From contig NZ_CP062252.1 in the NCBI RefSeq assembly GCF_014863605.1, positions 1-64,000 of the forward strand: 64,000 bases of DNA, in the 5' to 3' direction. The notes beneath the pieces are model-generated. The model was given only the letters and a program-made list of their open reading frames with translations, ran no database searches and had not been told where the DNA came from. Positions 1 through 64,000 of the stretch are shown piece after piece (within the stretch, counting starts at the first letter, position 1; the number at the start of each line of letters is the position of its first letter). The translations under genes were made by a program, and so were the position numbers. Origin of the DNA: Pseudomonas allokribbensis. GTDB lineage: Bacteria > Pseudomonadota > Gammaproteobacteria > Pseudomonadales > Pseudomonadaceae.

Positions 1-1524
1 GTGTCAGTGGAACTTTGGCAGCAGTGCGTGGAGCTTTTGCGCGAAGAGCTGCCAGCCCAACAATTCAACACCTGGATCCGTCCATTACAGGTCGAAGCCG
101 AAGGCGACGAGTTGCGTGTCTACGCACCGAACCGTTTTGTTCTGGACTGGGTCAACGAAAAGTACCTGGGGCGCGTCCTTGAACTGCTGGATGAGCATGG
201 CAACGGCCTGGCGCCGTCGCTCTCCTTATTAATAGGCAGCAAGCGCAGTTCTGCGCCGCGTGCTGCGCCGAACGCGCCGCTGGCTGCGGCCGCTGCATCG
301 CTGGCTCAAGCCAGTTCCGCGCCCGTCAGTGCTCCGGCACCCGCGCCGGCTCCAACCCCGGCCAAGCGCGCGACGCAAAAAACCGAGGAAGTCAGCGAAG
401 AGCCGTCCCGCGACAGCTTCGACCCGATGGCGGGCGCCGCCTCCCAGCAAGCGCCGGTGCGTGCCGAACAGCGCACGGTGCAGGTCGAAGGCGCGCTCAA
501 GCACACCAGCTACCTGAATCGCACCTTTACCTTCGAGAACTTCGTCGAAGGTAAGTCCAACCAGCTCGCCCGTGCGGCGGCCTGGCAAGTGGCGGATAAC
601 CCCAAGCACGGCTACAACCCGCTCTTCCTTTATGGTGGCGTGGGTCTGGGTAAGACGCACTTGATGCACGCGGTGGGTAACCACCTGTTAAAGAAGAACC
701 CGAATGCCAAGGTCGTGTACCTGCATTCCGAGCGTTTCGTGGCCGACATGGTCAAGGCGCTGCAACTGAACGCGATCAACGAGTTCAAGCGTTTCTACCG
801 TTCGGTGGACGCCCTGCTGATCGACGACATTCAGTTCTTCGCCCGCAAGGAACGTTCCCAGGAAGAATTTTTCCACACCTTCAACGCCCTGCTTGAAGGT
901 GGCCAGCAGGTCATTCTCACCAGTGACCGCTATCCGAAGGAAATCGAAGGCCTTGAAGAGCGCCTGAAATCCCGCTTCGGCTGGGGCCTGACGGTTGCCG
1001 TCGAGCCGCCGGAGCTGGAAACCCGCGTAGCCATCTTGATGAAGAAGGCCGACCAGGCCAAAGTCGAGTTGCCACACGATGCGGCGTTCTTCATTGCGCA
1101 GCGCATTCGCTCCAACGTCCGTGAGCTGGAAGGCGCGCTGAAACGCGTGATCGCCCACTCGCACTTCATGGGCCGCGACATCACCATCGAGTTGATTCGC
1201 GAATCCCTGAAAGACCTGTTGGCGTTGCAGGACAAACTGGTCTCTGTGGATAACATTCAGCGCACAGTCGCCGAGTACTACAAGATCAAGATTTCCGACT
1301 TGCTGTCCAAGCGCCGTTCGCGCTCGGTCGCTCGCCCGCGTCAGGTCGCCATGGCACTGTCCAAGGAACTGACCAACCACAGCCTGCCGGAAATCGGCGA
1401 TGTGTTTGGCGGTCGCGACCACACGACGGTGTTGCACGCCTGCCGCAAGATCAACGAACTTAAGGAATCCGACGCGGACATCCGCGAGGACTACAAGAAC
1501 CTGCTGCGTACACTGACCACTTGA
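1..1524 (+). CDS. dnaA: Chromosomal replication initiator DnaA
   Basis: DnaA binds DnaA boxes at oriC and opens the duplex to start replication. The 507-residue product has the full four-domain layout: an N-terminal oligomerisation domain (about 1-85), an Ala/Pro-rich linker (about 85-170), an AAA+ domain with Walker A GGVGLGKT (about 212-219) and Walker B LLIDDIQ (about 273-280), and a C-terminal DNA-binding domain with the signature [12 protein letters not shown] near residue 470. The start is GTG at the first base of the window, so its promoter and the expected rpmH-dnaA oriC lie just outside. A perfect reverse DnaA box sits inside the gene at 1245. dnaN follows 39 bp downstream. Confidence 0.98.
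1245..1253 (-). promoter_or_regulatory. Perfect DnaA box inside dnaA
   Basis: TGTGGATAA on the + strand, i.e. TTATCCACA on the - strand, a perfect match to the high-affinity DnaA box. It encodes part of a Val-Asp-Asn stretch of DnaA, so codon use could contribute, but it belongs to a run of 17 such sites in the first half of the window. Confidence 0.6.
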
Positions 1525-1563
1525 TGAACACCAGCGCAGCTTATTAAGGCAAGGGACTAGACC

Positions 1564-2667
1564 ATGCATTTCACCATTCAACGCGAAGCCCTGTTGAAAC
1601 CCCTGCAACTGGTCGCAGGCGTCGTCGAGCGCCGACAGACCTTGCCGGTACTGTCCAACGTGCTGCTGGTCGTCGATGGCCAGCAACTGTCGCTGACCGG
1701 TACCGACCTGGAAGTCGAGCTGGTCGGTCGCGTGCAACTCGAGGAGCCGGCTGAAACAGGTTCCATCACTGTGCCTGCGCGCAAGCTGATGGATATCTGC
1801 AAAAGCCTGCCGAACGATGCGCTGATCGATATCAAGGTCGACGAGCAGAAACTGGTGGTGAAAGCCGGCCGTAGCCGCTTCACCCTGTCGACCCTGCCGG
1901 CCAACGATTTCCCGACTGTGGAAGAAGGCCCGGGTTCGCTGACCACCAGCCTGGATCAAAGCAAGCTGCGTCGCCTGATCGAACGCACCAGTTTCGCCAT
2001 GGCCCAACAGGACGTGCGTTACTACCTCAACGGCATGTTGCTGGAAGTGTCGACCGGTGTGATCCGTGCCGTGGCCACCGATGGTCACCGTCTGGCAATG
2101 TGCTCGATGCAGGCCGACATCGGTCAGCAGGATCGCCATCAAGTGATCGTGCCGCGCAAAGGTATTCTCGAACTGGCGCGTCTGCTCACCGAGCCGGACG
2201 GCAACGTCAGCATCGTGCTGGGTCAGCACCACATCCGCGCGACCACCGGCGAATTCACCTTCACCTCGAAACTGGTCGACGGCAAGTTCCCTGACTACGA
2301 GCGCGTTCTGCCAAAGGGCGGCGACAAGCTGGTACTGGGTGATCGTCAGGCGCTGCGCGAAGCGTTCAGTCGTACCGCGATTCTGTCCAACGAGAAGTAC
2401 CGTGGCATCCGTCTGCAACTGGCCAACGGTCAGCTGAAGATCCAGGCGAACAACCCGGAACAGGAAGAAGCGGAAGAAGAAGTAGGCGTGGAATACAACG
2501 GCGGCTCCCTGGAAATCGGCTTCAACGTCAGCTATCTGCTCGACGTGCTGGGCGTGATGACCACCGAGCAGGTTCGCTTGATCCTGTCCGACTCCAACAG
2601 CAGTGCGCTGGTGCAAGAGTCCGACAATGACGATTCGGCTTACGTTGTCATGCCGATGCGTCTGTAA
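1564..2667 (+). CDS. dnaN: DNA polymerase III beta sliding clamp
   Basis: DnaN forms the dimeric ring that tethers polymerase III and repair polymerases to DNA. At 367 residues, the N-terminal MHFTIQREALLKPLQ and the C-terminal VVMPMRL tail are typical of gamma-proteobacterial clamps; the three repeated clamp domains fit the length. The ATG at 1564 follows AAGGGACTAGACC, a usable ribosome binding site. It sits in the classic dnaA-dnaN-recF-gyrB order, with recF starting 15 bp after the stop, which indicates cotranscription. Confidence 0.98.
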   Translation: MHFTIQREALLKPLQLVAGVVERRQTLPVLSNVLLVVDGQQLSLTGTDLEVELVGRVQLEEPAETGSITVPARKLMDICKSLPNDALIDIKVDEQKLVVKAGRSRFTLSTLPANDFPTVEEGPGSLTTSLDQSKLRRLIERTSFAMAQQDVRYYLNGMLLEVSTGVIRAVATDGHRLAMCSMQADIGQQDRHQVIVPRKGILELARLLTEPDGNVSIVLGQHHIRATTGEFTFTSKLVDGKFPDYERVLPKGGDKLVLGDRQALREAFSRTAILSNEKYRGIRLQLANGQLKIQANNPEQEEAEEEVGVEYNGGSLEIGFNVSYLLDVLGVMTTEQVRLILSDSNSSALVQESDNDDSAYVVMPMRL

Positions 2668-2681
2668 TCAGCTGACTCTGG

Positions 2682-6208
<3,527 letters not shown>

Positions 6209-6230
6209 TCCCGGCCGGCACCAACAAAAA

Positions 6231-6258
6231 GGCCAACGCATACGCGTTGGCCTTTTTT
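6231..6258 (+). terminator. Rho-independent terminator of the dnaA-gyrB operon
   Basis: GGCCAACGCATACGCGTTGGCC forms a nearly perfect hairpin followed by TTTTTT, 22 bp after the gyrB stop. The flanking A-run on the other side (CAACAAAAA) lets it also work for the oppositely oriented regulator gene that ends at 6271. Confidence 0.9.
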
Positions 6259-6270
6259 ATTACCTGCTAT

Positions 6271-6987
6271 TCACTCACCCGCCGCCACACTCTCCAACCG
6301 ATATCCATACCCATAAATCGTCAGCAACTGCCAACCCCGATCCGCTGTCAGCCCGAGCTTGTTGCGCAGGCGATAGATGTGGGTATCCAGCGGTCGTGAC
6401 GAGGCCATTTCTTCATGGGGCCAGAACCTTTCGTATAAATAGTCCCGTGACAGCGGCCGGCCGAGGTTGCTGAACAGGCAGTGCGCAAGCCGGTACTCAC
6501 GCTCGGTCATCATGATCGGCTTGCCTTCGCGGGTGACGGTCAGCTCGGCGTCGTCGAACACCAGATCGTTGAAACGCAGAACATTGGCCACGCTCGGGCG
6601 TTGATGGCTGTGCCGACGCAGCACGGCGGTGACTCGAGCCTTCAACTCGTTTGGGCGAAAAGGCTTGCTGACGTAATCGTCGGCCCCGGCGTTCAGGGCC
6701 TGGACGATATCGCTCTCGCCGTCACGACTGGTGAGCATGATGGCGGCCGGTGGCGCTTCCATGTGCTCTCGGGTCCAGCGCAGCAGCGCCAGGCCGGTGA
6801 GGTCGGGCAGTTGCCAGTCGAGGATCAGCAGGTCGAAGGTTTCCCGGCGCAGTTGCCGCAGCAGGTCTTCTCCGCGTTCGAAACTGTGCAGCGACCAGGG
6901 CTGTTCGCCGGCCTCGGCCATTTGTTGCAGGGTCTGCTCGACCCGGCGCAGTTCGGCGGGTTCATCGTCCAGTATCGCAACGCGCAT
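6271..6987 (-). CDS. OmpR/PhoB-family response regulator
   Basis: A 238-residue two-component regulator. The receiver domain (about 1-120) carries the acidic pair D7/D8, the phosphoacceptor D57 in LILDWQLPDL, a conserved T/S in MLTSRD and the Lys of VSKPFRPNEL. The C-terminal half is a winged helix with MTEREYRLAHCLF and a DTHIYRLRNKLG recognition region. It is divergent from the histidine kinase at 7154, its probable partner, with a 166-bp shared regulatory gap. The stimulus and targets cannot be told from sequence. The pair sits between gyrB and plsC, where PAO1 as I remember it has no such genes. Confidence 0.9.
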   Translation of the reverse strand: MRVAILDDEPAELRRVEQTLQQMAEAGEQPWSLHSFERGEDLLRQLRRETFDLLILDWQLPDLTGLALLRWTREHMEAPPAAIMLTSRDGESDIVQALNAGADDYVSKPFRPNELKARVTAVLRRHSHQRPSVANVLRFNDLVFDDAELTVTREGKPIMMTEREYRLAHCLFSNLGRPLSRDYLYERFWPHEEMASSRPLDTHIYRLRNKLGLTADRGWQLLTIYGYGYRLESVAAGE

Positions 6988-7153
6988 ACGCGGGATTCCT
7001 TGTCGCTTGGGTAATGGGTGGTCGACACCGGCGGTTCGACCAAAGCAGTGAAAGTAAGCGGCACACCATGGGTCGAGCCGCTATGATTCTTCGGGTCTAC
7101 GTCCTCAGACCTGTCGCCTATGAAACCATTCAACCCGCCCTGCCCTGTTTTCC

Positions 7154-8695
7154 ATGATTAACCGACGCCGCCACGAAAGCCGTGTGCAAAGTCAGGTTCA
7201 ACGCCTGTTTCGGCAACTGGTGCGCGAGTGGGTGTGGATAAGTCTAGTGCTGTTGCCGCTGACTGCATTGTTGTCGTGGCGTGCGCAGGTCAATCTGCAT
7301 GACCCGGCGCCCGTCACCGGCGCGATGTTGTCAGTCGCTCTGGTGGCTTGCGTGTTGGGGTTACTGTTGTGGCGACCACGTCTGGCGATCTGGGTGACGC
7401 TGGGCGGGATTGCCTGCGTGCTGCTGACCAGTGCCGGCCTGGCTGAAATGCGGCGTTGGTGGTCGCCGACGCCTGCGGCGCTGGGCATGCTGTTCGGCTA
7501 TCTGATCTGGAACTGGCGGCGCCTGAGTGTGGTGCTCACCTACTTCGGCTGGGAGCTATCGCGGCTGGACAGTGAGCCGAAGGTGTTTCCCGAACGCCGC
7601 CGGGCGCCCTTTTCCAGCGCCGACCGTTTGCAGGGACAGATCATGGCCCTTGAACAAGCCATGAGCCGCACCCGCGATACTCGCCGCTTCATCGCCGATG
7701 GGTTGGAGTATCTGCCGGTGGCAACGCTGATCAGCGATCCTCGAGGACAGGTCTTGTTGGGCAATCGCAAGGCCCGGAGTCTGTTCGATCATAATCTGGT
7801 GGGCGAAGACGTCCTCGATCAGCTGGCAAGCCTGGGTTATCCAGAGTTGTCCACAGAGCCACGCCCGCCGCTATCTGAGCTGCCTCTGCTGGAGTTTCGT
7901 GACCACAAGGAGCGCAGCCTGCGCCTCGAACGTGCGGCGTTGTTGCCGGTGGACGGTGACACGCCGATTGGCTGGTTGTTGAGCCTGACCGACCTGAGTG
8001 CCGAGCGCGCCGCCGAAGAACAGCGCGGTGTGCTGCTGCGCTTTCTGTCCCATGACTTGCGAGCGCCGCATTCAGCGATCCTCGCCCTGCTCGACGTCCA
8101 CCGGCATCAGGCTGGAACGGATTCACCGCTGTTCGAGCAGATCGAACGCCAAGTGCGTCGAGCGCTGGAACTCACCGATGGATTCGTTTTACTGGCCCGG
8201 GCCGAATCCGAGGCCTATCAGTTCCAGCCGAGTCTGTTTGCGATGCTGGTGATGGACGTACTGGACCAGGCACTGCCCATCGCCCAGCAAAAGCGTATCG
8301 AACTGCTGAACGATATGGATGAGCAATCCCAGGAGCGTCTGGTGCTTGCAGATCAGGGGCTGCTGACCCGGGCGCTTTTCAATCTGCTGGAAAACGCGAT
8401 CAAGTACAGCCCGGCCGGGTCTACGGTCAGGTTGTGCGTTCGATGCCACGATGACTGGCTGCATTGCGAACTGACCGATCAGGGCAAAGGTATCGGGGCT
8501 GAAGACCTGCCTGATCTGTTCAGCCAGTACCGCCGTTTTTCTTCGGCTCAAGGCATCGATGGCGTGGGATTGGGGCTGTCGATGGTCAAGGCTGTGGTGG
8601 ATCACCATGGTGGGCGGATCGAATGCATCAGCGTCATCGATCAGGGCACCACATTCCGCCTTGAGCTGCCGCTGATCGCTGAAGAGCAGGCATAA
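7154..8695 (+). CDS. Membrane-bound sensor histidine kinase
   Basis: A 513-residue sensor kinase. The N-terminus has about four hydrophobic segments (roughly residues 25-45, 55-75, 78-98, 108-125) with almost no periplasmic loop, so it may sense in the membrane. A PAS-like segment (about 175-285) precedes the H box SHDLRAPHS (His about 300), the N box NLLENAIKYSPAG, the G1 box DQGKGIG and G2 box GVGLGLSMVKAVV. It is divergent from and presumably phosphorylates the regulator at 6271-6987. No good ribosome binding site precedes the ATG at 7154, so the start is less certain. A DnaA box lies inside the 5' end. Confidence 0.88.
   Translation: MINRRRHESRVQSQVQRLFRQLVREWVWISLVLLPLTALLSWRAQVNLHDPAPVTGAMLSVALVACVLGLLLWRPRLAIWVTLGGIACVLLTSAGLAEMRRWWSPTPAALGMLFGYLIWNWRRLSVVLTYFGWELSRLDSEPKVFPERRRAPFSSADRLQGQIMALEQAMSRTRDTRRFIADGLEYLPVATLISDPRGQVLLGNRKARSLFDHNLVGEDVLDQLASLGYPELSTEPRPPLSELPLLEFRDHKERSLRLERAALLPVDGDTPIGWLLSLTDLSAERAAEEQRGVLLRFLSHDLRAPHSAILALLDVHRHQAGTDSPLFEQIERQVRRALELTDGFVLLARAESEAYQFQPSLFAMLVMDVLDQALPIAQQKRIELLNDMDEQSQERLVLADQGLLTRALFNLLENAIKYSPAGSTVRLCVRCHDDWLHCELTDQGKGIGAEDLPDLFSQYRRFSSAQGIDGVGLGLSMVKAVVDHHGGRIECISVIDQGTTFRLELPLIAEEQA
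7233..7241 (-). promoter_or_regulatory. Perfect DnaA box in the histidine kinase gene
   Basis: TGTGGATAA, reverse of TTATCCACA, within the codons of the first membrane segment (Val-Trp-Ile-Ser). A perfect DnaA-box match and one of the origin-proximal series. Confidence 0.55.
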
Positions 8696-8700
8696 AAAAA

Positions 8701-8724
8701 CCGGCTATATCAGCCGGTTTTCTT
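8701..8724 (+). terminator. Rho-independent terminator after the kinase gene
   Basis: CCGGCTATATCAGCCGG is a six-pair hairpin with a short loop followed by TTTTCTT, five bases after the TAA stop. The AAAAAAA on its left side would also serve transcription from the opposite direction. Confidence 0.85.
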
Positions 8725-8839
8725 ACTTCCGAAAAAAACTTATGCACCTTTTACGGTGATTTATCAGCTTCAGAAATATATAAGTAAATCAGTCACTTAA
8801 TCTTTGATTTCGACGCTTTTCCAACAATCCGTACACAGG

Positions 8840-8848
8840 TTATCCACA
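8840..8848 (+). promoter_or_regulatory. Perfect DnaA box in an AT-rich intergenic gap
   Basis: TTATCCACA lies between the kinase terminator and the end of plsC. The surrounding gap (8725-8853) is clearly AT-richer than its neighbours and also holds the weaker relatives TTATGCACC near 8741 and TTTATCAGC near 8760. This is the intergenic box closest to dnaA in the window. Confidence 0.65.
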
Positions 8849-8853
8849 AAATC

Positions 8854-9633
8854 TCAGACAACCACCTGATCGTTGGCAGCAGGTGCCTGCGGAGCCGGTG
8901 GCAGCGAGCCCATTTCCCGTTGCGCCTGCTCGTTCCACGTTTGCACGCGGTCGTTCAGATCGGCGATGGCACGTGGGCCAGTGCCTTCGGCGTACATCGG
9001 CTGACCGATAACCACAGTGATCACACCCGATTTTTTACCCCAACCGATTTTCGGCCAGAACTTGCCGGCATTGTGCGCAATCGGCAGCACCGGAAGCGCC
9101 GCATTCACCGCCAACGCGCTGCCACTGCGGGAGAACTTGCCGATGGTGCCGTGGGGAACGCGAGTGCCTTCAGGGAAGATCAGCACCCAGACATTGTCCT
9201 TGAGCAGCTCGTCACCTTTCGCAGCGACCTGCTTGAGGGCGGCTTTCGGGTTGTCGCGATCAATCGCGATCGGCCGCAGCATGGCCATGGCCCAGCCGAA
9301 GAATGGCACGTACAGCAATTCGCGCTTGAGCACCTGGCTCAAGGGCGAGAAATAAGCGGAGAGAAAGAACGTCTCCCAGGTGCTCTGGTGGTTCGACTGA
9401 ATCACGCAGGGCCGGTCAGGCACGTTTTCCGCGCCTTTGACTTCGTAGCGGATACCGAGGAACACCTTGGTCAACCACAAGGCGCAACGGCACCAGTACA
9501 CGTTGATAAAGCGATAGCGCGCCTTGAACGGCAGAAAGGGCGCGATAAAAAAGCTCAGGCTGCACCACAGCAGGGACGTGGTGCCCAGCAGCAGGTAAAA
9601 GAGGAAGATTCTGATGGCCTGCAGTATCGACAT
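8854..9633 (-). CDS. plsC: 1-acylglycerol-3-phosphate O-acyltransferase (PlsC/HdtS type)
   Basis: It transfers an acyl chain to lysophosphatidic acid to make phosphatidic acid at the inner membrane. The start is ATG at 9633 (MSILQAIRIFLFYLL), giving 259 residues; the frame opens further upstream without support. An N-terminal membrane segment (about 5-32) is followed by the acyltransferase motif NHQSTWE (81-87, where Glu replaces the usual Asp of HX4D) and FPEGTR (153-158). The location next to gmhB and glyS matches PA0005 and P. fluorescens HdtS, a protein first linked to acyl-homoserine lactone production. Phospholipid synthesis is the safer role. Confidence 0.92.
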   Translation of the reverse strand: MSILQAIRIFLFYLLLGTTSLLWCSLSFFIAPFLPFKARYRFINVYWCRCALWLTKVFLGIRYEVKGAENVPDRPCVIQSNHQSTWETFFLSAYFSPLSQVLKRELLYVPFFGWAMAMLRPIAIDRDNPKAALKQVAAKGDELLKDNVWVLIFPEGTRVPHGTIGKFSRSGSALAVNAALPVLPIAHNAGKFWPKIGWGKKSGVITVVIGQPMYAEGTGPRAIADLNDRVQTWNEQAQREMGSLPPAPQAPAANDQVVV

Positions 9634-9715
9634 GGCGACGTTTACCGTTACGGGCGATGCCCGACTGTTCAAGCGCACTCCCGATCAATCCCTGGTCAGG
9701 AACTTCAGAAGTACT

Positions 9716-10249
9716 CTAGTTGTGGATAAGTTCTGCGGCAATCGCCGCCAGATCGTCAAAAATCAGGGTGCCGACCGGCAAGGTCTTGGCCTGAGTCTTT
9801 TCGCCTTTCCCGGTCTTTACCAAAACGGGCTGTGAATCGACGGCTTTGGCGGCCTCCAGGTCACCAAGGCTGTCGCCGACGAACCAGACATTCGTCAGCG
9901 CCACGTTGTAGTGCTGCGCGATGGTTTTCAACATTCCCGGTTTCGGCTTGCGGCAATCGCAACCCTCGTCCGGCCCATGCGGGCAATACACGATCAGCCC
10001 GACTTCACCGCCCTGCTCTGCCACCAGTTCGCGCAGGCGCGCATGCATGGCATCGAGGGTGGCGAGGTCGTAGTAGCCGCGAGCAATGCCCGACTGGTTG
10101 GTGGCGACCGCCACCGTCCAGCCGGCCTTGCTCAACTGCGCAATCGCTTCGATCGAGCCGGGCAGCGGAATCCACTCCTCCACCGACTTGATGTAAGCGT
10201 CGGAGTCGTAATTGATCACTCCGTCCCGATCGAGAATCAGCAGTTTCAA
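9716..10249 (-). CDS. gmhB: D-glycero-beta-D-manno-heptose-1,7-bisphosphate 7-phosphatase
   Basis: GmhB removes the C7 phosphate in the ADP-heptose pathway for LPS inner core. The HAD signature LLILDRDGVIN is at the N-terminus and a zinc loop with CPHGPDEGCDCRKPKPG in the middle. The start is TTG at 10249, preceded by GAGGG with 7-nt spacing, giving 177 residues; an earlier TTG at 10255 is too close to that ribosome binding site. It follows glyS by 10 bp and is probably cotranscribed with glyQS. Its last codons and stop region overlap the DnaA box at 9721. Confidence 0.92.
   Translation of the reverse strand: MKLLILDRDGVINYDSDAYIKSVEEWIPLPGSIEAIAQLSKAGWTVAVATNQSGIARGYYDLATLDAMHARLRELVAEQGGEVGLIVYCPHGPDEGCDCRKPKPGMLKTIAQHYNVALTNVWFVGDSLGDLEAAKAVDSQPVLVKTGKGEKTQAKTLPVGTLIFDDLAAIAAELIHN
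9721..9729 (-). promoter_or_regulatory. Perfect DnaA box at the gmhB 3' end
   Basis: TGTGGATAA on the + strand. On the gmhB strand it reads TTATCCACA across the codons for Leu-Ile-His-Asn just before the stop. A perfect match. Confidence 0.55.
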
Positions 10250-10259
10250 CAGCAATCCC

Positions 10260-12314
10260 TCAACCCAGCAGCGAAATGTCGGCAACGCCCAGGAACAGGC
10301 CACGCAGACGCGCCAGCAGCGCGTAGCGGTTGGCCCGCACATTGGCGTCTTCGGCATTCACCATCACCGCGTCGAAGAACGCGTCCACCGGCTCGCGCAG
10401 TGCAGCCAGACGTGCCAGCGATTCGTTGTACTGACGCGCCGCGGCCATTGGCTGTACAGCCTGGTCCGCCTGCTGGATCGCCGAGTACAGCGAGAACTCG
10501 TTGGCGTTGTCAAAGTACTTGGCCTGAACGTCGGTTGGCACGGAGCCTTCCACTTTGCTCAGCAGGTTCGACACACGCTTGTTCACTGCCGCCAGCGCTG
10601 CCGCTTCCGGCAGTTTGCGGAAGGCCTGAACCGCTTGCACACGCTGGTCGAAGTCCAGCGCCGAACCCGGCTTCAGGGCACGTACCGACAGGTAGGTGGC
10701 GACATCCACGCCTTCGTCTTCGTAACGTGCACGCAGACGGTCGAAGATGAATTCCAGCACCGCGTCGTTCAGGCCGGCAGCCTTGACCTTGGCACCGAAC
10801 GCATTCACGGCGAACGCCACGGCGTCGTTCAGGTCCAGATCCAGTTGTTTCTCGATCAGGATCCGCAGCACACCCAGTGCCGCACGGCGCAGGGCATACG
10901 GGTCTTTGCTGCCGGTCGGCAGCATGCCGATGCCGAAGATGCCGACCAGGGTGTCGAGCTTGTCGGCGATGGCCACGGCCGCACCGGTCAGGGTGGCAGG
11001 CAGTTCAGCGCCGGCACCGCGTGGCATGTACTGCTCGTTCAGCGCCAGGGCGACGTCTTCCGGCTCGCCGTCATTGAGGGCGTAGTAGTAGCCGGCGACA
11101 CCTTGCATCTCCGGGAACTCGCCGACCATTTCGGTGGCCAGGTCGCACTTGGACAGCAAACCTGCACGGGCAGCCCACGAAGCGTTGCCGCCGATGCGTG
11201 CGGCGATGTACGCGGCCAGTTTCGAAACGCGCTCGGCCTTGTCGTAGACGCTGCCGAGTTTTTCCTGGAACACCACGTTCTGCAGGCGATCGTTGAACGC
11301 TTCGAGCTTCTGCTTCTTGTCCTGCTTGAAGAAAAACTCGGCGTCGGTCAGACGTGGGCGAACCACTTTCTCGTTACCGGCGACGATCTGCTGCGGGTCT
11401 TTGGATTCAATGTTGGCCACGGTAATGAAACGTGGCAGCAACTTGCCGTCGGCATCCAGCAGGCAGAAGTACTTCTGGTTGTCCTGCATGGTGGTGATCA
11501 GCGCTTCCTGCGGCACGTCGAGGAAACGTTCCTCGAACGAGCACACCAGCGGCACCGGCCACTCGACCAGCGCAGTCACTTCGTCGAGCAGCGCCGGCGG
11601 CACGATCGCGGTGCCTTCCTGACGGGTCGCCAGTTCTTCGGTGCGCTTGCTGATAATCTCGCGACGCTCGTTGGCGTCGGCCAGCACGTAAGCGGCACGC
11701 AGGTCGGCCAGATAGCTCGACGGCGAACCGATGCGCACGTTTTCCGGGTGGTGGAAACGGTGGCCACGGGATTCACGGCCAGCCTTCTGCGCGAGGATCG
11801 TGCAGTCGATGACCTGGTCGCCGAGCAGCATCACCAGCCACTGGGTCGGACGCACGAATTCTTCCTTGCGTGCACCCCAACGCATGCGTTTCGGGATCGG
11901 CAGGTCGTTCAGCGAGTCTTCGACGATGGTCGGCAGCAGGCTGGCGGTCGGCTTGCCGGCGATGTTCTGGCTGTAGCGCAGTTTCGGACCGCTCTGGTCG
12001 ATTTCGCTCAGCTCGACGCCGCACTTCTTGGCAAAACCCAGTGCTGCTTGAGTCGGGTTGCCTTCGGCATCGAACGCGGCCTGACGTGGCGGGCCGTCGA
12101 GGTTGATGCTGCGATCCGGCTGCTGGGTGGCCAGCGCGGTGATCAGCACAGCCAGACGACGCGGCGCGGCGTAGACAGTCTTGGTCTCGTAGCTCAGGCC
12201 GGCCGCTTGCAGGCCCTTGTCGATACCGGCGAGGAACGCTTCGGCCAGGGTGTTCAGGGCTTTGGGTGGCAGTTCTTCGGTGCCCAGTTCAACCAGAAAA
12301 TCTTGAGCACTCAT
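10260..12314 (-). CDS. glyS: Glycyl-tRNA synthetase beta subunit
   Basis: The beta subunit of the bacterial alpha2beta2 glycyl-tRNA synthetase, which contributes tRNA binding and assembly. The 684-residue length and the N-terminus [20 protein letters not shown] are typical. Internal landmarks include [20 protein letters not shown] and a C-terminal HD/anticodon-binding region. Its ATG overlaps the glyQ stop by four bases, so the two are translationally coupled. Confidence 0.97.
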
Positions 12315-13264
12315 TGTGCAGCCTCCAGCTTGGCCAGTACTTCGTCACGCAGGTCCGGGGTTGCCATCGGGAAGCCCAGCTTGGCGCGAGCCAGCAGGTA
12401 GGCTTGGGCGACGGAACGCGCCAGGGTGCGTACGCGCAGAATGTATTGCTGACGCGCAGTTACCGAGATCGCCCGGCGTGCATCCAGCAGGTTGAAGGTG
12501 TGCGAGGCCTTCAGGACCATTTCATAGCTCGGCAACGGCAGCGGCTGGTCGAGTTCGATCAGACGCTTGGCTTCGCTTTCATAGAAGTCGAACAGTTCGA
12601 ACAGCTTGTCGACGTTGGCGTATTCGAAGTTGTAGGTGGATTGCTCCACTTCGTTCTGGTGGAACACGTCGCCGTAGGTCACTTTGCCGAACGGACCGTC
12701 AGCCCAGACCAGGTCGTAGACCGAGTCCACGCCCTGCAGGTACATGGCCAGACGCTCGAGACCGTAGGTGATCTCGCCGGTCACCGGGTAGCACTCGATG
12801 CCGCCCGCCTGCTGGAAGTAAGTGAATTGGGTCACTTCCATGCCGTTCAGCCAGACTTCCCAGCCCAGACCCCAGGCGCCGAGGGTCGGCGATTCCCAGT
12901 TGTCTTCGACGAAGCGGATGTCGTGGACCAGCGGGTCCAGGCCGACATGCTTGAGGGAGCCCAGGTACAGTTCCTGGAAGTTGTCCGGGTTCGGCTTCAG
13001 GACTACCTGGAACTGGTAGTAGTGCTGCAGACGGTTCGGGTTTTCGCCGTAACGGCCGTCAGTCGGACGGCGGCTTGGCTGTACGTAAGCGGCGTTCCAG
13101 GTTTCCGGGCCGATGGCACGCAGGAATGTCGCGGTGTGGAAAGTGCCGGCGCCTACTTCCATATCGTAGGGCTGAAGTACCACACAACCTTGCTCGGCCC
13201 AGTATTGCTGGAGCGCGAGGATCAAGTCTTGGAAGGTACGCACGGCTGGCGTAGGCTGGCTCAC
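12311..13264 (-). CDS. glyQ: Glycyl-tRNA synthetase alpha subunit
   Basis: The catalytic class II subunit that activates glycine. The start is GTG at 13264 ([20 protein letters not shown]), preceded by AGGTGA, giving 317 residues. The strings [19 protein letters not shown] and [20 protein letters not shown] are diagnostic. The open frame continues upstream to 13396, but that part overlaps tag and lacks family similarity. It is divergent from tag across an 81-bp gap that must hold both promoters. Confidence 0.97.
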
Positions 13265-13345
13265 GAAATTCACCTGTTTCTTGGGCTGCGATTTAAAGAG
13301 CGGGAGTATACCCGATTCAGTCGCACCTCCACCCCCTGGAGCCTT

Positions 13346-13903
13346 ATGCCACGCTGCTTTTGGTGCAACGAAGATCCGCTGTACATGGCTTACCACGATC
13401 AGGAGTGGGGCACGCCGCTACGCGATGCGCAGGGATTGTTCGAGTTGCTTTTGCTCGAAGGGTTCCAGGCCGGGCTTTCGTGGATCACCGTGCTGCGTAA
13501 ACGCGAGCGGTATCGCGAGGTGTTGTTCGGCTTCGACGTACAGCGCGTGGCGCAGATGAGCGACGCAGAAATCGATGAATTGATGCTCGATCCGGGGATC
13601 ATCCGCAATCGCCTCAAGCTCAATGCCGCCCGGCGCAATGCCCAGGCGTGGCTGGCGCTGGAGGATCCGGTGGCCTTCCTCTGGTCGTTTGTGGATAACC
13701 GGCCGGTGATCAATCATTTCAAGGATCGCAGCGAAGTCCCGGCGATCACCCCGCAAGCCGTGGCCATGAGCAAAGGCCTGAAAAAGGCTGGTTTCACCTT
13801 CGTCGGTCCGACCATTTGCTATGCGCTGATGCAGGCCTCGGGGATGGTCATGGATCACACTCAGGACTGCGACCGCTACGCGCAGCTGGTCAACGCCGGT
13901 TAG
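13346..13903 (+). CDS. tag: DNA-3-methyladenine glycosylase I
   Basis: It excises 3-methyladenine from alkylated DNA. The ATG at 13346 follows CTGGAG and gives 185 residues beginning [20 protein letters not shown], with the Cys and His residues that form the family's zinc site, the EWG motif, and the C-terminal [16 protein letters not shown] and HTQDC segment. The region upstream in the same frame overlaps glyQ and is not coding. A DnaA box lies inside the gene at 13690. Confidence 0.94.
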
Positions 13904-13943
13904 AATGGCCGCCTCGCGCACAGCACAAGATCAGGAGTGACCT

Positions 13944-14831
13944 GTGGAAAAGTTTAAAGGCGCCATGCTGGTTGGCGCTCTGCGGCTGTTTGCCCTGCTT
14001 CCGTGGCGGGCCGTGCAGGCCGTGGGTTCGGCGATCGGCTGGATCATGTGGAAAACCCCCAACCGTTCCCGCGATGTGGTGCGGATCAACCTCGCCAAAT
14101 GTTTTCCACAGATGGACCCGGCTGAACGTGAGCGTCTGGTCGGCCAGAGCCTGAAAGACATCGGCAAGTCCCTGACCGAAAGCGCCTGCGCCTGGATCTG
14201 GCCGGCCCAGCGTTCCATTGACCTGGTGCGCGAAGTCGAGGGCCTCGACATCCTCAAGGACGCATTGGCGTCCGGCAAAGGCGTGGTCGGCATCACCAGC
14301 CACCTGGGCAACTGGGAAGTGCTCAACCACTTCTATTGCAGCCAGTGCAAACCGATCATTTTCTATCGTCCGCCGAAGCTCAAGGCTGTGGATGAATTGC
14401 TGCGCAAGCAGCGGGTGCAGTTGGGCAACCGCGTGGCGGCGTCGACCAAGGAAGGCATCCTCAGCGTCATCAAGGAAGTGCGCAAGGGCGGTCAGGTGGG
14501 GATTCCCGCGGACCCGGAGCCAGCTGAATCCGCCGGGATCTTCGTGCCGTTCTTCGCGACCCAGGCCCTGACCAGCAAGTTCGTGCCGAACATGCTCGCC
14601 GGTGGCAAGGCCGTCGGGGTGTTCCTGCATGCCCTGCGTCTGCCGGACGGTTCCGGCTACAAGGTGATTCTGGAAGCAGCGCCGGAAGCGATGTACAGCA
14701 CCGACACCGAAACCTCCTGCGCAGCGATGAGTCAGGTGGTCGAGCGTTATGTGGCGGCTTATCCGAGCCAGTACATGTGGAGCATGAAACGCTTCAAGAA
14801 GCGTCCGCCGGGCGAGGCGCGCTGGTACTGA
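13944..14831 (+). CDS. Lipid A biosynthesis lauroyl-type acyltransferase (HtrB/LpxL family)
   Basis: An inner-membrane late acyltransferase that adds a secondary acyl chain to lipid A precursors. The 295-residue product has an N-terminal hydrophobic anchor (about 7-36) and the catalytic motif HLGNWE (His120, Glu125). The GTG start at 13944 follows AGGAG with 7-nt spacing. The location matches PA0011 (HtrB1-like). The start codon itself is embedded in TGTGGAAAA, the reverse of a TTTTCCACA DnaA-like box. Which lipid A position is acylated cannot be read from sequence. Confidence 0.88.
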   Translation: MEKFKGAMLVGALRLFALLPWRAVQAVGSAIGWIMWKTPNRSRDVVRINLAKCFPQMDPAERERLVGQSLKDIGKSLTESACAWIWPAQRSIDLVREVEGLDILKDALASGKGVVGITSHLGNWEVLNHFYCSQCKPIIFYRPPKLKAVDELLRKQRVQLGNRVAASTKEGILSVIKEVRKGGQVGIPADPEPAESAGIFVPFFATQALTSKFVPNMLAGGKAVGVFLHALRLPDGSGYKVILEAAPEAMYSTDTETSCAAMSQVVERYVAAYPSQYMWSMKRFKKRPPGEARWY

Positions 14832-14846
14832 TCGGCGATGTGCAAT

Positions 14847-14878
14847 TGTGGATAACCTGACAACACGGGTTATCCACA
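14847..14878. repeat. Inverted DnaA-box pair in the intergenic gap
   Basis: TGTGGATAACC and GGTTATCCACA form an 11-bp perfect inverted repeat around a 10-base centre, filling most of the 51-bp gap between two convergent genes. Each arm contains a perfect DnaA box. It could fold as an RNA hairpin, but no U-tract follows on either strand, so a simple terminator explains it poorly. Confidence 0.8.
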
Positions 14879-14882
14879 GCCG

Positions 14883-15197
14883 TCACGGCTTCTGCCGATC
14901 CAGCTTCTTCAGAAACACCGTCATTTCCTTCTCCGCCTGCTTGTCGCCATGGGCCCGGGCCGCTTCCAGCCCCTGCTCCCACGCCTGCCGCGCAGCCGCC
15001 AGATCACCCAGCGCCAGGTGCGCCTTGCCCAACAGTTTCCATGCTGCCGAGTACTTCGGATCGAAGCCGACACAACGCTGCAAATGCTCGGTCGCCTTCG
15101 CGTTCTCCCCCAGATCCAGATAGCCCTTGCCCAGGCCGAAGCGCAGCAATGAGTTATCCACACCCTTGGCGAGCATTTTTTCCAGGGATTCGATCAT
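14883..15197 (-). CDS. Small TPR-repeat protein
   Basis: A 104-residue soluble protein made almost entirely of two or three tetratricopeptide repeats, for example LGENAKATEHLQRCVGFDP and LGDLAAARQAWEQGLEAA. No signal peptide or catalytic motif is seen, so it is probably a protein-interaction module. It lies 20 bp downstream of trkA on the same strand and matches the PA0015 position. A DnaA box at 15154 falls in its 5' part. Confidence 0.8.
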   Translation of the reverse strand: MIESLEKMLAKGVDNSLLRFGLGKGYLDLGENAKATEHLQRCVGFDPKYSAAWKLLGKAHLALGDLAAARQAWEQGLEAARAHGDKQAEKEMTVFLKKLDRQKP

Positions 15198-15217
15198 CGG
15201 TCTCGCCTCTTGGTCGG

Positions 15218-16594
15218 TCAGAAGAAGCTCAATCCCACGTGGAACAGCTTCTCCACGTCGCGAATGTGCTTTTTATCCACAAGGAACAGAATCACATGGT
15301 CGCCTGCGGCAATCACTGTGTCGTCATGGGCGATGATCACTTCTTCATCACGGATGATCGCGCCGATGGTGGTCCCCGGTGGCAGGGCGATGTTTTCGAT
15401 GGCCTTGCCGATGACCTTGCTCGACTTCGAATCACCATGGGCCACCGCTTCGATGGCTTCCGCCGCACCCCGGCGCAAGGAGTGCACGCTGACGATATCG
15501 CCGCGCCGCACGTGGGCCAGCAAGGTGCCGATGGTCGCCAGTTGCGGGCTGATGGCGATGTCGATGTCACCACCCTGGATCAAGTCGACGTAGGCCGGGT
15601 TGTTGATGATCGTCATCACCTTCTTCGCGCCCAGACGCTTGGCCAGCAGCGACGACATGATGTTGGCTTCGTCATCGTTGGTCAGGGCGAGGAAGATGTC
15701 CGCGTCGGCGATGTTCTCTTCCAGCAGCAGGTCGCGATCTGAAGCGCTGCCCTGCAACACCACGGTGCTGTCGAGGGTATCGGAGAGATAACGGCAGCGC
15801 GCCGGGTTCATCTCGATGATCTTCACCTGGTAACGGCTTTCGATGGCCTCGGCCAGCCGCTCACCGATCTGCCCGCCGCCGGCAATGACGATGCGCTTGT
15901 AGGTTTCGTCGAGGCGGCGCATTTCGCTCATCACGGCGCGAATGTTCTCACGGGCGGCGATGAAGAAGACTTCGTCGTCGGCCTCGATCACCGTGTCGCC
16001 CTGAGGAAGAATCGGTCGGTCGCGGCGGAAAATCGCCGCCACTCGCGTTTCCACATTCGGCATGTGCTCGCGCAACTGGCGCAGTTGCTGACCCACCAGC
16101 GGCCCGCCGTAGTAAGCGCGCACCGCGACCAGTTGCGCCTGGCCCTCGGCGAAGTCGATCACCTGCAAGGCGCCGGGGTGCTGGATCAGACGCTTGATGT
16201 AGTTGGTGACCACTTGCTCGGGGCTGATCAGCACGTCGACCGGGATCGCTTCGTTCTGGAACAGTTGTTCCTCGCGGGTCAGGTACGACGCTTCGCGTAC
16301 CCGGGCGATCTTGGTCGGGGTGTGGAACAGGGTGTGGGCAACTTGGCAGGCGACCATGTTGGTTTCGTCGCTGTTGGTCACCGCCACCAGCATGTCGGCG
16401 TCGTCGGCACCGGCCTGACGCAGAATGTTCGGCAACGAGCCACGGCCCTGCACGGTACGGATATCGAGACGGTCGCCGAGGTCGCGCAGACGGTCGCCAT
16501 CGGTGTCGACCACGGTGATGTCGTTGGCTTCGCTGGCCAGATGTTCAGCCAGCGAACCGCCGACCTGCCCTGCACCGAGGATGATGATTTTCAA
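15218..16594 (-). CDS. trkA: Trk system potassium uptake protein TrkA
   Basis: The cytoplasmic NAD-binding regulatory subunit of the Trk K+ channel complex. The 458 residues show the duplicated RCK layout: a first Rossmann motif [14 protein letters not shown] at the N-terminus and a second, [13 protein letters not shown], near residue 237, each followed by a TrkA-C domain. It starts 22 bp after the rsmB stop, so a def/fmt/rsmB/trkA run is plausible. The last codons contain a degenerate parS-like sequence at 15231 and a DnaA box at 15273. Confidence 0.96.
15231..15246. other. Degenerate parS-like sequence
   Basis: AATCCCACGTGGAACA matches the perfect parS at 3733 in 13 of 16 positions, with an intact right half and an intact CCACGTGG core. 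It lies at the trkA 3' end. Pseudomonas genomes do carry secondary, imperfect parS sites near the origin, so weak ParB binding is possible. Confidence 0.35.
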
Positions 16595-16616
16595 CCCGTC
16601 ACTCCATTGAATCCGT

Positions 16617-17927
16617 TTAGCCGCGCGCGGCAGCGATCTTGATCAGCTTGGCGTAGTAGAACCCGTCATGCCCGCCCTGCTGGGCCAGCAATTGGCGACC
16701 ATGGGGCTGCTTGATCCCGGCCAGCGTGGCCAGATCCAGTTCCCGGGCACCCGGTGTGCGCTCAAGGAATGCACCGATGACTTCGGTGTTCTCGGTCGGC
16801 AAGGTCGAGCAGGTGGCGTAGAGCAGGATGCCGCCCACTTCGAGGGTTTTCCACATGGCGTCGAGCAACTCGCCTTGCAGTTGCGCGAGGGCGGCGATGT
16901 CGTCGGCCTGACGGGTCAGCTTGATGTCCGGATGGCGGCGGATCACCCCGGTGGCCGAGCACGGCGCGTCGAGCAGGATGCGCTGGAACGGTTTGCCGTC
17001 CCACCATACCGCCGTGTCGCGACCGTCGGCGGCGATCAGTTCGGCGTTCAGGCCGAGGCGTTCGAGGTTTTCCTTCACCCGCACGAGACGCTTGGCTTCC
17101 AGGTCCACCGCGACCACGCCGGCCAGCGCCGGTTCGGCTTCGAGGATGTGGCAGGTCTTGCCGCCCGGCGCGCAGCAGGCATCCAGCACTCGCTGACCCG
17201 GCGCGAGGTCGAGCAGGTCGGCGGCCAGTTGCGCGGCTTCGTCCTGCACGCTGATCCAGCCCTCGGCGAAACCCGGCAGGCTGCGCACATCAGCGGCGGC
17301 GTCGAGGATGATGCCGTCGCGGCTGAAGGTGCACGGCTGCGCGGCGATGCCCGCTTCCGTCAGCAAACCGAGGTAGGCGTCACGGCTGTGATGACGACGG
17401 TTGACCCGCAGGATCATCGGCGGATGCGCATTGTTGGCTTCGCAGATGGCTTCCCACTGTTCAGGCCAGAAGGCCTTCAGGGATTTTTGCAGCCAGCGTG
17501 GGTGGGCGGTGCGCACCACCGGATCGCGCTCCAGTTCGGCGAAGATCGCCTCATGTTCGCGTTGGGCGTTGCGCAGGACGGCGTTGAGCAGACCTTTGGC
17601 CCACGGTTTTTTCAGCTTGTCGGCGCAACCGACGGTTTCGCCAATGGCGGCGTGAGCCGGGACGCGGGTGTAGAGCAACTGATAGAGACCGACCAGCAGC
17701 AGCGCCTCGACATCGGCGTCGGCAGCCTTGAACGGCTTCTGCAAAAGTTTTTCCGCCAGCGCCGACAAACGTGGCTGCCAGCGGGCGGTGCCGAACGCCA
17801 AGTCCTGAGTGAAGCCGCGATCGCGATCCTCGACCTTGTCCAGTTGCGTCGGCAGGGAGCTGTTGAGCGAAGCCTTGCCGCTCAGGACAGCGGCGAGTGC
17901 CTTGGCGGCGGCCAGACGCGGGTTCAT
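16617..17927 (-). CDS. rsmB: 16S rRNA (cytosine-967-C5)-methyltransferase RsmB
   Basis: It methylates C967 of 16S rRNA. The 436-residue protein has an N-terminal NusB-like RNA-binding domain (about 1-140) and a C-terminal SAM methyltransferase domain with [10 protein letters not shown] for SAM binding, [15 protein letters not shown], and the catalytic Cys in YATCST. Its start overlaps the fmt stop by four bases (translational coupling). The same order fmt-rsmB-trkA occurs in other gamma-proteobacteria. Confidence 0.96.
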
Positions 17928-18883
17928 TGCGCGTCCACCGCTGCGCCAAGCACCGTGCCGATGGCGAATTTCTCACGACGGCTGTTGAACAGATCGCTGA
18001 AGTTCAGCGCCTTGCCGCCGGGCAATTGCAGGCGGGTCAGGCACAGCGCCTGTTCGCCACAGGCGACGAGCAGACCGTCCTTGCTGGCACCGAGGATGGT
18101 GCCCGGTGCGCCTTTGCCTTCGGCCAGTGTCGCCGCCAGCACTTTCAGCGCTTCGCCGTTGAGCGTGCTATGGGTGATCGGCCATGGATTGAAGGCGCGG
18201 ACCAGACGTTCCAGCTCGACGGCCGGACGGCTCCAGTCGATGCGCGCCTCGTCCTTGTTCAGTTTGTGCGCGTAGGTGGCGAGTTCATCGTTCTGCACTT
18301 CGCCTTCCAGGGTGCCAGCGGCCAGACCGGCAATCGCTTGCACGACGGCTGGCGGGCCCATCTCGGCGAGGCGGTCGTGGAGGCTGCCGCCGGTGTCTTC
18401 GGCGCTGATCGGGGTGACGACCTTGAGCAGCATCGGTCCGGTGTCCAGGCCCGCTTCCATGCGCATCACGGTCACGCCGCTTTCGGCGTCGCCTGCTTCG
18501 ACGGCGCGCTGGATCGGCGCCGCACCGCGCCAGCGTGGCAGCAGGGAGGCGTGGCTGTTGATGCAGCCCAGGCGCGGAATATCCAGCACCACTTGCGGCA
18601 GGATCAGGCCATAGGCGACCACCACCATCAAGTCCGGCTTCAGCGCTGCGAGCTCGGCCTGAGCGTCAGCGTTGCGCAGGGTCGGCGGCTGCAACACCTG
18701 GATATTGTTTTCCAGGGCGAGCTGTTTGACCGGGCTCGGCATCAGCTTTTGCCCACGACCGGCCGGACGATCCGGTTGGGTGTAGACCGCAACGATCTCG
18801 TAAGGGCTGTCCAGCAGGGCCTTGAGGTGTTCGGCGGCGAATTCCGGGGTGCCGGCAAAAACGATGCGCAGTGGCTCAGTCAT
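17924..18883 (-). CDS. fmt: Methionyl-tRNA formyltransferase
   Basis: It formylates Met on the initiator tRNA using 10-formyltetrahydrofolate. The 319 residues begin [20 protein letters not shown] and include the active-site region [19 protein letters not shown] and the C-terminal OB-like domain. It is paired with def, whose product later removes the formyl group, but a strong hairpin terminator lies between them, so fmt may have its own promoter or depend on read-through. Confidence 0.97.
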
Positions 18884-18896
18884 GGGGGAGTCTCAT

Positions 18897-18928
18897 AAAA
18901 AGAAAAAGGCTTGCCGCAGCAAGCCTTT
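18897..18928 (-). terminator. Rho-independent terminator after def
   Basis: Read on the - strand: AAAGGCTTGC, a four-base loop, GCAAGCCTTT, then TTCTTTTT. A ten-pair stem plus a T-rich tract, 12 bp after the def stop and just before fmt. It partly uncouples def from the downstream fmt-rsmB-trkA genes. Confidence 0.85.
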
Positions 18929-18939
18929 GGAGAGGGGCA

Positions 18940-19446
18940 TCAAGCGTTCTGGCGGTGCTGCTTTTCCAGTTTCTTCTTGATCCGGTCGCGTTTGAGCGTG
19001 GACAGGTAATCGACGAACAACTTGCCGTTGAGGTGGTCGCATTCGTGCTGGATGCACACGGCGAGCAGGCCTTCGGCGATCAGTTCGTAAGGCTTGCCGT
19101 CACGATCCAGAGCCTTGATCTTGACCTTCTGCGGGCGGTCGACGTTTTCGTAGAAACCCGGCACCGAGAGGCAGCCTTCCTGGTATTGCTCCATTTCGTC
19201 GGTCAGCGATTCGAACTCGGGGTTGATGAACACCCGCGGTTCGGTGCGGTCTTCGGAAAGGTCCATCACGACGATACGTTTGTGCACGTTGACCTGGGTC
19301 GCGGCAAGGCCGATGCCCGGCGCTTCATACATTGTTTCAAACATGTCATCGACCAGCTGACGCACTTCGTCGTCCACTACAGCCACAGGTTTGGCGATAG
19401 TGCGCAGACGCGGGTCCGGAAATTCGAGGATGTTCAAAATGGCCAT
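18940..19446 (-). CDS. def: Peptide deformylase
   Basis: It removes the N-formyl group from nascent proteins with a metal at the active site. The start is ATG at 19446 ([20 protein letters not shown]), giving 168 residues; the longer frame up to 19629 overlaps the divergent gene and is not supported. All three deformylase motifs are present: GIGLAATQ (44-51), EGCLSVP with ligand Cys92, and HECDH with His134, Glu135 and His138. It is divergent from the LysM gene. Confidence 0.97.
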
Positions 19447-19616
19447 AAGCTTGATTGCTGCACGTGTGAGGTAAAGTCGGGTCGATGGCCTGGCGGGTCC
19501 GAAGATGCAGGCTACCGTTGTGAAACGTAGCTCCTTGCTTTTAAGCATAGAGCAGGGAGCGAGCCACGGGGGCTCTGGCGTTTCACGCGAACGCACATAA
19601 TAAAGGGATTCACCGC

Positions 19617-20642
19617 ATGAGGAAATCACTACTCGCCCTGCTGTTTCTGGCCTCGGCCGGCGCCGCGCACGGGCAAGTGCAACTCAAGGAAGGTTTTCCA
19701 CAGCAATACACGGTGGTTTCAGGGGATACGCTCTGGGACATCTCCGGTAAATATTTGCGCGAACCCTGGCAGTGGCCGCAGCTGTGGCGGGCCAATCCGC
19801 AGATCGAAAACCCCAACCTGATCTATCCGGGCGACACGCTGACCCTCAGTTACGTCAACGGCCAGCCCCGCCTGACCCTCAATCGCGGGGCGTCGCGCGG
19901 CACCATCAAGCTGTCGCCACGGATCCGCAGCAGCCCGGTGGCCGAAGCGATCCCGAGCATTCCGCTCAAATCCATCAACAGTTTTCTGCTGAGCAACCGC
20001 ATCGTCGACAAGGTCGAGGACTTCGACAAGGCGCCGTACATCGTTGCCGGCGATGCCGAGCGGGTGCTCAGCGGCACCGGTGACCGGATCTTCGCCCGAG
20101 GCCATTTCGATCCGAATCAGCCTGTCTACGGCATCTTCCGCCAGGGCAAGGTCTACACCGATCCGCAGAGCAAGGAGTTCCTGGGGATCAACGCCGACGA
20201 CATCGGCGGCGGTGAGATCATCGCCACCGAAGGCGACGTCGCCACCCTCGCCCTGCAACGCACGACCCAGGAAGTGCGCCTCGGCGACCGTTTGTTCAGC
20301 GGCGAAGAGCGTTCCATCAACTCGACCTTCATGCCCAGCGCTCCCACCACCGACATCAAAGGCCTGATCATCGATGTTCCGCGCGGCGTGACGCAGATCG
20401 GCGCGATGGACGTGGTGACCCTGAACAAGGGCAAACGCGATGGTCTGGCCGAAGGCAACGTGCTGGTGGTGATGAAAACAGGGGAAACCGTGCGTGACCG
20501 GATCACCGGTCAGCCGTTGAAAATCCCCGATGAACGCGCCGGATTGCTGATGGTGTTCCGCACCTACGACAAACTCAGTTACGGCCTTGTACTCAACGCA
20601 TCGCGCTCGCTGGCGGTGCTGGACAAGGTGCGAAATCCTTAG
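19617..20642 (+). CDS. Exported LysM-domain protein
   Basis: A 341-residue secreted protein with a clear signal peptide [20 protein letters not shown] followed by one LysM domain (about 28-78, with [17 protein letters not shown] and [15 protein letters not shown]). The rest is a long uncharacterised region found next to dprA in pseudomonads (PA0020 position). LysM suggests peptidoglycan binding in the periplasm. The enzymatic function, if any, is unknown. The SD-like AAAGGG precedes the ATG at 19617. Confidence 0.85.
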
Positions 20643-20667
20643 CTGGCTTCACAAGTTACCAACAGAC

Positions 20668-20676
20668 TTATCCACA
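20668..20676 (+). promoter_or_regulatory. Perfect DnaA box upstream of dprA
   Basis: TTATCCACA lies in the 79-bp gap before dprA, 46 bp upstream of its start codon, where the dprA promoter would be expected. It could act as a DnaA-responsive regulatory site, or only as part of the general origin-proximal enrichment. Confidence 0.6.
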
Positions 20677-20721
20677 GCTTGTTCCGAAAGGTTCGGGGCT
20701 TATAACGATCAAGGATGATCC

Positions 20722-21822
20722 ATGATGATGCCTGTCTGTACGCCGGTTTCCCCTGCGGAACTGGAAGCGCGTTTGCGCCTGCACCGTTTGCCGGAAATCG
20801 GCCCGAAACGTTTTGCCCGGTTGCTCGAAGCGTTCGGCTCCGCCTCCAAGGCCATCAGTGCGCCGGCCAGTGCCTGGCGTTCGCTGGGTTTGCCGGTGGC
20901 GAGCGCCGAAGCTCGCCGTTGTCCTGAAGTGCGTGACGGCGCGAGCCGCGCATTGGCCTGGCTAGAGCGCCCGGGCCAGCATTTGCTGATGCTCGACCAG
21001 CCGGACTACCCGGCATTACTGGCGCAGATTGCCGATCCGCCACCGCTGCTGTTCGTTGCCGGTGACCCGCTGATCCTGGAAAAACCTCAGCTGGCGATGG
21101 TCGGCAGTCGCCGCGCCTCACGTCCGGGCATGGACACCGCCACGGCGTTTGCCCGCAGCCTGGCCGGAGCCGGTTTCGTCATCACCAGTGGCCTGGCGTT
21201 GGGCATCGATGCCGCCGTGCATCAAGCCGCGCTCGACGTCGGCGGGCAAACCGTCGGGGTGCTGGGCACTGGCCTGGAAAAATTTTATCCACAGCGCAAT
21301 CGGCGGCTGGCGGACACGATGATTGCCTCTGGCAGTGCGGTGATTTCGGAGTTTCCACTGGACGCCGGGCCGACGGCGAGCAACTTCCCCAGGCGCAACC
21401 GGATCATCAGCGGTTTATCCCTCGGCGTACTGGTGGTCGAGGCCAGTGTGGCCAGCGGTTCGTTGATCACCGCGCGACTGGCGGCGGAACAGGGTCGTGA
21501 GGTCTATGCGATTCCGGGCTCGATCCATCACCCCGGCGCGCGCGGTTGCCATCAACTGATCCGCGATGGCGCGGTGCTGGTGGAAACCATCGAGCACATC
21601 CTCGAGGCCCTGCGTGGCTGGCAGCACTTGTCGGTATCCACGACTACACCGGCTACGGACAATCCGTTGCTGCGCCTGCTGCACGCGGCGCCGCACACCA
21701 GCGAGGGCTTGGCCGACAGCAGTGGCTGGGCGTTGCCAAAAGTACTGGCGGCATTGACCGAACTGGAGATGGAGGGCCGCGCCGTGTGCGAAAACGGCCG
21801 CTGGTTTGCGCGGGTAAGCTAG
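20722..21822 (+). CDS. dprA: DNA-processing protein DprA
   Basis: DprA protects incoming single-stranded DNA and loads RecA during transformation. The 366 residues contain an N-terminal SAM/HhH-like region, the Rossmann-fold DprA core with MVGSRRASRPGMDTA, TSGLALGIDAAVHQ and FPRRNRIISGLS, and a C-terminal winged-helix segment. Three in-frame ATGs start at 20722; the first follows AAGGATGATCC and was chosen. A perfect DnaA box lies inside the gene at 21285 and another just upstream. Confidence 0.95.
   Translation: MMMPVCTPVSPAELEARLRLHRLPEIGPKRFARLLEAFGSASKAISAPASAWRSLGLPVASAEARRCPEVRDGASRALAWLERPGQHLLMLDQPDYPALLAQIADPPPLLFVAGDPLILEKPQLAMVGSRRASRPGMDTATAFARSLAGAGFVITSGLALGIDAAVHQAALDVGGQTVGVLGTGLEKFYPQRNRRLADTMIASGSAVISEFPLDAGPTASNFPRRNRIISGLSLGVLVVEASVASGSLITARLAAEQGREVYAIPGSIHHPGARGCHQLIRDGAVLVETIEHILEALRGWQHLSVSTTTPATDNPLLRLLHAAPHTSEGLADSSGWALPKVLAALTELEMEGRAVCENGRWFARVS
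21285..21293 (+). promoter_or_regulatory. Perfect DnaA box in dprA
   Basis: TTATCCACA within the codons for Phe-Tyr-Pro-Gln. One of the 17 perfect boxes. Confidence 0.55.
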
Positions 21823-21876
21823 GTTTTACATTGAAGATCGGTAAACTGCGCAAAACCTGTTTTCGGAGAGTTTTTC

Positions 21877-22434
21877 ATGGTCAACAGTTGGCGTGTGCAA
21901 CAAGCCGCACGAGAGATTCGCGCCGGGGCGGTGATTGCCTATCCAACCGAAGCCGTCTGGGGGCTGGGGTGCGATCCATGGAATGAAGAAGCGGTGGATC
22001 GCCTGTTGGCGATCAAGAACCGTTCGGTGGACAAGGGGTTGATCCTGGTCGCCGACAACATTCGTCAGTTCGATTTCCTGTTCGAGGATTTCCCCCAGGA
22101 CTGGATCGATCGCATGGCCAGTACCTGGCCGGGGCCGAACACCTGGCTGGTGCCGCATCAGAACCTGTTGCCGGAGTGGGTGACCGGGGTGCATGACACC
22201 GTGGCTTTGCGGGTCAGCGATCATCCTCAAGTGCGGGACTTGTGCTCGCTGGTCGGACCGTTGATCTCGACCTCGGCCAATCCGCAAGGACGGCCGGCGG
22301 CGAAGAGTCGCTTGCGGGTCGAGCAGTATTTCCGTGGTCAGGTCGATCTGGTGCTGGGCGGAATGCTCGGTGGGCGCAAGAACCCGAGCCTGATTCGCGA
22401 TCTGGCGACCGGCAAGGTTGTGCGCCCGTCCTGA
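21877..22434 (+). CDS. tsaC: Threonylcarbamoyl-AMP synthase TsaC
   Basis: It makes threonylcarbamoyl-AMP from Thr, bicarbonate and ATP for the t6A37 modification of tRNAs. The 185-residue single-domain YrdC-type protein has [15 protein letters not shown], the RNA/ATP-binding [15 protein letters not shown], and the C-terminal [14 protein letters not shown]. The start ATG at 21877 follows CGGAGAG. It is 54 bp after dprA and probably cotranscribed. It converges on qor across a hairpin. Confidence 0.96.
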
Positions 22435-22447
22435 GATCCGAAGAGCC

Positions 22448-22477
22448 TGGTGGCGGGGAGCTTGCTCCCCGCCACCA
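22448..22477. repeat. Large perfect hairpin, REP-like, between tsaC and qor
   Basis: TGGTGGCGGGGAG and CTCCCCGCCACCA form a 13-bp perfect inverted repeat around CTTG. ATCGGTTTTA follows on the + strand, so it can terminate tsaC. The composition resembles the GGGAGCTTGCTCCC core of REP elements dispersed in P. fluorescens-group genomes, so it may be a REP singleton that serves as terminator. Confidence 0.65.
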
Positions 22478-22483
22478 TCGGTT

Positions 22484-23461
22484 TTATGGCAACAGAACAG
22501 TCGAACCCGTCGTGCGCCGCGCCGACAACTCGGTCTGCGCCTTCGCCGCATCCGCCAGTGCGTAACGCTGGCTGATATCCACTTTCAGCTTGCCGCTGGT
22601 GATCATCCCGAACAGCTCATCGGCCATCCGTTGCAGGTTCTCGGCGTTGTTGGCGTAGGTCGCCAGCGTTGGCCGGGTCACGTACAGCGAACCTTTCGCC
22701 GCCAGAATCCCCAGGTTTACGCCGTCCACCGCGCCGGATGCGTTGCCGAAGCTCACCACCAGGCCACGGGGCGCTGCGCTGTCCAGCGAGGCCGGCCAGG
22801 TGTCCTTGCCGACGCCGTCGTAGACCACCGGGACTTTTTTCCCGTCGGTCAATTCCAGCACCCGCTGGGCGACGTTTTCGTGGCTGTAATCGATGGTTGC
22901 CCAGGCGCCATGGGCCTTGGCCAGTTCGGCTTTCGCTGGCGAGCTGACGGTGCCGATCAGCTTCACACCCAGCGCTTTCGCCCATTGGCAGGCCAGCAAA
23001 CCGACGCCGCCGGCCGCTGCGTGGAACAGAATGGTTTCGCCGCCCTGCAGTTCATAAGTCTGACGCAGCAGGTACTGCACGGTCAGGCCTTTGAGCATCA
23101 CGCCGGCAGCGGTTTCGAAGCTGATGGCGTCCGGCAGGTGCACCAGATTTGCTTCGGGCAAGACATGCACGTCGCTGTAGGCGCCCAGCGGGCCGCTGCC
23201 ATAAGCCACACGGTCACCAACCTTGAACCGGGTGACGGCGCTGCCCACCGCCTCGACGATGCCGGCACCTTCCGAGCCTACGCCCGACGGCAATGCCGGT
23301 GGCGCGTACAGACCGCTGCGGTAGTAGGTGTCGATGAAATTCAGGCCGATGGCCTTGTTGCTCACACGAACCTGCTGCGGGCCGGGCTCGGCAGGTTGAT
23401 AGTCAACGTACTCGAGCACTTCAGGGCCGCCATGGGCGCGGAACTGGATTCGCTTGGCCAT
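22484..23461 (-). CDS. qor: NADPH:quinone oxidoreductase (QOR-type zinc-less MDR)
   Basis: A soluble NADPH-dependent quinone reductase of the medium-chain dehydrogenase family without catalytic zinc. The start is ATG at 23461 (MAKRIQFRAHGGPEVLEYVD), preceded by a strong AAGGAG, giving 325 residues. The Rossmann motif AAAGGVGLLACQWAKALG lies in the middle, and the substrate domain has YRSGLYAPPALPSGVGSEGAG. It is divergent from hemF, and both lie in the PA0023-PA0024 order. Confidence 0.94.
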   Translation of the reverse strand: MAKRIQFRAHGGPEVLEYVDYQPAEPGPQQVRVSNKAIGLNFIDTYYRSGLYAPPALPSGVGSEGAGIVEAVGSAVTRFKVGDRVAYGSGPLGAYSDVHVLPEANLVHLPDAISFETAAGVMLKGLTVQYLLRQTYELQGGETILFHAAAGGVGLLACQWAKALGVKLIGTVSSPAKAELAKAHGAWATIDYSHENVAQRVLELTDGKKVPVVYDGVGKDTWPASLDSAAPRGLVVSFGNASGAVDGVNLGILAAKGSLYVTRPTLATYANNAENLQRMADELFGMITSGKLKVDISQRYALADAAKAQTELSARRTTGSTVLLP

Positions 23462-23486
23462 CTGCCTACTCCTTGGGATGTTCTGA

Positions 23487-24524
<1,038 letters not shown>

Positions 24525-24533
24525 GGATTTCTG

Positions 24534-25355
24534 ATGGATCGTTACGTCGTTTTCGGTAACCCGATCGGCCACAGCAAGTCGCCGATGATTCACAAGCTGT
24601 TCGCCGAACAGACCGGGCAGAGCCTCGACTACAGCACCCTGCTGGCACCGCTGGACGATTTTTCCGGCTGCGCCACGGCGTTTTTCCAGGACGGTCGCGG
24701 CGCCAACGTGACCGTGCCGTTCAAGGAAGACGCCTATCGCCTGGCCAACAGCCTGACCGCTCGTGCCCAGCGCGCGGGTGCGGTGAACACCTTGAGCAAA
24801 CTCGCCGACGGCAGCCTGCTCGGCGATAACACCGACGGTGCCGGACTGGTGCGGGACCTGACGGTCAACGCCGGGTTCAGCCTCACCGGCAAACGCATTC
24901 TGCTGCTCGGTGCCGGTGGCGCGGTGCGCGGTGCGCTGGAGCCATTGCTGGCGGAGAAACCGGCCTCGGTGATCATCGCCAACCGCACGGTGGACAAGGC
25001 CGAGCTACTGGCCGAACTGTTCTGTGATCTGGGGCCGGTGTCGGCCAGCGGTTTCGACTGGCTGCGCGAGCCCGTGGACGTGATCATCAACGCCACCTCT
25101 GCCAGCCTCACCGGCGACGTGCCGCCGATTGCGCCAAGCCTGATCGAGCCGGGCAAGACCCTGTGCTACGACATGATGTACGGCAAGGAACCGACCGCGT
25201 TCTGCCGCTGGGCCAGCGAGCACGGCGCGGGCGTGGTGATGGACGGGTTGGGCATGCTGGCCGAGCAGGCGGCGGAGGCGTTCTTCCTGTGGCGCGGAGT
25301 GCGTCCGGACACTGCGCCGGTTCTGGCTGAATTGCGTCGGCAGTTGGCGCTGTAA
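24534..25355 (+). CDS. aroE: Shikimate dehydrogenase
   Basis: NADPH-dependent reduction of 3-dehydroshikimate in aromatic amino acid synthesis. The 273 residues begin [20 protein letters not shown] with the shikimate-binding S-K-S segment, then [12 protein letters not shown] with the catalytic Lys, the NADP-binding [14 protein letters not shown] and NRTVDKA, and [11 protein letters not shown] near the end. The SD is AGGA in TGAGGATTTCTG. It converges on the SulP gene with only 7 bp between stops. Confidence 0.97.
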
Positions 25356-25362
25356 GGCACCT

Positions 25363-26931
25363 TCAGTCCTCGAAGCGGATCGGGCATTTCTCCGGTCCTT
25401 CGAGTTTGCGCAATTCCTCCACCACCTGCGGTCGCGCCTGACGCAAGGTCAGGCTGCGATCCTGGCGCAGCAGGCGCCGGGCCTCCTGATGCAGCATTTC
25501 CACACCGGAATAGTCGATGAAGTTGATCTGCTGCGCCTCGATCACCACCCGCGCGCCGTGCATCCGTTGCAGGCGCACTTGCAGGTAGTGGCTGGCGCCG
25601 AAAAAGATCGAGCCGCCGACCCGTAGCACATCGTCTTCGCCATCGCGCCAATGCTGCACTCTCGGCTGCGAAGTGCGCTTGAGGTAGAAAAACAGCGAGG
25701 CCAGCACGCCGGCATAAATGGCTGTCTGCAATTCCAGCAGCAAGGTGGCGACGCAGGTCAGGCCCATCACCACGAACTCTGCCCGGCTGACCCGCAACAG
25801 CGCACGAATGCCGCGATGATCCACCAGTCCCCAGGCGATCAACAGAATGCTGCCGGCCATGGCCGGAATCGGAATGTGCGCGATCAGCCCGGCACCGAAA
25901 ATCGCGAACAACGCCACCCACAACGCCGAAAACACCCCGGCCAGCGGCGAACAGGCCCCGGCCTCATAGCTCAGCCCGGAACGGGTGAACGAGCCGGCGG
26001 ACAATGATCCCGAAAAGAACGCCCCGACAATGTTCGAAAGACCCTGAGCGCGGACTTCCTGATTGGCATCGAGCAACTGTTGCGAGCGTGCGGCAATCGA
26101 GCGGGCAATCGACAGGCTGGTGACCAACCCGAGCATACCCACCGCCACGGCGCTGGGCAGCAGGCGCAGGACCAGATCCATATCCAGCGGCAACCCGCTG
26201 AACGGCGGCAGACGCCCGACAAAAGCGCTGACCAACTGAACATGGCCGAACATCGCCGGCCACAGCCACACCACCAGGCTGCCGAGCACCAAGGTCATCA
26301 ACAGCGTCGGCCAACGCGGCAGCCATTGTTTGAGCAGCGCACCGATCACCACTGTGGCGACACCGAGGGCCAGTGACGGTTTATCCACAGCCCCGAGATG
26401 ACGCAGCAAATCCATCAGGCTGGCCAGCGCCGTCGCCTTGGCCGGCAGATCCAGCCCCAGCAGGTTCGGCAACTGGCCGATGGCAATCACCACCGCCGCC
26501 CCGAGGGTGAAACCCAGCACCACCGAGTGCGAGACGAAATTCACCAGCGCGCCGAAGCGCAACAGGCCGAGCAACCACTGGAAAATCCCCGCGAGGAAGG
26601 TCAGCAGCAGGATAAGGGTGATGTAGTCCTGCGATGCCGGCACGGCCAGTGGGCTGACACTGGCGAACAGCACAATCGAAATCGCCGCCGTCGGCCCGCA
26701 GATCAGATGCCACGACGAGCCCCACAGGCAGGCGATCAGTACCGGGATGATCGCGGCATAGAGGCCGTATTCGGGTGGGAGACCGGCGATCAGGGCGTAG
26801 GCAATCGACTGGGGCAACGCGAGAATCGCGCCGCTGAGGCCGACGACCAGATCCCGCCCGACGCTGGCGCGGGTCTGCCGGGGCAGCCAGGTCAGGAAGG
26901 GAAACAGTGAGCGGCGGCTGGGGAGGGCCAT
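25363..26931 (-). CDS. SulP-family anion transporter with STAS domain
   Basis: An inner-membrane transporter of sulfate, bicarbonate or related anions. The start is ATG at 26931, preceded by GAGAGGAT, giving 522 residues. About ten to twelve hydrophobic segments cover residues 30-410, opening with the SulP-type region LSGAILALPQSIAYALIAGL. A cytoplasmic STAS domain occupies about 425-510 (INFIDYSGVEMLHQEA). It lies beside choline sulfatase genes, which release sulfate, so sulfate movement is a reasonable guess (PA0029 position). A DnaA box at 26381 is inside the gene. Confidence 0.9.
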   Translation of the reverse strand: MALPSRRSLFPFLTWLPRQTRASVGRDLVVGLSGAILALPQSIAYALIAGLPPEYGLYAAIIPVLIACLWGSSWHLICGPTAAISIVLFASVSPLAVPASQDYITLILLLTFLAGIFQWLLGLLRFGALVNFVSHSVVLGFTLGAAVVIAIGQLPNLLGLDLPAKATALASLMDLLRHLGAVDKPSLALGVATVVIGALLKQWLPRWPTLLMTLVLGSLVVWLWPAMFGHVQLVSAFVGRLPPFSGLPLDMDLVLRLLPSAVAVGMLGLVTSLSIARSIAARSQQLLDANQEVRAQGLSNIVGAFFSGSLSAGSFTRSGLSYEAGACSPLAGVFSALWVALFAIFGAGLIAHIPIPAMAGSILLIAWGLVDHRGIRALLRVSRAEFVVMGLTCVATLLLELQTAIYAGVLASLFFYLKRTSQPRVQHWRDGEDDVLRVGGSIFFGASHYLQVRLQRMHGARVVIEAQQINFIDYSGVEMLHQEARRLLRQDRSLTLRQARPQVVEELRKLEGPEKCPIRFED

Positions 26932-26967
26932 GGATCCTCTCGGGTGAAATTTTGCGCATTGTACGCA

Positions 26968-27014
26968 GATCGTTCCCACGTCGAGACGTCGAACGCGCCT
27001 GGGTAGGAACGATC
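26968..27014. repeat. Inverted repeat, degenerate REP-type element
   Basis: GATCGTTCC and GGAACGATC are 9-bp arms about 29 bases apart in the 93-bp gap between choX and the SulP gene. GATCGTTCCCACG at the left edge is the recurrent start of an interspersed repeat common between genes of P. fluorescens-group genomes. It may also stall or terminate choX transcription. Confidence 0.5.
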
Positions 27015-27024
27015 CGTGTGAGGG

Positions 27025-27942
27025 CTAGAGTTTCGCTTTGACGGCCGGCAACGCGTCTTTTCCATCCACGGTCTTCACACCATCGAGCCACTTGTCCAAC
27101 ACCGCCGGATTCGCCTTGATCCACGCCTTCACCGCATCGGCATTGCTGACCTTCTTGTTCACCACCTCGGCCATGATGCTGTTCTCCATCTCCTGAGTGA
27201 ACGAAAGATTGGTCAGCAATTTACCCACATTCGGACAGGCCTCGGCGTAGCCCTTGCGGGTCAGGGTGTAGACGCTGCCGGTGTCGCCGAAGTATTTCTC
27301 GCCGCCCTTGAGGTAATGCATTTTCAGCTGCACGTTCATCGGGTGCGGGGTCCAGCCGAGGAAGGTGACGAATTTCTGCTTCTTCACCGCCCGCGAGACT
27401 TCAGCGAGCATGGCCTGCTCACTGGACTCGATCAGCTTCCACTGGCCGAGGTCGAAGTCGTTCTTCTTGATGATCTCTTGCAGCGAGATGTTCGCCGGCG
27501 CGCCAGAGCCGATGCCGTAGATCTTCTTCTCGAACTTGTCCGCGAATTTGTTCAGGTCGGAAAAGTTATGCACACCCGCATCCCACACGTAATCCGGCAC
27601 GGCCAGGGTGAATTCGGTGCCGTCGAGGTTCTTCGCCAGTTGCGTGACGTCGCCGGTGGCCACGAACTTGTCGTAGAAGCCCTGCTGCGCCGGCATCCAG
27701 TTGCCGAGGAACACGTCGACCTGACCGTCCTTCAAGCCGCCGAAGGTGATCGGCACCGCGAGCGTGTCGACCTTGGCCTTGTAGCCCATGCCATCCAGCA
27801 GAAACCCGGTGATGGCGTTGGTCGCGGCGATGTCGCTCCAGCCGGGGTCGGCCATTTTCACCGTGTCGCAGCTCTCGGCGAACGCGGATGCGCTGCCCAG
27901 TGCCAGCAGGCTGATCGTCACGATTGTGGATAACTTGACCAT
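27025..27942 (-). CDS. choX: Choline-type ABC substrate-binding protein (ChoX family), orphan
   Basis: A periplasmic binding protein for choline or a close relative. The start is ATG at 27942 after AAGGGGAAG, giving 305 residues with signal peptide MVKLSTIVTISLLALGSASA. The aromatic cage of the family is visible: Trp34 in ADPGWSD, Trp81 in FLGNW, Tyr117, and the Trp of FLGWTPHPMN. No permease or ATPase gene is adjacent. In pseudomonads, orphan binding proteins can use the shared Cbc transporter core. It directly follows betC (16 bp), so choline or choline-O-sulfate is the likely ligand. Confidence 0.87.
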   Translation of the reverse strand: MVKLSTIVTISLLALGSASAFAESCDTVKMADPGWSDIAATNAITGFLLDGMGYKAKVDTLAVPITFGGLKDGQVDVFLGNWMPAQQGFYDKFVATGDVTQLAKNLDGTEFTLAVPDYVWDAGVHNFSDLNKFADKFEKKIYGIGSGAPANISLQEIIKKNDFDLGQWKLIESSEQAMLAEVSRAVKKQKFVTFLGWTPHPMNVQLKMHYLKGGEKYFGDTGSVYTLTRKGYAEACPNVGKLLTNLSFTQEMENSIMAEVVNKKVSNADAVKAWIKANPAVLDKWLDGVKTVDGKDALPAVKAKL

Positions 27943-27958
27943 GGACTTCCCCTTAACG

Positions 27959-29473
27959 TTATTGGTTTTGGCAGGGTTGTGGATAACGGGCTTTGCGCTC
28001 CAGGTCATCGAGGTCGATGTGGTTGCGCATGTACTGCTGACTGGCATCCACCAGCGGCTGGTGGTCCCAGCTCTTCAGCTTGCCGAGGGTCAGCGCCTCG
28101 GCGACGAAGCGCCGGCGCCGCTGGCTTTCGAGCACCTTGCGGTGGATCGCCGGGATGTCCCACTTGGCCCGCGATTCGGCGAGAAAATCGTCGAAAAGCT
28201 GGCGATGTTGCGGTGATTGGCTGAGTTCTTCCTGCTCACGTGGATCGTTATCCACATCGAAGAGTAAGCAAGGGTCGGTTTCGCTGTAGATAAATTTGAA
28301 GGCGCCACGCCGGATCATCATCAGCGGGCTGACGGTGCCTTCGGCCATGTATTCGCCGAACACTTCGTCATGACCGCCCTGCCCTTGCAGGTGCGACACC
28401 AGCGAGCGGCCGTCCAGCGGCAGATTCGCTTCCAGGCTGCCACCCGCCAGTTCCACGAAGGTCGGCAACAGGTCGACGGTGGACACGGCGGCGCCTACAC
28501 GGCCTGCATTGAACTGACCGGGCGCACTTATCAACAGGGGCACCCGGGCAGCCATTTCGAACCAGTGCATTTTGTACCAGAGGCCTTTTTCCCCAAGCAT
28601 GTCACCGTGGTCGCCGGAGAACACGATGATGGTGTCGTCCGTCAGCCCGCATTCGTCGAGGGTTTGCAGGAGTTTGCCGACGTTGGCGTCGATATAGCTG
28701 CACGCACCGAAGTATGCCCGGCGCGCGTCGCGAATCTTATCCACAGGCAGCGGCTTGTTCCACAGGTCGTAGACCTTGAGCAAACGCTGGGAATGCGGAT
28801 CGAGTGAATGCTGATCCGGCGTTGTCGGAAGCGGGATATCCGCATCGTCGTACAAATCCCAGAACGCCTTGGGAATCGTGTACGGGTCGTGCGGGTGAGT
28901 CATCGACACGGTCAGGCAGAACGGCTGGTCGCCGTCCTCTCGAATGTGATCGAACAGGTACTGCTGAGCCTTGAACACCACCTCTTCGTCGAAATCGAGC
29001 TGGTTGGTCCGCACGCACGGCCCGGCCTGCAATACCGAAGACATGTTGTGATACCAGCTCGGCCGCACATCGGGCTCATCCCAGTTCACCGCCCAGCCGT
29101 AGTCGGCCGGATAGATGTCGCTGGTCAGGCGCTCTTCGTAGCCGTGCAGTTGATCCGGCCCACAGAAATGCATCTTGCCCGACAGCGCGGTGCGATAGCC
29201 GAGGTGGCGCAGGTAATGGGCGTAGGTTGGAATGTCGGCGGGGAAATCGGCGGCATTGTCGTAGGCGCCTATCTTGCTCGGCAACTGGCCACTGACCAGG
29301 GTGAAACGCGACGGCGCGCACAGCGGGCTGTTGCAATAAGCGGCGTCGAACACCACGCCTTGTTCGGCGAGGCGGCTGAGATTCGGCAGTTTGATCGGCG
29401 ACGGGCCGTAGAACGGCAACATTGGCGCGGCCATTTGATCGGCCATGATGAAGAGAATGTTCTTGCGCTTCAT
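27959..29473 (-). CDS. betC: Choline sulfatase
   Basis: It hydrolyses choline-O-sulfate to choline and sulfate, feeding glycine betaine synthesis and sulfur supply. The start is ATG at 29473 (MKRKNILFIMADQMAAPMLP), giving 504 residues, the usual BetC size. The sulfatase signature is CAPSRFTLVSGQLP, where the first Cys is converted to formylglycine; metal ligands are expected in IMADQ and in FSGDHGDMLGEKGLW. It is transcribed divergently from the LysR gene and upstream of choX. Confidence 0.95.
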   Translation of the reverse strand: MKRKNILFIMADQMAAPMLPFYGPSPIKLPNLSRLAEQGVVFDAAYCNSPLCAPSRFTLVSGQLPSKIGAYDNAADFPADIPTYAHYLRHLGYRTALSGKMHFCGPDQLHGYEERLTSDIYPADYGWAVNWDEPDVRPSWYHNMSSVLQAGPCVRTNQLDFDEEVVFKAQQYLFDHIREDGDQPFCLTVSMTHPHDPYTIPKAFWDLYDDADIPLPTTPDQHSLDPHSQRLLKVYDLWNKPLPVDKIRDARRAYFGACSYIDANVGKLLQTLDECGLTDDTIIVFSGDHGDMLGEKGLWYKMHWFEMAARVPLLISAPGQFNAGRVGAAVSTVDLLPTFVELAGGSLEANLPLDGRSLVSHLQGQGGHDEVFGEYMAEGTVSPLMMIRRGAFKFIYSETDPCLLFDVDNDPREQEELSQSPQHRQLFDDFLAESRAKWDIPAIHRKVLESQRRRRFVAEALTLGKLKSWDHQPLVDASQQYMRNHIDLDDLERKARYPQPCQNQ

Positions 29474-29587
29474 GTGATCGCGGCATTCCATAGTGAATAT
29501 TTATGCGACATTGCTGCGATCGAGCATGGATTCCCCGCAATATCCGGTAAAGCCCGCGCCGGACAATGACTAGGATAAGCACAGCTT

Positions 29588-30538
29588 ATGTATGACGCCC
29601 TCGGTGATTTGTCGCTCGACCTGCTGCGCGCCTTCGAGGCAGCAGCCCGTCATCGCAGTTTTACCGCGGCGGCGGTGGAGCTTGGGACCACCCAGCCGGC
29701 GATCAGTCAGCAGATCAAACGGCTGGAGGAACAGCTGGGGACGCGGCTGTTCGACCGGATCTACCGAGGCATTGAGTTGACCGAGGTCGGTTCAATTCTT
29801 TTCGAGCAAGTCACCCTCGGTTTGCAGAATATCGACGCAGGATTGAGCGCGATCAGCGCGCAACAGCAACATGAGGTGCTGCAGGTCGCCACCGACTTCG
29901 CCTTCGCTGCGTACTGGCTGATGCCGCGTCTGCATCGTTTTCACGAAGCCAATCCGCAGGTCGATGTCAGCCTGGTCACCAGCGAGCGCAATCACAATAT
30001 GCTGCGCCCGGATATCGACGTTGCCGTGCTGTTCGGCGACGGTCGCTTCAAACAGGGTGAAAGTCATTGGCTGTTCAGCGAAGAAGTGTTCCCGGTGTGC
30101 AGCCCGCAATTGCTCAAGGATCGCGCCCGGCCCTTGCCGGCCCAGGCTTTGCTGGAGTTTCCGCTGCTGCATCTGCGCGGCGAGAACAGCAGCAACTGGT
30201 TCGACTGGAGCGGCCTGTTCCGCGAACTCGGTATCAATACGCCGCCGGCCCCGGGGCAACTGCGTTTCGATAACTACACCTTGCTGATCCAGGCGGCGAT
30301 TGGCGGTCAGGGTGTGGCCATCGGCTGGCGGCACCTTGTGGATAACTTGCTGGCGCAGGGTCTGTTGTGCCGGCCGATTGCCGAGACCACCCTCTCCCGC
30401 CTCGGTTATTACGTGGTGCTGCCGCAGCGCAAACGCCGAGGGGCGTTGATTCAGCAGTTTGTCGATTGGTTGATGGCCGAGCAGGCCAGCAGCGCGCAGT
30501 CGCTGACGGGAATGGAGTTGCCTTCGATCGCCGTTTGA
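29588..30538 (+). CDS. LysR-type regulator of choline sulfate use
   Basis: A 316-residue LysR protein: N-terminal winged helix (about 8-66) with AFEAAARHRSFTAAAVELGTT and QPAISQQIKRLEEQLGTRLF, then a periplasmic-binding-like effector domain. It is divergent from betC with a 114-bp gap, the usual layout of a LysR regulator and its target. The likely ligand is choline-O-sulfate or choline (inference). A DnaA box at 30337 lies near the 3' end. Confidence 0.9.
   Translation: MYDALGDLSLDLLRAFEAAARHRSFTAAAVELGTTQPAISQQIKRLEEQLGTRLFDRIYRGIELTEVGSILFEQVTLGLQNIDAGLSAISAQQQHEVLQVATDFAFAAYWLMPRLHRFHEANPQVDVSLVTSERNHNMLRPDIDVAVLFGDGRFKQGESHWLFSEEVFPVCSPQLLKDRARPLPAQALLEFPLLHLRGENSSNWFDWSGLFRELGINTPPAPGQLRFDNYTLLIQAAIGGQGVAIGWRHLVDNLLAQGLLCRPIAETTLSRLGYYVVLPQRKRRGALIQQFVDWLMAEQASSAQSLTGMELPSIAV
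30337..30345 (-). promoter_or_regulatory. Perfect DnaA box in the LysR gene
   Basis: TGTGGATAA in codons for Leu-Val-Asp-Asn. It is the last perfect box found in the window; none appears in the following 33.6 kb. Confidence 0.55.
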
Positions 30539-30667
30539 TCAGGTGTCCGACGCCGCGACAAAACTCAGGTGCACGCCCAGCAGCCGTTCAGCCATCAACG
30601 CACTGCCCAGGCTACTCATGGCACCATAGAGCACCACTTTCACCACTGGGGTTTCGGCATTTTTCAT
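30539..30667 (-). pseudogene. Remnant of an NAD(P)-binding Rossmann protein
   Basis: A 42-codon frame with a good ribosome binding site (AAGGGA) starting at ATG 30667. Its first 27 residues (MKNAETPVVKVVLYGAMSSL and on) look like the first beta strand and glycine turn of an NmrA/epimerase-type Rossmann fold. The tail (LLGVHLSFVAASDT) then ends abruptly. The full family is about 200 residues, so this looks like an internal deletion or decay product. Expression as a micropeptide cannot be excluded. Confidence 0.4.
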
Positions 30668-30740
30668 GGCTGAGGTCCCTTTGTTTTCCCTTGTAGGGCG
30701 TGTGACATACGAGGGTTCGAACCGATTCAGAGGGTTTGCG

Positions 30741-31067
30741 ATGCAGACGATCAAGGGTTATCACGCCCACGTTTATTACGACGCCAGCACGATCGAACAG
30801 GCGCGGGCGCTGTGTGAGCAGGCGGCGGCGTTGTTTCCATTGAAGATGGGCCGAGTGCATGAACGCCCGGTCGGCCCGCACCCGGACTGGAGCTGCCAAC
30901 TGGCCTTCGGCCCGGAGCTGATCGGCGACGTGTTGCCGTGGCTGGCGCTCAACCGCAAGGGGCTGGTGGTGTTTCTGCACCCGGACACCGGCGATGACTT
31001 GCTCGATCACACCGAGCACGCGATCTGGATGGGCGCGATGCGGCCGCTGGATCTGTCTATTTTTTAA
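30741..31067 (+). CDS. DOPA 4,5-dioxygenase family protein
   Basis: A 108-residue compact protein with the family pattern HAHVYYDASTIEQA at the N-terminus, HERPVGPHPDWSCQLAF in the middle and HTEHAIWMG near the end. The His residues could bind metal. The start is ATG at 30741 after AGAGGG. The family is named for a fungal dioxygenase, but most bacterial members have no known substrate. It converges with the GFA-type gene with no gap. Confidence 0.82.
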   Translation: MQTIKGYHAHVYYDASTIEQARALCEQAAALFPLKMGRVHERPVGPHPDWSCQLAFGPELIGDVLPWLALNRKGLVVFLHPDTGDDLLDHTEHAIWMGAMRPLDLSIF

Positions 31068-31469
31068 TCAGATGGTTTCTTCAGGCTCGCCAGGTAAATG
31101 CTCGTCCAGATGCAGCCACGGCAACTGGTTGTCGGTCCAGATGTGCCGCTCGGCGGCGGCTTGTTCCGGGTGATCCAGCGTGGCGACCGTCAGATCGATG
31201 CTCTCGGGGCTGAGCAACGTCACCAGCGCCAGTTGCGCGCCGCAGTTCGGGCAGAAGAACCGTGCGCAACTCGTCGAGGAGTCGTAGCGCGAGGGTGTCC
31301 CGGCCAGCCACTGGAAGTTCGCCGCCGGCAGCGTGATCCAGGTGGTGACGATGCCACCGCTGACCCGCCGGCAAATCGAACAATGACAGTGGGCGATGTC
31401 CTGCAGCGTTCCGCTGAACTGATAGCGGATATGTCCGCAATGGCAGCCGCCGCTGTGCAATTCACTCAT
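31068..31469 (-). CDS. GFA/CENP-V family zinc protein
   Basis: A 133-residue protein of the glutathione-dependent formaldehyde-activating-like family. Zinc-binding Cys motifs are all present: CHCGHIRYQF near the N-terminus, CHCSICRR at about 28-35, and FCPNCGAQL at about 72-80. Few members have proven activity, so formaldehyde activation should not be assumed. It appears to be monocistronic. Confidence 0.85.
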   Translation of the reverse strand: MSELHSGGCHCGHIRYQFSGTLQDIAHCHCSICRRVSGGIVTTWITLPAANFQWLAGTPSRYDSSTSCARFFCPNCGAQLALVTLLSPESIDLTVATLDHPEQAAAERHIWTDNQLPWLHLDEHLPGEPEETI

Positions 31470-31650
31470 CGTCTCGCCCTCCCGTTCCCGTGTTCATTGA
31501 CTCTAGTCGTATCCGACGGCCGGTTGACCATTCGCCCAAAGCTTTCAGCGGCGAAAGGTAGCTGAAAGGTTCCCCGATTAGGATCGCCGCCACTACCGGC
31601 AACAGACCGGTTGGCCAACGTGTGTGATTGCTCGCACGTCAGGCCCAATT

Positions 31651-31661
31651 AACAACAACAA
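31651..31661 (+). promoter_or_regulatory. CA-rich motif resembling an Hfq/Crc site
   Basis: AACAACAACAA fits the AANAANAA pattern bound by Hfq with Crc in pseudomonad catabolite repression. Citrate uptake is a plausible target. It directly overlaps the ATG of a small upstream frame rather than that of the transporter, so repression could act through the leader. Confidence 0.35.
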
Positions 31662-31741
31662 TGGTGATTCTGATGTCCTCTGTTACCCGCCTCCTCGCTC
31701 CAACTCCGCCCGTACGTCTCGTGCTTCCCGTTCTGCGCTGA
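31661..31741 (+). CDS. Possible 26-residue leader peptide
   Basis: ATG at 31661 opens a 26-codon frame (MVILMSSVTRLLAPTPPVRL and on) ending at TGA 31739-31741, 51 bp before the citrate transporter. No strong ribosome binding site precedes it. It could be a regulatory uORF or chance; conservation would decide. Confidence 0.25.
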   Translation: MVILMSSVTRLLAPTPPVRLVLPVLR

Positions 31742-31792
31742 TCTCGCCCGATCCGCTCACTTACCTAGCCGCGCTACGCCTGGAGTATTCCC

Positions 31793-33100
31793 ATGCTGAC
31801 TTTCCTTGGCTTCGCCATGGTCATCACGTTCATGTTCCTGATCATGACCAAGCGCCTGTCTGCGCTGATCGCTCTGATCATCATCCCGATCCTGTTCGCC
31901 CTGTTCGGTGGTTTCGCGCCGAAGATCGGCCCGATGATGCTCGAAGGTATTACCAAGCTTGCGCCGACCGGCGTGATGCTGATGTTCGCCATTCTGTATT
32001 TCGCCCTGATGATCGACTCCGGCCTGTTCGACCCGGCCGTGCGCAAGATCCTCAAACTGGTCAAGGGCGACCCGCTGAAAGTTTCGGTCGGCACCGCCGT
32101 ACTGGCGCTCGTCGTTTCCCTCGATGGTGACGGCGCGACCACTTACATGATCTGCGTGGCCGCCATGCTGCCGCTCTACAGCCGCATCGGCATGAGCCCG
32201 CGGATCATGGCCGGTCTGATCATCCTCGCCGGCGGCGTGATGAACATGACCCCCTGGGGCGGCCCGACCGCCCGTGCCGCCAGTGCGCTGCATGTGGACC
32301 CGTCGGACATCTTCGTGCCGATGATCCCGGCGATGGCGGCCGGTGTGGTGGCGATCCTGATCATTGCCTACTTCTACGGCAAACGTGAACGTGCGCGTCT
32401 GGGTGAACTGCACCTGATCGGCGACGAAATCGATCACAGCGAAATCAGCGTGTCGCAGTTCCCGGATGCCCGCCGTCCGAAGCTGATCTGGTTCAACGGT
32501 CTGCTGACCCTGGCGCTGATGTGCACCCTGATCGCCGGCCTGCTGCCGCTGCCGGTGCTGTTCATGGTGGCGTTCAGTATTGCAATGATCGTCAACTACC
32601 CTTGCCTGCAACAGCAGAAAGACCGCGTCGCGGCTCACGCCGGCAGCGTGCTGTCGGTGGTCAGTCTGATCTTCGCGGCGGGCATCTTCACCGGTATCCT
32701 GTCGGGCACCGGCATGGTCGATGCCATGTCGAAAAGCCTGCTGGCGGTGATCCCTGATTTCCTCGGCCCGTACCTGGCGGTGATCACGGCGCTGGTGAGC
32801 ATGCCGTTCACGTTCTTCATGTCGAACGACGCGTTCTACTACGGCGTGTTGCCGGTGTTGTCCGAAGCGGCCAGCCATTACGGCATCACTGCGGTGGAAA
32901 TGGCCCGTGCCTCGATTGTCGGCCAGCCGGTTCACCTGCTGAGCCCACTGGTGCCGTCGACGTATCTGCTGGTCGCACTGGCCGGGATCGAGTTCGGCGA
33001 TCACCAACGTTTCACCCTGAAGTGGGCAGTGCTGGTTTGCCTGTGCATACTGGTCGCAGCCTTGCTGTTGGGGACTTTCCCGCTGTTCAGCACTTTGTAA
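31793..33100 (+). CDS. CitMHS-family citrate:cation symporter
   Basis: An inner-membrane transporter of citrate complexed with a divalent metal, or of a related dicarboxylate. The 435-residue product has about eleven hydrophobic segments, starting MLTFLGFAMVITFMFLIMTK. The polar stretches SLDGDGATTYMICVAAMLP and MNMTPWGGPTARAASALH are typical of the family's ion/substrate region. The start ATG follows TGGAG. terC follows after a stem-loop. Confidence 0.92.
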   Translation: MLTFLGFAMVITFMFLIMTKRLSALIALIIIPILFALFGGFAPKIGPMMLEGITKLAPTGVMLMFAILYFALMIDSGLFDPAVRKILKLVKGDPLKVSVGTAVLALVVSLDGDGATTYMICVAAMLPLYSRIGMSPRIMAGLIILAGGVMNMTPWGGPTARAASALHVDPSDIFVPMIPAMAAGVVAILIIAYFYGKRERARLGELHLIGDEIDHSEISVSQFPDARRPKLIWFNGLLTLALMCTLIAGLLPLPVLFMVAFSIAMIVNYPCLQQQKDRVAAHAGSVLSVVSLIFAAGIFTGILSGTGMVDAMSKSLLAVIPDFLGPYLAVITALVSMPFTFFMSNDAFYYGVLPVLSEAASHYGITAVEMARASIVGQPVHLLSPLVPSTYLLVALAGIEFGDHQRFTLKWAVLVCLCILVAALLLGTFPLFSTL

Positions 33101-33112
33101 CGGCATCAACTC

Positions 33113-33146
33113 AACCAAACGCCAGCTGTCTGCTGGCGTCTTGGTT
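33113..33146. terminator. Stem-loop between the citrate transporter and terC
   Basis: ACGCCAGC and GCTGGCGT pair around TGTCT, extended by AACCAA and TTGGTT after a one-base bulge. There is no strong T-tract, so it may be a weak terminator or a processing site. Confidence 0.5.
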
Positions 33147-33170
33147 TAACACACGCTCAAAGGAATACAC

Positions 33171-33938
33171 ATGGAATGGCTGACCAACCCTGAGATCTGG
33201 GTTGCCTTCTTTACCCTGACCGCCCTGGAAATCGTTCTGGGCATCGATAACATCATCATGATTTCGATCCTGGTCAGCCGCATGCCCAAACACATGCAGC
33301 AACGCACCCGGATCTTCGGTCTTGGCCTGGCCATGATCACGCGGATCCTGTTGCTGCTGTCGATCACCTGGGTCATGCGCCTGACCGCCGACCTGTTCGT
33401 GGTGTTCGGCCAGGGCATTTCCGGACGTGACCTGATCCTGTTCTTCGGTGGCCTGTTCCTGCTGTGGAAAAGCTCCCAGGAGATGTACCACGCGCTGGAA
33501 GGTGAAGACGAAAGCGACGACACGCCTGGCGGCAAGGGCGGCAACTTCTTCTACACCATCATCCAGATCGCGATCATCGACATCGTGTTCTCGCTGGACT
33601 CGGTGATCACTGCTGTCGGCATGGTGTCCCATGTGCCGGTCATGGTCGCGGCGATCATCGTGGCGGTGCTGGTGATGATGCTGGCCTCGGGCAAGATCAG
33701 CGAGTTCATCGACAAGCACCCGTCGCTGAAAATGCTCGCGCTGTCGTTCCTGCTGGTGGTCGGCACCGTGCTGATCGCCGAAGCGTTCGACGTGCATGTA
33801 CCGAAGGGCTACGTCTACTTCGCCATGGCGTTCTCGCTGGCGGTCGAAGCGATCAACATCAAGCTGCGCGGCGCGATGGCCAAGAAGAAACAACAGCAGG
33901 ATCCGGTGAAACTGCGCAAGGATATTCCGGGTCAGTAA
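33171..33938 (+). CDS. TerC-family integral membrane protein
   Basis: A 255-residue membrane protein with seven or so hydrophobic segments. The acidic intramembrane motifs LEIVLGIDNIIMI near the N-terminus and FSLDSVITAVGM in the middle are the TerC signature and are thought to bind metal. The family includes Mn2+ exporters and tellurite-resistance proteins; Mn2+ or Ca2+ efflux is the likely role here. ATG at 33171 after AAAGGA. A strong terminator follows. Confidence 0.88.
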   Translation: MEWLTNPEIWVAFFTLTALEIVLGIDNIIMISILVSRMPKHMQQRTRIFGLGLAMITRILLLLSITWVMRLTADLFVVFGQGISGRDLILFFGGLFLLWKSSQEMYHALEGEDESDDTPGGKGGNFFYTIIQIAIIDIVFSLDSVITAVGMVSHVPVMVAAIIVAVLVMMLASGKISEFIDKHPSLKMLALSFLLVVGTVLIAEAFDVHVPKGYVYFAMAFSLAVEAINIKLRGAMAKKKQQQDPVKLRKDIPGQ

Positions 33939-33960
33939 CCCGAACGCTGCGCAAAAGATC

Positions 33961-33983
33961 AAAGGGCCTTCGGGCCCTTTTTT
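33961..33983 (+). terminator. Rho-independent terminator after terC
   Basis: AAAGGGCC-TTCG-GGCCCTTT followed by TTTT: an eight-pair stem with a stable TTCG tetraloop, 22 bp after the terC stop. Confidence 0.93.
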
Positions 33984-34151
33984 CATGGCCGCATGAAGCT
34001 GTTTTCATGACGCTTTTGTTTCAATCCGCACTTTAGCTGTGCAATGCTGGCGCCCGGACCGTTAGCCAACTACAGCTTAAGAACAACACGTAGAAACTGC
34101 GCGGTATCGTCAACTTGCCCCTTTGGGGCGCTGCAACTACAGGGGGTCTGC

Positions 34152-35810
34152 ATGCTCACCCTGCTCAATTTGCTTTCTGCCGTGGCCCTGCTGATCTGGG
34201 GCACGCACATCGTTCGAACCGGCATCCTGCGGGTGTACGGCACCAATCTGCGCCATGTGATCGGCCAGAACATGTCCAGGCGCTGGCTGGCGTTCATCGC
34301 CGGTATCCTTGTGACCGCGATGGTGCAGAGCAGCAACGCCACCGCCATGCTCGTGACCTCCTTCGTCGGCCAGGGCCTGATGGCGTTGACTCCGGCCCTG
34401 GTGACCATGCTCGGGGCCGATGTCGGTACGGCGCTGATGGCGCGGGTGCTGACGTTCGATCTGTCGTGGCTGTCGCCGCTGCTGATTTTCCTCGGAGTGA
34501 TTTTCTTTCTGTCGCGCAAGCAGACGCGGCTCGGGCAAATGGGCCGTGTGGCCATCGGGCTGGGGCTGATCATTCTGGCGCTGCAATTGATCGTCGAGGC
34601 CGCCGGGCCGATCACGCACGCAAAAGGTGTGAAGGTGATCTTCGCCTCGCTGACCGGCGACATCTTGCTCGACGCCCTGGTCGGCGCGTTGTTCGCGATG
34701 ATTTCCTACTCAAGCCTCGCCGCCGTGCTGCTGACCGCGACGCTGGCCGGGGCCAATGTGATCAGCCTGCCGGTGGCGATCGGTCTGGTGATTGGCGCCA
34801 ACATCGGCAGTGGCGTGCTGGCATTCATGAGCACCAGCATGCAGAACGCCGCTGGCCGCCAAGTGGCGCTGGGCAGTCTGTTGTACAAGCTGATCGGCCT
34901 GTTGCTGATCATTCCGGTGCTCGACCCGCTGGTGCACTGGATCGACAGCCTAGATTTCAGTCCGCAGGAAATGGTCATCGGCTTCCACCTGCTCTACAAC
35001 ACCGTGCGCTGCCTGATCCTGGTGCCAACCGTCGCGCCCATGGCACGGCTGTGCGCCTGGCTGCTGCCGGAGCGGCCGGAAATCAACGGCACCGCCAAGC
35101 CACGTCATCTCGACCCGACAGCGCTGGTCACACCGAGCCTGGCGCTGGCCAACGCCGCCCGGGAAACCCTGCGCATGGGTGATCTGATCGACAACATGCT
35201 CGACGCGACCCTCGATGTACTGCGCGGCAAACAGACCGCCGTCACCATGGAAATGCGCAAGCTGACCGATGACGTCGAAGCGCTGTACAGCGCGATCAAG
35301 CTGTATCTGGCGCAAATGCCCCGTGAAGATCTTGGCGAGCAGGACAGTCGGCGCTGGGCGGAAATCATCGAGCTGGCGATCAACCTCAAACTTGCCAGCG
35401 ACCTGATCGAACGCATGTTGCGCAAGGTGCAGCAGCAGAAGACCTCCCAGCGCCGCTCGTTTTCCGAGGACGGGCTGGAGGAGTTGGCGGGCTTGCACCA
35501 GCAGTTGATCTCCAATCTGCGGCTGGGGCTGTCGGTGTTCCTCAGCGGTGACAAGGAAAGCGCCCGCCAGTTGCTGCGCGAGAAACGGCGCTTTCGCGCG
35601 CAGGAGCGGCGTCTGGCCCATGCGCATGTCAGCCGTTTGCAACGCAAGATCGTGCAAAGTATCGAGACCAGTTCGCTGCACCTGGAGTTGATTGCCGACA
35701 TGAAACGCTTGAACTCGCTGTTCTGCAGCAGCGCCTACGTGGTGCTGGAAACCGCCGATACCGGAGCGCTCGAGTCCGACGATATGGCGGACATCACGCA
35801 TTCGCCTTGA
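34152..35810 (+). CDS. Na+/phosphate cotransporter-like protein with PhoU-type tail
   Basis: A 552-residue member of the Na/Pi cotransporter (YjbB/NptA-like) family. The start is ATG at 34152 after AGGGGG; an upstream extension has no support. The membrane part (about 1-310) shows the duplicated QSS motif region: MVQSSNATAMLVTSFVGQG in the first half and AMISYSSLAAVLLTATLAGA in the second, each followed by a GADVG/GANIG turn. The cytoplasmic C-terminus (about 340-552) is helical and PhoU-like. Phosphate transport is probable but not certain. Confidence 0.85.
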   Translation: MLTLLNLLSAVALLIWGTHIVRTGILRVYGTNLRHVIGQNMSRRWLAFIAGILVTAMVQSSNATAMLVTSFVGQGLMALTPALVTMLGADVGTALMARVLTFDLSWLSPLLIFLGVIFFLSRKQTRLGQMGRVAIGLGLIILALQLIVEAAGPITHAKGVKVIFASLTGDILLDALVGALFAMISYSSLAAVLLTATLAGANVISLPVAIGLVIGANIGSGVLAFMSTSMQNAAGRQVALGSLLYKLIGLLLIIPVLDPLVHWIDSLDFSPQEMVIGFHLLYNTVRCLILVPTVAPMARLCAWLLPERPEINGTAKPRHLDPTALVTPSLALANAARETLRMGDLIDNMLDATLDVLRGKQTAVTMEMRKLTDDVEALYSAIKLYLAQMPREDLGEQDSRRWAEIIELAINLKLASDLIERMLRKVQQQKTSQRRSFSEDGLEELAGLHQQLISNLRLGLSVFLSGDKESARQLLREKRRFRAQERRLAHAHVSRLQRKIVQSIETSSLHLELIADMKRLNSLFCSSAYVVLETADTGALESDDMADITHSP

Positions 35811-35904
35811 ACGTCTGGGGCTGTGGTCAGTCAGTAACTCAAGGTTCAGCCTCACGGCCGGACTGACAACACGGATCTCCGATTCAGCTGTATGGAAGCT
35901 CGTT

Positions 35905-37293
35905 ATGCGTTGCCTGTTGTTCGCTTGTCTGTTGCTCGGTTCCCTGCCCGCCCTCGCCCTGGATCGCTTTCAGGTCGAAGGCTATGCCCTGCCCAACGGC
36001 CTGCAATTGCTGCTCAAGCCCGGCACCGAACGCGGGCATGTGGCGATCAGGCTGGTGGTGGGCGTCGGTCTCGATGACTTCGACTGCAATGAGAAAGAAC
36101 TGCCGCACCTGCTCGAACACCTGTTGTTCAGCGGCATCGACGCCACTGGCGAAGGTGGCCTCGAAGAGCGCATGCAGGCCCTCGGCGGCGACTGGAACGC
36201 CTTTACCAGCAACGCCGACACCACGTTCGTGATCGAAGCCCCGGCGAAAAACCAGCGCAAGGTCCTCGATCTGCTGCTGGATCTGCTGACCCAGACCCGC
36301 TTCGACGACAACGCGATCAACGCCGCCAAACGGGTGGTCGAGCGCGAGGACGGCGGGCATTACACCCGCCTGCAACGCTTTCTCGACCGGCAGGACCTGG
36401 GCCACACCGCGAGCAATCAACTGGCGGTCGAGCTGGGCCTGAAATGTCCGCAACGGGCCGAGGTCGATGGCCTGACCCGCGCGCAACTGGAGAAGGTGCG
36501 CAAAGCTTGGTACGCGCCGAACAACATGACCCTGATCGTCGTCGGTGACCTCGACAAGTTGCTGCCGGCCTATCTGGAGCGGGCGTGGGGCGCGCTGGAA
36601 GCGGTCGACCCGAGCGAACACCGGCCTTTGCCGGACATCCGCGCCAGCGCCGCCCATGAACGCACGATCACTCGCGGTTTCATCGGCAACAGCGCCAAGC
36701 TGCACTGGCTGGTGCCGGAGCCGGTGCTGGACGATCAGTACGACCAGACCTTCGACCTGCTCAAGGAGTATCTGGAGTGGGCGCTCTACCGCCAGTTGCG
36801 CCTGAACCATGGTCTGTCCTACGGGCCGTGGGCCGAGCGTGAGGTGTTCGGTGGCGTCGGTTTCATGAGCCTCAACGCCGATCTGGACCGCAGTGATATC
36901 GCTGAAGCCGAGCAAGTGCTGGAAGATCTCAAGGCCGACCTGCTGAAAAACGGCCTCGACGCCGACACCTTCAATCGCCTCAAACAGGCGGCTATCGCCC
37001 ATCAGGCCTGGGCCGTGCAGGGCAACAGCGCCATGGCCGACTATTACTGGAGCGCCCTGGGCGACTACGAGGACGGCCGTTTCGCCGACCCGGCCCTGGA
37101 ACTGCAAGGCGTGACGCTGGAAGCGGCGAACAAGGCCATGCGCGAATTGCTGCTGCAGCCGGGATACCTGCGGATCGAGAAGCCCTTGCTCAGTGATGAC
37201 GAGGTGCTGTGGCTGATTGCGGGCGGGCTGGGTGTACTGCTGCTGATTCTGTTCGGCTGGCGACTGCATCGTCGTCCCCCGGCCAAGCCGTGA
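35905..37293 (+). CDS. M16-family zinc metallopeptidase with C-terminal membrane anchor
   Basis: A 462-residue exported peptidase. A signal peptide (MRCLLFACLLLGSLPALA) is followed by the inverted zinc motif HLLEH (68-72) and the third ligand candidate Glu148, then a second M16 half without catalytic motif. A final hydrophobic segment (about 433-453, LWLIAGGLGVLLLILFGW) and a basic tail imply anchoring to the inner membrane with the enzyme in the periplasm. Most short M16 proteins lack such an anchor. The DUF5924 gene follows 95 bp later. Confidence 0.85.
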   Translation: MRCLLFACLLLGSLPALALDRFQVEGYALPNGLQLLLKPGTERGHVAIRLVVGVGLDDFDCNEKELPHLLEHLLFSGIDATGEGGLEERMQALGGDWNAFTSNADTTFVIEAPAKNQRKVLDLLLDLLTQTRFDDNAINAAKRVVEREDGGHYTRLQRFLDRQDLGHTASNQLAVELGLKCPQRAEVDGLTRAQLEKVRKAWYAPNNMTLIVVGDLDKLLPAYLERAWGALEAVDPSEHRPLPDIRASAAHERTITRGFIGNSAKLHWLVPEPVLDDQYDQTFDLLKEYLEWALYRQLRLNHGLSYGPWAEREVFGGVGFMSLNADLDRSDIAEAEQVLEDLKADLLKNGLDADTFNRLKQAAIAHQAWAVQGNSAMADYYWSALGDYEDGRFADPALELQGVTLEAANKAMRELLLQPGYLRIEKPLLSDDEVLWLIAGGLGVLLLILFGWRLHRRPPAKP

Positions 37294-37388
37294 TCCCGTG
37301 GGTTTTTACTGATCGGCAGCCTCGCCACGGGGCCCGGCGGGCGGTACTCTGTCGAGGTTTTTTTCCTCGACTGTCGTGAACCGCCCAA

Positions 37389-38417
37389 ATGCTCAAATTG
37401 ACCCTCCTGATCCAGCGCATCCTCGAACTGATGAAGCGCTACCCCGGGGTCATTGCGCTCGGTGGTTTCATCTCCGGGGTCGGCAGTTTCATTCTGGTCG
37501 ACCGGCAACAGGGGCTGGCGAGCTGGATCACCACGATCATGCTGCTGAGCTGGATCTGGCTGATGCTGGAAAACAGCCTGACCGAGCTGTTCACGCGGGT
37601 CTTCAAACGGGAAATCCCTCAGCCGCTGCTGCGTTACGCGACGCAGATGATCCATCAGGAAAGCCTGTTTTTCGTACTGCCGTTCTTCTTCATCACCACC
37701 ACCTGGAACAGCGGCCAACTGGTGTTCACCGGTCTGCTGTGCATCGCCGCGCTGATCTCGATCGTCGATCCGCTCTACTACAAATGGCTGGCGCCCCGGC
37801 GCTGGGCGTTCCTCGCGCTGCACACCCTGACCCTGTTCGCCGCCCTGCTCACCGCCTTGCCGGTGATCATGCACCTGACCACGTCGCAGAGCTTCAAATG
37901 GGCGCTGGGGATCGCCGTGGTGCTGTCGTTTCCAAGCCTGGCGTCGATCTTTCCGATCCGCACCGTACGCAATGCGCTGGCGATCCTCAGCATCACCATC
38001 GGTATCGGCGGCGTCGGTTGGGTCCTGCGTTCGTGGGTGCCGCCGGCAACGCTGTGGATGACTGACGTTGCGATCAGCACCCAGTTGCAGGATCGCACCC
38101 CCGGCGCCAGCCTCGAACAAGTCAGCGCCGAGCAGATCCGTGGCGGCGGGCTCTACGCCTACACCGCGATCAACGCACCACGCGGGCTCGATGAGCGGAT
38201 CTATCACGTGTGGCAGTTCAACGGCAAAGAGGTCGACCGGATCGCCCTCGACATCCACGGCGGGCGCAAGGAAGGCTACCGGGCGTGGACCCACAAGCAG
38301 GTTTTCCCTGGCAACCCGGTCGGTGACTGGCAGGTGCGAGTGCTGACCGAAGACGGCCAGGTGATCGGCGTTCTGCGTTTCGAAGTCACGGACAGCACAC
38401 CGACCAAAGAAAAGTAA
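37389..38417 (+). CDS. DUF5924/DUF2914 membrane protein
   Basis: A 342-residue protein of unknown function. The N-terminal two thirds has about six hydrophobic segments (residues 20-220). The C-terminal 110 residues form a DUF2914-type domain with HVWQFNGKEVDRIALDI, then GYRAWTHKQVFPGNPVGDWQ, then a beta-rich tail, probably outside the cytoplasm. Both domain names are recognised by pattern. It follows the M16 peptidase gene on the same strand. Confidence 0.8.
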   Translation: MLKLTLLIQRILELMKRYPGVIALGGFISGVGSFILVDRQQGLASWITTIMLLSWIWLMLENSLTELFTRVFKREIPQPLLRYATQMIHQESLFFVLPFFFITTTWNSGQLVFTGLLCIAALISIVDPLYYKWLAPRRWAFLALHTLTLFAALLTALPVIMHLTTSQSFKWALGIAVVLSFPSLASIFPIRTVRNALAILSITIGIGGVGWVLRSWVPPATLWMTDVAISTQLQDRTPGASLEQVSAEQIRGGGLYAYTAINAPRGLDERIYHVWQFNGKEVDRIALDIHGGRKEGYRAWTHKQVFPGNPVGDWQVRVLTEDGQVIGVLRFEVTDSTPTKEK

Positions 38418-38472
38418 TCCGGTTCGTGCTATTACGTAGGTTCGCGAATTTAGCCGAACAAGCACGGAGCTT

Positions 38473-39621
38473 ATGACCAGCAGCTCGATGACCGGTAATG
38501 CCCGACTGGACACCTCGATCACCCCTGCCCGCCTGCGGGTCACCGGGGACTGGACGCTTGCTCATTACGCCGAGCTCAAGCACCTGAGCGAAACGCTCCG
38601 CGGTCAGTACGACGCCAGCACTCCCATCGACCTCAACGGCCTCGGCGCCCTCGACACCGCCGGCGCTTCGCTGCTGGTGGAGCTGCTCGGCTCCGAGCGA
38701 CTGGGCAAATCCGCCGAACACCCCGATTGCACGATTTCCACTGCCGACCGCGCGTTGCTGCAAACCGTGTATCGCTCGCTGACCGATTTCTGCGTACCGA
38801 TCAAGGAACCGGAAATCAGCGTCAGCGTGCAGCTGCTGACGCGTATCGGCCGGGCTGTCGATACGGTCTGGCAAGACACCCTGCAACTGCTCGGCTTCGT
38901 CGGCCTGATCCTCGAAACCATCGCCCGCAGCCTGTTCCGGCCCAAGCGCTGGCGGATCACGCCGATGATCGCGCACATCGAACAGACCGGCCTCGACGCC
39001 GCGCCCATCGTGGCGCTGCTGACCTTTCTGGTCGGCGCCGTGGTGGCGTTCCTTGGGGCGACGGTGCTGGCCAGTTTCGGCGCCAGCGTGTTTACCGTGG
39101 ATCTGGTGGGTTTCGCCTTCCTGCGCGAATTCGGTGTGTTGCTCACGGCGATCCTGATGGCCGGCCGCACCGCCAGTGCCTTTACCGCACAGATCGGCTC
39201 GATGAAGGCCAACGAGGAAATCGACGCCATTCGCACCCTCGGCCTCGACCCCATGGAGTTGTTGGTGGTGCCGCGCGTGCTGGCCTTGCTGGTGGCGCTG
39301 CCGATGCTGACCTTTCTGGCGATGATCTGCGGGATCATCGGTGGCGCCGTGGTCTGCGCGGTGTCGCTGGATATCTCGCCGGCGATGTTCCTGTCGCTGC
39401 TGCAAAGCGACATAGGGATTCAACATTTCCTGGTTGGCCTGGTCAAAGCTCCGATCTTCGCGTTCCTGATCGCCGCCATCGGTTGTCTGGAAGGCTTCAA
39501 GGTCAGCGGCAGCGCCGAATCGGTCGGCGCCCACACCACCTCCAGCGTGGTGCAATCGATCTTTGTGGTGATCGTGCTCGATGCGGTCGCCGCAATGTTC
39601 TTCATGGAGATGGGCTGGTGA
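38473..39621 (+). CDS. ABC lipid transporter permease (MlaE/YrbE type) with N-terminal STAS domain
   Basis: The membrane subunit of an MCE-type phospholipid transporter. The 382 residues comprise an N-terminal STAS-like domain (about 10-110, with DLNGLGALDTAGASLLVELL) fused to a MlaE permease (about 130-382) with GRTASAFTAQIGSMKANEE and EIDAIRTLGLDPMELLVVPR. In the Mla system STAS (MlaB) is a separate protein, so here two subunits are fused. Its stop overlaps the next gene's GTG. Confidence 0.93.
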   Translation: MTSSSMTGNARLDTSITPARLRVTGDWTLAHYAELKHLSETLRGQYDASTPIDLNGLGALDTAGASLLVELLGSERLGKSAEHPDCTISTADRALLQTVYRSLTDFCVPIKEPEISVSVQLLTRIGRAVDTVWQDTLQLLGFVGLILETIARSLFRPKRWRITPMIAHIEQTGLDAAPIVALLTFLVGAVVAFLGATVLASFGASVFTVDLVGFAFLREFGVLLTAILMAGRTASAFTAQIGSMKANEEIDAIRTLGLDPMELLVVPRVLALLVALPMLTFLAMICGIIGGAVVCAVSLDISPAMFLSLLQSDIGIQHFLVGLVKAPIFAFLIAAIGCLEGFKVSGSAESVGAHTTSSVVQSIFVVIVLDAVAAMFFMEMGW

Positions 39622-40421
39622 GTCGTCTACCCCGCATGCCGTCCGAGGCGGTGATCGAAGTCCGTGGCCTGTGCAATCGCTTCGGCAGCCAGAGCGTGCA
39701 CGAGAACCTCGACCTGGACTTGTACAAAGGCGAGATTCTGGCCGTGGTCGGTGGTTCCGGCAGCGGTAAATCGGTGTTGCTGCGCAGCATCGTCGGCTTG
39801 CGCCGGCCCAGCGAAGGCAACGTGAAAGTGTTTGGTCAGAACCTGCCGAGCCTTTCCGAGCACGAGCGGTCGTTGGTCGAAAGGCGTTTTGGCGTGCTGT
39901 TCCAGAAAGGCGCGCTGTTCTCCTCGCTGACGGTCACCGAGAACGTCGCCCTGCCCCTGATCGAACACGCCGGCCTGAGCCGCGAAGACGCCGAGCATCT
40001 GGCGGCGGTGAAACTGGCGCTGGCCGGGTTGCCGCTGTCGGCGGCGGACAAATACCCATCGTCGCTGTCCGGCGGCATGATCAAGCGGGCGGCGCTGGCC
40101 CGGGCGCTGGCGCTGGACCCGGACATCCTGTTTCTCGACGAACCCACCGCCGGCCTCGATCCGATTGGCGCGGCGCAGTTCGATCAATTGATCCTGACCC
40201 TGCGCGATGCGCTGGGCTTGAGCGTGTTTCTGGTGACCCACGACCTCGACACGCTCTACACCATCACCGACCGGGTGGCGGTGCTGGCGCAGAAGAAAGT
40301 GCTGGTGGCCGGTCCCATCGACGTGGTCTCGGAAACCGACGACGCGTGGATTCACGAATATTTCCACGGCCCTCGCGGCCGCTCGGCGCTGGACGCCGCC
40401 AAACTGCTCAACGAGGTCTGA
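39618..40421 (+). CDS. ABC lipid transporter ATP-binding protein (MlaF type)
   Basis: The ATPase of the same transporter, 267 residues. The start is GTG at 39618, overlapping the permease stop (GTGA) with GGAGATGGG upstream; the frame is open further 5' but that is inside the permease gene. Walker A GGSGSGKS, Q-loop FQKGALF, signature LSGGMIKRAALARAL, Walker B DILFLDEPTAGLDP and switch His in THD are all intact. Confidence 0.94.
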   Translation: MSRLPRMPSEAVIEVRGLCNRFGSQSVHENLDLDLYKGEILAVVGGSGSGKSVLLRSIVGLRRPSEGNVKVFGQNLPSLSEHERSLVERRFGVLFQKGALFSSLTVTENVALPLIEHAGLSREDAEHLAAVKLALAGLPLSAADKYPSSLSGGMIKRAALARALALDPDILFLDEPTAGLDPIGAAQFDQLILTLRDALGLSVFLVTHDLDTLYTITDRVAVLAQKKVLVAGPIDVVSETDDAWIHEYFHGPRGRSALDAAKLLNEV

Positions 40422-40422
40422 C

Positions 40423-41361
40423 ATGGAAACCCGAGCCCATCATGTGTTGATCGGCCTGTTCACGGTGATTGTGGTGGCCGGTGCCCTGCTCTTCGGTCTG
40501 TGGCTGGCCAAGTCCAGCGTCGACACCGAGTTCAAGGATTACGAAATCGTCTTCAACGAGGCGGTCAGCGGCCTGTCCCGGGGCAGCCCGGTGCAGTACA
40601 GCGGGATCAAGGTCGGCGATGTGGTCAGTCTGCGGCTCGATCCGCAGGACCCGCGCCGGGTGCTGGCGCGGATTCGCCTCGGGGGCGACACGCCGGTCAA
40701 GGAAGACACCCTGGCCAAACTGGCGCTGGCCGGGATCACCGGCACGTCGATCATCCAGCTCAGCGGCGGCACGCCAGAGAGCCCGAAACTGCGCGGCAAG
40801 GACGGCAACCTGCCGACCATCGTCGCCTCGCCCTCGCCTATCTCGCGGCTGCTCAATGACAGCAATGACCTGATGAGCGGGGTCAGTACGCTGCTGAGCA
40901 ACGCCAATCAGATGTTCTCCGCCGACAACATCGAGCGCGTGAGCAAAACCCTTGAGCACCTGGAACAGACCACCGGTTCGATCAACGATCAGCGCGGCGA
41001 TCTGCGCCAGGCGATGCAGCAACTGGCAACCGTCGGCAAGCAGGCCGGCAGCATGCTCGAGCAGACCTCGCTGCTGATGCGCAACGCCAACGGCCTGCTC
41101 AACGATCAGGGCAAACAGGCTCTGGGCAGCGCCGAGCAGGCGATGAAGTCGCTGGAACAGAGCAGCGCCACCATCAACGGCTTGCTGAGCAAGAATCAGA
41201 ATTCCCTCGACAGCGGCATGCAGGGCCTCAACGGCCTGGCGCCTGCAGTGCGCGAACTGCGTGAAACCCTGTCCTCGCTGCGGGCCATTTCCCAACGTCT
41301 GGAGGCCAACCCCAGCGGTTACCTGCTGGGCAGTGACAAGAACAAGGAGTTCACGCCATGA
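40423..41361 (+). CDS. MCE-domain periplasmic lipid-binding protein (MlaD type)
   Basis: A 312-residue protein with one N-terminal transmembrane segment (about 8-28) and one MCE domain (about 38-118, including SGLSRGSPVQYSGIKVGDV). A long helical C-terminal region (about 140-295) is rich in Gln and Asn. MCE rings form the lipid channel across the periplasm. The helical tail is longer than in MlaD, more like needle-type MCE proteins. It starts one base after the ATPase gene. Confidence 0.92.
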   Translation: METRAHHVLIGLFTVIVVAGALLFGLWLAKSSVDTEFKDYEIVFNEAVSGLSRGSPVQYSGIKVGDVVSLRLDPQDPRRVLARIRLGGDTPVKEDTLAKLALAGITGTSIIQLSGGTPESPKLRGKDGNLPTIVASPSPISRLLNDSNDLMSGVSTLLSNANQMFSADNIERVSKTLEHLEQTTGSINDQRGDLRQAMQQLATVGKQAGSMLEQTSLLMRNANGLLNDQGKQALGSAEQAMKSLEQSSATINGLLSKNQNSLDSGMQGLNGLAPAVRELRETLSSLRAISQRLEANPSGYLLGSDKNKEFTP

Positions 41362-41987
41362 AGCTGACTCGTCTCGCCCTCCTCATCGCCGGCCTTTCGC
41401 TGATCAGCGCGTGCTCGATCCTGCCCAAGTCCGAACCGCTGGACGTCTACCGTTTGCCGGCCGCACAGGCGCCCGCCTCGGCCAGTTCGGCGGCGACTCA
41501 GCACTGGTCGCTGCGTCTGAACAAATTGCAGGCCAGCGAAGCGCTCAATCGGCCGGGCATCGCGGTGATTCCCCAGGGGGACGTGATCAGCAGCTACAAG
41601 GCCTCGCGCTGGAGCGATTCGGCACCGGTGCTGGTGCGCAATCGGCTGCTCGATGGTTTCCAGCGTGACGGTCGGGTGTCGCTGTTGAGTACCGATGACA
41701 GCAACTTCCAGGCGGACCTGGAACTGGGCGGCAGCCTGCAGGCGTTTCAGACCGAGTATCAGGGCAAACAGGCCAGCGTCGTGGTGCGGGTGGATGCGTT
41801 GCTGGTGCGCGGTTATGACCAGAAGATTCTCGCCAGCCGCCGCTTCGAAGAACGCCAGCCGCTGAATGATGTGAAAGTCCCGGCGGTGGTGGCCGGATTC
41901 GGTCAGGCCAGTGATCGGCTGACGGCGAAGGTGGTGGCGTGGGCGGTGGAACAAGGCCAGAAGGTCGTGCCGACCGCCCGGCCTTGA
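41358..41987 (+). CDS. ABC-type transport auxiliary lipoprotein (PqiC-like)
   Basis: A 209-residue lipoprotein. The signal sequence ends in the lipobox ISAC, with Cys about residue 19. The rest is an ABC_trans_aux/PqiC-type beta domain (YRLPAAQAP, VLVRNRLLDGFQRDGRV). It is probably anchored in the outer membrane and docks the MCE conduit. ATG overlaps the MCE gene stop by four bases, completing a tightly coupled four-gene operon. Confidence 0.9.
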   Translation: MKLTRLALLIAGLSLISACSILPKSEPLDVYRLPAAQAPASASSAATQHWSLRLNKLQASEALNRPGIAVIPQGDVISSYKASRWSDSAPVLVRNRLLDGFQRDGRVSLLSTDDSNFQADLELGGSLQAFQTEYQGKQASVVVRVDALLVRGYDQKILASRRFEERQPLNDVKVPAVVAGFGQASDRLTAKVVAWAVEQGQKVVPTARP

Positions 41988-41990
41988 GTA

Positions 41991-43220
41991 TCAGCCGAAG
42001 AACCAGTAGCAGACGCCGATAGCACCGAGCACACCCGCCAGCTCGGCCAGCAGCGCGCAACCGACGGCATGCCGGGCGCGCTGGATGCCCACCGCGCCGA
42101 AGTACACCGCCAGCACGTAGAAGGTGGTCTCGGTGCTGCCCTGAATGGTCGCCGCCACCAGCGCCGGGAAGCTGTCCACGCCCGAGGTCTTCATCGTTTC
42201 GATCAGCATCGCCCGGGCGGCGCTGCCGGAGAACGGTTTGACCATCGCGGTCGGCAGCGCATCGACGAAGCGCGTGTCCCACCCTGCCCACTGCACCAGA
42301 TGACGAATGCCGTCGAGGCCGAAGTCCAGAGCGCCTGACGCGCGTAATACGCCGATCGCACAAAGCATCGCCACCAGATACGGCAGCAGGTTCTTCGCGA
42401 CGTCGAAACCTTCCTTCGCACCTTCGACGAACGCTTCGTAAACCTTCACCTTGCGCAATGCACCGATCACCAGGAACAGCATGATCAGGCCGAACAGCGT
42501 CAAGTTGCCGAGGATCGATGACAGCCCCGCCAGTGCCGTGGCCGACATCGTCGCCAGCAGCGCCATGAAGCCGCCGAGGATCAGCGCGCCGGGAATCAGG
42601 TAAGCCAGTACCACCGGGTCCCAGACCCGCAGGCGCTGCATGAACGCCACCGACAGGAAGCCGACGATGGTCGAGCAACTGGTGGCCAAAAGGATCGGCA
42701 GGAACACCAGCGTCGGGTCCGGCGCGCCTTGCTGGGCGCGGTACATGAAGATCGTCACCGGCAGCAGGGTCAGGGACGAAGCGTTGAGCACCAGGAACAG
42801 GATCTGCGCGTTGCTGGCGATGGTCGAGCTGGGATTGAGCTCCTGCAGCGCCTTCATGGCCTTGAGGCCGATCGGCGTGGCGGCGTTGTCCAGGCCCAGG
42901 CCGTTGGCGGCAAAGTTCAGGGTGATCAGGCCGATGGCCGGGTGGCCGGCCGGCACTTCGGGCATCAGCCGCAGGAACAGCGGGCCCAGGGCTTTGGCCA
43001 GCCATTCGACGATCCCGGCCTTCTCGGCGATGCGCAGGAAGCCCAGCCACAGGGTCAGCGTGCCGAACAGCAGCACCATGACCTCGACCGACAGCTTGGC
43101 CATGGCAAAAATGCTTTCCACCATCGCCGCGAAGATCCCGGCGTTGCCGCCGATCAGCCATTGCCCCAGCGCCGAAACGGCTGCCACGATGAAGAAGCCA
43201 AGCCACAGGCCATTAAGCAT
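41991..43220 (-). CDS. Nucleoside-recognition (SpmA/SpmB-like fusion) membrane protein
   Basis: A 409-residue inner-membrane protein with two Gate (nucleoside recognition) domains. The first half (about 40-200, NFAANGLGLDNAATPIGLKA) resembles SpmA, and the second (about 270-400, MVKPFSGSAARAMLIETMKT and TIQGSTETTFYVLAVYFGAV) resembles SpmB. In Bacillus these are separate sporulation genes; here they are one protein in a non-sporulating organism. The transported substrate is unknown. It converges on the lipoprotein gene with a 3-bp gap. Confidence 0.88.
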   Translation of the reverse strand: MLNGLWLGFFIVAAVSALGQWLIGGNAGIFAAMVESIFAMAKLSVEVMVLLFGTLTLWLGFLRIAEKAGIVEWLAKALGPLFLRLMPEVPAGHPAIGLITLNFAANGLGLDNAATPIGLKAMKALQELNPSSTIASNAQILFLVLNASSLTLLPVTIFMYRAQQGAPDPTLVFLPILLATSCSTIVGFLSVAFMQRLRVWDPVVLAYLIPGALILGGFMALLATMSATALAGLSSILGNLTLFGLIMLFLVIGALRKVKVYEAFVEGAKEGFDVAKNLLPYLVAMLCAIGVLRASGALDFGLDGIRHLVQWAGWDTRFVDALPTAMVKPFSGSAARAMLIETMKTSGVDSFPALVAATIQGSTETTFYVLAVYFGAVGIQRARHAVGCALLAELAGVLGAIGVCYWFFG

Positions 43221-43271
43221 CAGTCAAATCCCCCGGAAGATGCGGCGAATGATAGCGGGGTCGCCAGAAAC

Positions 43272-43301
43272 GACAAACCCCGGATTTCTCCGGGGTTTGT
43301 C
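43272..43301 (-). terminator. Stem-loop after gltP
   Basis: GACAAACCCCGGA and TCCGGGGTTTGTC pair perfectly (13 bp) around TTTC, 22 bp beyond the gltP stop. Only GTTTC follows on the - strand, so termination may be imperfect. Confidence 0.75.
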
Positions 43302-43322
43302 AGGGTGCCTTGCGGGCGGGGA

Positions 43323-44654
43323 TCAGTTCTTGGAAACGTCACCGGCCGGCAGTTTTTCCTTGCTGCGCCAGTGCGGCAGCGAGTTCCAGTAGCGCTGGCC
43401 TTTCGCGTCGTCGTACATGCCTTCCCAACGGGCAATAACCAGTACCGCGAGGGCGTTGCCGATCACGTTCAGGGCGGTACGCGCCATGTCCATCACACGG
43501 TCGACACCGGCGATGAACGCCAGGCCTTCCAGCGGAATACCCACGCTGCCCAGAGTGGCCAGCAGTACTACGAAGGACACGCCCGGTACGCCGGCGATGC
43601 CTTTGGAGGTAACCATCAGGGTCAGGACCAGCAGCAGTTGCTGGCTGATCGACAGGTCGATGCCGTACAGCTGGGCAATGAAGATGGCGGCGATGGACTG
43701 GTACAGGGTCGAACCGTCGAGGTTGAACGAGTAACCGGTCGGCACCACGAAGCTGCAGATGGCTTTCGGTGCGCCGTAGGCTTCCATCTTCTCGATCACG
43801 CGTGGCAGCACGGTTTCCGAGGAAGCGGTGGAGTAAGCCAGGACCAGCTCATCCTTGAAGATGCGCATCAGCTTGATCACCGAGAAACCGAACATCTTGG
43901 CGATCAGGCCCAGAATCACGAAGGCGAAGAAGGCGATGGCGACGTAAACCAGGATCACCAGTTTGGCCAGCGGCAGCAGCGAGGCGAAACCGAAGTTGGC
44001 TACGGTCACCGCGATCAGAGCGAACACACCAATTGGCGCGTAGTTCATGATCATGTGGGTGACTTTGAACATGCTTTCCGAGACGCCCTGGAACATCTTC
44101 ACCAGCGGCTCGCGCAGGTCCGACTGCAGGCTCGACAGACCGAGGCCGAACAGCACGGAGAAGAAGATGATCGGCAGCATTTCGCCGCGGGCCATGGCCG
44201 CGAAGATGTTCGACGGGATCAGGTTGAGGATGGTCTCGATGAACGCGTGTTCATGCTGTACTTCGGCGGCGGTCGCCTGGTACTTGGAGATATCCACAGT
44301 GCCCAGGGTGCTCATGTCGATGCCGGCACCCGGATGGAACAGGTTGGCCAGCAGCAGGCCGACAACGATGGCGATGGTGGTGACGATTTCGAAGTAGATG
44401 ATGGTCTTCAGGCCGATACGCCCGAGCTTCTTGGCGTCGCCCACACCGGCGATGCCGACGATCAGGGAAGAGATGACGATCGGGATCACGATCATCTTGA
44501 TCAGACGGATAAAGATATCGCCTGCCGGTTGCAGGACGTTGCTGATCCACCAGGCCTTCTCGGCACTGAAATGGTTGAGCAACGCACCGATTGCAATCCC
44601 CAATACCAGACCGATGAGGATCTGCCAGGCGAGGCTAAGCTTTGCCTTCTTCAT
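43323..44654 (-). CDS. gltP: Proton/glutamate-aspartate symporter
   Basis: An inner-membrane DAACS-family transporter of glutamate and aspartate. The start is ATG at 44654 (MKKAKLSLAWQILIGLVLG) after AAGGG, giving 443 residues. Family motifs are clear: AYSTASSETVLPRVIEKME with the serine-rich hairpin, FVVPTGYSFNLDGSTLYQS and VTSKGIAGVPGVSFVVLLAT. The upstream frame to 44810 has no support. A long gene-free region precedes it. Confidence 0.96.
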   Translation of the reverse strand: MKKAKLSLAWQILIGLVLGIAIGALLNHFSAEKAWWISNVLQPAGDIFIRLIKMIVIPIVISSLIVGIAGVGDAKKLGRIGLKTIIYFEIVTTIAIVVGLLLANLFHPGAGIDMSTLGTVDISKYQATAAEVQHEHAFIETILNLIPSNIFAAMARGEMLPIIFFSVLFGLGLSSLQSDLREPLVKMFQGVSESMFKVTHMIMNYAPIGVFALIAVTVANFGFASLLPLAKLVILVYVAIAFFAFVILGLIAKMFGFSVIKLMRIFKDELVLAYSTASSETVLPRVIEKMEAYGAPKAICSFVVPTGYSFNLDGSTLYQSIAAIFIAQLYGIDLSISQQLLLVLTLMVTSKGIAGVPGVSFVVLLATLGSVGIPLEGLAFIAGVDRVMDMARTALNVIGNALAVLVIARWEGMYDDAKGQRYWNSLPHWRSKEKLPAGDVSKN

Positions 44655-45351
44655 TATCTTTACCCTTACTTGCGTTTGACTCAGGCACATGCAGGAACTG
44701 GAACGCTCTTTAGCGGAAAAGTTTGTGCATCTGCCTCCGTATAAGGTGCCCCGGGCCGCGTGTTTACGGCTCTCCGGCAGGCGAAAAAAGGCGCAACTAT
44801 TCCGATGCAAGGTTGCGCCGTCTAATGCCGTAAACGCCTACCCTATGCCGAATCGGCATGAGCTTTTTTAAATGAAACTGGCGTCCCAACCGGTTCGAAT
44901 ACGACATTTCAGCAGGCATAAGTGCCGTGAACCGGCCATTACAGCGTAGGTTGGTTATTTTTTGAACGAGTGATTTCGACGAAAAATTTAGGAAAAAGCC
45001 TACGTTTGGAAACTAAAAGTCCGACTGGCTCAATCGACTCTTTCTCGATATACGGTCGCGACGAAACACCGCGAAACGCTTTTCGCGCGCAGTGTGAGCG
45101 ATAAAAAGATGAGCAGAACGCTCTGGATCAATGTTTTGTCACTTTGAAAGCTCAGCGCAAGTCCGTCGAACCACCCCGGGTTGGCGAACTTGCGTCGCAG
45201 CTTTTACCCTGACCCGGCCCTCATCGCAGGCACTCCCTGTACCCGTAGGTCACTCCGACCCTGCAACAGTCAGAACGTCCCGGCCCCCTGGTCATGCGCC
45301 GGCCTTCCTCGGGCGGGCGCAATGGAAGGCAGCGCGTTGCTGCCCTCATGT
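44655..45351. other. Gene-free region of about 700 bp
   Basis: No convincing gene is seen on either strand. The part next to gltP (44655-45120) is AT-richer and should hold its promoter. It includes the near-palindrome ATGCCGAATCGGCAT at 44845-44859 followed by GAGCTTTTTTA, which could be an operator or a weak terminator. The part next to the ivy-like gene (45120-45351) is GC-rich, with a GGCAGC/GCTGCC hairpin at 45328-45344 that may end ivy transcription. Short frames here have no recognisable features. Confidence 0.5.
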
Positions 45352-45816
45352 TCAATACCAGTTCGGATCTTTCTTCAGCGTTTCCATCAACAGATCCTGC
45401 ATGCCCTGATCGGGTTTGCCGAGGAAGCGGTAGGTCGCATGTCGCGTTGGCGACTTGTCGGCCGGCAGTCCTTCGGGCACATCGACCAGCATGGCGTAAG
45501 CGTGTTTCTTGTCGAAGCTGAACGCGACGATCAAGCGGTGGTTGAGGCACTTGTCCTGGGATTCGCAGAGCGGCCCGACCAGGTACTTGTCGCCGTCTTC
45601 AGTGACGGCATTCATCTGTTGGTCCGGCGTACCGGAAAGGTTCATCACCCATTCCGGCAGGCGTTCTTCCTTCTTCACCACGCCTTCCCAGGTTTCCCTG
45701 TAGTGCGGGTCCGAACTCAACAGTTCGTTGACCCGCGCCTGGCCATCATTGGCCGCCATCGCCATGGCACTGCCGCCCAGGAGCAGGGCGGCTGCCAGTG
45801 TCTTTAAAGCACTCAT
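45352..45816 (-). CDS. Ivy-like lysozyme inhibitor family protein
   Basis: A 154-residue exported protein: signal peptide MSALKTLAAALLLGGSAMA, then the Ivy fold with the conserved segment CLNHRLIVAFSFDKKHAYAM. In Ivy proper, the inhibitory loop is CKPHDC; here the corresponding disulfide loop reads CESQDKC, one residue longer and lacking the key His. This resembles the second Pseudomonas paralogue, for which lysozyme inhibition is doubtful. The ATG at 45816 follows GAGG; a TTG at 45822 is less likely. The DUF1328 gene lies 2 bp upstream. Confidence 0.8.
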   Translation of the reverse strand: MSALKTLAAALLLGGSAMAMAANDGQARVNELLSSDPHYRETWEGVVKKEERLPEWVMNLSGTPDQQMNAVTEDGDKYLVGPLCESQDKCLNHRLIVAFSFDKKHAYAMLVDVPEGLPADKSPTRHATYRFLGKPDQGMQDLLMETLKKDPNWY

Positions 45817-45818
45817 GG

Positions 45819-46004
<186 letters not shown>

Positions 46005-46050
46005 TTAGGGGTGTTGCCGGTCTCGGCGCGGGGGCGCCCAGATTCGTTGA

Positions 46051-46335
46051 TCAGAAAACCCAGCGTTCTTCGCGTGGCATGTCGCCCAAGGGTTGTGGCT
46101 GGTCGACATCCATCATCCGCATCGCGCCGTTATCCGCCTGGCTGCTGCTGACGGCGCTGAAGTGCGTTTGTGTCGCGTGCTGCATGGAAATCAATGGCTC
46201 AGCTTGCTGACTCTGTTCCCAGCGCAGGTATTGCTGGCAGGCGATCAGGGTGATCAACAGCGCAAGTGCGCCAAACAGGCCCTGCTGTAGATGCAGGGGC
46301 GAGATACGCATTTGGGCGGCACGTTGGCGAGTCAT
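46051..46335 (-). CDS. Small single-pass membrane protein, unknown function
   Basis: A 94-residue protein with a short basic N-terminus, one transmembrane segment (about 18-36, LFGALALLITLIACQQYL), and a polar, Gln/Met-rich tail probably in the periplasm. GAGGAACCCAGG precedes ATG 46335. No family is recognised. It lies between the DUF1328 gene and algB and has a possible sigma-54 promoter upstream. Confidence 0.7.
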   Translation of the reverse strand: MTRQRAAQMRISPLHLQQGLFGALALLITLIACQQYLRWEQSQQAEPLISMQHATQTHFSAVSSSQADNGAMRMMDVDQPQPLGDMPREERWVF

Positions 46336-46397
46336 CCTGGGTTCCTCACTCTTATTCGGTTAGGGCAGTGCATATCTGCCCGGGCTGAGAGAGGTAT

Positions 46398-46414
46398 TGC
46401 AGCCTGCATGCCAG
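46398..46414 (-). promoter_or_regulatory. Possible sigma-54 promoter
   Basis: On the - strand CTGGCATGCAGGCTGCA has GG and GC separated by exactly 10 bases, matching the -24/-12 pattern TGGCAC-N5-TTGC with two or three deviations. It lies about 60 bp upstream of the small membrane protein gene. Confidence 0.35.
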
Positions 46415-46551
46415 CTTTTTTGTTTGAAAAAAATCAATAAAATCAAATAGTTAAAGATGCGTAGAAAAATCCTGACGACGCATCCTGCACGATGGGTCCG
46501 CCACGGTCGTGCGTAATGCACGATTGTTTCGTAGGAGAAATCATTCTTTTT

Positions 46552-46579
46552 GAATTGAGAGCAGGGTGCGGATGTCAGA
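46552..46579 (+). promoter_or_regulatory. Possible AlgU (sigma-22) promoter of algB
   Basis: GAATTG, 17 bases, then TCAGA resembles the sigma-22 consensus GAACTT-N16/17-TCTGA. It is about 180 bp upstream of algB. In P. aeruginosa algB transcription is reported to depend on AlgT/AlgU, which makes the match plausible, but the -35 is imperfect. Confidence 0.35.
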
Positions 46580-46762
46580 AAAGGACGCAGGCAAATGCCT
46601 GAAAAACGCTGATTGTTTAAAAATTCAACAAATTCAGTGGATTAGCCGTGAGGGCAGGAGAGAGCTACCCTGCTATGACTGGAATCGATCAGAATCAACC
46701 ATGCAACTTGCCCGATTTTTCCGGGACTAAACCAAGACATTCACTTATGGAGCGTAGGAAAA

Positions 46763-48109
46763 ATGGAATCAGCCACTGAGCACCAAGGCCGCATTCTGCT
46801 GGTGGACGATGAATCCGCCATCCTGCGAACCTTCCGTTATTGCCTCGAAGACGAAGGTTATACCGTCGCCACCGCCAACAGCGCGGCCCAGGCTGACGCG
46901 CTGCTGCAGCGTCAAGTGTTCGATCTGTGCTTTCTCGATCTGCGTCTGGGCGAAGACAACGGCCTGGATGTATTGGCGCAGATGCGCATTCAGGCGCCGT
47001 GGATGCGGGTGGTGATCGTCACCGCTCATTCGGCCGTCGACACGGCGGTGGACGCGATTCAGGCGGGTGCCGCCGACTATCTGGTCAAGCCGTGCAGCCC
47101 TGACCAGTTGCGTCTGGCCACTGCCAAGCAGCTGGAAGTGCGCCAGCTCTCGGCGCGTCTGGAAGCCCTCGAAGGCGAGATCCGCAAACCCAGGGACGGT
47201 CTCGATTCCCACAGCCCGGCGATGAAAGTCGTACTGGAAACCGCGCGGCAGGTGGCGAGCACCGACGCCAATATCCTGATCCTTGGCGAGTCCGGCACCG
47301 GTAAAGGTGAACTGGCCCGGGCGATCCATGGCTGGAGCAAGCGCGAGAAGAAGTCCTGCGTCACCATCAATTGCCCGTCGCTGACCGCCGAACTGATGGA
47401 AAGCGAGCTGTTCGGCCACAGTCGTGGCGCGTTCACCGGTGCCAGTGAAAGCACGCTGGGCCGGGTTAACCAAGCCGATGGCGGTACGCTGTTTCTCGAC
47501 GAGATCGGCGATTTTCCACTGACCTTGCAGCCAAAGTTGCTGCGATTCATCCAGGACAAGGAATACGAGCGGGTAGGGGATCCGGTTACCCGCCGCGCCG
47601 ATGTGCGCATTCTCGCGGCCACCAACCTCAACCTTGAAGACATGGTGCGCGACGGACGCTTCCGCGAAGACCTGCTCTATCGCCTGAACGTTATCACCCT
47701 GCATTTGCCGCCGTTGCGCGAGCGCGCTGAGGACATTCTGACTCTGGCCGACCGTTTCCTTGCTCGCTTCGTGAAGGAATACGCGCGCCCGGCCCGGGGT
47801 TTCAGTGACGAGGCGCGGGAAGCGCTGCTGGGTTACCGCTGGCCCGGCAACATCCGCGAGCTGCGCAACGTGGTAGAGCGGGCGAGCATCATTTGCCCGC
47901 AGGAGCGCGTTGAGATAAGCCATCTCGGCATGGCTGAGCAGCCGGCCAACAACGCTCCACGGGTCGGCGCTGCCCTGAGCCTTGATGAACTTGAGAAAGC
48001 CCACATCGGCGCGGTACTGGCGACCGCCGGCACCCTGGACCAAGCGGCCAAAACCCTGGGGATCGACGCCTCGACCCTGTATCGCAAGCGCAAGCAGTAC
48101 AACTTGTGA
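46763..48109 (+). CDS. algB: NtrC-type response regulator AlgB
   Basis: AlgB is a two-component activator of alginate synthesis and other functions. The 448 residues comprise a receiver with Asp59 in CFLDLRLG and Lys109 in LVKPCSP, an AAA+ domain with Walker A GESGTGKG (175-182), the sigma-54 contact loop GAFTGA (222-227), Walker B GGTLFLDEIGD, and a C-terminal Fis-type helix-turn-helix ending STLYRKRKQYNL. The ATG follows AGCGTAGGAAAA. kinB starts 10 bp after the stop. Confidence 0.94.
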   Translation: MESATEHQGRILLVDDESAILRTFRYCLEDEGYTVATANSAAQADALLQRQVFDLCFLDLRLGEDNGLDVLAQMRIQAPWMRVVIVTAHSAVDTAVDAIQAGAADYLVKPCSPDQLRLATAKQLEVRQLSARLEALEGEIRKPRDGLDSHSPAMKVVLETARQVASTDANILILGESGTGKGELARAIHGWSKREKKSCVTINCPSLTAELMESELFGHSRGAFTGASESTLGRVNQADGGTLFLDEIGDFPLTLQPKLLRFIQDKEYERVGDPVTRRADVRILAATNLNLEDMVRDGRFREDLLYRLNVITLHLPPLRERAEDILTLADRFLARFVKEYARPARGFSDEAREALLGYRWPGNIRELRNVVERASIICPQERVEISHLGMAEQPANNAPRVGAALSLDELEKAHIGAVLATAGTLDQAAKTLGIDASTLYRKRKQYNL

Positions 48110-48119
48110 GCGTGCGCCG

Positions 48120-49910
48120 ATGAAACTGGCGATGAAGTTGCGGACCCGCTTGTTCCTGAGCATTTCCGCGCTGATCACCGTGGCCTTGCTCGGGCTGATG
48201 CTCGGGCTGGTCAGCGTGATGCAAATGGCCGGGACTCAGGAGGCGTTGATCCGCAACAACTTCGTCACCCTCGATCTGGGGCTCAAGCTGCGCCAGACCC
48301 TGGGCGACCAGTTGATCATGATGCTCGCCGAGAAGCCCGATCCAGCCGCCTTCGAAGCGTCGAAACAGCATTACTTCGAGCTGCTCGACGAGGGTATCGC
48401 CCAGGAGCAGAAAGACGACGACCGTCAATACGGATTCAGTCAGGCCAAGGCCGATTACCTGAGCTTTCTTCAGGCGTTCGACGTGTCTCGCAATCCAGGC
48501 GCGGCCCTGAGTGGCGGTGGCGACTTGCGCGAGCGCTTCAATACCCTGCGCAACGGTCTGATCGCCGAGCACAAGCACGCACTGGATAACATCAACGCCG
48601 TGCAACACGCCGCCCGCGACCGGGCGCTGCTGATCGCCGGTCTGCTCGGGCTGGTGGGGCTGGCGGTGTTGATCATCGGCTTCATCACCGCTCAAGGAAT
48701 TGCTCGCCGGTTCGGTGCACCGATCGAGGCACTGGCGAAAGCAGCGGACAACATCGGCCAGGGCAATTTCGAAGTGACCTTGCCGGTGTCCTCGGCCATG
48801 GAAATCAACCTGCTGACCCGGCGTTTCGGGCTGATGGCCGAAGCGCTACGCGAGCATCAGGCGACCAATGTCGATGAACTGCTGGCCGGCCAGCAACGCT
48901 TGCAGGCCGTGCTCGACAGCATCGATGACGGCTTGTTGATGATCGACCGCCAGGGGCATCTGGAACACTTGAACCCGGTGGCCCAGCGGCAACTGGGCTG
49001 GGACAGCGACCGGTTTGGCGAGGGCCTTGGCACTGCGCTTCAGCGTCCCGAACTGGATGCGCAGCTGCAACTGGTGTTGCGCGGCGGCACTCTTGAGCGC
49101 GCACCGGAAGATTTGAGCATCGAGGTCGACGGCGAGTCGCGACTGCTGACCTACAGCCTGACCCCGGTCAGCCACACCCAGGGGCATATCCTCGGCGCGG
49201 TGATGGTGCTGCATGACGTCACCGAACAGCGGGCCTTCGAGCGGGTGCGCAGCGAATTCGTGTTGCGTGCATCACACGAACTGCGCACGCCGGTGACCGG
49301 CATGCACATGGCGTTCGGGCTGTTTCGTGAGCGGGCGAAGTTTCCGGCGGAATCCCGGGAGTCCGATCTGCTCGACACCGTCAATGAAGAGATGCAGCGC
49401 TTGATGCAGCTGATCAACGATCTGCTGAATTTTTCGCGCTATCAGAGCGGCCTGCAGAAACTCGCGCTGGCGCCGTGCTCCATCGAGGATTTGCTGGCCC
49501 AGGCGCAATCGCGTTTTGCCGACTCGGCAGCGCAGAAGGGCGTTGCATTGAACATTGAGGTGCAAGGCCCGCTACCGCGTTTGCAGGCTGACCAGGCCCA
49601 ACTGGATCGAGTCCTGGACAACCTCATCGACAACGCGTTGCGCCATACCGCCCGCGACGGCCTGATCCGTTTGCAGGCGCGCCGGCATGGCGAGCGGGTG
49701 ATCATCAGCGTCGAGGACAATGGCGAAGGTATTGCCTATGGCCAGCAAGGGCGGATCTTCGAACCGTTCGTTCAGGTCGGGCGCAAGAAGGGCGGGGCCG
49801 GGCTCGGGCTGGCGCTGTGCAAGGAAATCGTCCAGTTGCACGGCGGGCGGATGGGTGTCTATTCGCGACCGGGGCAGGGCACGCAGTTCTACATGGCGCT
49901 GGCGGTCTAG
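48120..49910 (+). CDS. kinB: Sensor histidine kinase KinB
   Basis: The partner kinase/phosphatase of AlgB. The start is ATG at 48120, giving 596 residues, as in P. aeruginosa KinB. Two membrane segments (about 12-36 and 165-187) bracket a helical periplasmic sensor. They are followed by a HAMP region, a PAS domain (about 265-375), the H box RASHELRTPVTGMHMA, N box DNLIDNALRHTA, and G boxes VEDNGEGIAYG and GGAGLGLALCKEI. The open frame upstream of 48120 overlaps algB and is not used. The last four bases overlap the convergent EAL gene. Confidence 0.94.
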   Translation: MKLAMKLRTRLFLSISALITVALLGLMLGLVSVMQMAGTQEALIRNNFVTLDLGLKLRQTLGDQLIMMLAEKPDPAAFEASKQHYFELLDEGIAQEQKDDDRQYGFSQAKADYLSFLQAFDVSRNPGAALSGGGDLRERFNTLRNGLIAEHKHALDNINAVQHAARDRALLIAGLLGLVGLAVLIIGFITAQGIARRFGAPIEALAKAADNIGQGNFEVTLPVSSAMEINLLTRRFGLMAEALREHQATNVDELLAGQQRLQAVLDSIDDGLLMIDRQGHLEHLNPVAQRQLGWDSDRFGEGLGTALQRPELDAQLQLVLRGGTLERAPEDLSIEVDGESRLLTYSLTPVSHTQGHILGAVMVLHDVTEQRAFERVRSEFVLRASHELRTPVTGMHMAFGLFRERAKFPAESRESDLLDTVNEEMQRLMQLINDLLNFSRYQSGLQKLALAPCSIEDLLAQAQSRFADSAAQKGVALNIEVQGPLPRLQADQAQLDRVLDNLIDNALRHTARDGLIRLQARRHGERVIISVEDNGEGIAYGQQGRIFEPFVQVGRKKGGAGLGLALCKEIVQLHGGRMGVYSRPGQGTQFYMALAV

Positions 49911-51523
49911 GCCTCGTCATCCATCCGGCGGCCGGCGAGACGCCGTCCTCGGGTGATCAGCTCGATGAATTGCACGGCGCTCAAGGCGTGAGCGAACAGC
50001 CAGCCCTGGCCGAACTTCACGCCTTCGCTGCTGAGCAGCGCCGCCTGGGACTCATACTCGATCCCTTCGGCGATCACTTTCAGATCCAGTGCCTGGGCCA
50101 TGTGAATGATGTGCGGCGCCACGCCGCTGCTGGCGGCGTCATGGCCGAGCGCATCGATGAACGCCTTGTCGATTTTCAGGCAATCCACCGGCAGGGTTTG
50201 CAGGTAGGCGAGGCTGCAATAGCCGGTGCCGAAATCGTCGATCAGCACCTGATGGCCGACATCGCGCAGCGCTTGCAGGTTTTCCCGGGCCACCACCACA
50301 TCGATCAGGCCGCGCTCGGTCACTTCAAAGGCGATCTGCCGTGCCGCCACCCGGTGCAGCGTCAACAGCCGCGCCATGACCTGGCCGATACGCGGCACCA
50401 TCACGTCGCACGCCGCCAGGTTCACCGAGATGTACAACTGCGGATTGGCCCGCAGTAATTGGCCCAGTTGTTCCAGCAGGCGCTGGAGGACGAAGTCGGT
50501 CATCTGGCGGATCTGCCCGGTGTTTTCCGCCATCGGGATAAACAGGTCGGGACTGGTCAGCGTGCCGTCCGGCCGGCGCCAGCGCAGCAAGGCTTCGGCG
50601 CCGACGCAGTTACGGCTGTCGAGGTCAAAGATCGGTTGATACAGCACCTGCAATTCGCCGCGGCGGATCGCGCCGTGCAGTTCGGCATCCAGTGATTGAT
50701 GCTGACGCACCAGCCAGAACACGGTGAGCCCGACCAGCACGCCCAGCAGCAGACAGACCGGCACCATCCACCACCAAAGCTCGGGGATGTGCATGCCGGT
50801 GCGCGGGGTAATCAGCACCAACTGGTATTCCGGGTTGTCGGTGGGCATGCGATAGATCAGATGGCTCTGGGTGACTTGCAGGGCGTCCAGACTCTTTGGA
50901 GGCCATGGCTCGGTGGGCGGCCATGTCTGTGGCACGCCGAGCACGGGAATCGCCCGGCTGCCATGGTCCAGCACCACCAGCAGGCTGCTGCCGGGGGACA
51001 GGTCGACCATGTCGGTCAGGTGCCCGCGTGAGGTGGCCACGCGAAAGTTGCCGCGCCCGAGCATCAGCGCCGCGCGATTTTCATCGGGTTCGGTGGTGGT
51101 GTTCAGCCAGTAGCTGTAGGTCGGGCCCTTGATGTCGGGCGGGCGCACGACCGACAGGCCTTCCTGACGCGGGCGGTTGGAGCAGATCCGCGAGGCGTCC
51201 ATATAGGCAGCTTCATAGACGAAGCGATAGTTGAAGGTCACTTGCTGCAGCGTGGCGATCATCTCGTCGTCGCAGCTGCGCAGGGGCTGGGCCTCGAGGT
51301 CGTCGAGGCTTTCACGCAACTGGCCGAACAACTGTTCCAGTCGGGCCAGGAAGCGCTCGCCCTGGGCGTTCATTTCCTGGCTTTCGCTTTGTTCGACCTG
51401 ATGCACGGCCACGAACAACCCGCCGGTGATCAGCAGACTCGCACTGAGGACAGCCGCCAGCATCGCCAGAAACCAGGGGCGATAAAACCAGCTACGCAGC
51501 GTCTCTCGGGTAGCAACCATCAT
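49907..51523 (-). CDS. Cyclic-di-GMP phosphodiesterase (CSS-motif EAL protein)
   Basis: An inner-membrane enzyme that hydrolyses c-di-GMP. The start is taken at ATG 51523 (a second ATG follows directly), giving 538 residues. Two membrane segments (about 16-40 and 250-272) enclose a periplasmic CSS-type redox sensor with paired cysteines (LRSCDDE and RICSN). The EAL domain (about 285-520) has EALLRW, NLAACD, EVTERG, DDFGTGYCSL and KIDKAF, so it should be catalytically active. Disulfide state may control it, as shown for other CSS-EAL proteins. Confidence 0.9.
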   Translation of the reverse strand: MMVATRETLRSWFYRPWFLAMLAAVLSASLLITGGLFVAVHQVEQSESQEMNAQGERFLARLEQLFGQLRESLDDLEAQPLRSCDDEMIATLQQVTFNYRFVYEAAYMDASRICSNRPRQEGLSVVRPPDIKGPTYSYWLNTTTEPDENRAALMLGRGNFRVATSRGHLTDMVDLSPGSSLLVVLDHGSRAIPVLGVPQTWPPTEPWPPKSLDALQVTQSHLIYRMPTDNPEYQLVLITPRTGMHIPELWWWMVPVCLLLGVLVGLTVFWLVRQHQSLDAELHGAIRRGELQVLYQPIFDLDSRNCVGAEALLRWRRPDGTLTSPDLFIPMAENTGQIRQMTDFVLQRLLEQLGQLLRANPQLYISVNLAACDVMVPRIGQVMARLLTLHRVAARQIAFEVTERGLIDVVVARENLQALRDVGHQVLIDDFGTGYCSLAYLQTLPVDCLKIDKAFIDALGHDAASSGVAPHIIHMAQALDLKVIAEGIEYESQAALLSSEGVKFGQGWLFAHALSAVQFIELITRGRRLAGRRMDDEA

Positions 51524-51595
51524 GGATATCCGAAGAATTACCAATGAGTTATAGCTGCTGATTGCACTTTCGCCCTGACCGTCGGGCGGGCGTCA

Positions 51596-52375
51596 TTATT
51601 TTGTCTGATTCAGCACCAGCAGCAAGGCTGCCGTTTGCGCATCCGGGGTGCCGTCGAAGCGGGAAGGGCGGAAGTGCATCTGGAAGGCTGCGAGTACATG
51701 GCGGGTCGCCACGTCCAGCTCGCCGTTCTGCGGCGTTGCGTAGCCCAGGCGTGCCAGTTGCGCCTGGAACCAACTGATGCTCGGTAACTCGACGTCGAAC
51801 CTTACTTGCTGGCGGGCTACGGCGTGTTCATCGGGCCACAAGCCAAGACCTTCGGCGGCCAGGCGCTTCCACGGGAACAACGGGCCCGGATCAAGCTTGC
51901 GCAACGGTGCGATGTCGCTGTGACCGATGATGTGGTCCGGGCTGATGCCGTTGCGTTTGCTGATGTCTTTGAGCAGCACGATCAGCGACTGCACCTGGGC
52001 TTCACTGTACGGGTACCAAATGCGTCCGGTCGGAGTGTCCTTGAAGCCAGGGTTGACGATTTCGATGCCGATCGAGCTTGAGTTGAGCCAGGTACGACCC
52101 TGCCATTCGCTTTCGCCGGCATGCCAGGCGCGCAGGTTTTCGTCCATCAGCTTGTAGATCGTGCCGTTCTTGTCGTCGCCGATCAGGTAGTGGCTGCTGA
52201 CTTCACCGTGGGTCAGCAGTTGTAGCGAACGCTCGAGGGAGGCGGAGGTGTAATGCACGATCACGAACTGCGCGCGGCTGTCGTGATTGGCAGAAGGGTG
52301 GCTGGTGTCGTAGCGCGGGCCGCTGGCACAACCGGCCAGAACGAGCAGCGACGCGATGAGAGCAAGGAATTTCAT
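51596..52375 (-). CDS. N-acetylmuramoyl-L-alanine amidase lipoprotein (AmpDh2-like)
   Basis: A periplasmic zinc amidase that cleaves peptidoglycan stem peptides. The start is ATG at 52375, giving 259 residues with the lipobox LAGC (Cys about 18). The amidase_2 domain (about 35-180) shows FVIVHYTSA with a zinc His, SSHYLIG, and IIGHSDIAPLRKLDPGPLFP. A C-terminal peptidoglycan-binding domain follows (about 195-255, LARLGYATPQNGELD). The position next to algB-kinB matches PA5485 AmpDh2. Confidence 0.9.
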   Translation of the reverse strand: MKFLALIASLLVLAGCASGPRYDTSHPSANHDSRAQFVIVHYTSASLERSLQLLTHGEVSSHYLIGDDKNGTIYKLMDENLRAWHAGESEWQGRTWLNSSSIGIEIVNPGFKDTPTGRIWYPYSEAQVQSLIVLLKDISKRNGISPDHIIGHSDIAPLRKLDPGPLFPWKRLAAEGLGLWPDEHAVARQQVRFDVELPSISWFQAQLARLGYATPQNGELDVATRHVLAAFQMHFRPSRFDGTPDAQTAALLLVLNQTK

Positions 52376-52470
52376 GGCAGTACACGCAAGTCGATAATGC
52401 AACAGTGTAACGTACTGACTTGCGTGCGAACGGCAAAAGGGCTGATTTAAATGAAATGGAACAATTGTCT

Positions 52471-54573
52471 TCAGCCCAGCTCCACCCGGTTGCGGCCTGC
52501 GTTTTTGGCCCGGTACAACGCCTGATCGGCTCTTTTGAGCACCAGATCGCTGTGTTCTCCCGGCCTGAACGCCGCCAGCCCCATGGAAATAGTGATCGTG
52601 ACTCGCTCACCCTTGAAGTGGAACGGGCAGGCCTCGATGGAGGCGCGCAGGGTTTCCAGCAGTTTGGCGCCGACGGCCGGCGGGGTGGCCGGCAGCAGCA
52701 GGACGAACTCCTCACCGCCGAAGCGCGCAATGAAATCGCTGCCGCGCAGGCGCTTGCGCAGCACCGTGGCGATGATCTTCAACACCTTGTCGCCGGCCAG
52801 ATGCCCGTAGTTGTCGTTGATGCGTTTGAAGTGATCGAGGTCGAGCATCGCCAAACTGAGGGTGTTGCCGTGCTGCTGCCATTGGGCGATTTCGTGGTCG
52901 AGTCGCTCGCTCCAGGCGGCGCGGTTGGGCAGGCCGGTGAGCGGATCGATCAGGGCTTTCTGGCGCTGCTCTTCAAGGTGCTCGCGGTAACCAAGGGCTT
53001 CCTGTTCCATGTGCGCTACGCGCTCGGCCAGGCTTTTCAGGCGCCCAGCCACTTCCTGTTCACGGGCGTCACGCTGTTTCTGGTGCTGGTCCATCGTGCC
53101 GAGCAGGCCTTCGAGATGGTTTTCCAGTACCTGCTTGAGGTCGTTCAGATCCGCCGCTTCCTGCACGCTGTTCTGCAGGCCATCGACCTGTTCACGGATC
53201 TGCGTGTCCATCGCCCGCGCCGCGGAGCTGTTGTCGGCATGACCTTCGCTGGCGGCCTGCAGGTTGCTCTGGAACGCCTCGAGGCGTTCGTTGAGTTGTT
53301 GCAGATAGGCTTCAAACTCGTGCTGGCCGCTGTCGGTGATGGCCAGCATCAAGGTCGCCAGATCGTCGAGGATCGGTAGCAATTCGTACCAATTGAGCCC
53401 ATGTTTCAGCCGATCGCGCATGGCCTCGGCTTGCGGGCGATGGCGTTCCGGCAAGGTCAGATCGTCCAGCAGGCCGATCAGCGTGTCTTCGATGTGTTTG
53501 GCCACCGAGCTGTAGGACGGTTCGGGCGAGTCCGGTAACGCGTAGAGAATGTCCTGCTCGGACTGCTCCGGATCGATGGCCGCCAATGCCTGCGCGATTG
53601 GTTCGGGCAAGGGCAGGGTGTCGAGGATGACCGGGAGCGGGTTGTCGCCGGGGTGGATCAGTTCGTCGGGGTTGAAGGCCGCCGGTATTGCTGGCGCGAA
53701 GACCGGAGGTGGCGTGAAGGCTTGCGGCTCGGGTTCTGGCTCGGCGGGTTCCGGTTCGCTGGGAGCGGTGACGACTTCTGTAATGATCCGGGCAGGCTCG
53801 AAGGCAACCACTTCCGGCTCTGCAACAGGCTCGGGTGTTGATAGTGGTGCAGGTGCTGAAGCTTGCAGTGGCGCGACCAGAGGTGCGGCGACCGGTGCTT
53901 CACTGACGGTCGCAATGGCTGCCGGTTCGACGACTGCGACAGGCGCTTCTGGCATTGGCGTGCTTTCAGGTGCAGCGGGTGGTTGCTCTGGCTGAGCGGC
54001 TGGAGAAGCCACGGCAGGCTGAGCCACAGGTGCAGGCGTTTCCTCGCTGTCGCGGCTGCCGAACAGGCGCTGCAACAGTCCCGGACGTCCCGGTTCCGCC
54101 GGAGTCTCCAGTTGGCTCAGGGCCTTGCCCTGCAAGCCGCTGAGTTCGCTGAGCAGCAGCGGCATTTCCCGCGCCTGACTGACCCGGCCATCCAGCTGCT
54201 TGGCGAATTTCTTCAGTGGCTGGGCGACTTCCCGGGGCAGGGGCAGCGATTGCAGCTGAGTCACCAGTGAGTTCAGGGCCGTGCTGACTTGATTGATCCG
54301 GGTTTCACGACGCTGTTCGGAGTCGAGCACGGCTTTTTCAAGGCGCGGCAACAGGGCGGCGAGGCCGGCATCCATGTCGTCGGTGCGCACCACGTCGCGC
54401 ATTTCTTTCATGCATTGATCGACCACGCGGTCGGTGCCTTCCGCCGCCAGCGTGCTGCGCACCAGGCCGCGGCGCAGCAGGTCGAGCCGGGCGTCCCATC
54501 GACGTTCGAGCTTTTCCTGTTGTTCGATGCTTTTGAGGTATTTCTCTTTCCAGCGCTGGGCTTCGTCGCTCAT
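52471..54573 (-). CDS. Diguanylate cyclase (DgcH-like)
   Basis: A 700-residue cytoplasmic GGDEF protein. The N-terminal region is helical, with a long Pro/Ala/Glu-rich linker (about 165-300), and a coiled-coil segment (about 410-535) precedes the GGDEF domain (about 540-700). The active site reads GGEEF, and RGSD five residues before it is an intact inhibitory I-site, so it is probably active and product-inhibited. ATG overlaps the stop of the nuclease-like gene upstream. Position and architecture match PA5487. Confidence 0.88.
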   Translation of the reverse strand: MSDEAQRWKEKYLKSIEQQEKLERRWDARLDLLRRGLVRSTLAAEGTDRVVDQCMKEMRDVVRTDDMDAGLAALLPRLEKAVLDSEQRRETRINQVSTALNSLVTQLQSLPLPREVAQPLKKFAKQLDGRVSQAREMPLLLSELSGLQGKALSQLETPAEPGRPGLLQRLFGSRDSEETPAPVAQPAVASPAAQPEQPPAAPESTPMPEAPVAVVEPAAIATVSEAPVAAPLVAPLQASAPAPLSTPEPVAEPEVVAFEPARIITEVVTAPSEPEPAEPEPEPQAFTPPPVFAPAIPAAFNPDELIHPGDNPLPVILDTLPLPEPIAQALAAIDPEQSEQDILYALPDSPEPSYSSVAKHIEDTLIGLLDDLTLPERHRPQAEAMRDRLKHGLNWYELLPILDDLATLMLAITDSGQHEFEAYLQQLNERLEAFQSNLQAASEGHADNSSAARAMDTQIREQVDGLQNSVQEAADLNDLKQVLENHLEGLLGTMDQHQKQRDAREQEVAGRLKSLAERVAHMEQEALGYREHLEEQRQKALIDPLTGLPNRAAWSERLDHEIAQWQQHGNTLSLAMLDLDHFKRINDNYGHLAGDKVLKIIATVLRKRLRGSDFIARFGGEEFVLLLPATPPAVGAKLLETLRASIEACPFHFKGERVTITISMGLAAFRPGEHSDLVLKRADQALYRAKNAGRNRVELG

Positions 54574-55448
54574 TCAGGCGTTCCGCGAGGGGCAGGACTC
54601 AACGCGGGCAATGCATCGGCCGTGAGCGAACCCGGCAGACGAATCTCTACCGCGACGGGCAGGTGATCGGAAATCGGTTGTGCCAGCACTTCGACCTTTT
54701 CCAGGGTCAGGGTCGGGCTGAGCAGAATATGGTCCAGGCAGCGCTGCGGGCGCCAGCTGGGGAACGTCGCTTCGAGTTGCGGGGCCAGCAGGCCGAGGTC
54801 GCGCAAGGGCGAGTGCTGGAGCAGGTCGCTGGCATGGGTGTTCATGTCACCCATCAGGACCTGATGCTTGTAGCCGCCGATCAGTTCGCGAATGTAGGCC
54901 AGTTGCATCGTGCGTACCCGGGCGCCGAGCGCCAGGTGCATCATCACCACCACCAGCGCCTCGGGACCTTCGCCGAAACGTACCAGAATCGCCCCGCGAC
55001 CTTTCGGCCCCGGCAGCGGGTGGTCTTCGATCGCCCACGGACGCAGGCGACTGAGCACGCCGTTGCTGTGCTGGGCCAGCCGGCCGAGGTTGCGATTGAG
55101 TTGTTGATACCAGTAGGGGAAGGCGCCGAGGTGGGCCAGGTGTTCGACCTGATTGACGTAGCCTGAGCGCAGGCTGCCGCCATCGGCTTCCTGCAAGGCG
55201 ACCAGGTCGAAGTCGCCGAGCAGATTGCCGATCTTTTGCAGATTGCCGGAGCGCCCGGGGTGCGGCAGCAGATGCTGCCAGCTGCGGGTCAGGTAGTGCC
55301 GATAACGCTCGGTACTGATGCCGACCTGGATGTTGAAGCTGAGCAGACGCAAACGGCTGTCTGCGGGCAGGCCCGTGGATTCCAGGTGATGCTCGTTGAC
55401 CTGCGGATCATGCAGGCCAACGAGACGTTCGGCTCCCCAGCGGCGCAT
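54570..55448 (-). CDS. Endonuclease/exonuclease/phosphatase family protein
   Basis: A 292-residue protein with the EEP fold: LRLLSFNIQVGIS at the start, catalytic LVALQEADGG with the metal-binding Glu, VVMMHLALG, GDMNTHASD, and the terminal LDHILLSPTL and PISDHLPVAVEI with the catalytic Asp-His. The true substrate (DNA, phospholipid or other) is unknown. It lies between dsbA (14 bp) and dgcH (4-bp overlap), so these three form a likely operon. Confidence 0.85.
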   Translation of the reverse strand: MRRWGAERLVGLHDPQVNEHHLESTGLPADSRLRLLSFNIQVGISTERYRHYLTRSWQHLLPHPGRSGNLQKIGNLLGDFDLVALQEADGGSLRSGYVNQVEHLAHLGAFPYWYQQLNRNLGRLAQHSNGVLSRLRPWAIEDHPLPGPKGRGAILVRFGEGPEALVVVMMHLALGARVRTMQLAYIRELIGGYKHQVLMGDMNTHASDLLQHSPLRDLGLLAPQLEATFPSWRPQRCLDHILLSPTLTLEKVEVLAQPISDHLPVAVEIRLPGSLTADALPALSPAPRGTPE

Positions 55449-55462
55449 GGCGATTGCCGCGC

Positions 55463-56104
55463 TTAGTTGGCGGCTGCCTTGTTGGTCGCTCGCTCTTTGG
55501 CGACCAGTTGGTCAGCCAGCTTCAGAGCTTCTTCGGCACCACCGGCGGAGCCGATGTCGAAACGGTATTTGCCGTTGACGATCATGGTTGGAACGCCGGA
55601 GATTTCATACTTCTTGGCCAGTTCGCGAGCCTTGATGATCTGGCCCTTGATGGCGAAGGAGTCGAAGGTGGCCAGGAACTTGTCCTTGTCTACGCCTTGA
55701 GTGGCGAGGAAGTCGGCCATGTCGTTCTTGTCGGTCAGCTTCTTGTGTTCTTTCTGGATCGCGTTGAACACGGCTGCGTGAACACTGTGCTCGACGCCCA
55801 TGGCTTCCAGGGTCAGGAACATTTGACCGTGAGCGTCCCACGGGCCGCCGAACATGGCAGGAATGCGCACGAAGTTGACGTCGGAAGGCAGTTTTTCAAC
55901 CCACGGATTGATCACGGGTTCGAAGGCGTAGCAGTGCGGGCAGCCGTACCAGAACAGCTCCACCACTTCGATCTTGCCAGGCACGGCAACCGGCACCGGG
56001 TTGCTCAGTTCGACGTACGGGGCGGCAGGTGCTTCGGCGGCCTGGGCCGTCACGCCGAACAGGCTGGCAGCGACGAGGGCGGCGCTGATGATCAGATTAC
56101 GCAT
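55463..56104 (-). CDS. dsbA: Thiol:disulfide interchange protein DsbA
   Basis: The periplasmic oxidase that introduces disulfides into exported proteins. The 213 residues start with signal peptide MRNLIISAALVAASLFGVTA; the thioredoxin-like active site is FWYGCPHCYAFEP with Cys55 and Cys58, and the cis-Pro lies in SGVPTMIVNGKYRFD. AGGAG precedes the ATG at 56104. The Ivy-like and other disulfide-containing exported proteins nearby would be substrates (inference). Confidence 0.96.
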   Translation of the reverse strand: MRNLIISAALVAASLFGVTAQAAEAPAAPYVELSNPVPVAVPGKIEVVELFWYGCPHCYAFEPVINPWVEKLPSDVNFVRIPAMFGGPWDAHGQMFLTLEAMGVEHSVHAAVFNAIQKEHKKLTDKNDMADFLATQGVDKDKFLATFDSFAIKGQIIKARELAKKYEISGVPTMIVNGKYRFDIGSAGGAEEALKLADQLVAKERATNKAAAN

Positions 56105-56197
56105 GCTTTACTCCTGGGCAAATTGGTCGCCTCGCGCGACCTGTTTTCAGACAGATCCTGGCGGGCATGAGTTCTGTAGTGTAACGGCAGCGGCCAC

Positions 56198-56224
56198 AAA
56201 AAAGGGCGGCCAAAGCCACCCTTT
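56198..56224 (-). terminator. Rho-independent terminator after cytochrome c4
   Basis: On the - strand AAAGGGTGGC-TTTG-GCCGCCCTTT followed by a T-run; a ten-pair stem with one G-T pair, about 90 bp after the c4 stop. Confidence 0.8.
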
Positions 56225-56314
56225 TTATACTTCATGCAACGGATTAATCGAGCGTTAACGTGGCAGGCGTTGTCCTTCGCACGCAACGCTCGAATCACCA
56301 TCGCAGGCCCGGCC

Positions 56315-56926
56315 TTAGTGCAGGCCCTGGATGTAGCTGGAGACCGCGGCGATGTCTTCATCGCTGAGCTTGCGAGCGATGGTGCGCATGGTCATGGCAT
56401 CGCCGTCGTTGCTGCGGCCGGCTTCTTCCTTGCGGAAATCGGTCAGTTGCTTGGCGATGTATTGAGCGTGTTGGCCACCCAGATGCGGGAAACCGGCGGC
56501 TGCGTTGCCGGCGCCGTTCGGCGAGTGGCAACCGGTGCAGGCTGGCAGGCCTTTTTCCAGGTTGCCGCCACGGAACAGGGCTTCACCGCGAGCGACGATC
56601 TTCGGATCGGCGGCGCCGACGCTGCCTTTCTGGCTGGCGAAGTAGGCGGCGATGTCGGACAGGTCCTGATCGCTCAGGTTGGTCAGCAGCCCGGTCATTT
56701 CCAGAACGGTGCGCTTGCCCGACTTGATGTCGTGCAACTGCTTGGTCAGGTAGCGTTCACCCTGTCCGGCCAGTTTTGGAAAGTTTGGCGCCATGCTGTT
56801 GCCATCCGGGCCATGGCAGGCCCCGCAAACGGCGGCTTTCGCCTGGCCTGCGGCGGCATCACCGGCAGCATGGGCGAAGCCTGAGATTCCCACGGTCAAC
56901 AGCAGACTCACGATCAATTTGTTCAT
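56315..56926 (-). CDS. cc4: Dihaem cytochrome c4
   Basis: A periplasmic electron carrier feeding terminal oxidases. The 203 residues have a signal peptide ending AHAA, then two homologous c-type domains with haem sites CGACHGPDG (about 35) and CTGCHSPNG (about 133) and distal Met ligands. Size and duplication are typical of c4. It lies 32 bp downstream of another cytochrome c gene. Confidence 0.95.
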   Translation of the reverse strand: MNKLIVSLLLTVGISGFAHAAGDAAAGQAKAAVCGACHGPDGNSMAPNFPKLAGQGERYLTKQLHDIKSGKRTVLEMTGLLTNLSDQDLSDIAAYFASQKGSVGAADPKIVARGEALFRGGNLEKGLPACTGCHSPNGAGNAAAGFPHLGGQHAQYIAKQLTDFRKEEAGRSNDGDAMTMRTIARKLSDEDIAAVSSYIQGLH

Positions 56927-56958
56927 CAGCTAATCCAACTACGGCTAAGGGTTAAGAG

Positions 56959-57264
56959 TTATGGACCGGGTTTACTTCCGCTCATCCAGAGGATGATGGC
57001 CTGGTAATCCTCGGCACTGCAGTCCATGCACAAACCACGCGGCGGCATCGCCTTGAAACCCTGGGTCAGGTGTTGCACCAGCGTCTCCATACCTTTCGCC
57101 AACCTCGGCGTCCAAGCTTCCTGATCGCCTCTTCTGGGCGCCATGGGGAGTTGGCCGGAATGACAGGCACCACAAACACGGTTGTACACTGCTTCCGGAT
57201 CCTGTGTAGCCTGTGCGCTGTAAAGCGGCATCAAGACTCCGGCAGCCAGCAGCCATTTCGTCAT
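56959..57264 (-). CDS. Cytochrome c5-like monohaem protein
   Basis: A 101-residue exported c-type cytochrome. A short signal peptide (MTKWLLAAGVLMPLYSAQA) is followed by one haem site CGACHSG and a Met-Pro-Pro (KAMPPRG) segment supplying the axial Met. Two further Cys (CMDC) near the end are a cytochrome c5 trait. It is cotranscribed with cc4. Confidence 0.88.
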   Translation of the reverse strand: MTKWLLAAGVLMPLYSAQATQDPEAVYNRVCGACHSGQLPMAPRRGDQEAWTPRLAKGMETLVQHLTQGFKAMPPRGLCMDCSAEDYQAIILWMSGSKPGP

Positions 57265-57455
57265 AAAACGACCTTTTCAGGGTTGAGAGCGTTCTGCGTT
57301 CTAATGCGCAATCAAGGTCTGTCGCTCTCGTGAACTTCATCCTTCGCTGGGACAAAGCACACACAAAATCTGCGGCATTATATACTGGCGTCACTGAAAC
57401 GGAAGCGACACCGCGTTCCGCGCCCAATCCCGGCGCCGCCCACATCGGAAATCCC

Positions 57456-58100
57456 ATGCAACTCAAGAATCCCATCCTCGGCCTGTGCCAACAGTCCACG
57501 TTCATGCTCAGTGCCGCCAAAGTCGATCAGTGCCCCGACGACGAAGGCTTCGAAGTGGCGTTCGCCGGTCGTTCCAACGCCGGTAAATCCAGCGCGCTGA
57601 ACACACTGACTCACGCCAGCCTGGCGCGCACCTCGAAAACCCCGGGTCGCACACAGCTGTTGAACTTCTTCAAGCTAGACGATGAACGGCGTCTGGTCGA
57701 CCTGCCGGGCTACGGTTATGCAAAAGTACCGATCCCGCTCAAGCAACACTGGCAGCGTCACCTTGAGGCTTACCTCGGTGGCCGCGAGAGTTTGAAGGGT
57801 TTGATTCTGATGATGGACATCCGTCATCCAATGACCGACTTCGACCTGCTGATGCTCGATTGGGCCGTTGCGGCCGGCATGCCGATGCACATTCTGCTGA
57901 CCAAAGCCGACAAGCTGACCTACGGCGCAGCCAAGAACACGCTGCTCAAGGTGCAGTCGGAAATTCGTAAGGGTTGGGGTGATCTGGTGACAATCCAGCT
58001 GTTCTCCGCACCAAAGCGCATGGGCCTGGAAGAGGCCTACACTGTGTTGGCGGGCTGGATGGAGTTGGCGGATAAAGGCGCAGAGGCCGCGGCAGAGTAA
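57456..58100 (+). CDS. engB: Ribosome biogenesis GTP-binding protein EngB (YsxC/YihA)
   Basis: An essential GTPase for 50S subunit assembly. The start is ATG at 57456 ([20 protein letters not shown]), giving 214 residues; the earlier in-frame ATG at 57330 adds a Thr/Ala-rich stretch not seen in the family. G motifs: GRSNAGKSS (G1), T in KTPGRTQ (G2), DLPGYG (G3), TKADK (G4) and SAPKR (G5). It converges on the ersA and polA genes, the same arrangement as yihA-spf-polA in enterics. Confidence 0.95.
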
Positions 58101-58250
58101 AGGGATTTCAAAACTGCTTGTGGTGCTGCCAGGCAAGGCAAAAGTGCAGCAAAAACGGCCGGGGTCGCGCTCGACTTTAGGGAACCTAAATGAGCATTTT
58201 TTGTTGTGCTTTTAACGCAGCATGGCTGCGCCACAGGCAGTTTTGGGGCA

Positions 58251-58381
58251 AAAAAAAGCCCCGGACTTCATATGGGGAGGGAGAAGTTCCGGGGTTCAAG
58301 TTCCGAACCGCTAGGGCGGGGTTCAGATATCTGCCAACACTTAACACAACATAGGAGCATCGAAGGGCTTCACCAGCCATT
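58251..58381 (-). ncRNA. ersA: ErsA small regulatory RNA (Spot 42 position)
   Basis: An unannotated transcript is predicted between engB and polA. On the - strand a sigma-22-type promoter (58389-58416) places the start near 58381. The RNA ends in a hairpin CCCCGGAACTTC/GAAGTCCGGGG (58259-58294, one bulged base) followed by seven T. The length of about 131 nt equals P. aeruginosa ErsA (132 nt as I recall), and the loop holds the unpaired C-rich stretch CTCCCTCCCC expected to pair with mRNAs such as algC. The position between engB and polA is the ErsA/Spot 42 locus. Confidence 0.82.
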
Positions 58382-58388
58382 CAGTAAC

Positions 58389-58416
58389 TCTGAGTGGCCT
58401 GTCGCAAGATTAGTTC
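58389..58416 (-). promoter_or_regulatory. Sigma-22 (AlgU)-type promoter of ersA
   Basis: On the - strand GAACTA, 17 bases, TCAGA. This matches the envelope-stress consensus GAACTT-N16/17-TCTGA closely and is at the right distance from the predicted ErsA start. It links ersA to the same stress sigma factor as algB. Confidence 0.72.
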
Positions 58417-58481
58417 AGATTCTTTTCAAAAAACTTTGGAATAAGCTCAAGAGCGATCAGAACTAAGCGTCATTCGATGCC

Positions 58482-58508
58482 TTTGCCGCGACGTCATGTC
58501 GCGGCAAA
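58482..58508. terminator. Perfect 11-bp stem-loop downstream of polA
   Basis: TTTGCCGCGAC and GTCGCGGCAAA pair around GTCAT, 17 bp beyond the polA stop. No T-run follows on the polA strand (AAAGGC), so it may be a 3'-end stabiliser or a weak terminator separating polA from ersA. Confidence 0.6.
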
Positions 58509-58525
58509 ACCCCGTCCCAGAGGCC

Positions 58526-61330
58526 TCAGTGCGCCTCGTCCCAGTTGTTGCCAACCCCGACTTCCACCAGTAACGGCACGTCCAGTTTCGCCGCTTCGCT
58601 CATGTGGACGCGAATTTCGTCGCGAACCTGATCGACCAGATCCTCGCGAACCTCCAGTACCAGTTCGTCGTGCACCTGCAGGATGACTTTGGCGTCCAGC
58701 CCCGAAGCGCTCAGCCAGTTATCCACCGCGACCATGGCTTTCTTGATGATGTCCGCTGCGGTGCCCTGCATCGGCGCGTTGATCGCCGTGCGTTCGGCAG
58801 CGGCGCGTTCCTGCGGCTTGTTGGAGTTGATGTCCGGCAGGTACAGGCGACGGCCGAAAATCGTTTCCACGTAGCCCTGATCTGCTGCCTGCGCCCGGGT
58901 GCGATCCATGTATTCACGAACGCCCGGGTAGCGCGCGAAGTAGGTGTCGATGTAGGCCTTGGCGGTCTTGGTGTCGACGCCGATGTCCTTGCCCAGCTTC
59001 TGCGCGCCCATGCCGTAGATCAGGCCGAAGTTGATCGCCTTGGCGCCACGGCGCTGGTCGGACGTCACTTCGTTCAGCTCGACCTTGAACACTTCGGCCG
59101 CCGTGGCGGTGTGCACGTCCAGGTTGTTGCGGAAGGCGTTCATCAGGCCTTCGTCGCGGGACAGGTGCGCCATGATGCGCAATTCGATCTGCGAGTAGTC
59201 CGCCGCCAGCAGTTTGTAGCCTTTCGGCGCGACGAACGCCTGACGAATGCGTCGGCCTTCAGCGGTGCGCACCGGAATGTTCTGCAGGTTCGGATCGCTT
59301 GAGGACAAGCGACCGGTCGATGCCACAGCCTGATGATACGAGGTGTGGATACGCCCGGTGCGCGGGTTGATCTGCTCCGGCAGGCGATCGGTGTAGGTGC
59401 TTTTCAGCTTGCTCATGGAACGGTGTTCCATCAGCACTTTTGGCAAGCGGTGATCGTCTTCGGCCAGTTTCGCCAGCACTTCTTCGGCGGTGGACGGCTG
59501 GCCCTTGGCGGTTTTCTTCAGCACCGGCAGGCCGAGTTTTTCGTAGAGGATCACGCCGAGTTGCTTCGGCGAGCCCAGGTTGAACTCTTCACCGGCGATT
59601 TCGAACGCTTCACGCTCCAGCGCGACCATCTTGTCGCCCAGCTCGATGCTCTGAACGCCAAGCAGTGCAGCATCGACGAATGCGCCCTGACGCTCGATGC
59701 GCGCCAGCACCGGCACCAGCGGGATCTCGATGTCGGTCAGCACGCTGGCCAGACTCGGGATGGCGCTGAGTTTTTCGAACAGCGTCTGGTGCAGGCGCAG
59801 GGTGACGTCGGCATCTTCGGCGGCATAGGGCCCGGCCTGTTCCAGAGCGATCTGGTCGAAGGTCAGTTGCTTGGCGCCTTTGCCGGCGATGTCCTGGAAG
59901 CTCACGGTGGTGTGATCCAGGTACTTCTGCGCCAGGCTGTCCATGTCGTGACGGGTGGCGGTGGAGTTGAGCACGTAGGACTCAAGCATCGTGTCGAAGG
60001 CAATGCCGCGCACGGTGATGCCCTGGCTCTGATCGCCACCGATGGCGCAGTTGGCCAGGATGTTCATGTCGAACTTGGCGTGCTGGCCGACCTTGAGCTT
60101 GCTGGGGTCTTCCAGAATCGGCTTGAGTGCGCGCAACACGGTGTCACGATCCAGCTGCTCCGGCACGCCGATGTAGGAGTGGGTCAGCGGGATGTAGGCC
60201 GCTTCGTTGGCCTGCACCGCGAAGGACAGACCGACCAGTTGCGCCTGCTGGGCGTCGACGCCGGTGGTTTCGGTGTCGAAGGCAAACAGCTTGGCGTTCT
60301 TCAGTTTTTCCAGCCAGACGTCGAAACGGGCCTGATCGAGGATGGTTTCGTACGCGGCTTCAGCCGGAGCGACCGGCGCTTCTTCCGCAGGTGCACTGAA
60401 CAGATCGGCGGCCGGCTCAGGGGCAGCGGCGCTGCTCAGTTCCAGACGCTTGGCGTCGCGTTCCAGATCGTTGATCCAGCTCTTGAACTCCAGCAGGGTG
60501 TAGAGCTCAAGCAGTTGGGCCGGGTCTTCCGGGCCCATTTGCAGGTCGTCGAGGCCGATGTCCAGCGGCACGTCGACCTTGATGGTCGCCAGTTGATAGG
60601 AGAGGAAGGCCATCTCCTTGTGCTCTTCGAGCTTGGCCGGCAGGGTCTTGGCGCCGCGGATCGGCAGGGTCGGCACGATATCGAGCTGCGCGTAGAGCTC
60701 GGTCAGGCCGCCGTTGACGCCGACCAGCAGGCCGGACGCGGTTTTCGGCCCGATGCCGGGAACGCCGGGGATGTTGTCGGAAGAGTCGCCCATCAGGGCC
60801 AGATAATCGATGATCTGCTCCGGAGCGACGCCGAATTTCTCCTTCACGCCCTCCACGTCCATCGAACTACCGGACATGGTGTTGACCAAGGTAATGTGCC
60901 CGTCGACCAGTTGTGCCATGTCCTTGTCGCCGGTGGAGATGATCACCGGACGATTGGCGGCCGCGCTGCTGCGGGCCAGGGTGCCGATCACGTCATCGGC
61001 CTCGACGCCTTCGACGCACAGCAGCGGGAAGCCGAGGGCTTTCACGCTCTGGTGCAGCGGCTCGATCTGCACGCGCATGTCGTCGGGCATGCTCGGGCGG
61101 TTGGCTTTGTATTCGGCGTACATCTCATCGCGAAATGTCCCGCCCTTGGCGTCGAACACCACGGCGAACGGGCTGTCCGGATACTGCTTGCGCAGGCTCT
61201 TGAGCATGTTCAGCACGCCCTTGACTGCGCCGGTCGGCAGGCCTTTGGAGGTGGTCAGCGGTGGCAGCGCGTGAAAGGCGCGGTACAGGTAAGACGAACC
61301 GTCCACCAGGACGAGGGGGGCTTGGCTCAT
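58526..61330 (-). CDS. polA: DNA polymerase I
   Basis: Repair and Okazaki-fragment polymerase. The start is ATG at 61330 ([20 protein letters not shown]), giving 934 residues. All three activities look intact: 5'-nuclease ([50 protein letters not shown]), 3'-5' exonuclease ([12 protein letters not shown]), and the polymerase with [12 protein letters not shown], the O-helix region [16 protein letters not shown] and [10 protein letters not shown]. The 938-codon frame begins at a TTG four codons earlier, too close to the AAAAGG ribosome binding site. Confidence 0.97.
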
Positions 61331-61404
61331 GAGCAGGATCAACCTTTTCGGCGGGTCCGGCGCTAGAATAGCGGGACCGTTGACGACAAAGGGACAAGGT
61401 TATC

Positions 61405-61695
61405 ATGCGTACGTTAAATCGCTTGCTGCTGGTCAGTTTGATTGCAACCACGCCACTGGCCGCGATCGCGGCGGATGATGCGCCGTCAGCGGAGCCGGAG
61501 GTCACCATCCGTACCGAAGGTGACAAGACCATCCAGGAGTACCGGCAGAACGGTTTCCTGTACGCGATCAAGGTGACCAAGAAGGGTTTTCCGCCCTATT
61601 TTCTGGTGCGCGCGGACGGTACTGATGCAAACTTCATCCGCTCGGACCAGCCGGATATGCTGATCCCCGCGTGGAAGATTTTCGAGTGGAAGTAG
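61405..61695 (+). CDS. DUF2782 exported small protein
   Basis: A 96-residue protein with signal peptide (MRTLNRLLLVSLIATTPLAA) and the DUF2782 pattern VTIRTEGDKTIQEYRQNG and YAIKVTKKGFPPYFLV. Probably periplasmic; function unknown. It is divergent from polA and upstream of thrB, the PA5494 position. Confidence 0.85.
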   Translation: MRTLNRLLLVSLIATTPLAAIAADDAPSAEPEVTIRTEGDKTIQEYRQNGFLYAIKVTKKGFPPYFLVRADGTDANFIRSDQPDMLIPAWKIFEWK

Positions 61696-61755
61696 TTTCT
61701 TAATTTCAACCGGCGCCGACGCGATGGCGGCGCCAGAACTGAGCAGTTTTTAACC

Positions 61756-62709
61756 ATGTCTGTGTTCACCCCCCTGGCTCGGCCCGAGCTGGAAACCTTT
61801 CTCGCCCCTTACGGGCTCGGCCGTCTGCTCGATTTCCAGGGGATCGCCGCCGGCAGCGAAAACACCAACTTCTTCATCAGCATGGAAAAGGGCGAGTTCG
61901 TCCTGACCCTGGTCGAGCGCGGCCCGGTGCAGGAAATGCCGTTCTTCATCGACCTGCTCGACGTCCTTCACGAGGCCGACCTGCCGGTGCCTTACGCACT
62001 GCGCACCACCGACGGCGTGGCCCTGCGCGAGCTGAAAGGCAAGCCGGCGCTGTTGCAGCCGCGCCTGGCCGGCAAGCACATCAAGCAGGCCAACGCCCAG
62101 CATTGCGCGCAGGTCGGTGACTTGCAGGCGCACCTGCACCTGGCAACCCAGGGCAACAACATGATCAAACGCAAGACCGATCGTGGCCTGGACTGGATGC
62201 TGGAAGAGGGCACGCAGTTTCTTTCGCACCTGAGCGACGCGCCGCGCGCTCTGCTGCAAACCGCGCTGGACGAAATCACGCAACAGAAAGACAAAATTCT
62301 CGCGCTGCCGCGGGCGAACATCCACGCTGACCTGTTCCGCGACAACGCGATGTTCGAAGGCACGCACCTGACCGGGCTGATCGACTTCTACAATGCCTGC
62401 TCCGGGCCGATGCTCTACGACGTGGCGATTGCCTTGAACGATTGGTGTTCGGACGATGATGGCCTGATCGACGGCCCGCGTGCGCGGGCCTTCCTCGGTG
62501 CCTACGCGGCGCTACGCCCGTTCACTGCGGCCGAGGCCGAGTTGTGGCCGACCATGCTGCGAGTGGCGTGCGTGCGGTTCTGGCTGTCGCGGTTGATTGC
62601 GGCGGAATCGTTCGCCGGGCAAGACGTGCTGATTCACGATCCGAAGGAGTTCGAGCAGCGTCTGGCGCAGCGTCAGCAGGTCAGCACACCGCTGCCGTTT
62701 GCCCTGTAA
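61756..62709 (+). CDS. thrB: Homoserine kinase (APH-fold ThrB)
   Basis: Phosphorylates homoserine in threonine synthesis. The 317-residue protein belongs to the aminoglycoside-phosphotransferase-like ThrB type used by pseudomonads, not the GHMP type of E. coli. Motifs: GSENTNFFISM at the nucleotide end, the catalytic loop NIHADLFRDNAMFEG and the metal-binding LIDFYNACSGPMLYDVAIAL. It starts 60 bp after the DUF2782 gene. Confidence 0.95.
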   Translation: MSVFTPLARPELETFLAPYGLGRLLDFQGIAAGSENTNFFISMEKGEFVLTLVERGPVQEMPFFIDLLDVLHEADLPVPYALRTTDGVALRELKGKPALLQPRLAGKHIKQANAQHCAQVGDLQAHLHLATQGNNMIKRKTDRGLDWMLEEGTQFLSHLSDAPRALLQTALDEITQQKDKILALPRANIHADLFRDNAMFEGTHLTGLIDFYNACSGPMLYDVAIALNDWCSDDDGLIDGPRARAFLGAYAALRPFTAAEAELWPTMLRVACVRFWLSRLIAAESFAGQDVLIHDPKEFEQRLAQRQQVSTPLPFAL

Positions 62710-62712
62710 AAG

Positions 62713-62748
62713 AAAAAAACCGCAGCCTGTGCAGGCTGCGGTTTTTTT
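62713..62748. terminator. Bidirectional terminator between thrB and znuA
   Basis: ACCGCAGCCTG-TG-CAGGCTGCGGT, an eleven-pair stem flanked by AAAAAAA on one side and TTTTTTT on the other, so it can end both convergent transcripts. Confidence 0.93.
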
Positions 62749-62751
62749 GTA

Positions 62752-63672
62752 TTAGAGCGACTCCAGGCACCCTGCCAGATCATTCCCCAGCTTCTCCAGC
62801 ACTTGCTCATAACCCTGAGCAGTTGCCGGCGTGTACCCACCCAACGCATCCAGCTCCGCCAGCTTCACCGGCAGGCCCGCCACCAGGGTTTCGGCCAAGC
62901 GTGGGCGCAACGGCGGCTCACTGAACACGCAAGTCTTGCCGACTTCCTGCAAGCGCGCACGCATCGCCGCGACATGCTGGGCGCCTGGCTGCACTTCCGC
63001 CGCAACGCTGAACACACCGGTGTGTTTCAAGCCGTAGGCCTCTTCGAAGTAGTCGAAGGCTTCGTGGAAGACGAAGTAGGGTTTGCCTTCAACGCTGGCC
63101 AGGCGCTTCTTCAAACGCTGATCCAGCGCATCGAGACGCGCGTCGAACGCCTTGGCGTTGCTCTGATAGCGCTCGGCATTGGCCGGGTCGGCAGCGCTCA
63201 GGTCAGCGGCCATCTTGTCGGCAATAACCCGCGCGTTCACCGGCGATAGCCACAAATGCGCATCGAGAGTACCTGGGCGGTGATCGTGATCATGCTCGTC
63301 GGCGTCTTCGGCGTGGGAGTGGCTGTCTTCGGCGAAGCGACGCAGCTTCATGCCCGGCAGGTCCTGCACCGCGACGCTCGGCAGCGTACGACCATTCAGC
63401 ACGCGTGGCAGGAAACCTTCCATGTCCGGGCCGATCCAGTACAGCAGGTCCACCGATTGCACCTTGCGCACGTCGGACGGGCGCAACGCATAGTTATGCG
63501 GCGAAGCCCCCGGTGGCAGCAGCACTTCGGGAATCGCTACGCCGTCCTGCACCGCAGCGGCAATCAATTGCAGCGGCTTGATGCTGGTGAGGACTCTGAC
63601 TTCGGCCTGGGCCGAACCGATCAGCAGAAAACTGGCGACAAATGCCACAAAAACAGAAAAAAGTCGGGACAC
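62752..63672 (-). CDS. znuA: Zinc ABC transporter substrate-binding protein ZnuA
   Basis: The periplasmic zinc receptor of ZnuABC. The start is taken at GTG 63672 (MSRLFSVFVAFVASFLLIGS), giving 306 residues with a signal peptide ending SAQA; a GTG three codons earlier (63681) is the alternative. The cluster-9 ligands are visible as His in GASPHNY, in LDAHLWLSPVN and in VFHEAFDY, plus a His/Asp/Glu-rich loop (about 113-127, HSHAEDADEHDHDH) typical of zinc chaperoning. It is divergent from zur, which should repress it. Confidence 0.93.
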   Translation of the reverse strand: MSRLFSVFVAFVASFLLIGSAQAEVRVLTSIKPLQLIAAAVQDGVAIPEVLLPPGASPHNYALRPSDVRKVQSVDLLYWIGPDMEGFLPRVLNGRTLPSVAVQDLPGMKLRRFAEDSHSHAEDADEHDHDHRPGTLDAHLWLSPVNARVIADKMAADLSAADPANAERYQSNAKAFDARLDALDQRLKKRLASVEGKPYFVFHEAFDYFEEAYGLKHTGVFSVAAEVQPGAQHVAAMRARLQEVGKTCVFSEPPLRPRLAETLVAGLPVKLAELDALGGYTPATAQGYEQVLEKLGNDLAGCLESL

Positions 63673-63696
63673 GATGACCACTCAAGGAGGCGAGAA

Positions 63697-63714
63697 CGGG
63701 TAACATAATAACGT
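63697..63714. promoter_or_regulatory. Candidate Zur box between znuA and zur
   Basis: GTAACATAATAAC at 63700-63712 (GTTATTATGTTAC on the other strand) resembles the AT-rich GTTAT..ATAAC dyad bound by Zur, although its symmetry is imperfect. It lies centrally in the 66-bp divergent gap, where repression of znuA and autoregulation of zur are expected. Confidence 0.45.
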
Positions 63715-63738
63715 CTCTAACCAAACTCGTCGCCGCTC

Positions 63739-64000
63739 ATGCCTATTACCCCGATTGCCAGCCGTCCCCACGACCACTCCCATTGCGTCCACAGCGCCCT
63801 GTCCGAGGCCGATGCCTTGTGTGCACAGAAAGGCCTGCGCCTGACCGCATTGCGTCGGCGGGTGCTGGAACTGGTCTGGCAGAGCCACAAGCCGCTGGGT
63901 GCCTACGACATTCTGGCGGTGCTCAGCGAGCAGGACGGCCGCCGCGCTGCGCCGCCAACCGTGTACCGCGCGCTGGATTTCCTGCTGGAAAACGGCCTGG
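63739..64000 (+). CDS. zur: Zinc uptake regulator Zur, 5' part
   Basis: The first 87 codons of a Fur-family repressor, cut by the window end. MPITPIASRPHDHSHCVHSA carries a His/Cys-rich leader, followed by the winged-helix region with CAQKGLRLTALRRRVLELVW, KPLGAYDILAVL and PPTVYRALDFLLENGL, the Fur/Zur DNA-binding pattern. The neighbourhood (divergent znuA) identifies it as Zur (PA5499) rather than Fur. znuC and znuB are expected to follow. Confidence 0.92.
   Translation, partial: MPITPIASRPHDHSHCVHSALSEADALCAQKGLRLTALRRRVLELVWQSHKPLGAYDILAVLSEQDGRRAAPPTVYRALDFLLENGL

What the first reader, a model, noticed from the sequence alone, without database searches (positions are those of the whole stretch)
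1245..30345. Strong, one-sided enrichment of perfect DnaA boxes in the origin-proximal 31 kb
TTATCCACA or its reverse occurs 17 times at 1245, 7233, 8840, 9721, 13690, 14847, 14870, 15154, 15273, 20668, 21285, 26381, 27925, 27978, 28248, 28737 and 30337, and not once perfectly in 30,346-64,000. Chance expectation on both strands of 31 kb is about 0.24 at equal base use, and lower in a GC-rich genome. Many copies sit inside codons, often Val-Asp-Asn or Leu-Ser-Thr frames, so selection for the DNA word rather than protein is likely. An extended DnaA-binding zone flanking oriC could titrate DnaA, organise the origin domain or tune initiation timing. I do not know of a description of this in the group.
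Basis: partly seen in the sequence, partly recalled or inferred. Interest (0 to 1): 0.82.

Follow-up and report, generated by a model that had tools for sequence, protein, structure and literature searches.

The report
Origin-centred reservoir of DnaA binding sites
In this Pseudomonas chromosome the exact landing site of the replication starter protein DnaA is packed around the replication origin on both sides and thinly scattered over the origin-near 40% of the chromosome, which looks like a built-in sponge that could stop the cell from starting replication twice.

Summary
The 17 perfect DnaA boxes are real. "One-sided" is an artefact: the window starts at dnaA, and the last 36 kb of the 6,565,027-bp chromosome hold 18 more. 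Genome-wide there are 152 boxes against 16 reversed words, in three tiers: a core (-36..+31 kb) with 35 boxes against 0.14 for permuted words; a plateau to about +/-1.25 Mb at ~44/Mb; and the distal 60% at ~2.5/Mb, near background. Codon shuffling does not reproduce it (core 20 vs 1.04). Boxes stay in place above control in 15 of 20 relatives; the five relatives with the fewest boxes do not keep them. Three single-contig relatives show similar profiles (two lists capped). A unique intergenic box array at -0.54 Mb resembles datA in layout. Most likely function: DnaA titration that locks the origin after firing, in a genome without a SeqA hit. DnaA occupancy and function are untested. A milder version is published for E. 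coli and Salmonella (PMC12371093); nine searches of the held library showed no such report for Pseudomonas.

The parts
1245..1253 (-). perfect DnaA box inside dnaA (antisense; Ser-Val-Asp-Asn)
   Evidence: perfect in 15 of 20 relatives, degraded in G064, G060, G013, G028, G027
7233..7241 (-). perfect DnaA box inside the histidine kinase gene 7154-8695
   Evidence: perfect in 6 of 6 relatives aligned here
8840..8848 (+). perfect DnaA box, intergenic
   Evidence: perfect in every relative aligned here
9721..9729 (-). perfect DnaA box, coding (gmhB-type gene, C-terminal end)
13690..13698 (-). perfect DnaA box in a low-scoring ORF; poorly conserved (perfect in G029 and G016 only)
14847..14855 (-). 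perfect DnaA box, intergenic; with 14870, 15154, 15273 a 4-box cluster
14870..14878 (+). perfect DnaA box, intergenic, inverted partner of 14847
15154..15162 (+). perfect DnaA box, coding (Gly-Val-Asp-Asn)
15273..15281 (+). perfect DnaA box, coding (Leu-Val-Asp-Lys)
20668..20676 (+). perfect DnaA box, intergenic
   Evidence: perfect in every relative aligned here
21285..21293 (+). perfect DnaA box, coding (Tyr-Pro-Gln frame)
26381..26389 (+). perfect DnaA box, coding antisense in the gene 25363-26931
27925..27933 (-). perfect DnaA box, intergenic; with 27978, 28248, 28737 a 4-box cluster
27978..27986 (-). perfect DnaA box, coding (Tyr-Pro-Gln frame)
28248..28256 (+). perfect DnaA box, coding antisense (Val-Asp-Asn)
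28737..28745 (+). perfect DnaA box, coding antisense (Val-Asp-Lys)
30337..30345 (-). last perfect DnaA box of the right half of the core (Leu-Val-Asp-Asn)
   Evidence: the next box is at 171,146
1..1524 (+). dnaA; domain IV nearly identical to that of 1j1v (E. coli, recalled), incl. the RPRQ and GGRDHTTV stretches
3733..3748 (.). 16-bp palindrome TGTTCCACGTGGAACA (parS-like, name recalled) inside the core zone

Best explanation
The chromosome carries an origin-centred DnaA titration system. About 35 perfect DnaA boxes within ~36 kb on both sides of oriC would be duplicated within about the first minute of a replication round, so the number of sites jumps at once and free DnaA falls below the firing threshold: an immediate lock against re-initiation. 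About 107 more boxes over the rest of the origin-proximal +/-1.25 Mb are duplicated over the next ~25 min and keep DnaA bound while the cell makes more. The unique array at -0.54 Mb may add a datA-like site. Shown: the site distribution, its non-random origin, selection on the word, conservation in part of the genus, similar profiles in three relatives, no SeqA hit, Hda present, a DnaA domain IV like the solved one. Inferred: that DnaA occupies the boxes and that the occupancy times initiation.
For: Density tiers 486, ~44 and ~2.5 boxes per Mb with a step at 1.25 Mb outside the core. Permuted-word density is alike in the three zones (2.1, 2.0 and 2.2 per Mb) and so is GC (0.603, 0.607, 0.606), so no composition gradient. 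TTATCCACA ranks first among 9-mers of the core against the distal sample, and near-boxes such as TTTTCCACA rise too. Codon shuffles, position conservation, third positions. Similar profiles in G017, G020 and G005. No SeqA (the E. coli control rings), no Dam over the cut-off, Hda present. Domain IV match. [quoted passage not shown] Toy model with this genome's box positions, 3% noise, 1-min eclipse and an assumed C period of 60 min: no interval shorter than half a doubling time among 164, 162, 163, 162 and 164 (doubling times 30, 45, 60, 90, 120 min); the same number of boxes spread uniformly gave 0.49, 0.47, 0.35, 0.19 and 0.04.
Against: No binding data. Relatives G013, G027, G028, G060 and G064 keep the boxes no better than control words, and G014, G027, G028 and G054 have less than three times the reversed-word count, so the reservoir is not obligatory for the genus. 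In G060 and G027 third positions inside box sites are less conserved than in the rest of the genes (17 of 48 and 9 of 31). In the noise-free toy model uniform boxes were regular or nearly so, so the advantage there depends on noise and on assumed parameters. The abrupt plateau edge of this genome and the thin zone between core and plateau (none at 31-171 kb on the right; 6 in 36-200 kb on both arms) are not predicted by simple titration. Core boxes are ~6 times denser between genes than inside genes, so part may serve promoters. The strand preference reported for E. coli is absent.
Confidence: 0.6

Rival explanations
1. Origin-domain marking: the boxes are read by DnaA, or by another protein that knows the same word, to organise or mark the origin half of the chromosome, as Noc and SlmA sites do (recalled).
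For: Plateau with an abrupt edge near +/-1.25 Mb and near-background level beyond it in this genome; thinning near 1.35 Mb on the left arm of G017 and near 1.4-1.46 Mb on the right arm of G005.
Against: The word is exactly the high-affinity DnaA box, four copies lie in oriC, and no other reader is known to me; no orientation preference (41 with, 44 against the fork). In G020 a smooth fall fits better than a step.
Confidence: 0.17
2. Transcription: the boxes are DnaA-controlled operators of origin-near genes.
For: 14 of 35 core boxes are intergenic although ~10% of the core is non-coding; the left flank also has an intergenic excess (0.111 vs 0.039 per kb). A promoter-type box pair exists elsewhere.
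Against: 21 of 35 core and 41 of 54 flank boxes lie inside genes; the right flank shows no intergenic excess (0.029 vs 0.041 per kb); a common link of the genes other than distance from oriC was not seen, but was not tested.
Confidence: 0.1
3. By-product of composition, codon usage, chance, or of old core genes near the origin.
For: Distal regions of Pseudomonas chromosomes hold more accessory genes (recalled), which I did not control gene by gene.
Against: Permuted words 0.144, max 5 of 1679 in the core; codon shuffles 1.04 vs 20; alike GC and permuted-word density in core, flank and distal sample; conservation above local control in 15 of 20 relatives.
Confidence: 0.03

Closest known systems
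Origin-proximal DnaA-box accumulation of E. coli and Salmonella (Olivi et al. 2025, PMC12371093; outline with abstract, passages and section 6 seen)
   Same: Excess of DnaA boxes around oriC against uniform and permuted-word nulls, persisting without oriC, conserved between strains, proposed for titration
   Different: There a broad rise of about two standard deviations in 10-centisome windows with degenerate motifs; here perfect boxes only, a compact +/-36-kb core ~240 times above permuted words, a stepped 2.5-Mb plateau, and no strand preference
Theoretical origin-proximal titration (Berger and ten Wolde 2022, PMC9640692; passages seen)
   Same: The arrangement that the authors name as the one that would let titration avoid premature re-initiation at high growth rate
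   Different: They set it aside as not consistent with E. coli experiments; this chromosome appears to have it
E. coli datA (layout recalled; its role named in the PMC9640692 passages)
   Same: Unique intergenic cluster of DnaA boxes roughly half a megabase from oriC
   Different: The array here has perfect boxes, four in one direction at 182, 182 and 150 bp; no IHF site was looked for and no activity is known
B. subtilis DnaA-box clusters near oriC (recalled)
   Same: Extra DnaA binding outside oriC in the origin region
   Different: As recalled, a handful of discrete clusters, not tens of single boxes plus a chromosome-scale plateau; not compared here

Membership tests
Origin-proximal DnaA titration zone (as in PMC12371093) | DnaA boxes over-represented near oriC against permuted words | tested here: met
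   35 vs mean 0.144, none of 1679 permutations reaches it
Origin-proximal DnaA titration zone (as in PMC12371093) | Enrichment persists without oriC | tested here: met
   31 of the 35 core boxes are other than the four oriC boxes
Origin-proximal DnaA titration zone (as in PMC12371093) | Conserved among related genomes | tested here: met
   above control in 15 of 20 relatives, not in 5; similar profiles in G017, G020, G005
Origin-proximal DnaA titration zone (as in PMC12371093) | Preference for the lagging strand (reported for E. coli; I do not take it as defining) | tested here: not met
   41 with and 44 against fork movement of 85 boxes in -800..+464 kb, oriC left out
Origin-proximal DnaA titration zone (as in PMC12371093) | DnaA is bound to the chromosome in vivo | not testable with these tools
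   needs ChIP-seq, DAP-seq or single-particle tracking
datA | Unique origin-near intergenic locus with several DnaA boxes | tested here: met
   one match in the own genome; 5 boxes in 820 bp
datA | IHF site between the boxes (recalled) | not tested
   no IHF search was run
datA | Stimulates DnaA-ATP hydrolysis | not testable with these tools
   biochemistry needed; so not filed as datA

The most novel reading that the evidence does not exclude
A large part of Pseudomonas evolved an origin-centred titration machine as its main once-per-cycle lock in place of SeqA sequestration: a core of ~35 perfect boxes duplicated within a minute, a bounded 2.5-Mb reservoir, and a dedicated array at about -0.54 Mb, with the set gained or lost lineage by lineage.
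Probability: 0.4. Interest if true: 0.85.

Novelty: new variant of a known kind. Interest (0 to 1): 0.7.

Why it matters
Whether titration alone can time replication has long been argued, mostly in E. coli, where several mechanisms overlap. Theory says that titration avoids premature re-initiation at high growth rate only if the sites sit near the origin (PMC9640692, passages). This chromosome appears to have that arrangement with no SeqA hit, and relatives with few boxes exist for comparison. That makes the question directly testable by silent recoding. It also suggests that some codons near the origin of these bacteria are held by a replication word.

Tried and rejected
Rejected: chance and composition, codon usage, one-sidedness, an orientation-dependent motif of Chi or KOPS type (no strand bias), a known RNA family for the -0.54 Mb array (Rfam, no match at E up to 1), a tandem array by TRF at that locus (none). 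The maximal-order Markov control was uninformative. A noise-free toy model did not separate own from uniform boxes for doubling times of 40 min or more (uniform CV 0.05 at 30 min), and its 'core removed' variant misfired at all five doubling times, in part because it left few near-origin boxes; I then reran with noise and report both. The core limits (-36..+31 kb) and the length bins were set after seeing the data. tabulates 42 of the 80 dnaA loci, picked by me, mostly named taxa with long flanks; 38 were left out. One search counts 20 core and 42 flank coding boxes against 21 and 41, because genes were binned by their start. Gene calls come from my own script, not from an annotation. The place lists are capped, so only the arms that they seem to cover on both strands were used. 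The displaced core of G005 and the array distances from dnaA are read by eye from place numbers, not aligned. The B. subtilis, Noc, SlmA, parS and datA-layout comparisons are from memory. Literature: nine searches of the held library; no paper on the chromosome-wide DnaA-box distribution of Pseudomonas stood out in the listings; most subscription papers are not held.
Full report
What the window is. The window is the first 64 kb of a single-contig chromosome of 6,565,027 bp. It starts at the GTG of dnaA, followed by dnaN, recF, gyrB, a two-component system, a gmhB-type gene, glyS and glyQ. The closest named dnaA loci are Pseudomonas (records very near the own genome may be left out there). oriC lies upstream of dnaA, at the end of the record, with four perfect boxes at -339, -222, -160 and -75.

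The observation. All 17 boxes are at the stated places and there is none between 30,346 and 64,000 (0.09 expected, 0 of 100 shuffles reaching 17). The chromosome holds 152 boxes (79 forward, 73 reverse) against 16 reversed words. All 152 positions were recovered by combining the 100 places listed with the fetched stretches; the total agrees.

Two-sided core. The last 36 kb of the record hold 18 boxes, so the zone is -36 to +31 kb with 35 boxes. The 1679 permuted words average 0.144 there, with a maximum of 5. TTATCCACA ranks first among the 9-mers of the core against a 400-kb distal sample. Among its 27 one-mismatch neighbours, ATATCCACA (6 in the core), TTTTCCACA (8), TTACCCACA (3) and TTATTCACA (3) are also dense in the core, the last two on small counts. 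Flanking bases are not neutral: the base before the box is G in 53 of 89 and A in 2, and the base after it is G or A in 72 of 89.

Plateau and distal part. Outside the core a step at 1.25 Mb fits better than an exponential fall for this genome (lnL -1319.3 vs -1340.2): 44.1 boxes per Mb inside and 2.5 outside. For G020 the exponential fits better (-755.3 vs -760.2), so the sharp edge is not general. The fetched flanks (1197 kb) hold 54 against 2.42 for permuted words (max 30), and the distal sample (400 kb) 1 against 0.887. Permuted-word density and GC are alike in the three zones. Density is lower between core and plateau (36-200 kb, 6 boxes, 18 per Mb) than in 200-1000 kb (45-60 per Mb).

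Selection on the word. Synonymous codon shuffling within genes gives 1.04 boxes (max 5 of 200) against 20 in core genes, and 3.04 (max 9) against 42 in flank genes. Position conservation was measured in 20 relatives against neighbouring words in the same codon phase, oriC left out (sums). Six at 88-94% identity (G016, G034, G095, G033, G011, G046): 130 of 144 aligned boxes perfect against 4653 of 11752 control words (40%). Nine others (G029, G005, G059, G017, G032, G020, G091, G003, G057): 113 of 169 against 4278 of 14379 (30%). Five (G064, G060, G013, G028, G027): 9 of 61 against 937 of 6944 (13%), no excess; these are also the poorest in boxes of the 20. Third codon positions inside boxes are more often identical than in the rest of the same 14 genes at p < 0.01 in 9 of 20 relatives (e.g. 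G095 53 of 54 vs 0.714); in G060 (17 of 48) and G027 (9 of 31) they are less often identical.

Relatives. In 99 genomes of the genus, 95 have at least three times as many boxes as reversed words; the exceptions are G014, G027, G028 and G054 (my reading). In the family sample of 99 genomes, the genera g195 and g198 are similarly rich, while g2, g191 and g192 have far fewer. Among 232 genomes of the class, this genome has the largest excess over the reversed word (136; next 70), though a few with lower counts reach higher ratios (my reading). Within about 10 kb of dnaA, the six Pseudomonas loci have 7-17 boxes, two Stutzerimonas 4-5, Chromohalobacter and Salinicola 5, six enterics 1-2 (42 of 80 loci tabulated). 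Single-contig relatives with other record starts look alike: G017 has 61 boxes in the left 0.05-1.4 Mb and 7 in the next 1.9 Mb; G020 has 69 of 84 in the origin-near 40%. In G005 the DNA after the dnaA-gyrB block does not align and the region is low in GC; 13 boxes stand at 45-68 kb (dnaA place) with spacings that resemble those of the own 9-30 kb zone, as if about 36 kb of inserted DNA had pushed the right half of the core outward. This is read from place numbers, not aligned.

The array at -0.54 Mb. Chromosome 6,027,225-6,027,893 (L164 2198-2866) lies between an oxidoreductase-like gene and an etfB-like gene (names by eye). It carries five perfect boxes, four in one direction at 182, 182 and 150 bp, in related contexts of some 35-50 bp that are closest in the second and third of these (GCGAACA, two bases, box, GAAGCGCCAACAGA). 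The query has one match in the own genome and matches in 94 of 99 genus genomes, in many of them only in the gene half. All 10 relatives fetched keep four or five boxes. By eye, it lies about 0.5-0.65 Mb upstream of dnaA in 19 genomes with both hits on one contig, about 1.1 Mb upstream in G029, and on the other arm at about 0.33-0.54 Mb in G015, G018, G020 and G065. No Rfam family fits.

Mechanism. DnaA domain IV aligns with few changes to 1j1v (E. coli by recall), with identical RPRQ and GGRDHTTV stretches, and the review PMC4285127 lists TTATCCACA as the high-affinity box of P. putida (passages). No SeqA was found, a weak Dam-type hit is below the cut-off (45.8 vs 114.85 bits), and Hda is present (289 bits). 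With an assumed C period of 60 min, 23% of boxes are duplicated after 1 min and 86% after 20 min, against 2% and 34% if uniform. In a toy titration model with 3% noise and a 1-min eclipse, this distribution gave no interval below half a doubling time at any of five doubling times; uniform boxes gave fractions of 0.49, 0.47, 0.35, 0.19 and 0.04, and core boxes spread over the plateau 0.49, 0.45, 0.39, 0.36 and 0.26. Without noise, uniform boxes were regular or nearly so. [quoted passage not shown] coli experiments (passages).

Verdict. Observation confirmed, one-sidedness corrected, selection on the word supported, function inferred. New variant of a known kind: a compact, perfect-box, origin-centred reservoir that many Pseudomonas genomes have and some lack.

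Noticed in passing
L164 2198-2866 (chromosome 6,027,225-6,027,893): Unique conserved intergenic array of five perfect DnaA boxes, four in one direction spaced 182, 182 and 150 bp; datA-like in layout, function unknown.
   Followed up: partly
chromosome 1,889,263-1,889,285 (L261 1264-1286): Palindromic pair of perfect boxes with a 5-bp spacer just upstream of a small ORF (DUF1232-like by eye); the same 14-bp offset pair appears in the lists for G017, G020, G057, G374 and for genomes of other families (G224, G312).
   Followed up: partly
chromosome 312,576-312,619: Inverted box pair 35 bp apart inside a recQ-like gene (by eye); pairs with 35-36 bp offset recur in the lists for G005, G017, G020, G237 and G312.
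   Followed up: partly
window 30,346-64,000 and on to 171,146: A 140-kb box-free gap follows the right core; the G005 list shows a similar 134-kb gap beyond its displaced boxes (2,013,068-2,146,977). Unexplained.
   Followed up: partly
G391 C1 141,182-150,010 and G399 C1 141,306-147,614: One perfect DnaA box per 630-bp period (15 and 11 in a row), apparently a tandem repeat that multiplies DnaA boxes; the place of dnaA in these two genomes was not checked.
   Followed up: no
G005 C1 about 2,170,000-2,208,000; G059 after its dnaA-gyrB block: Unaligned DNA of low GC with 1 or no box directly after the dnaA-gyrB block, apparently inserted next to the origin.
   Followed up: partly
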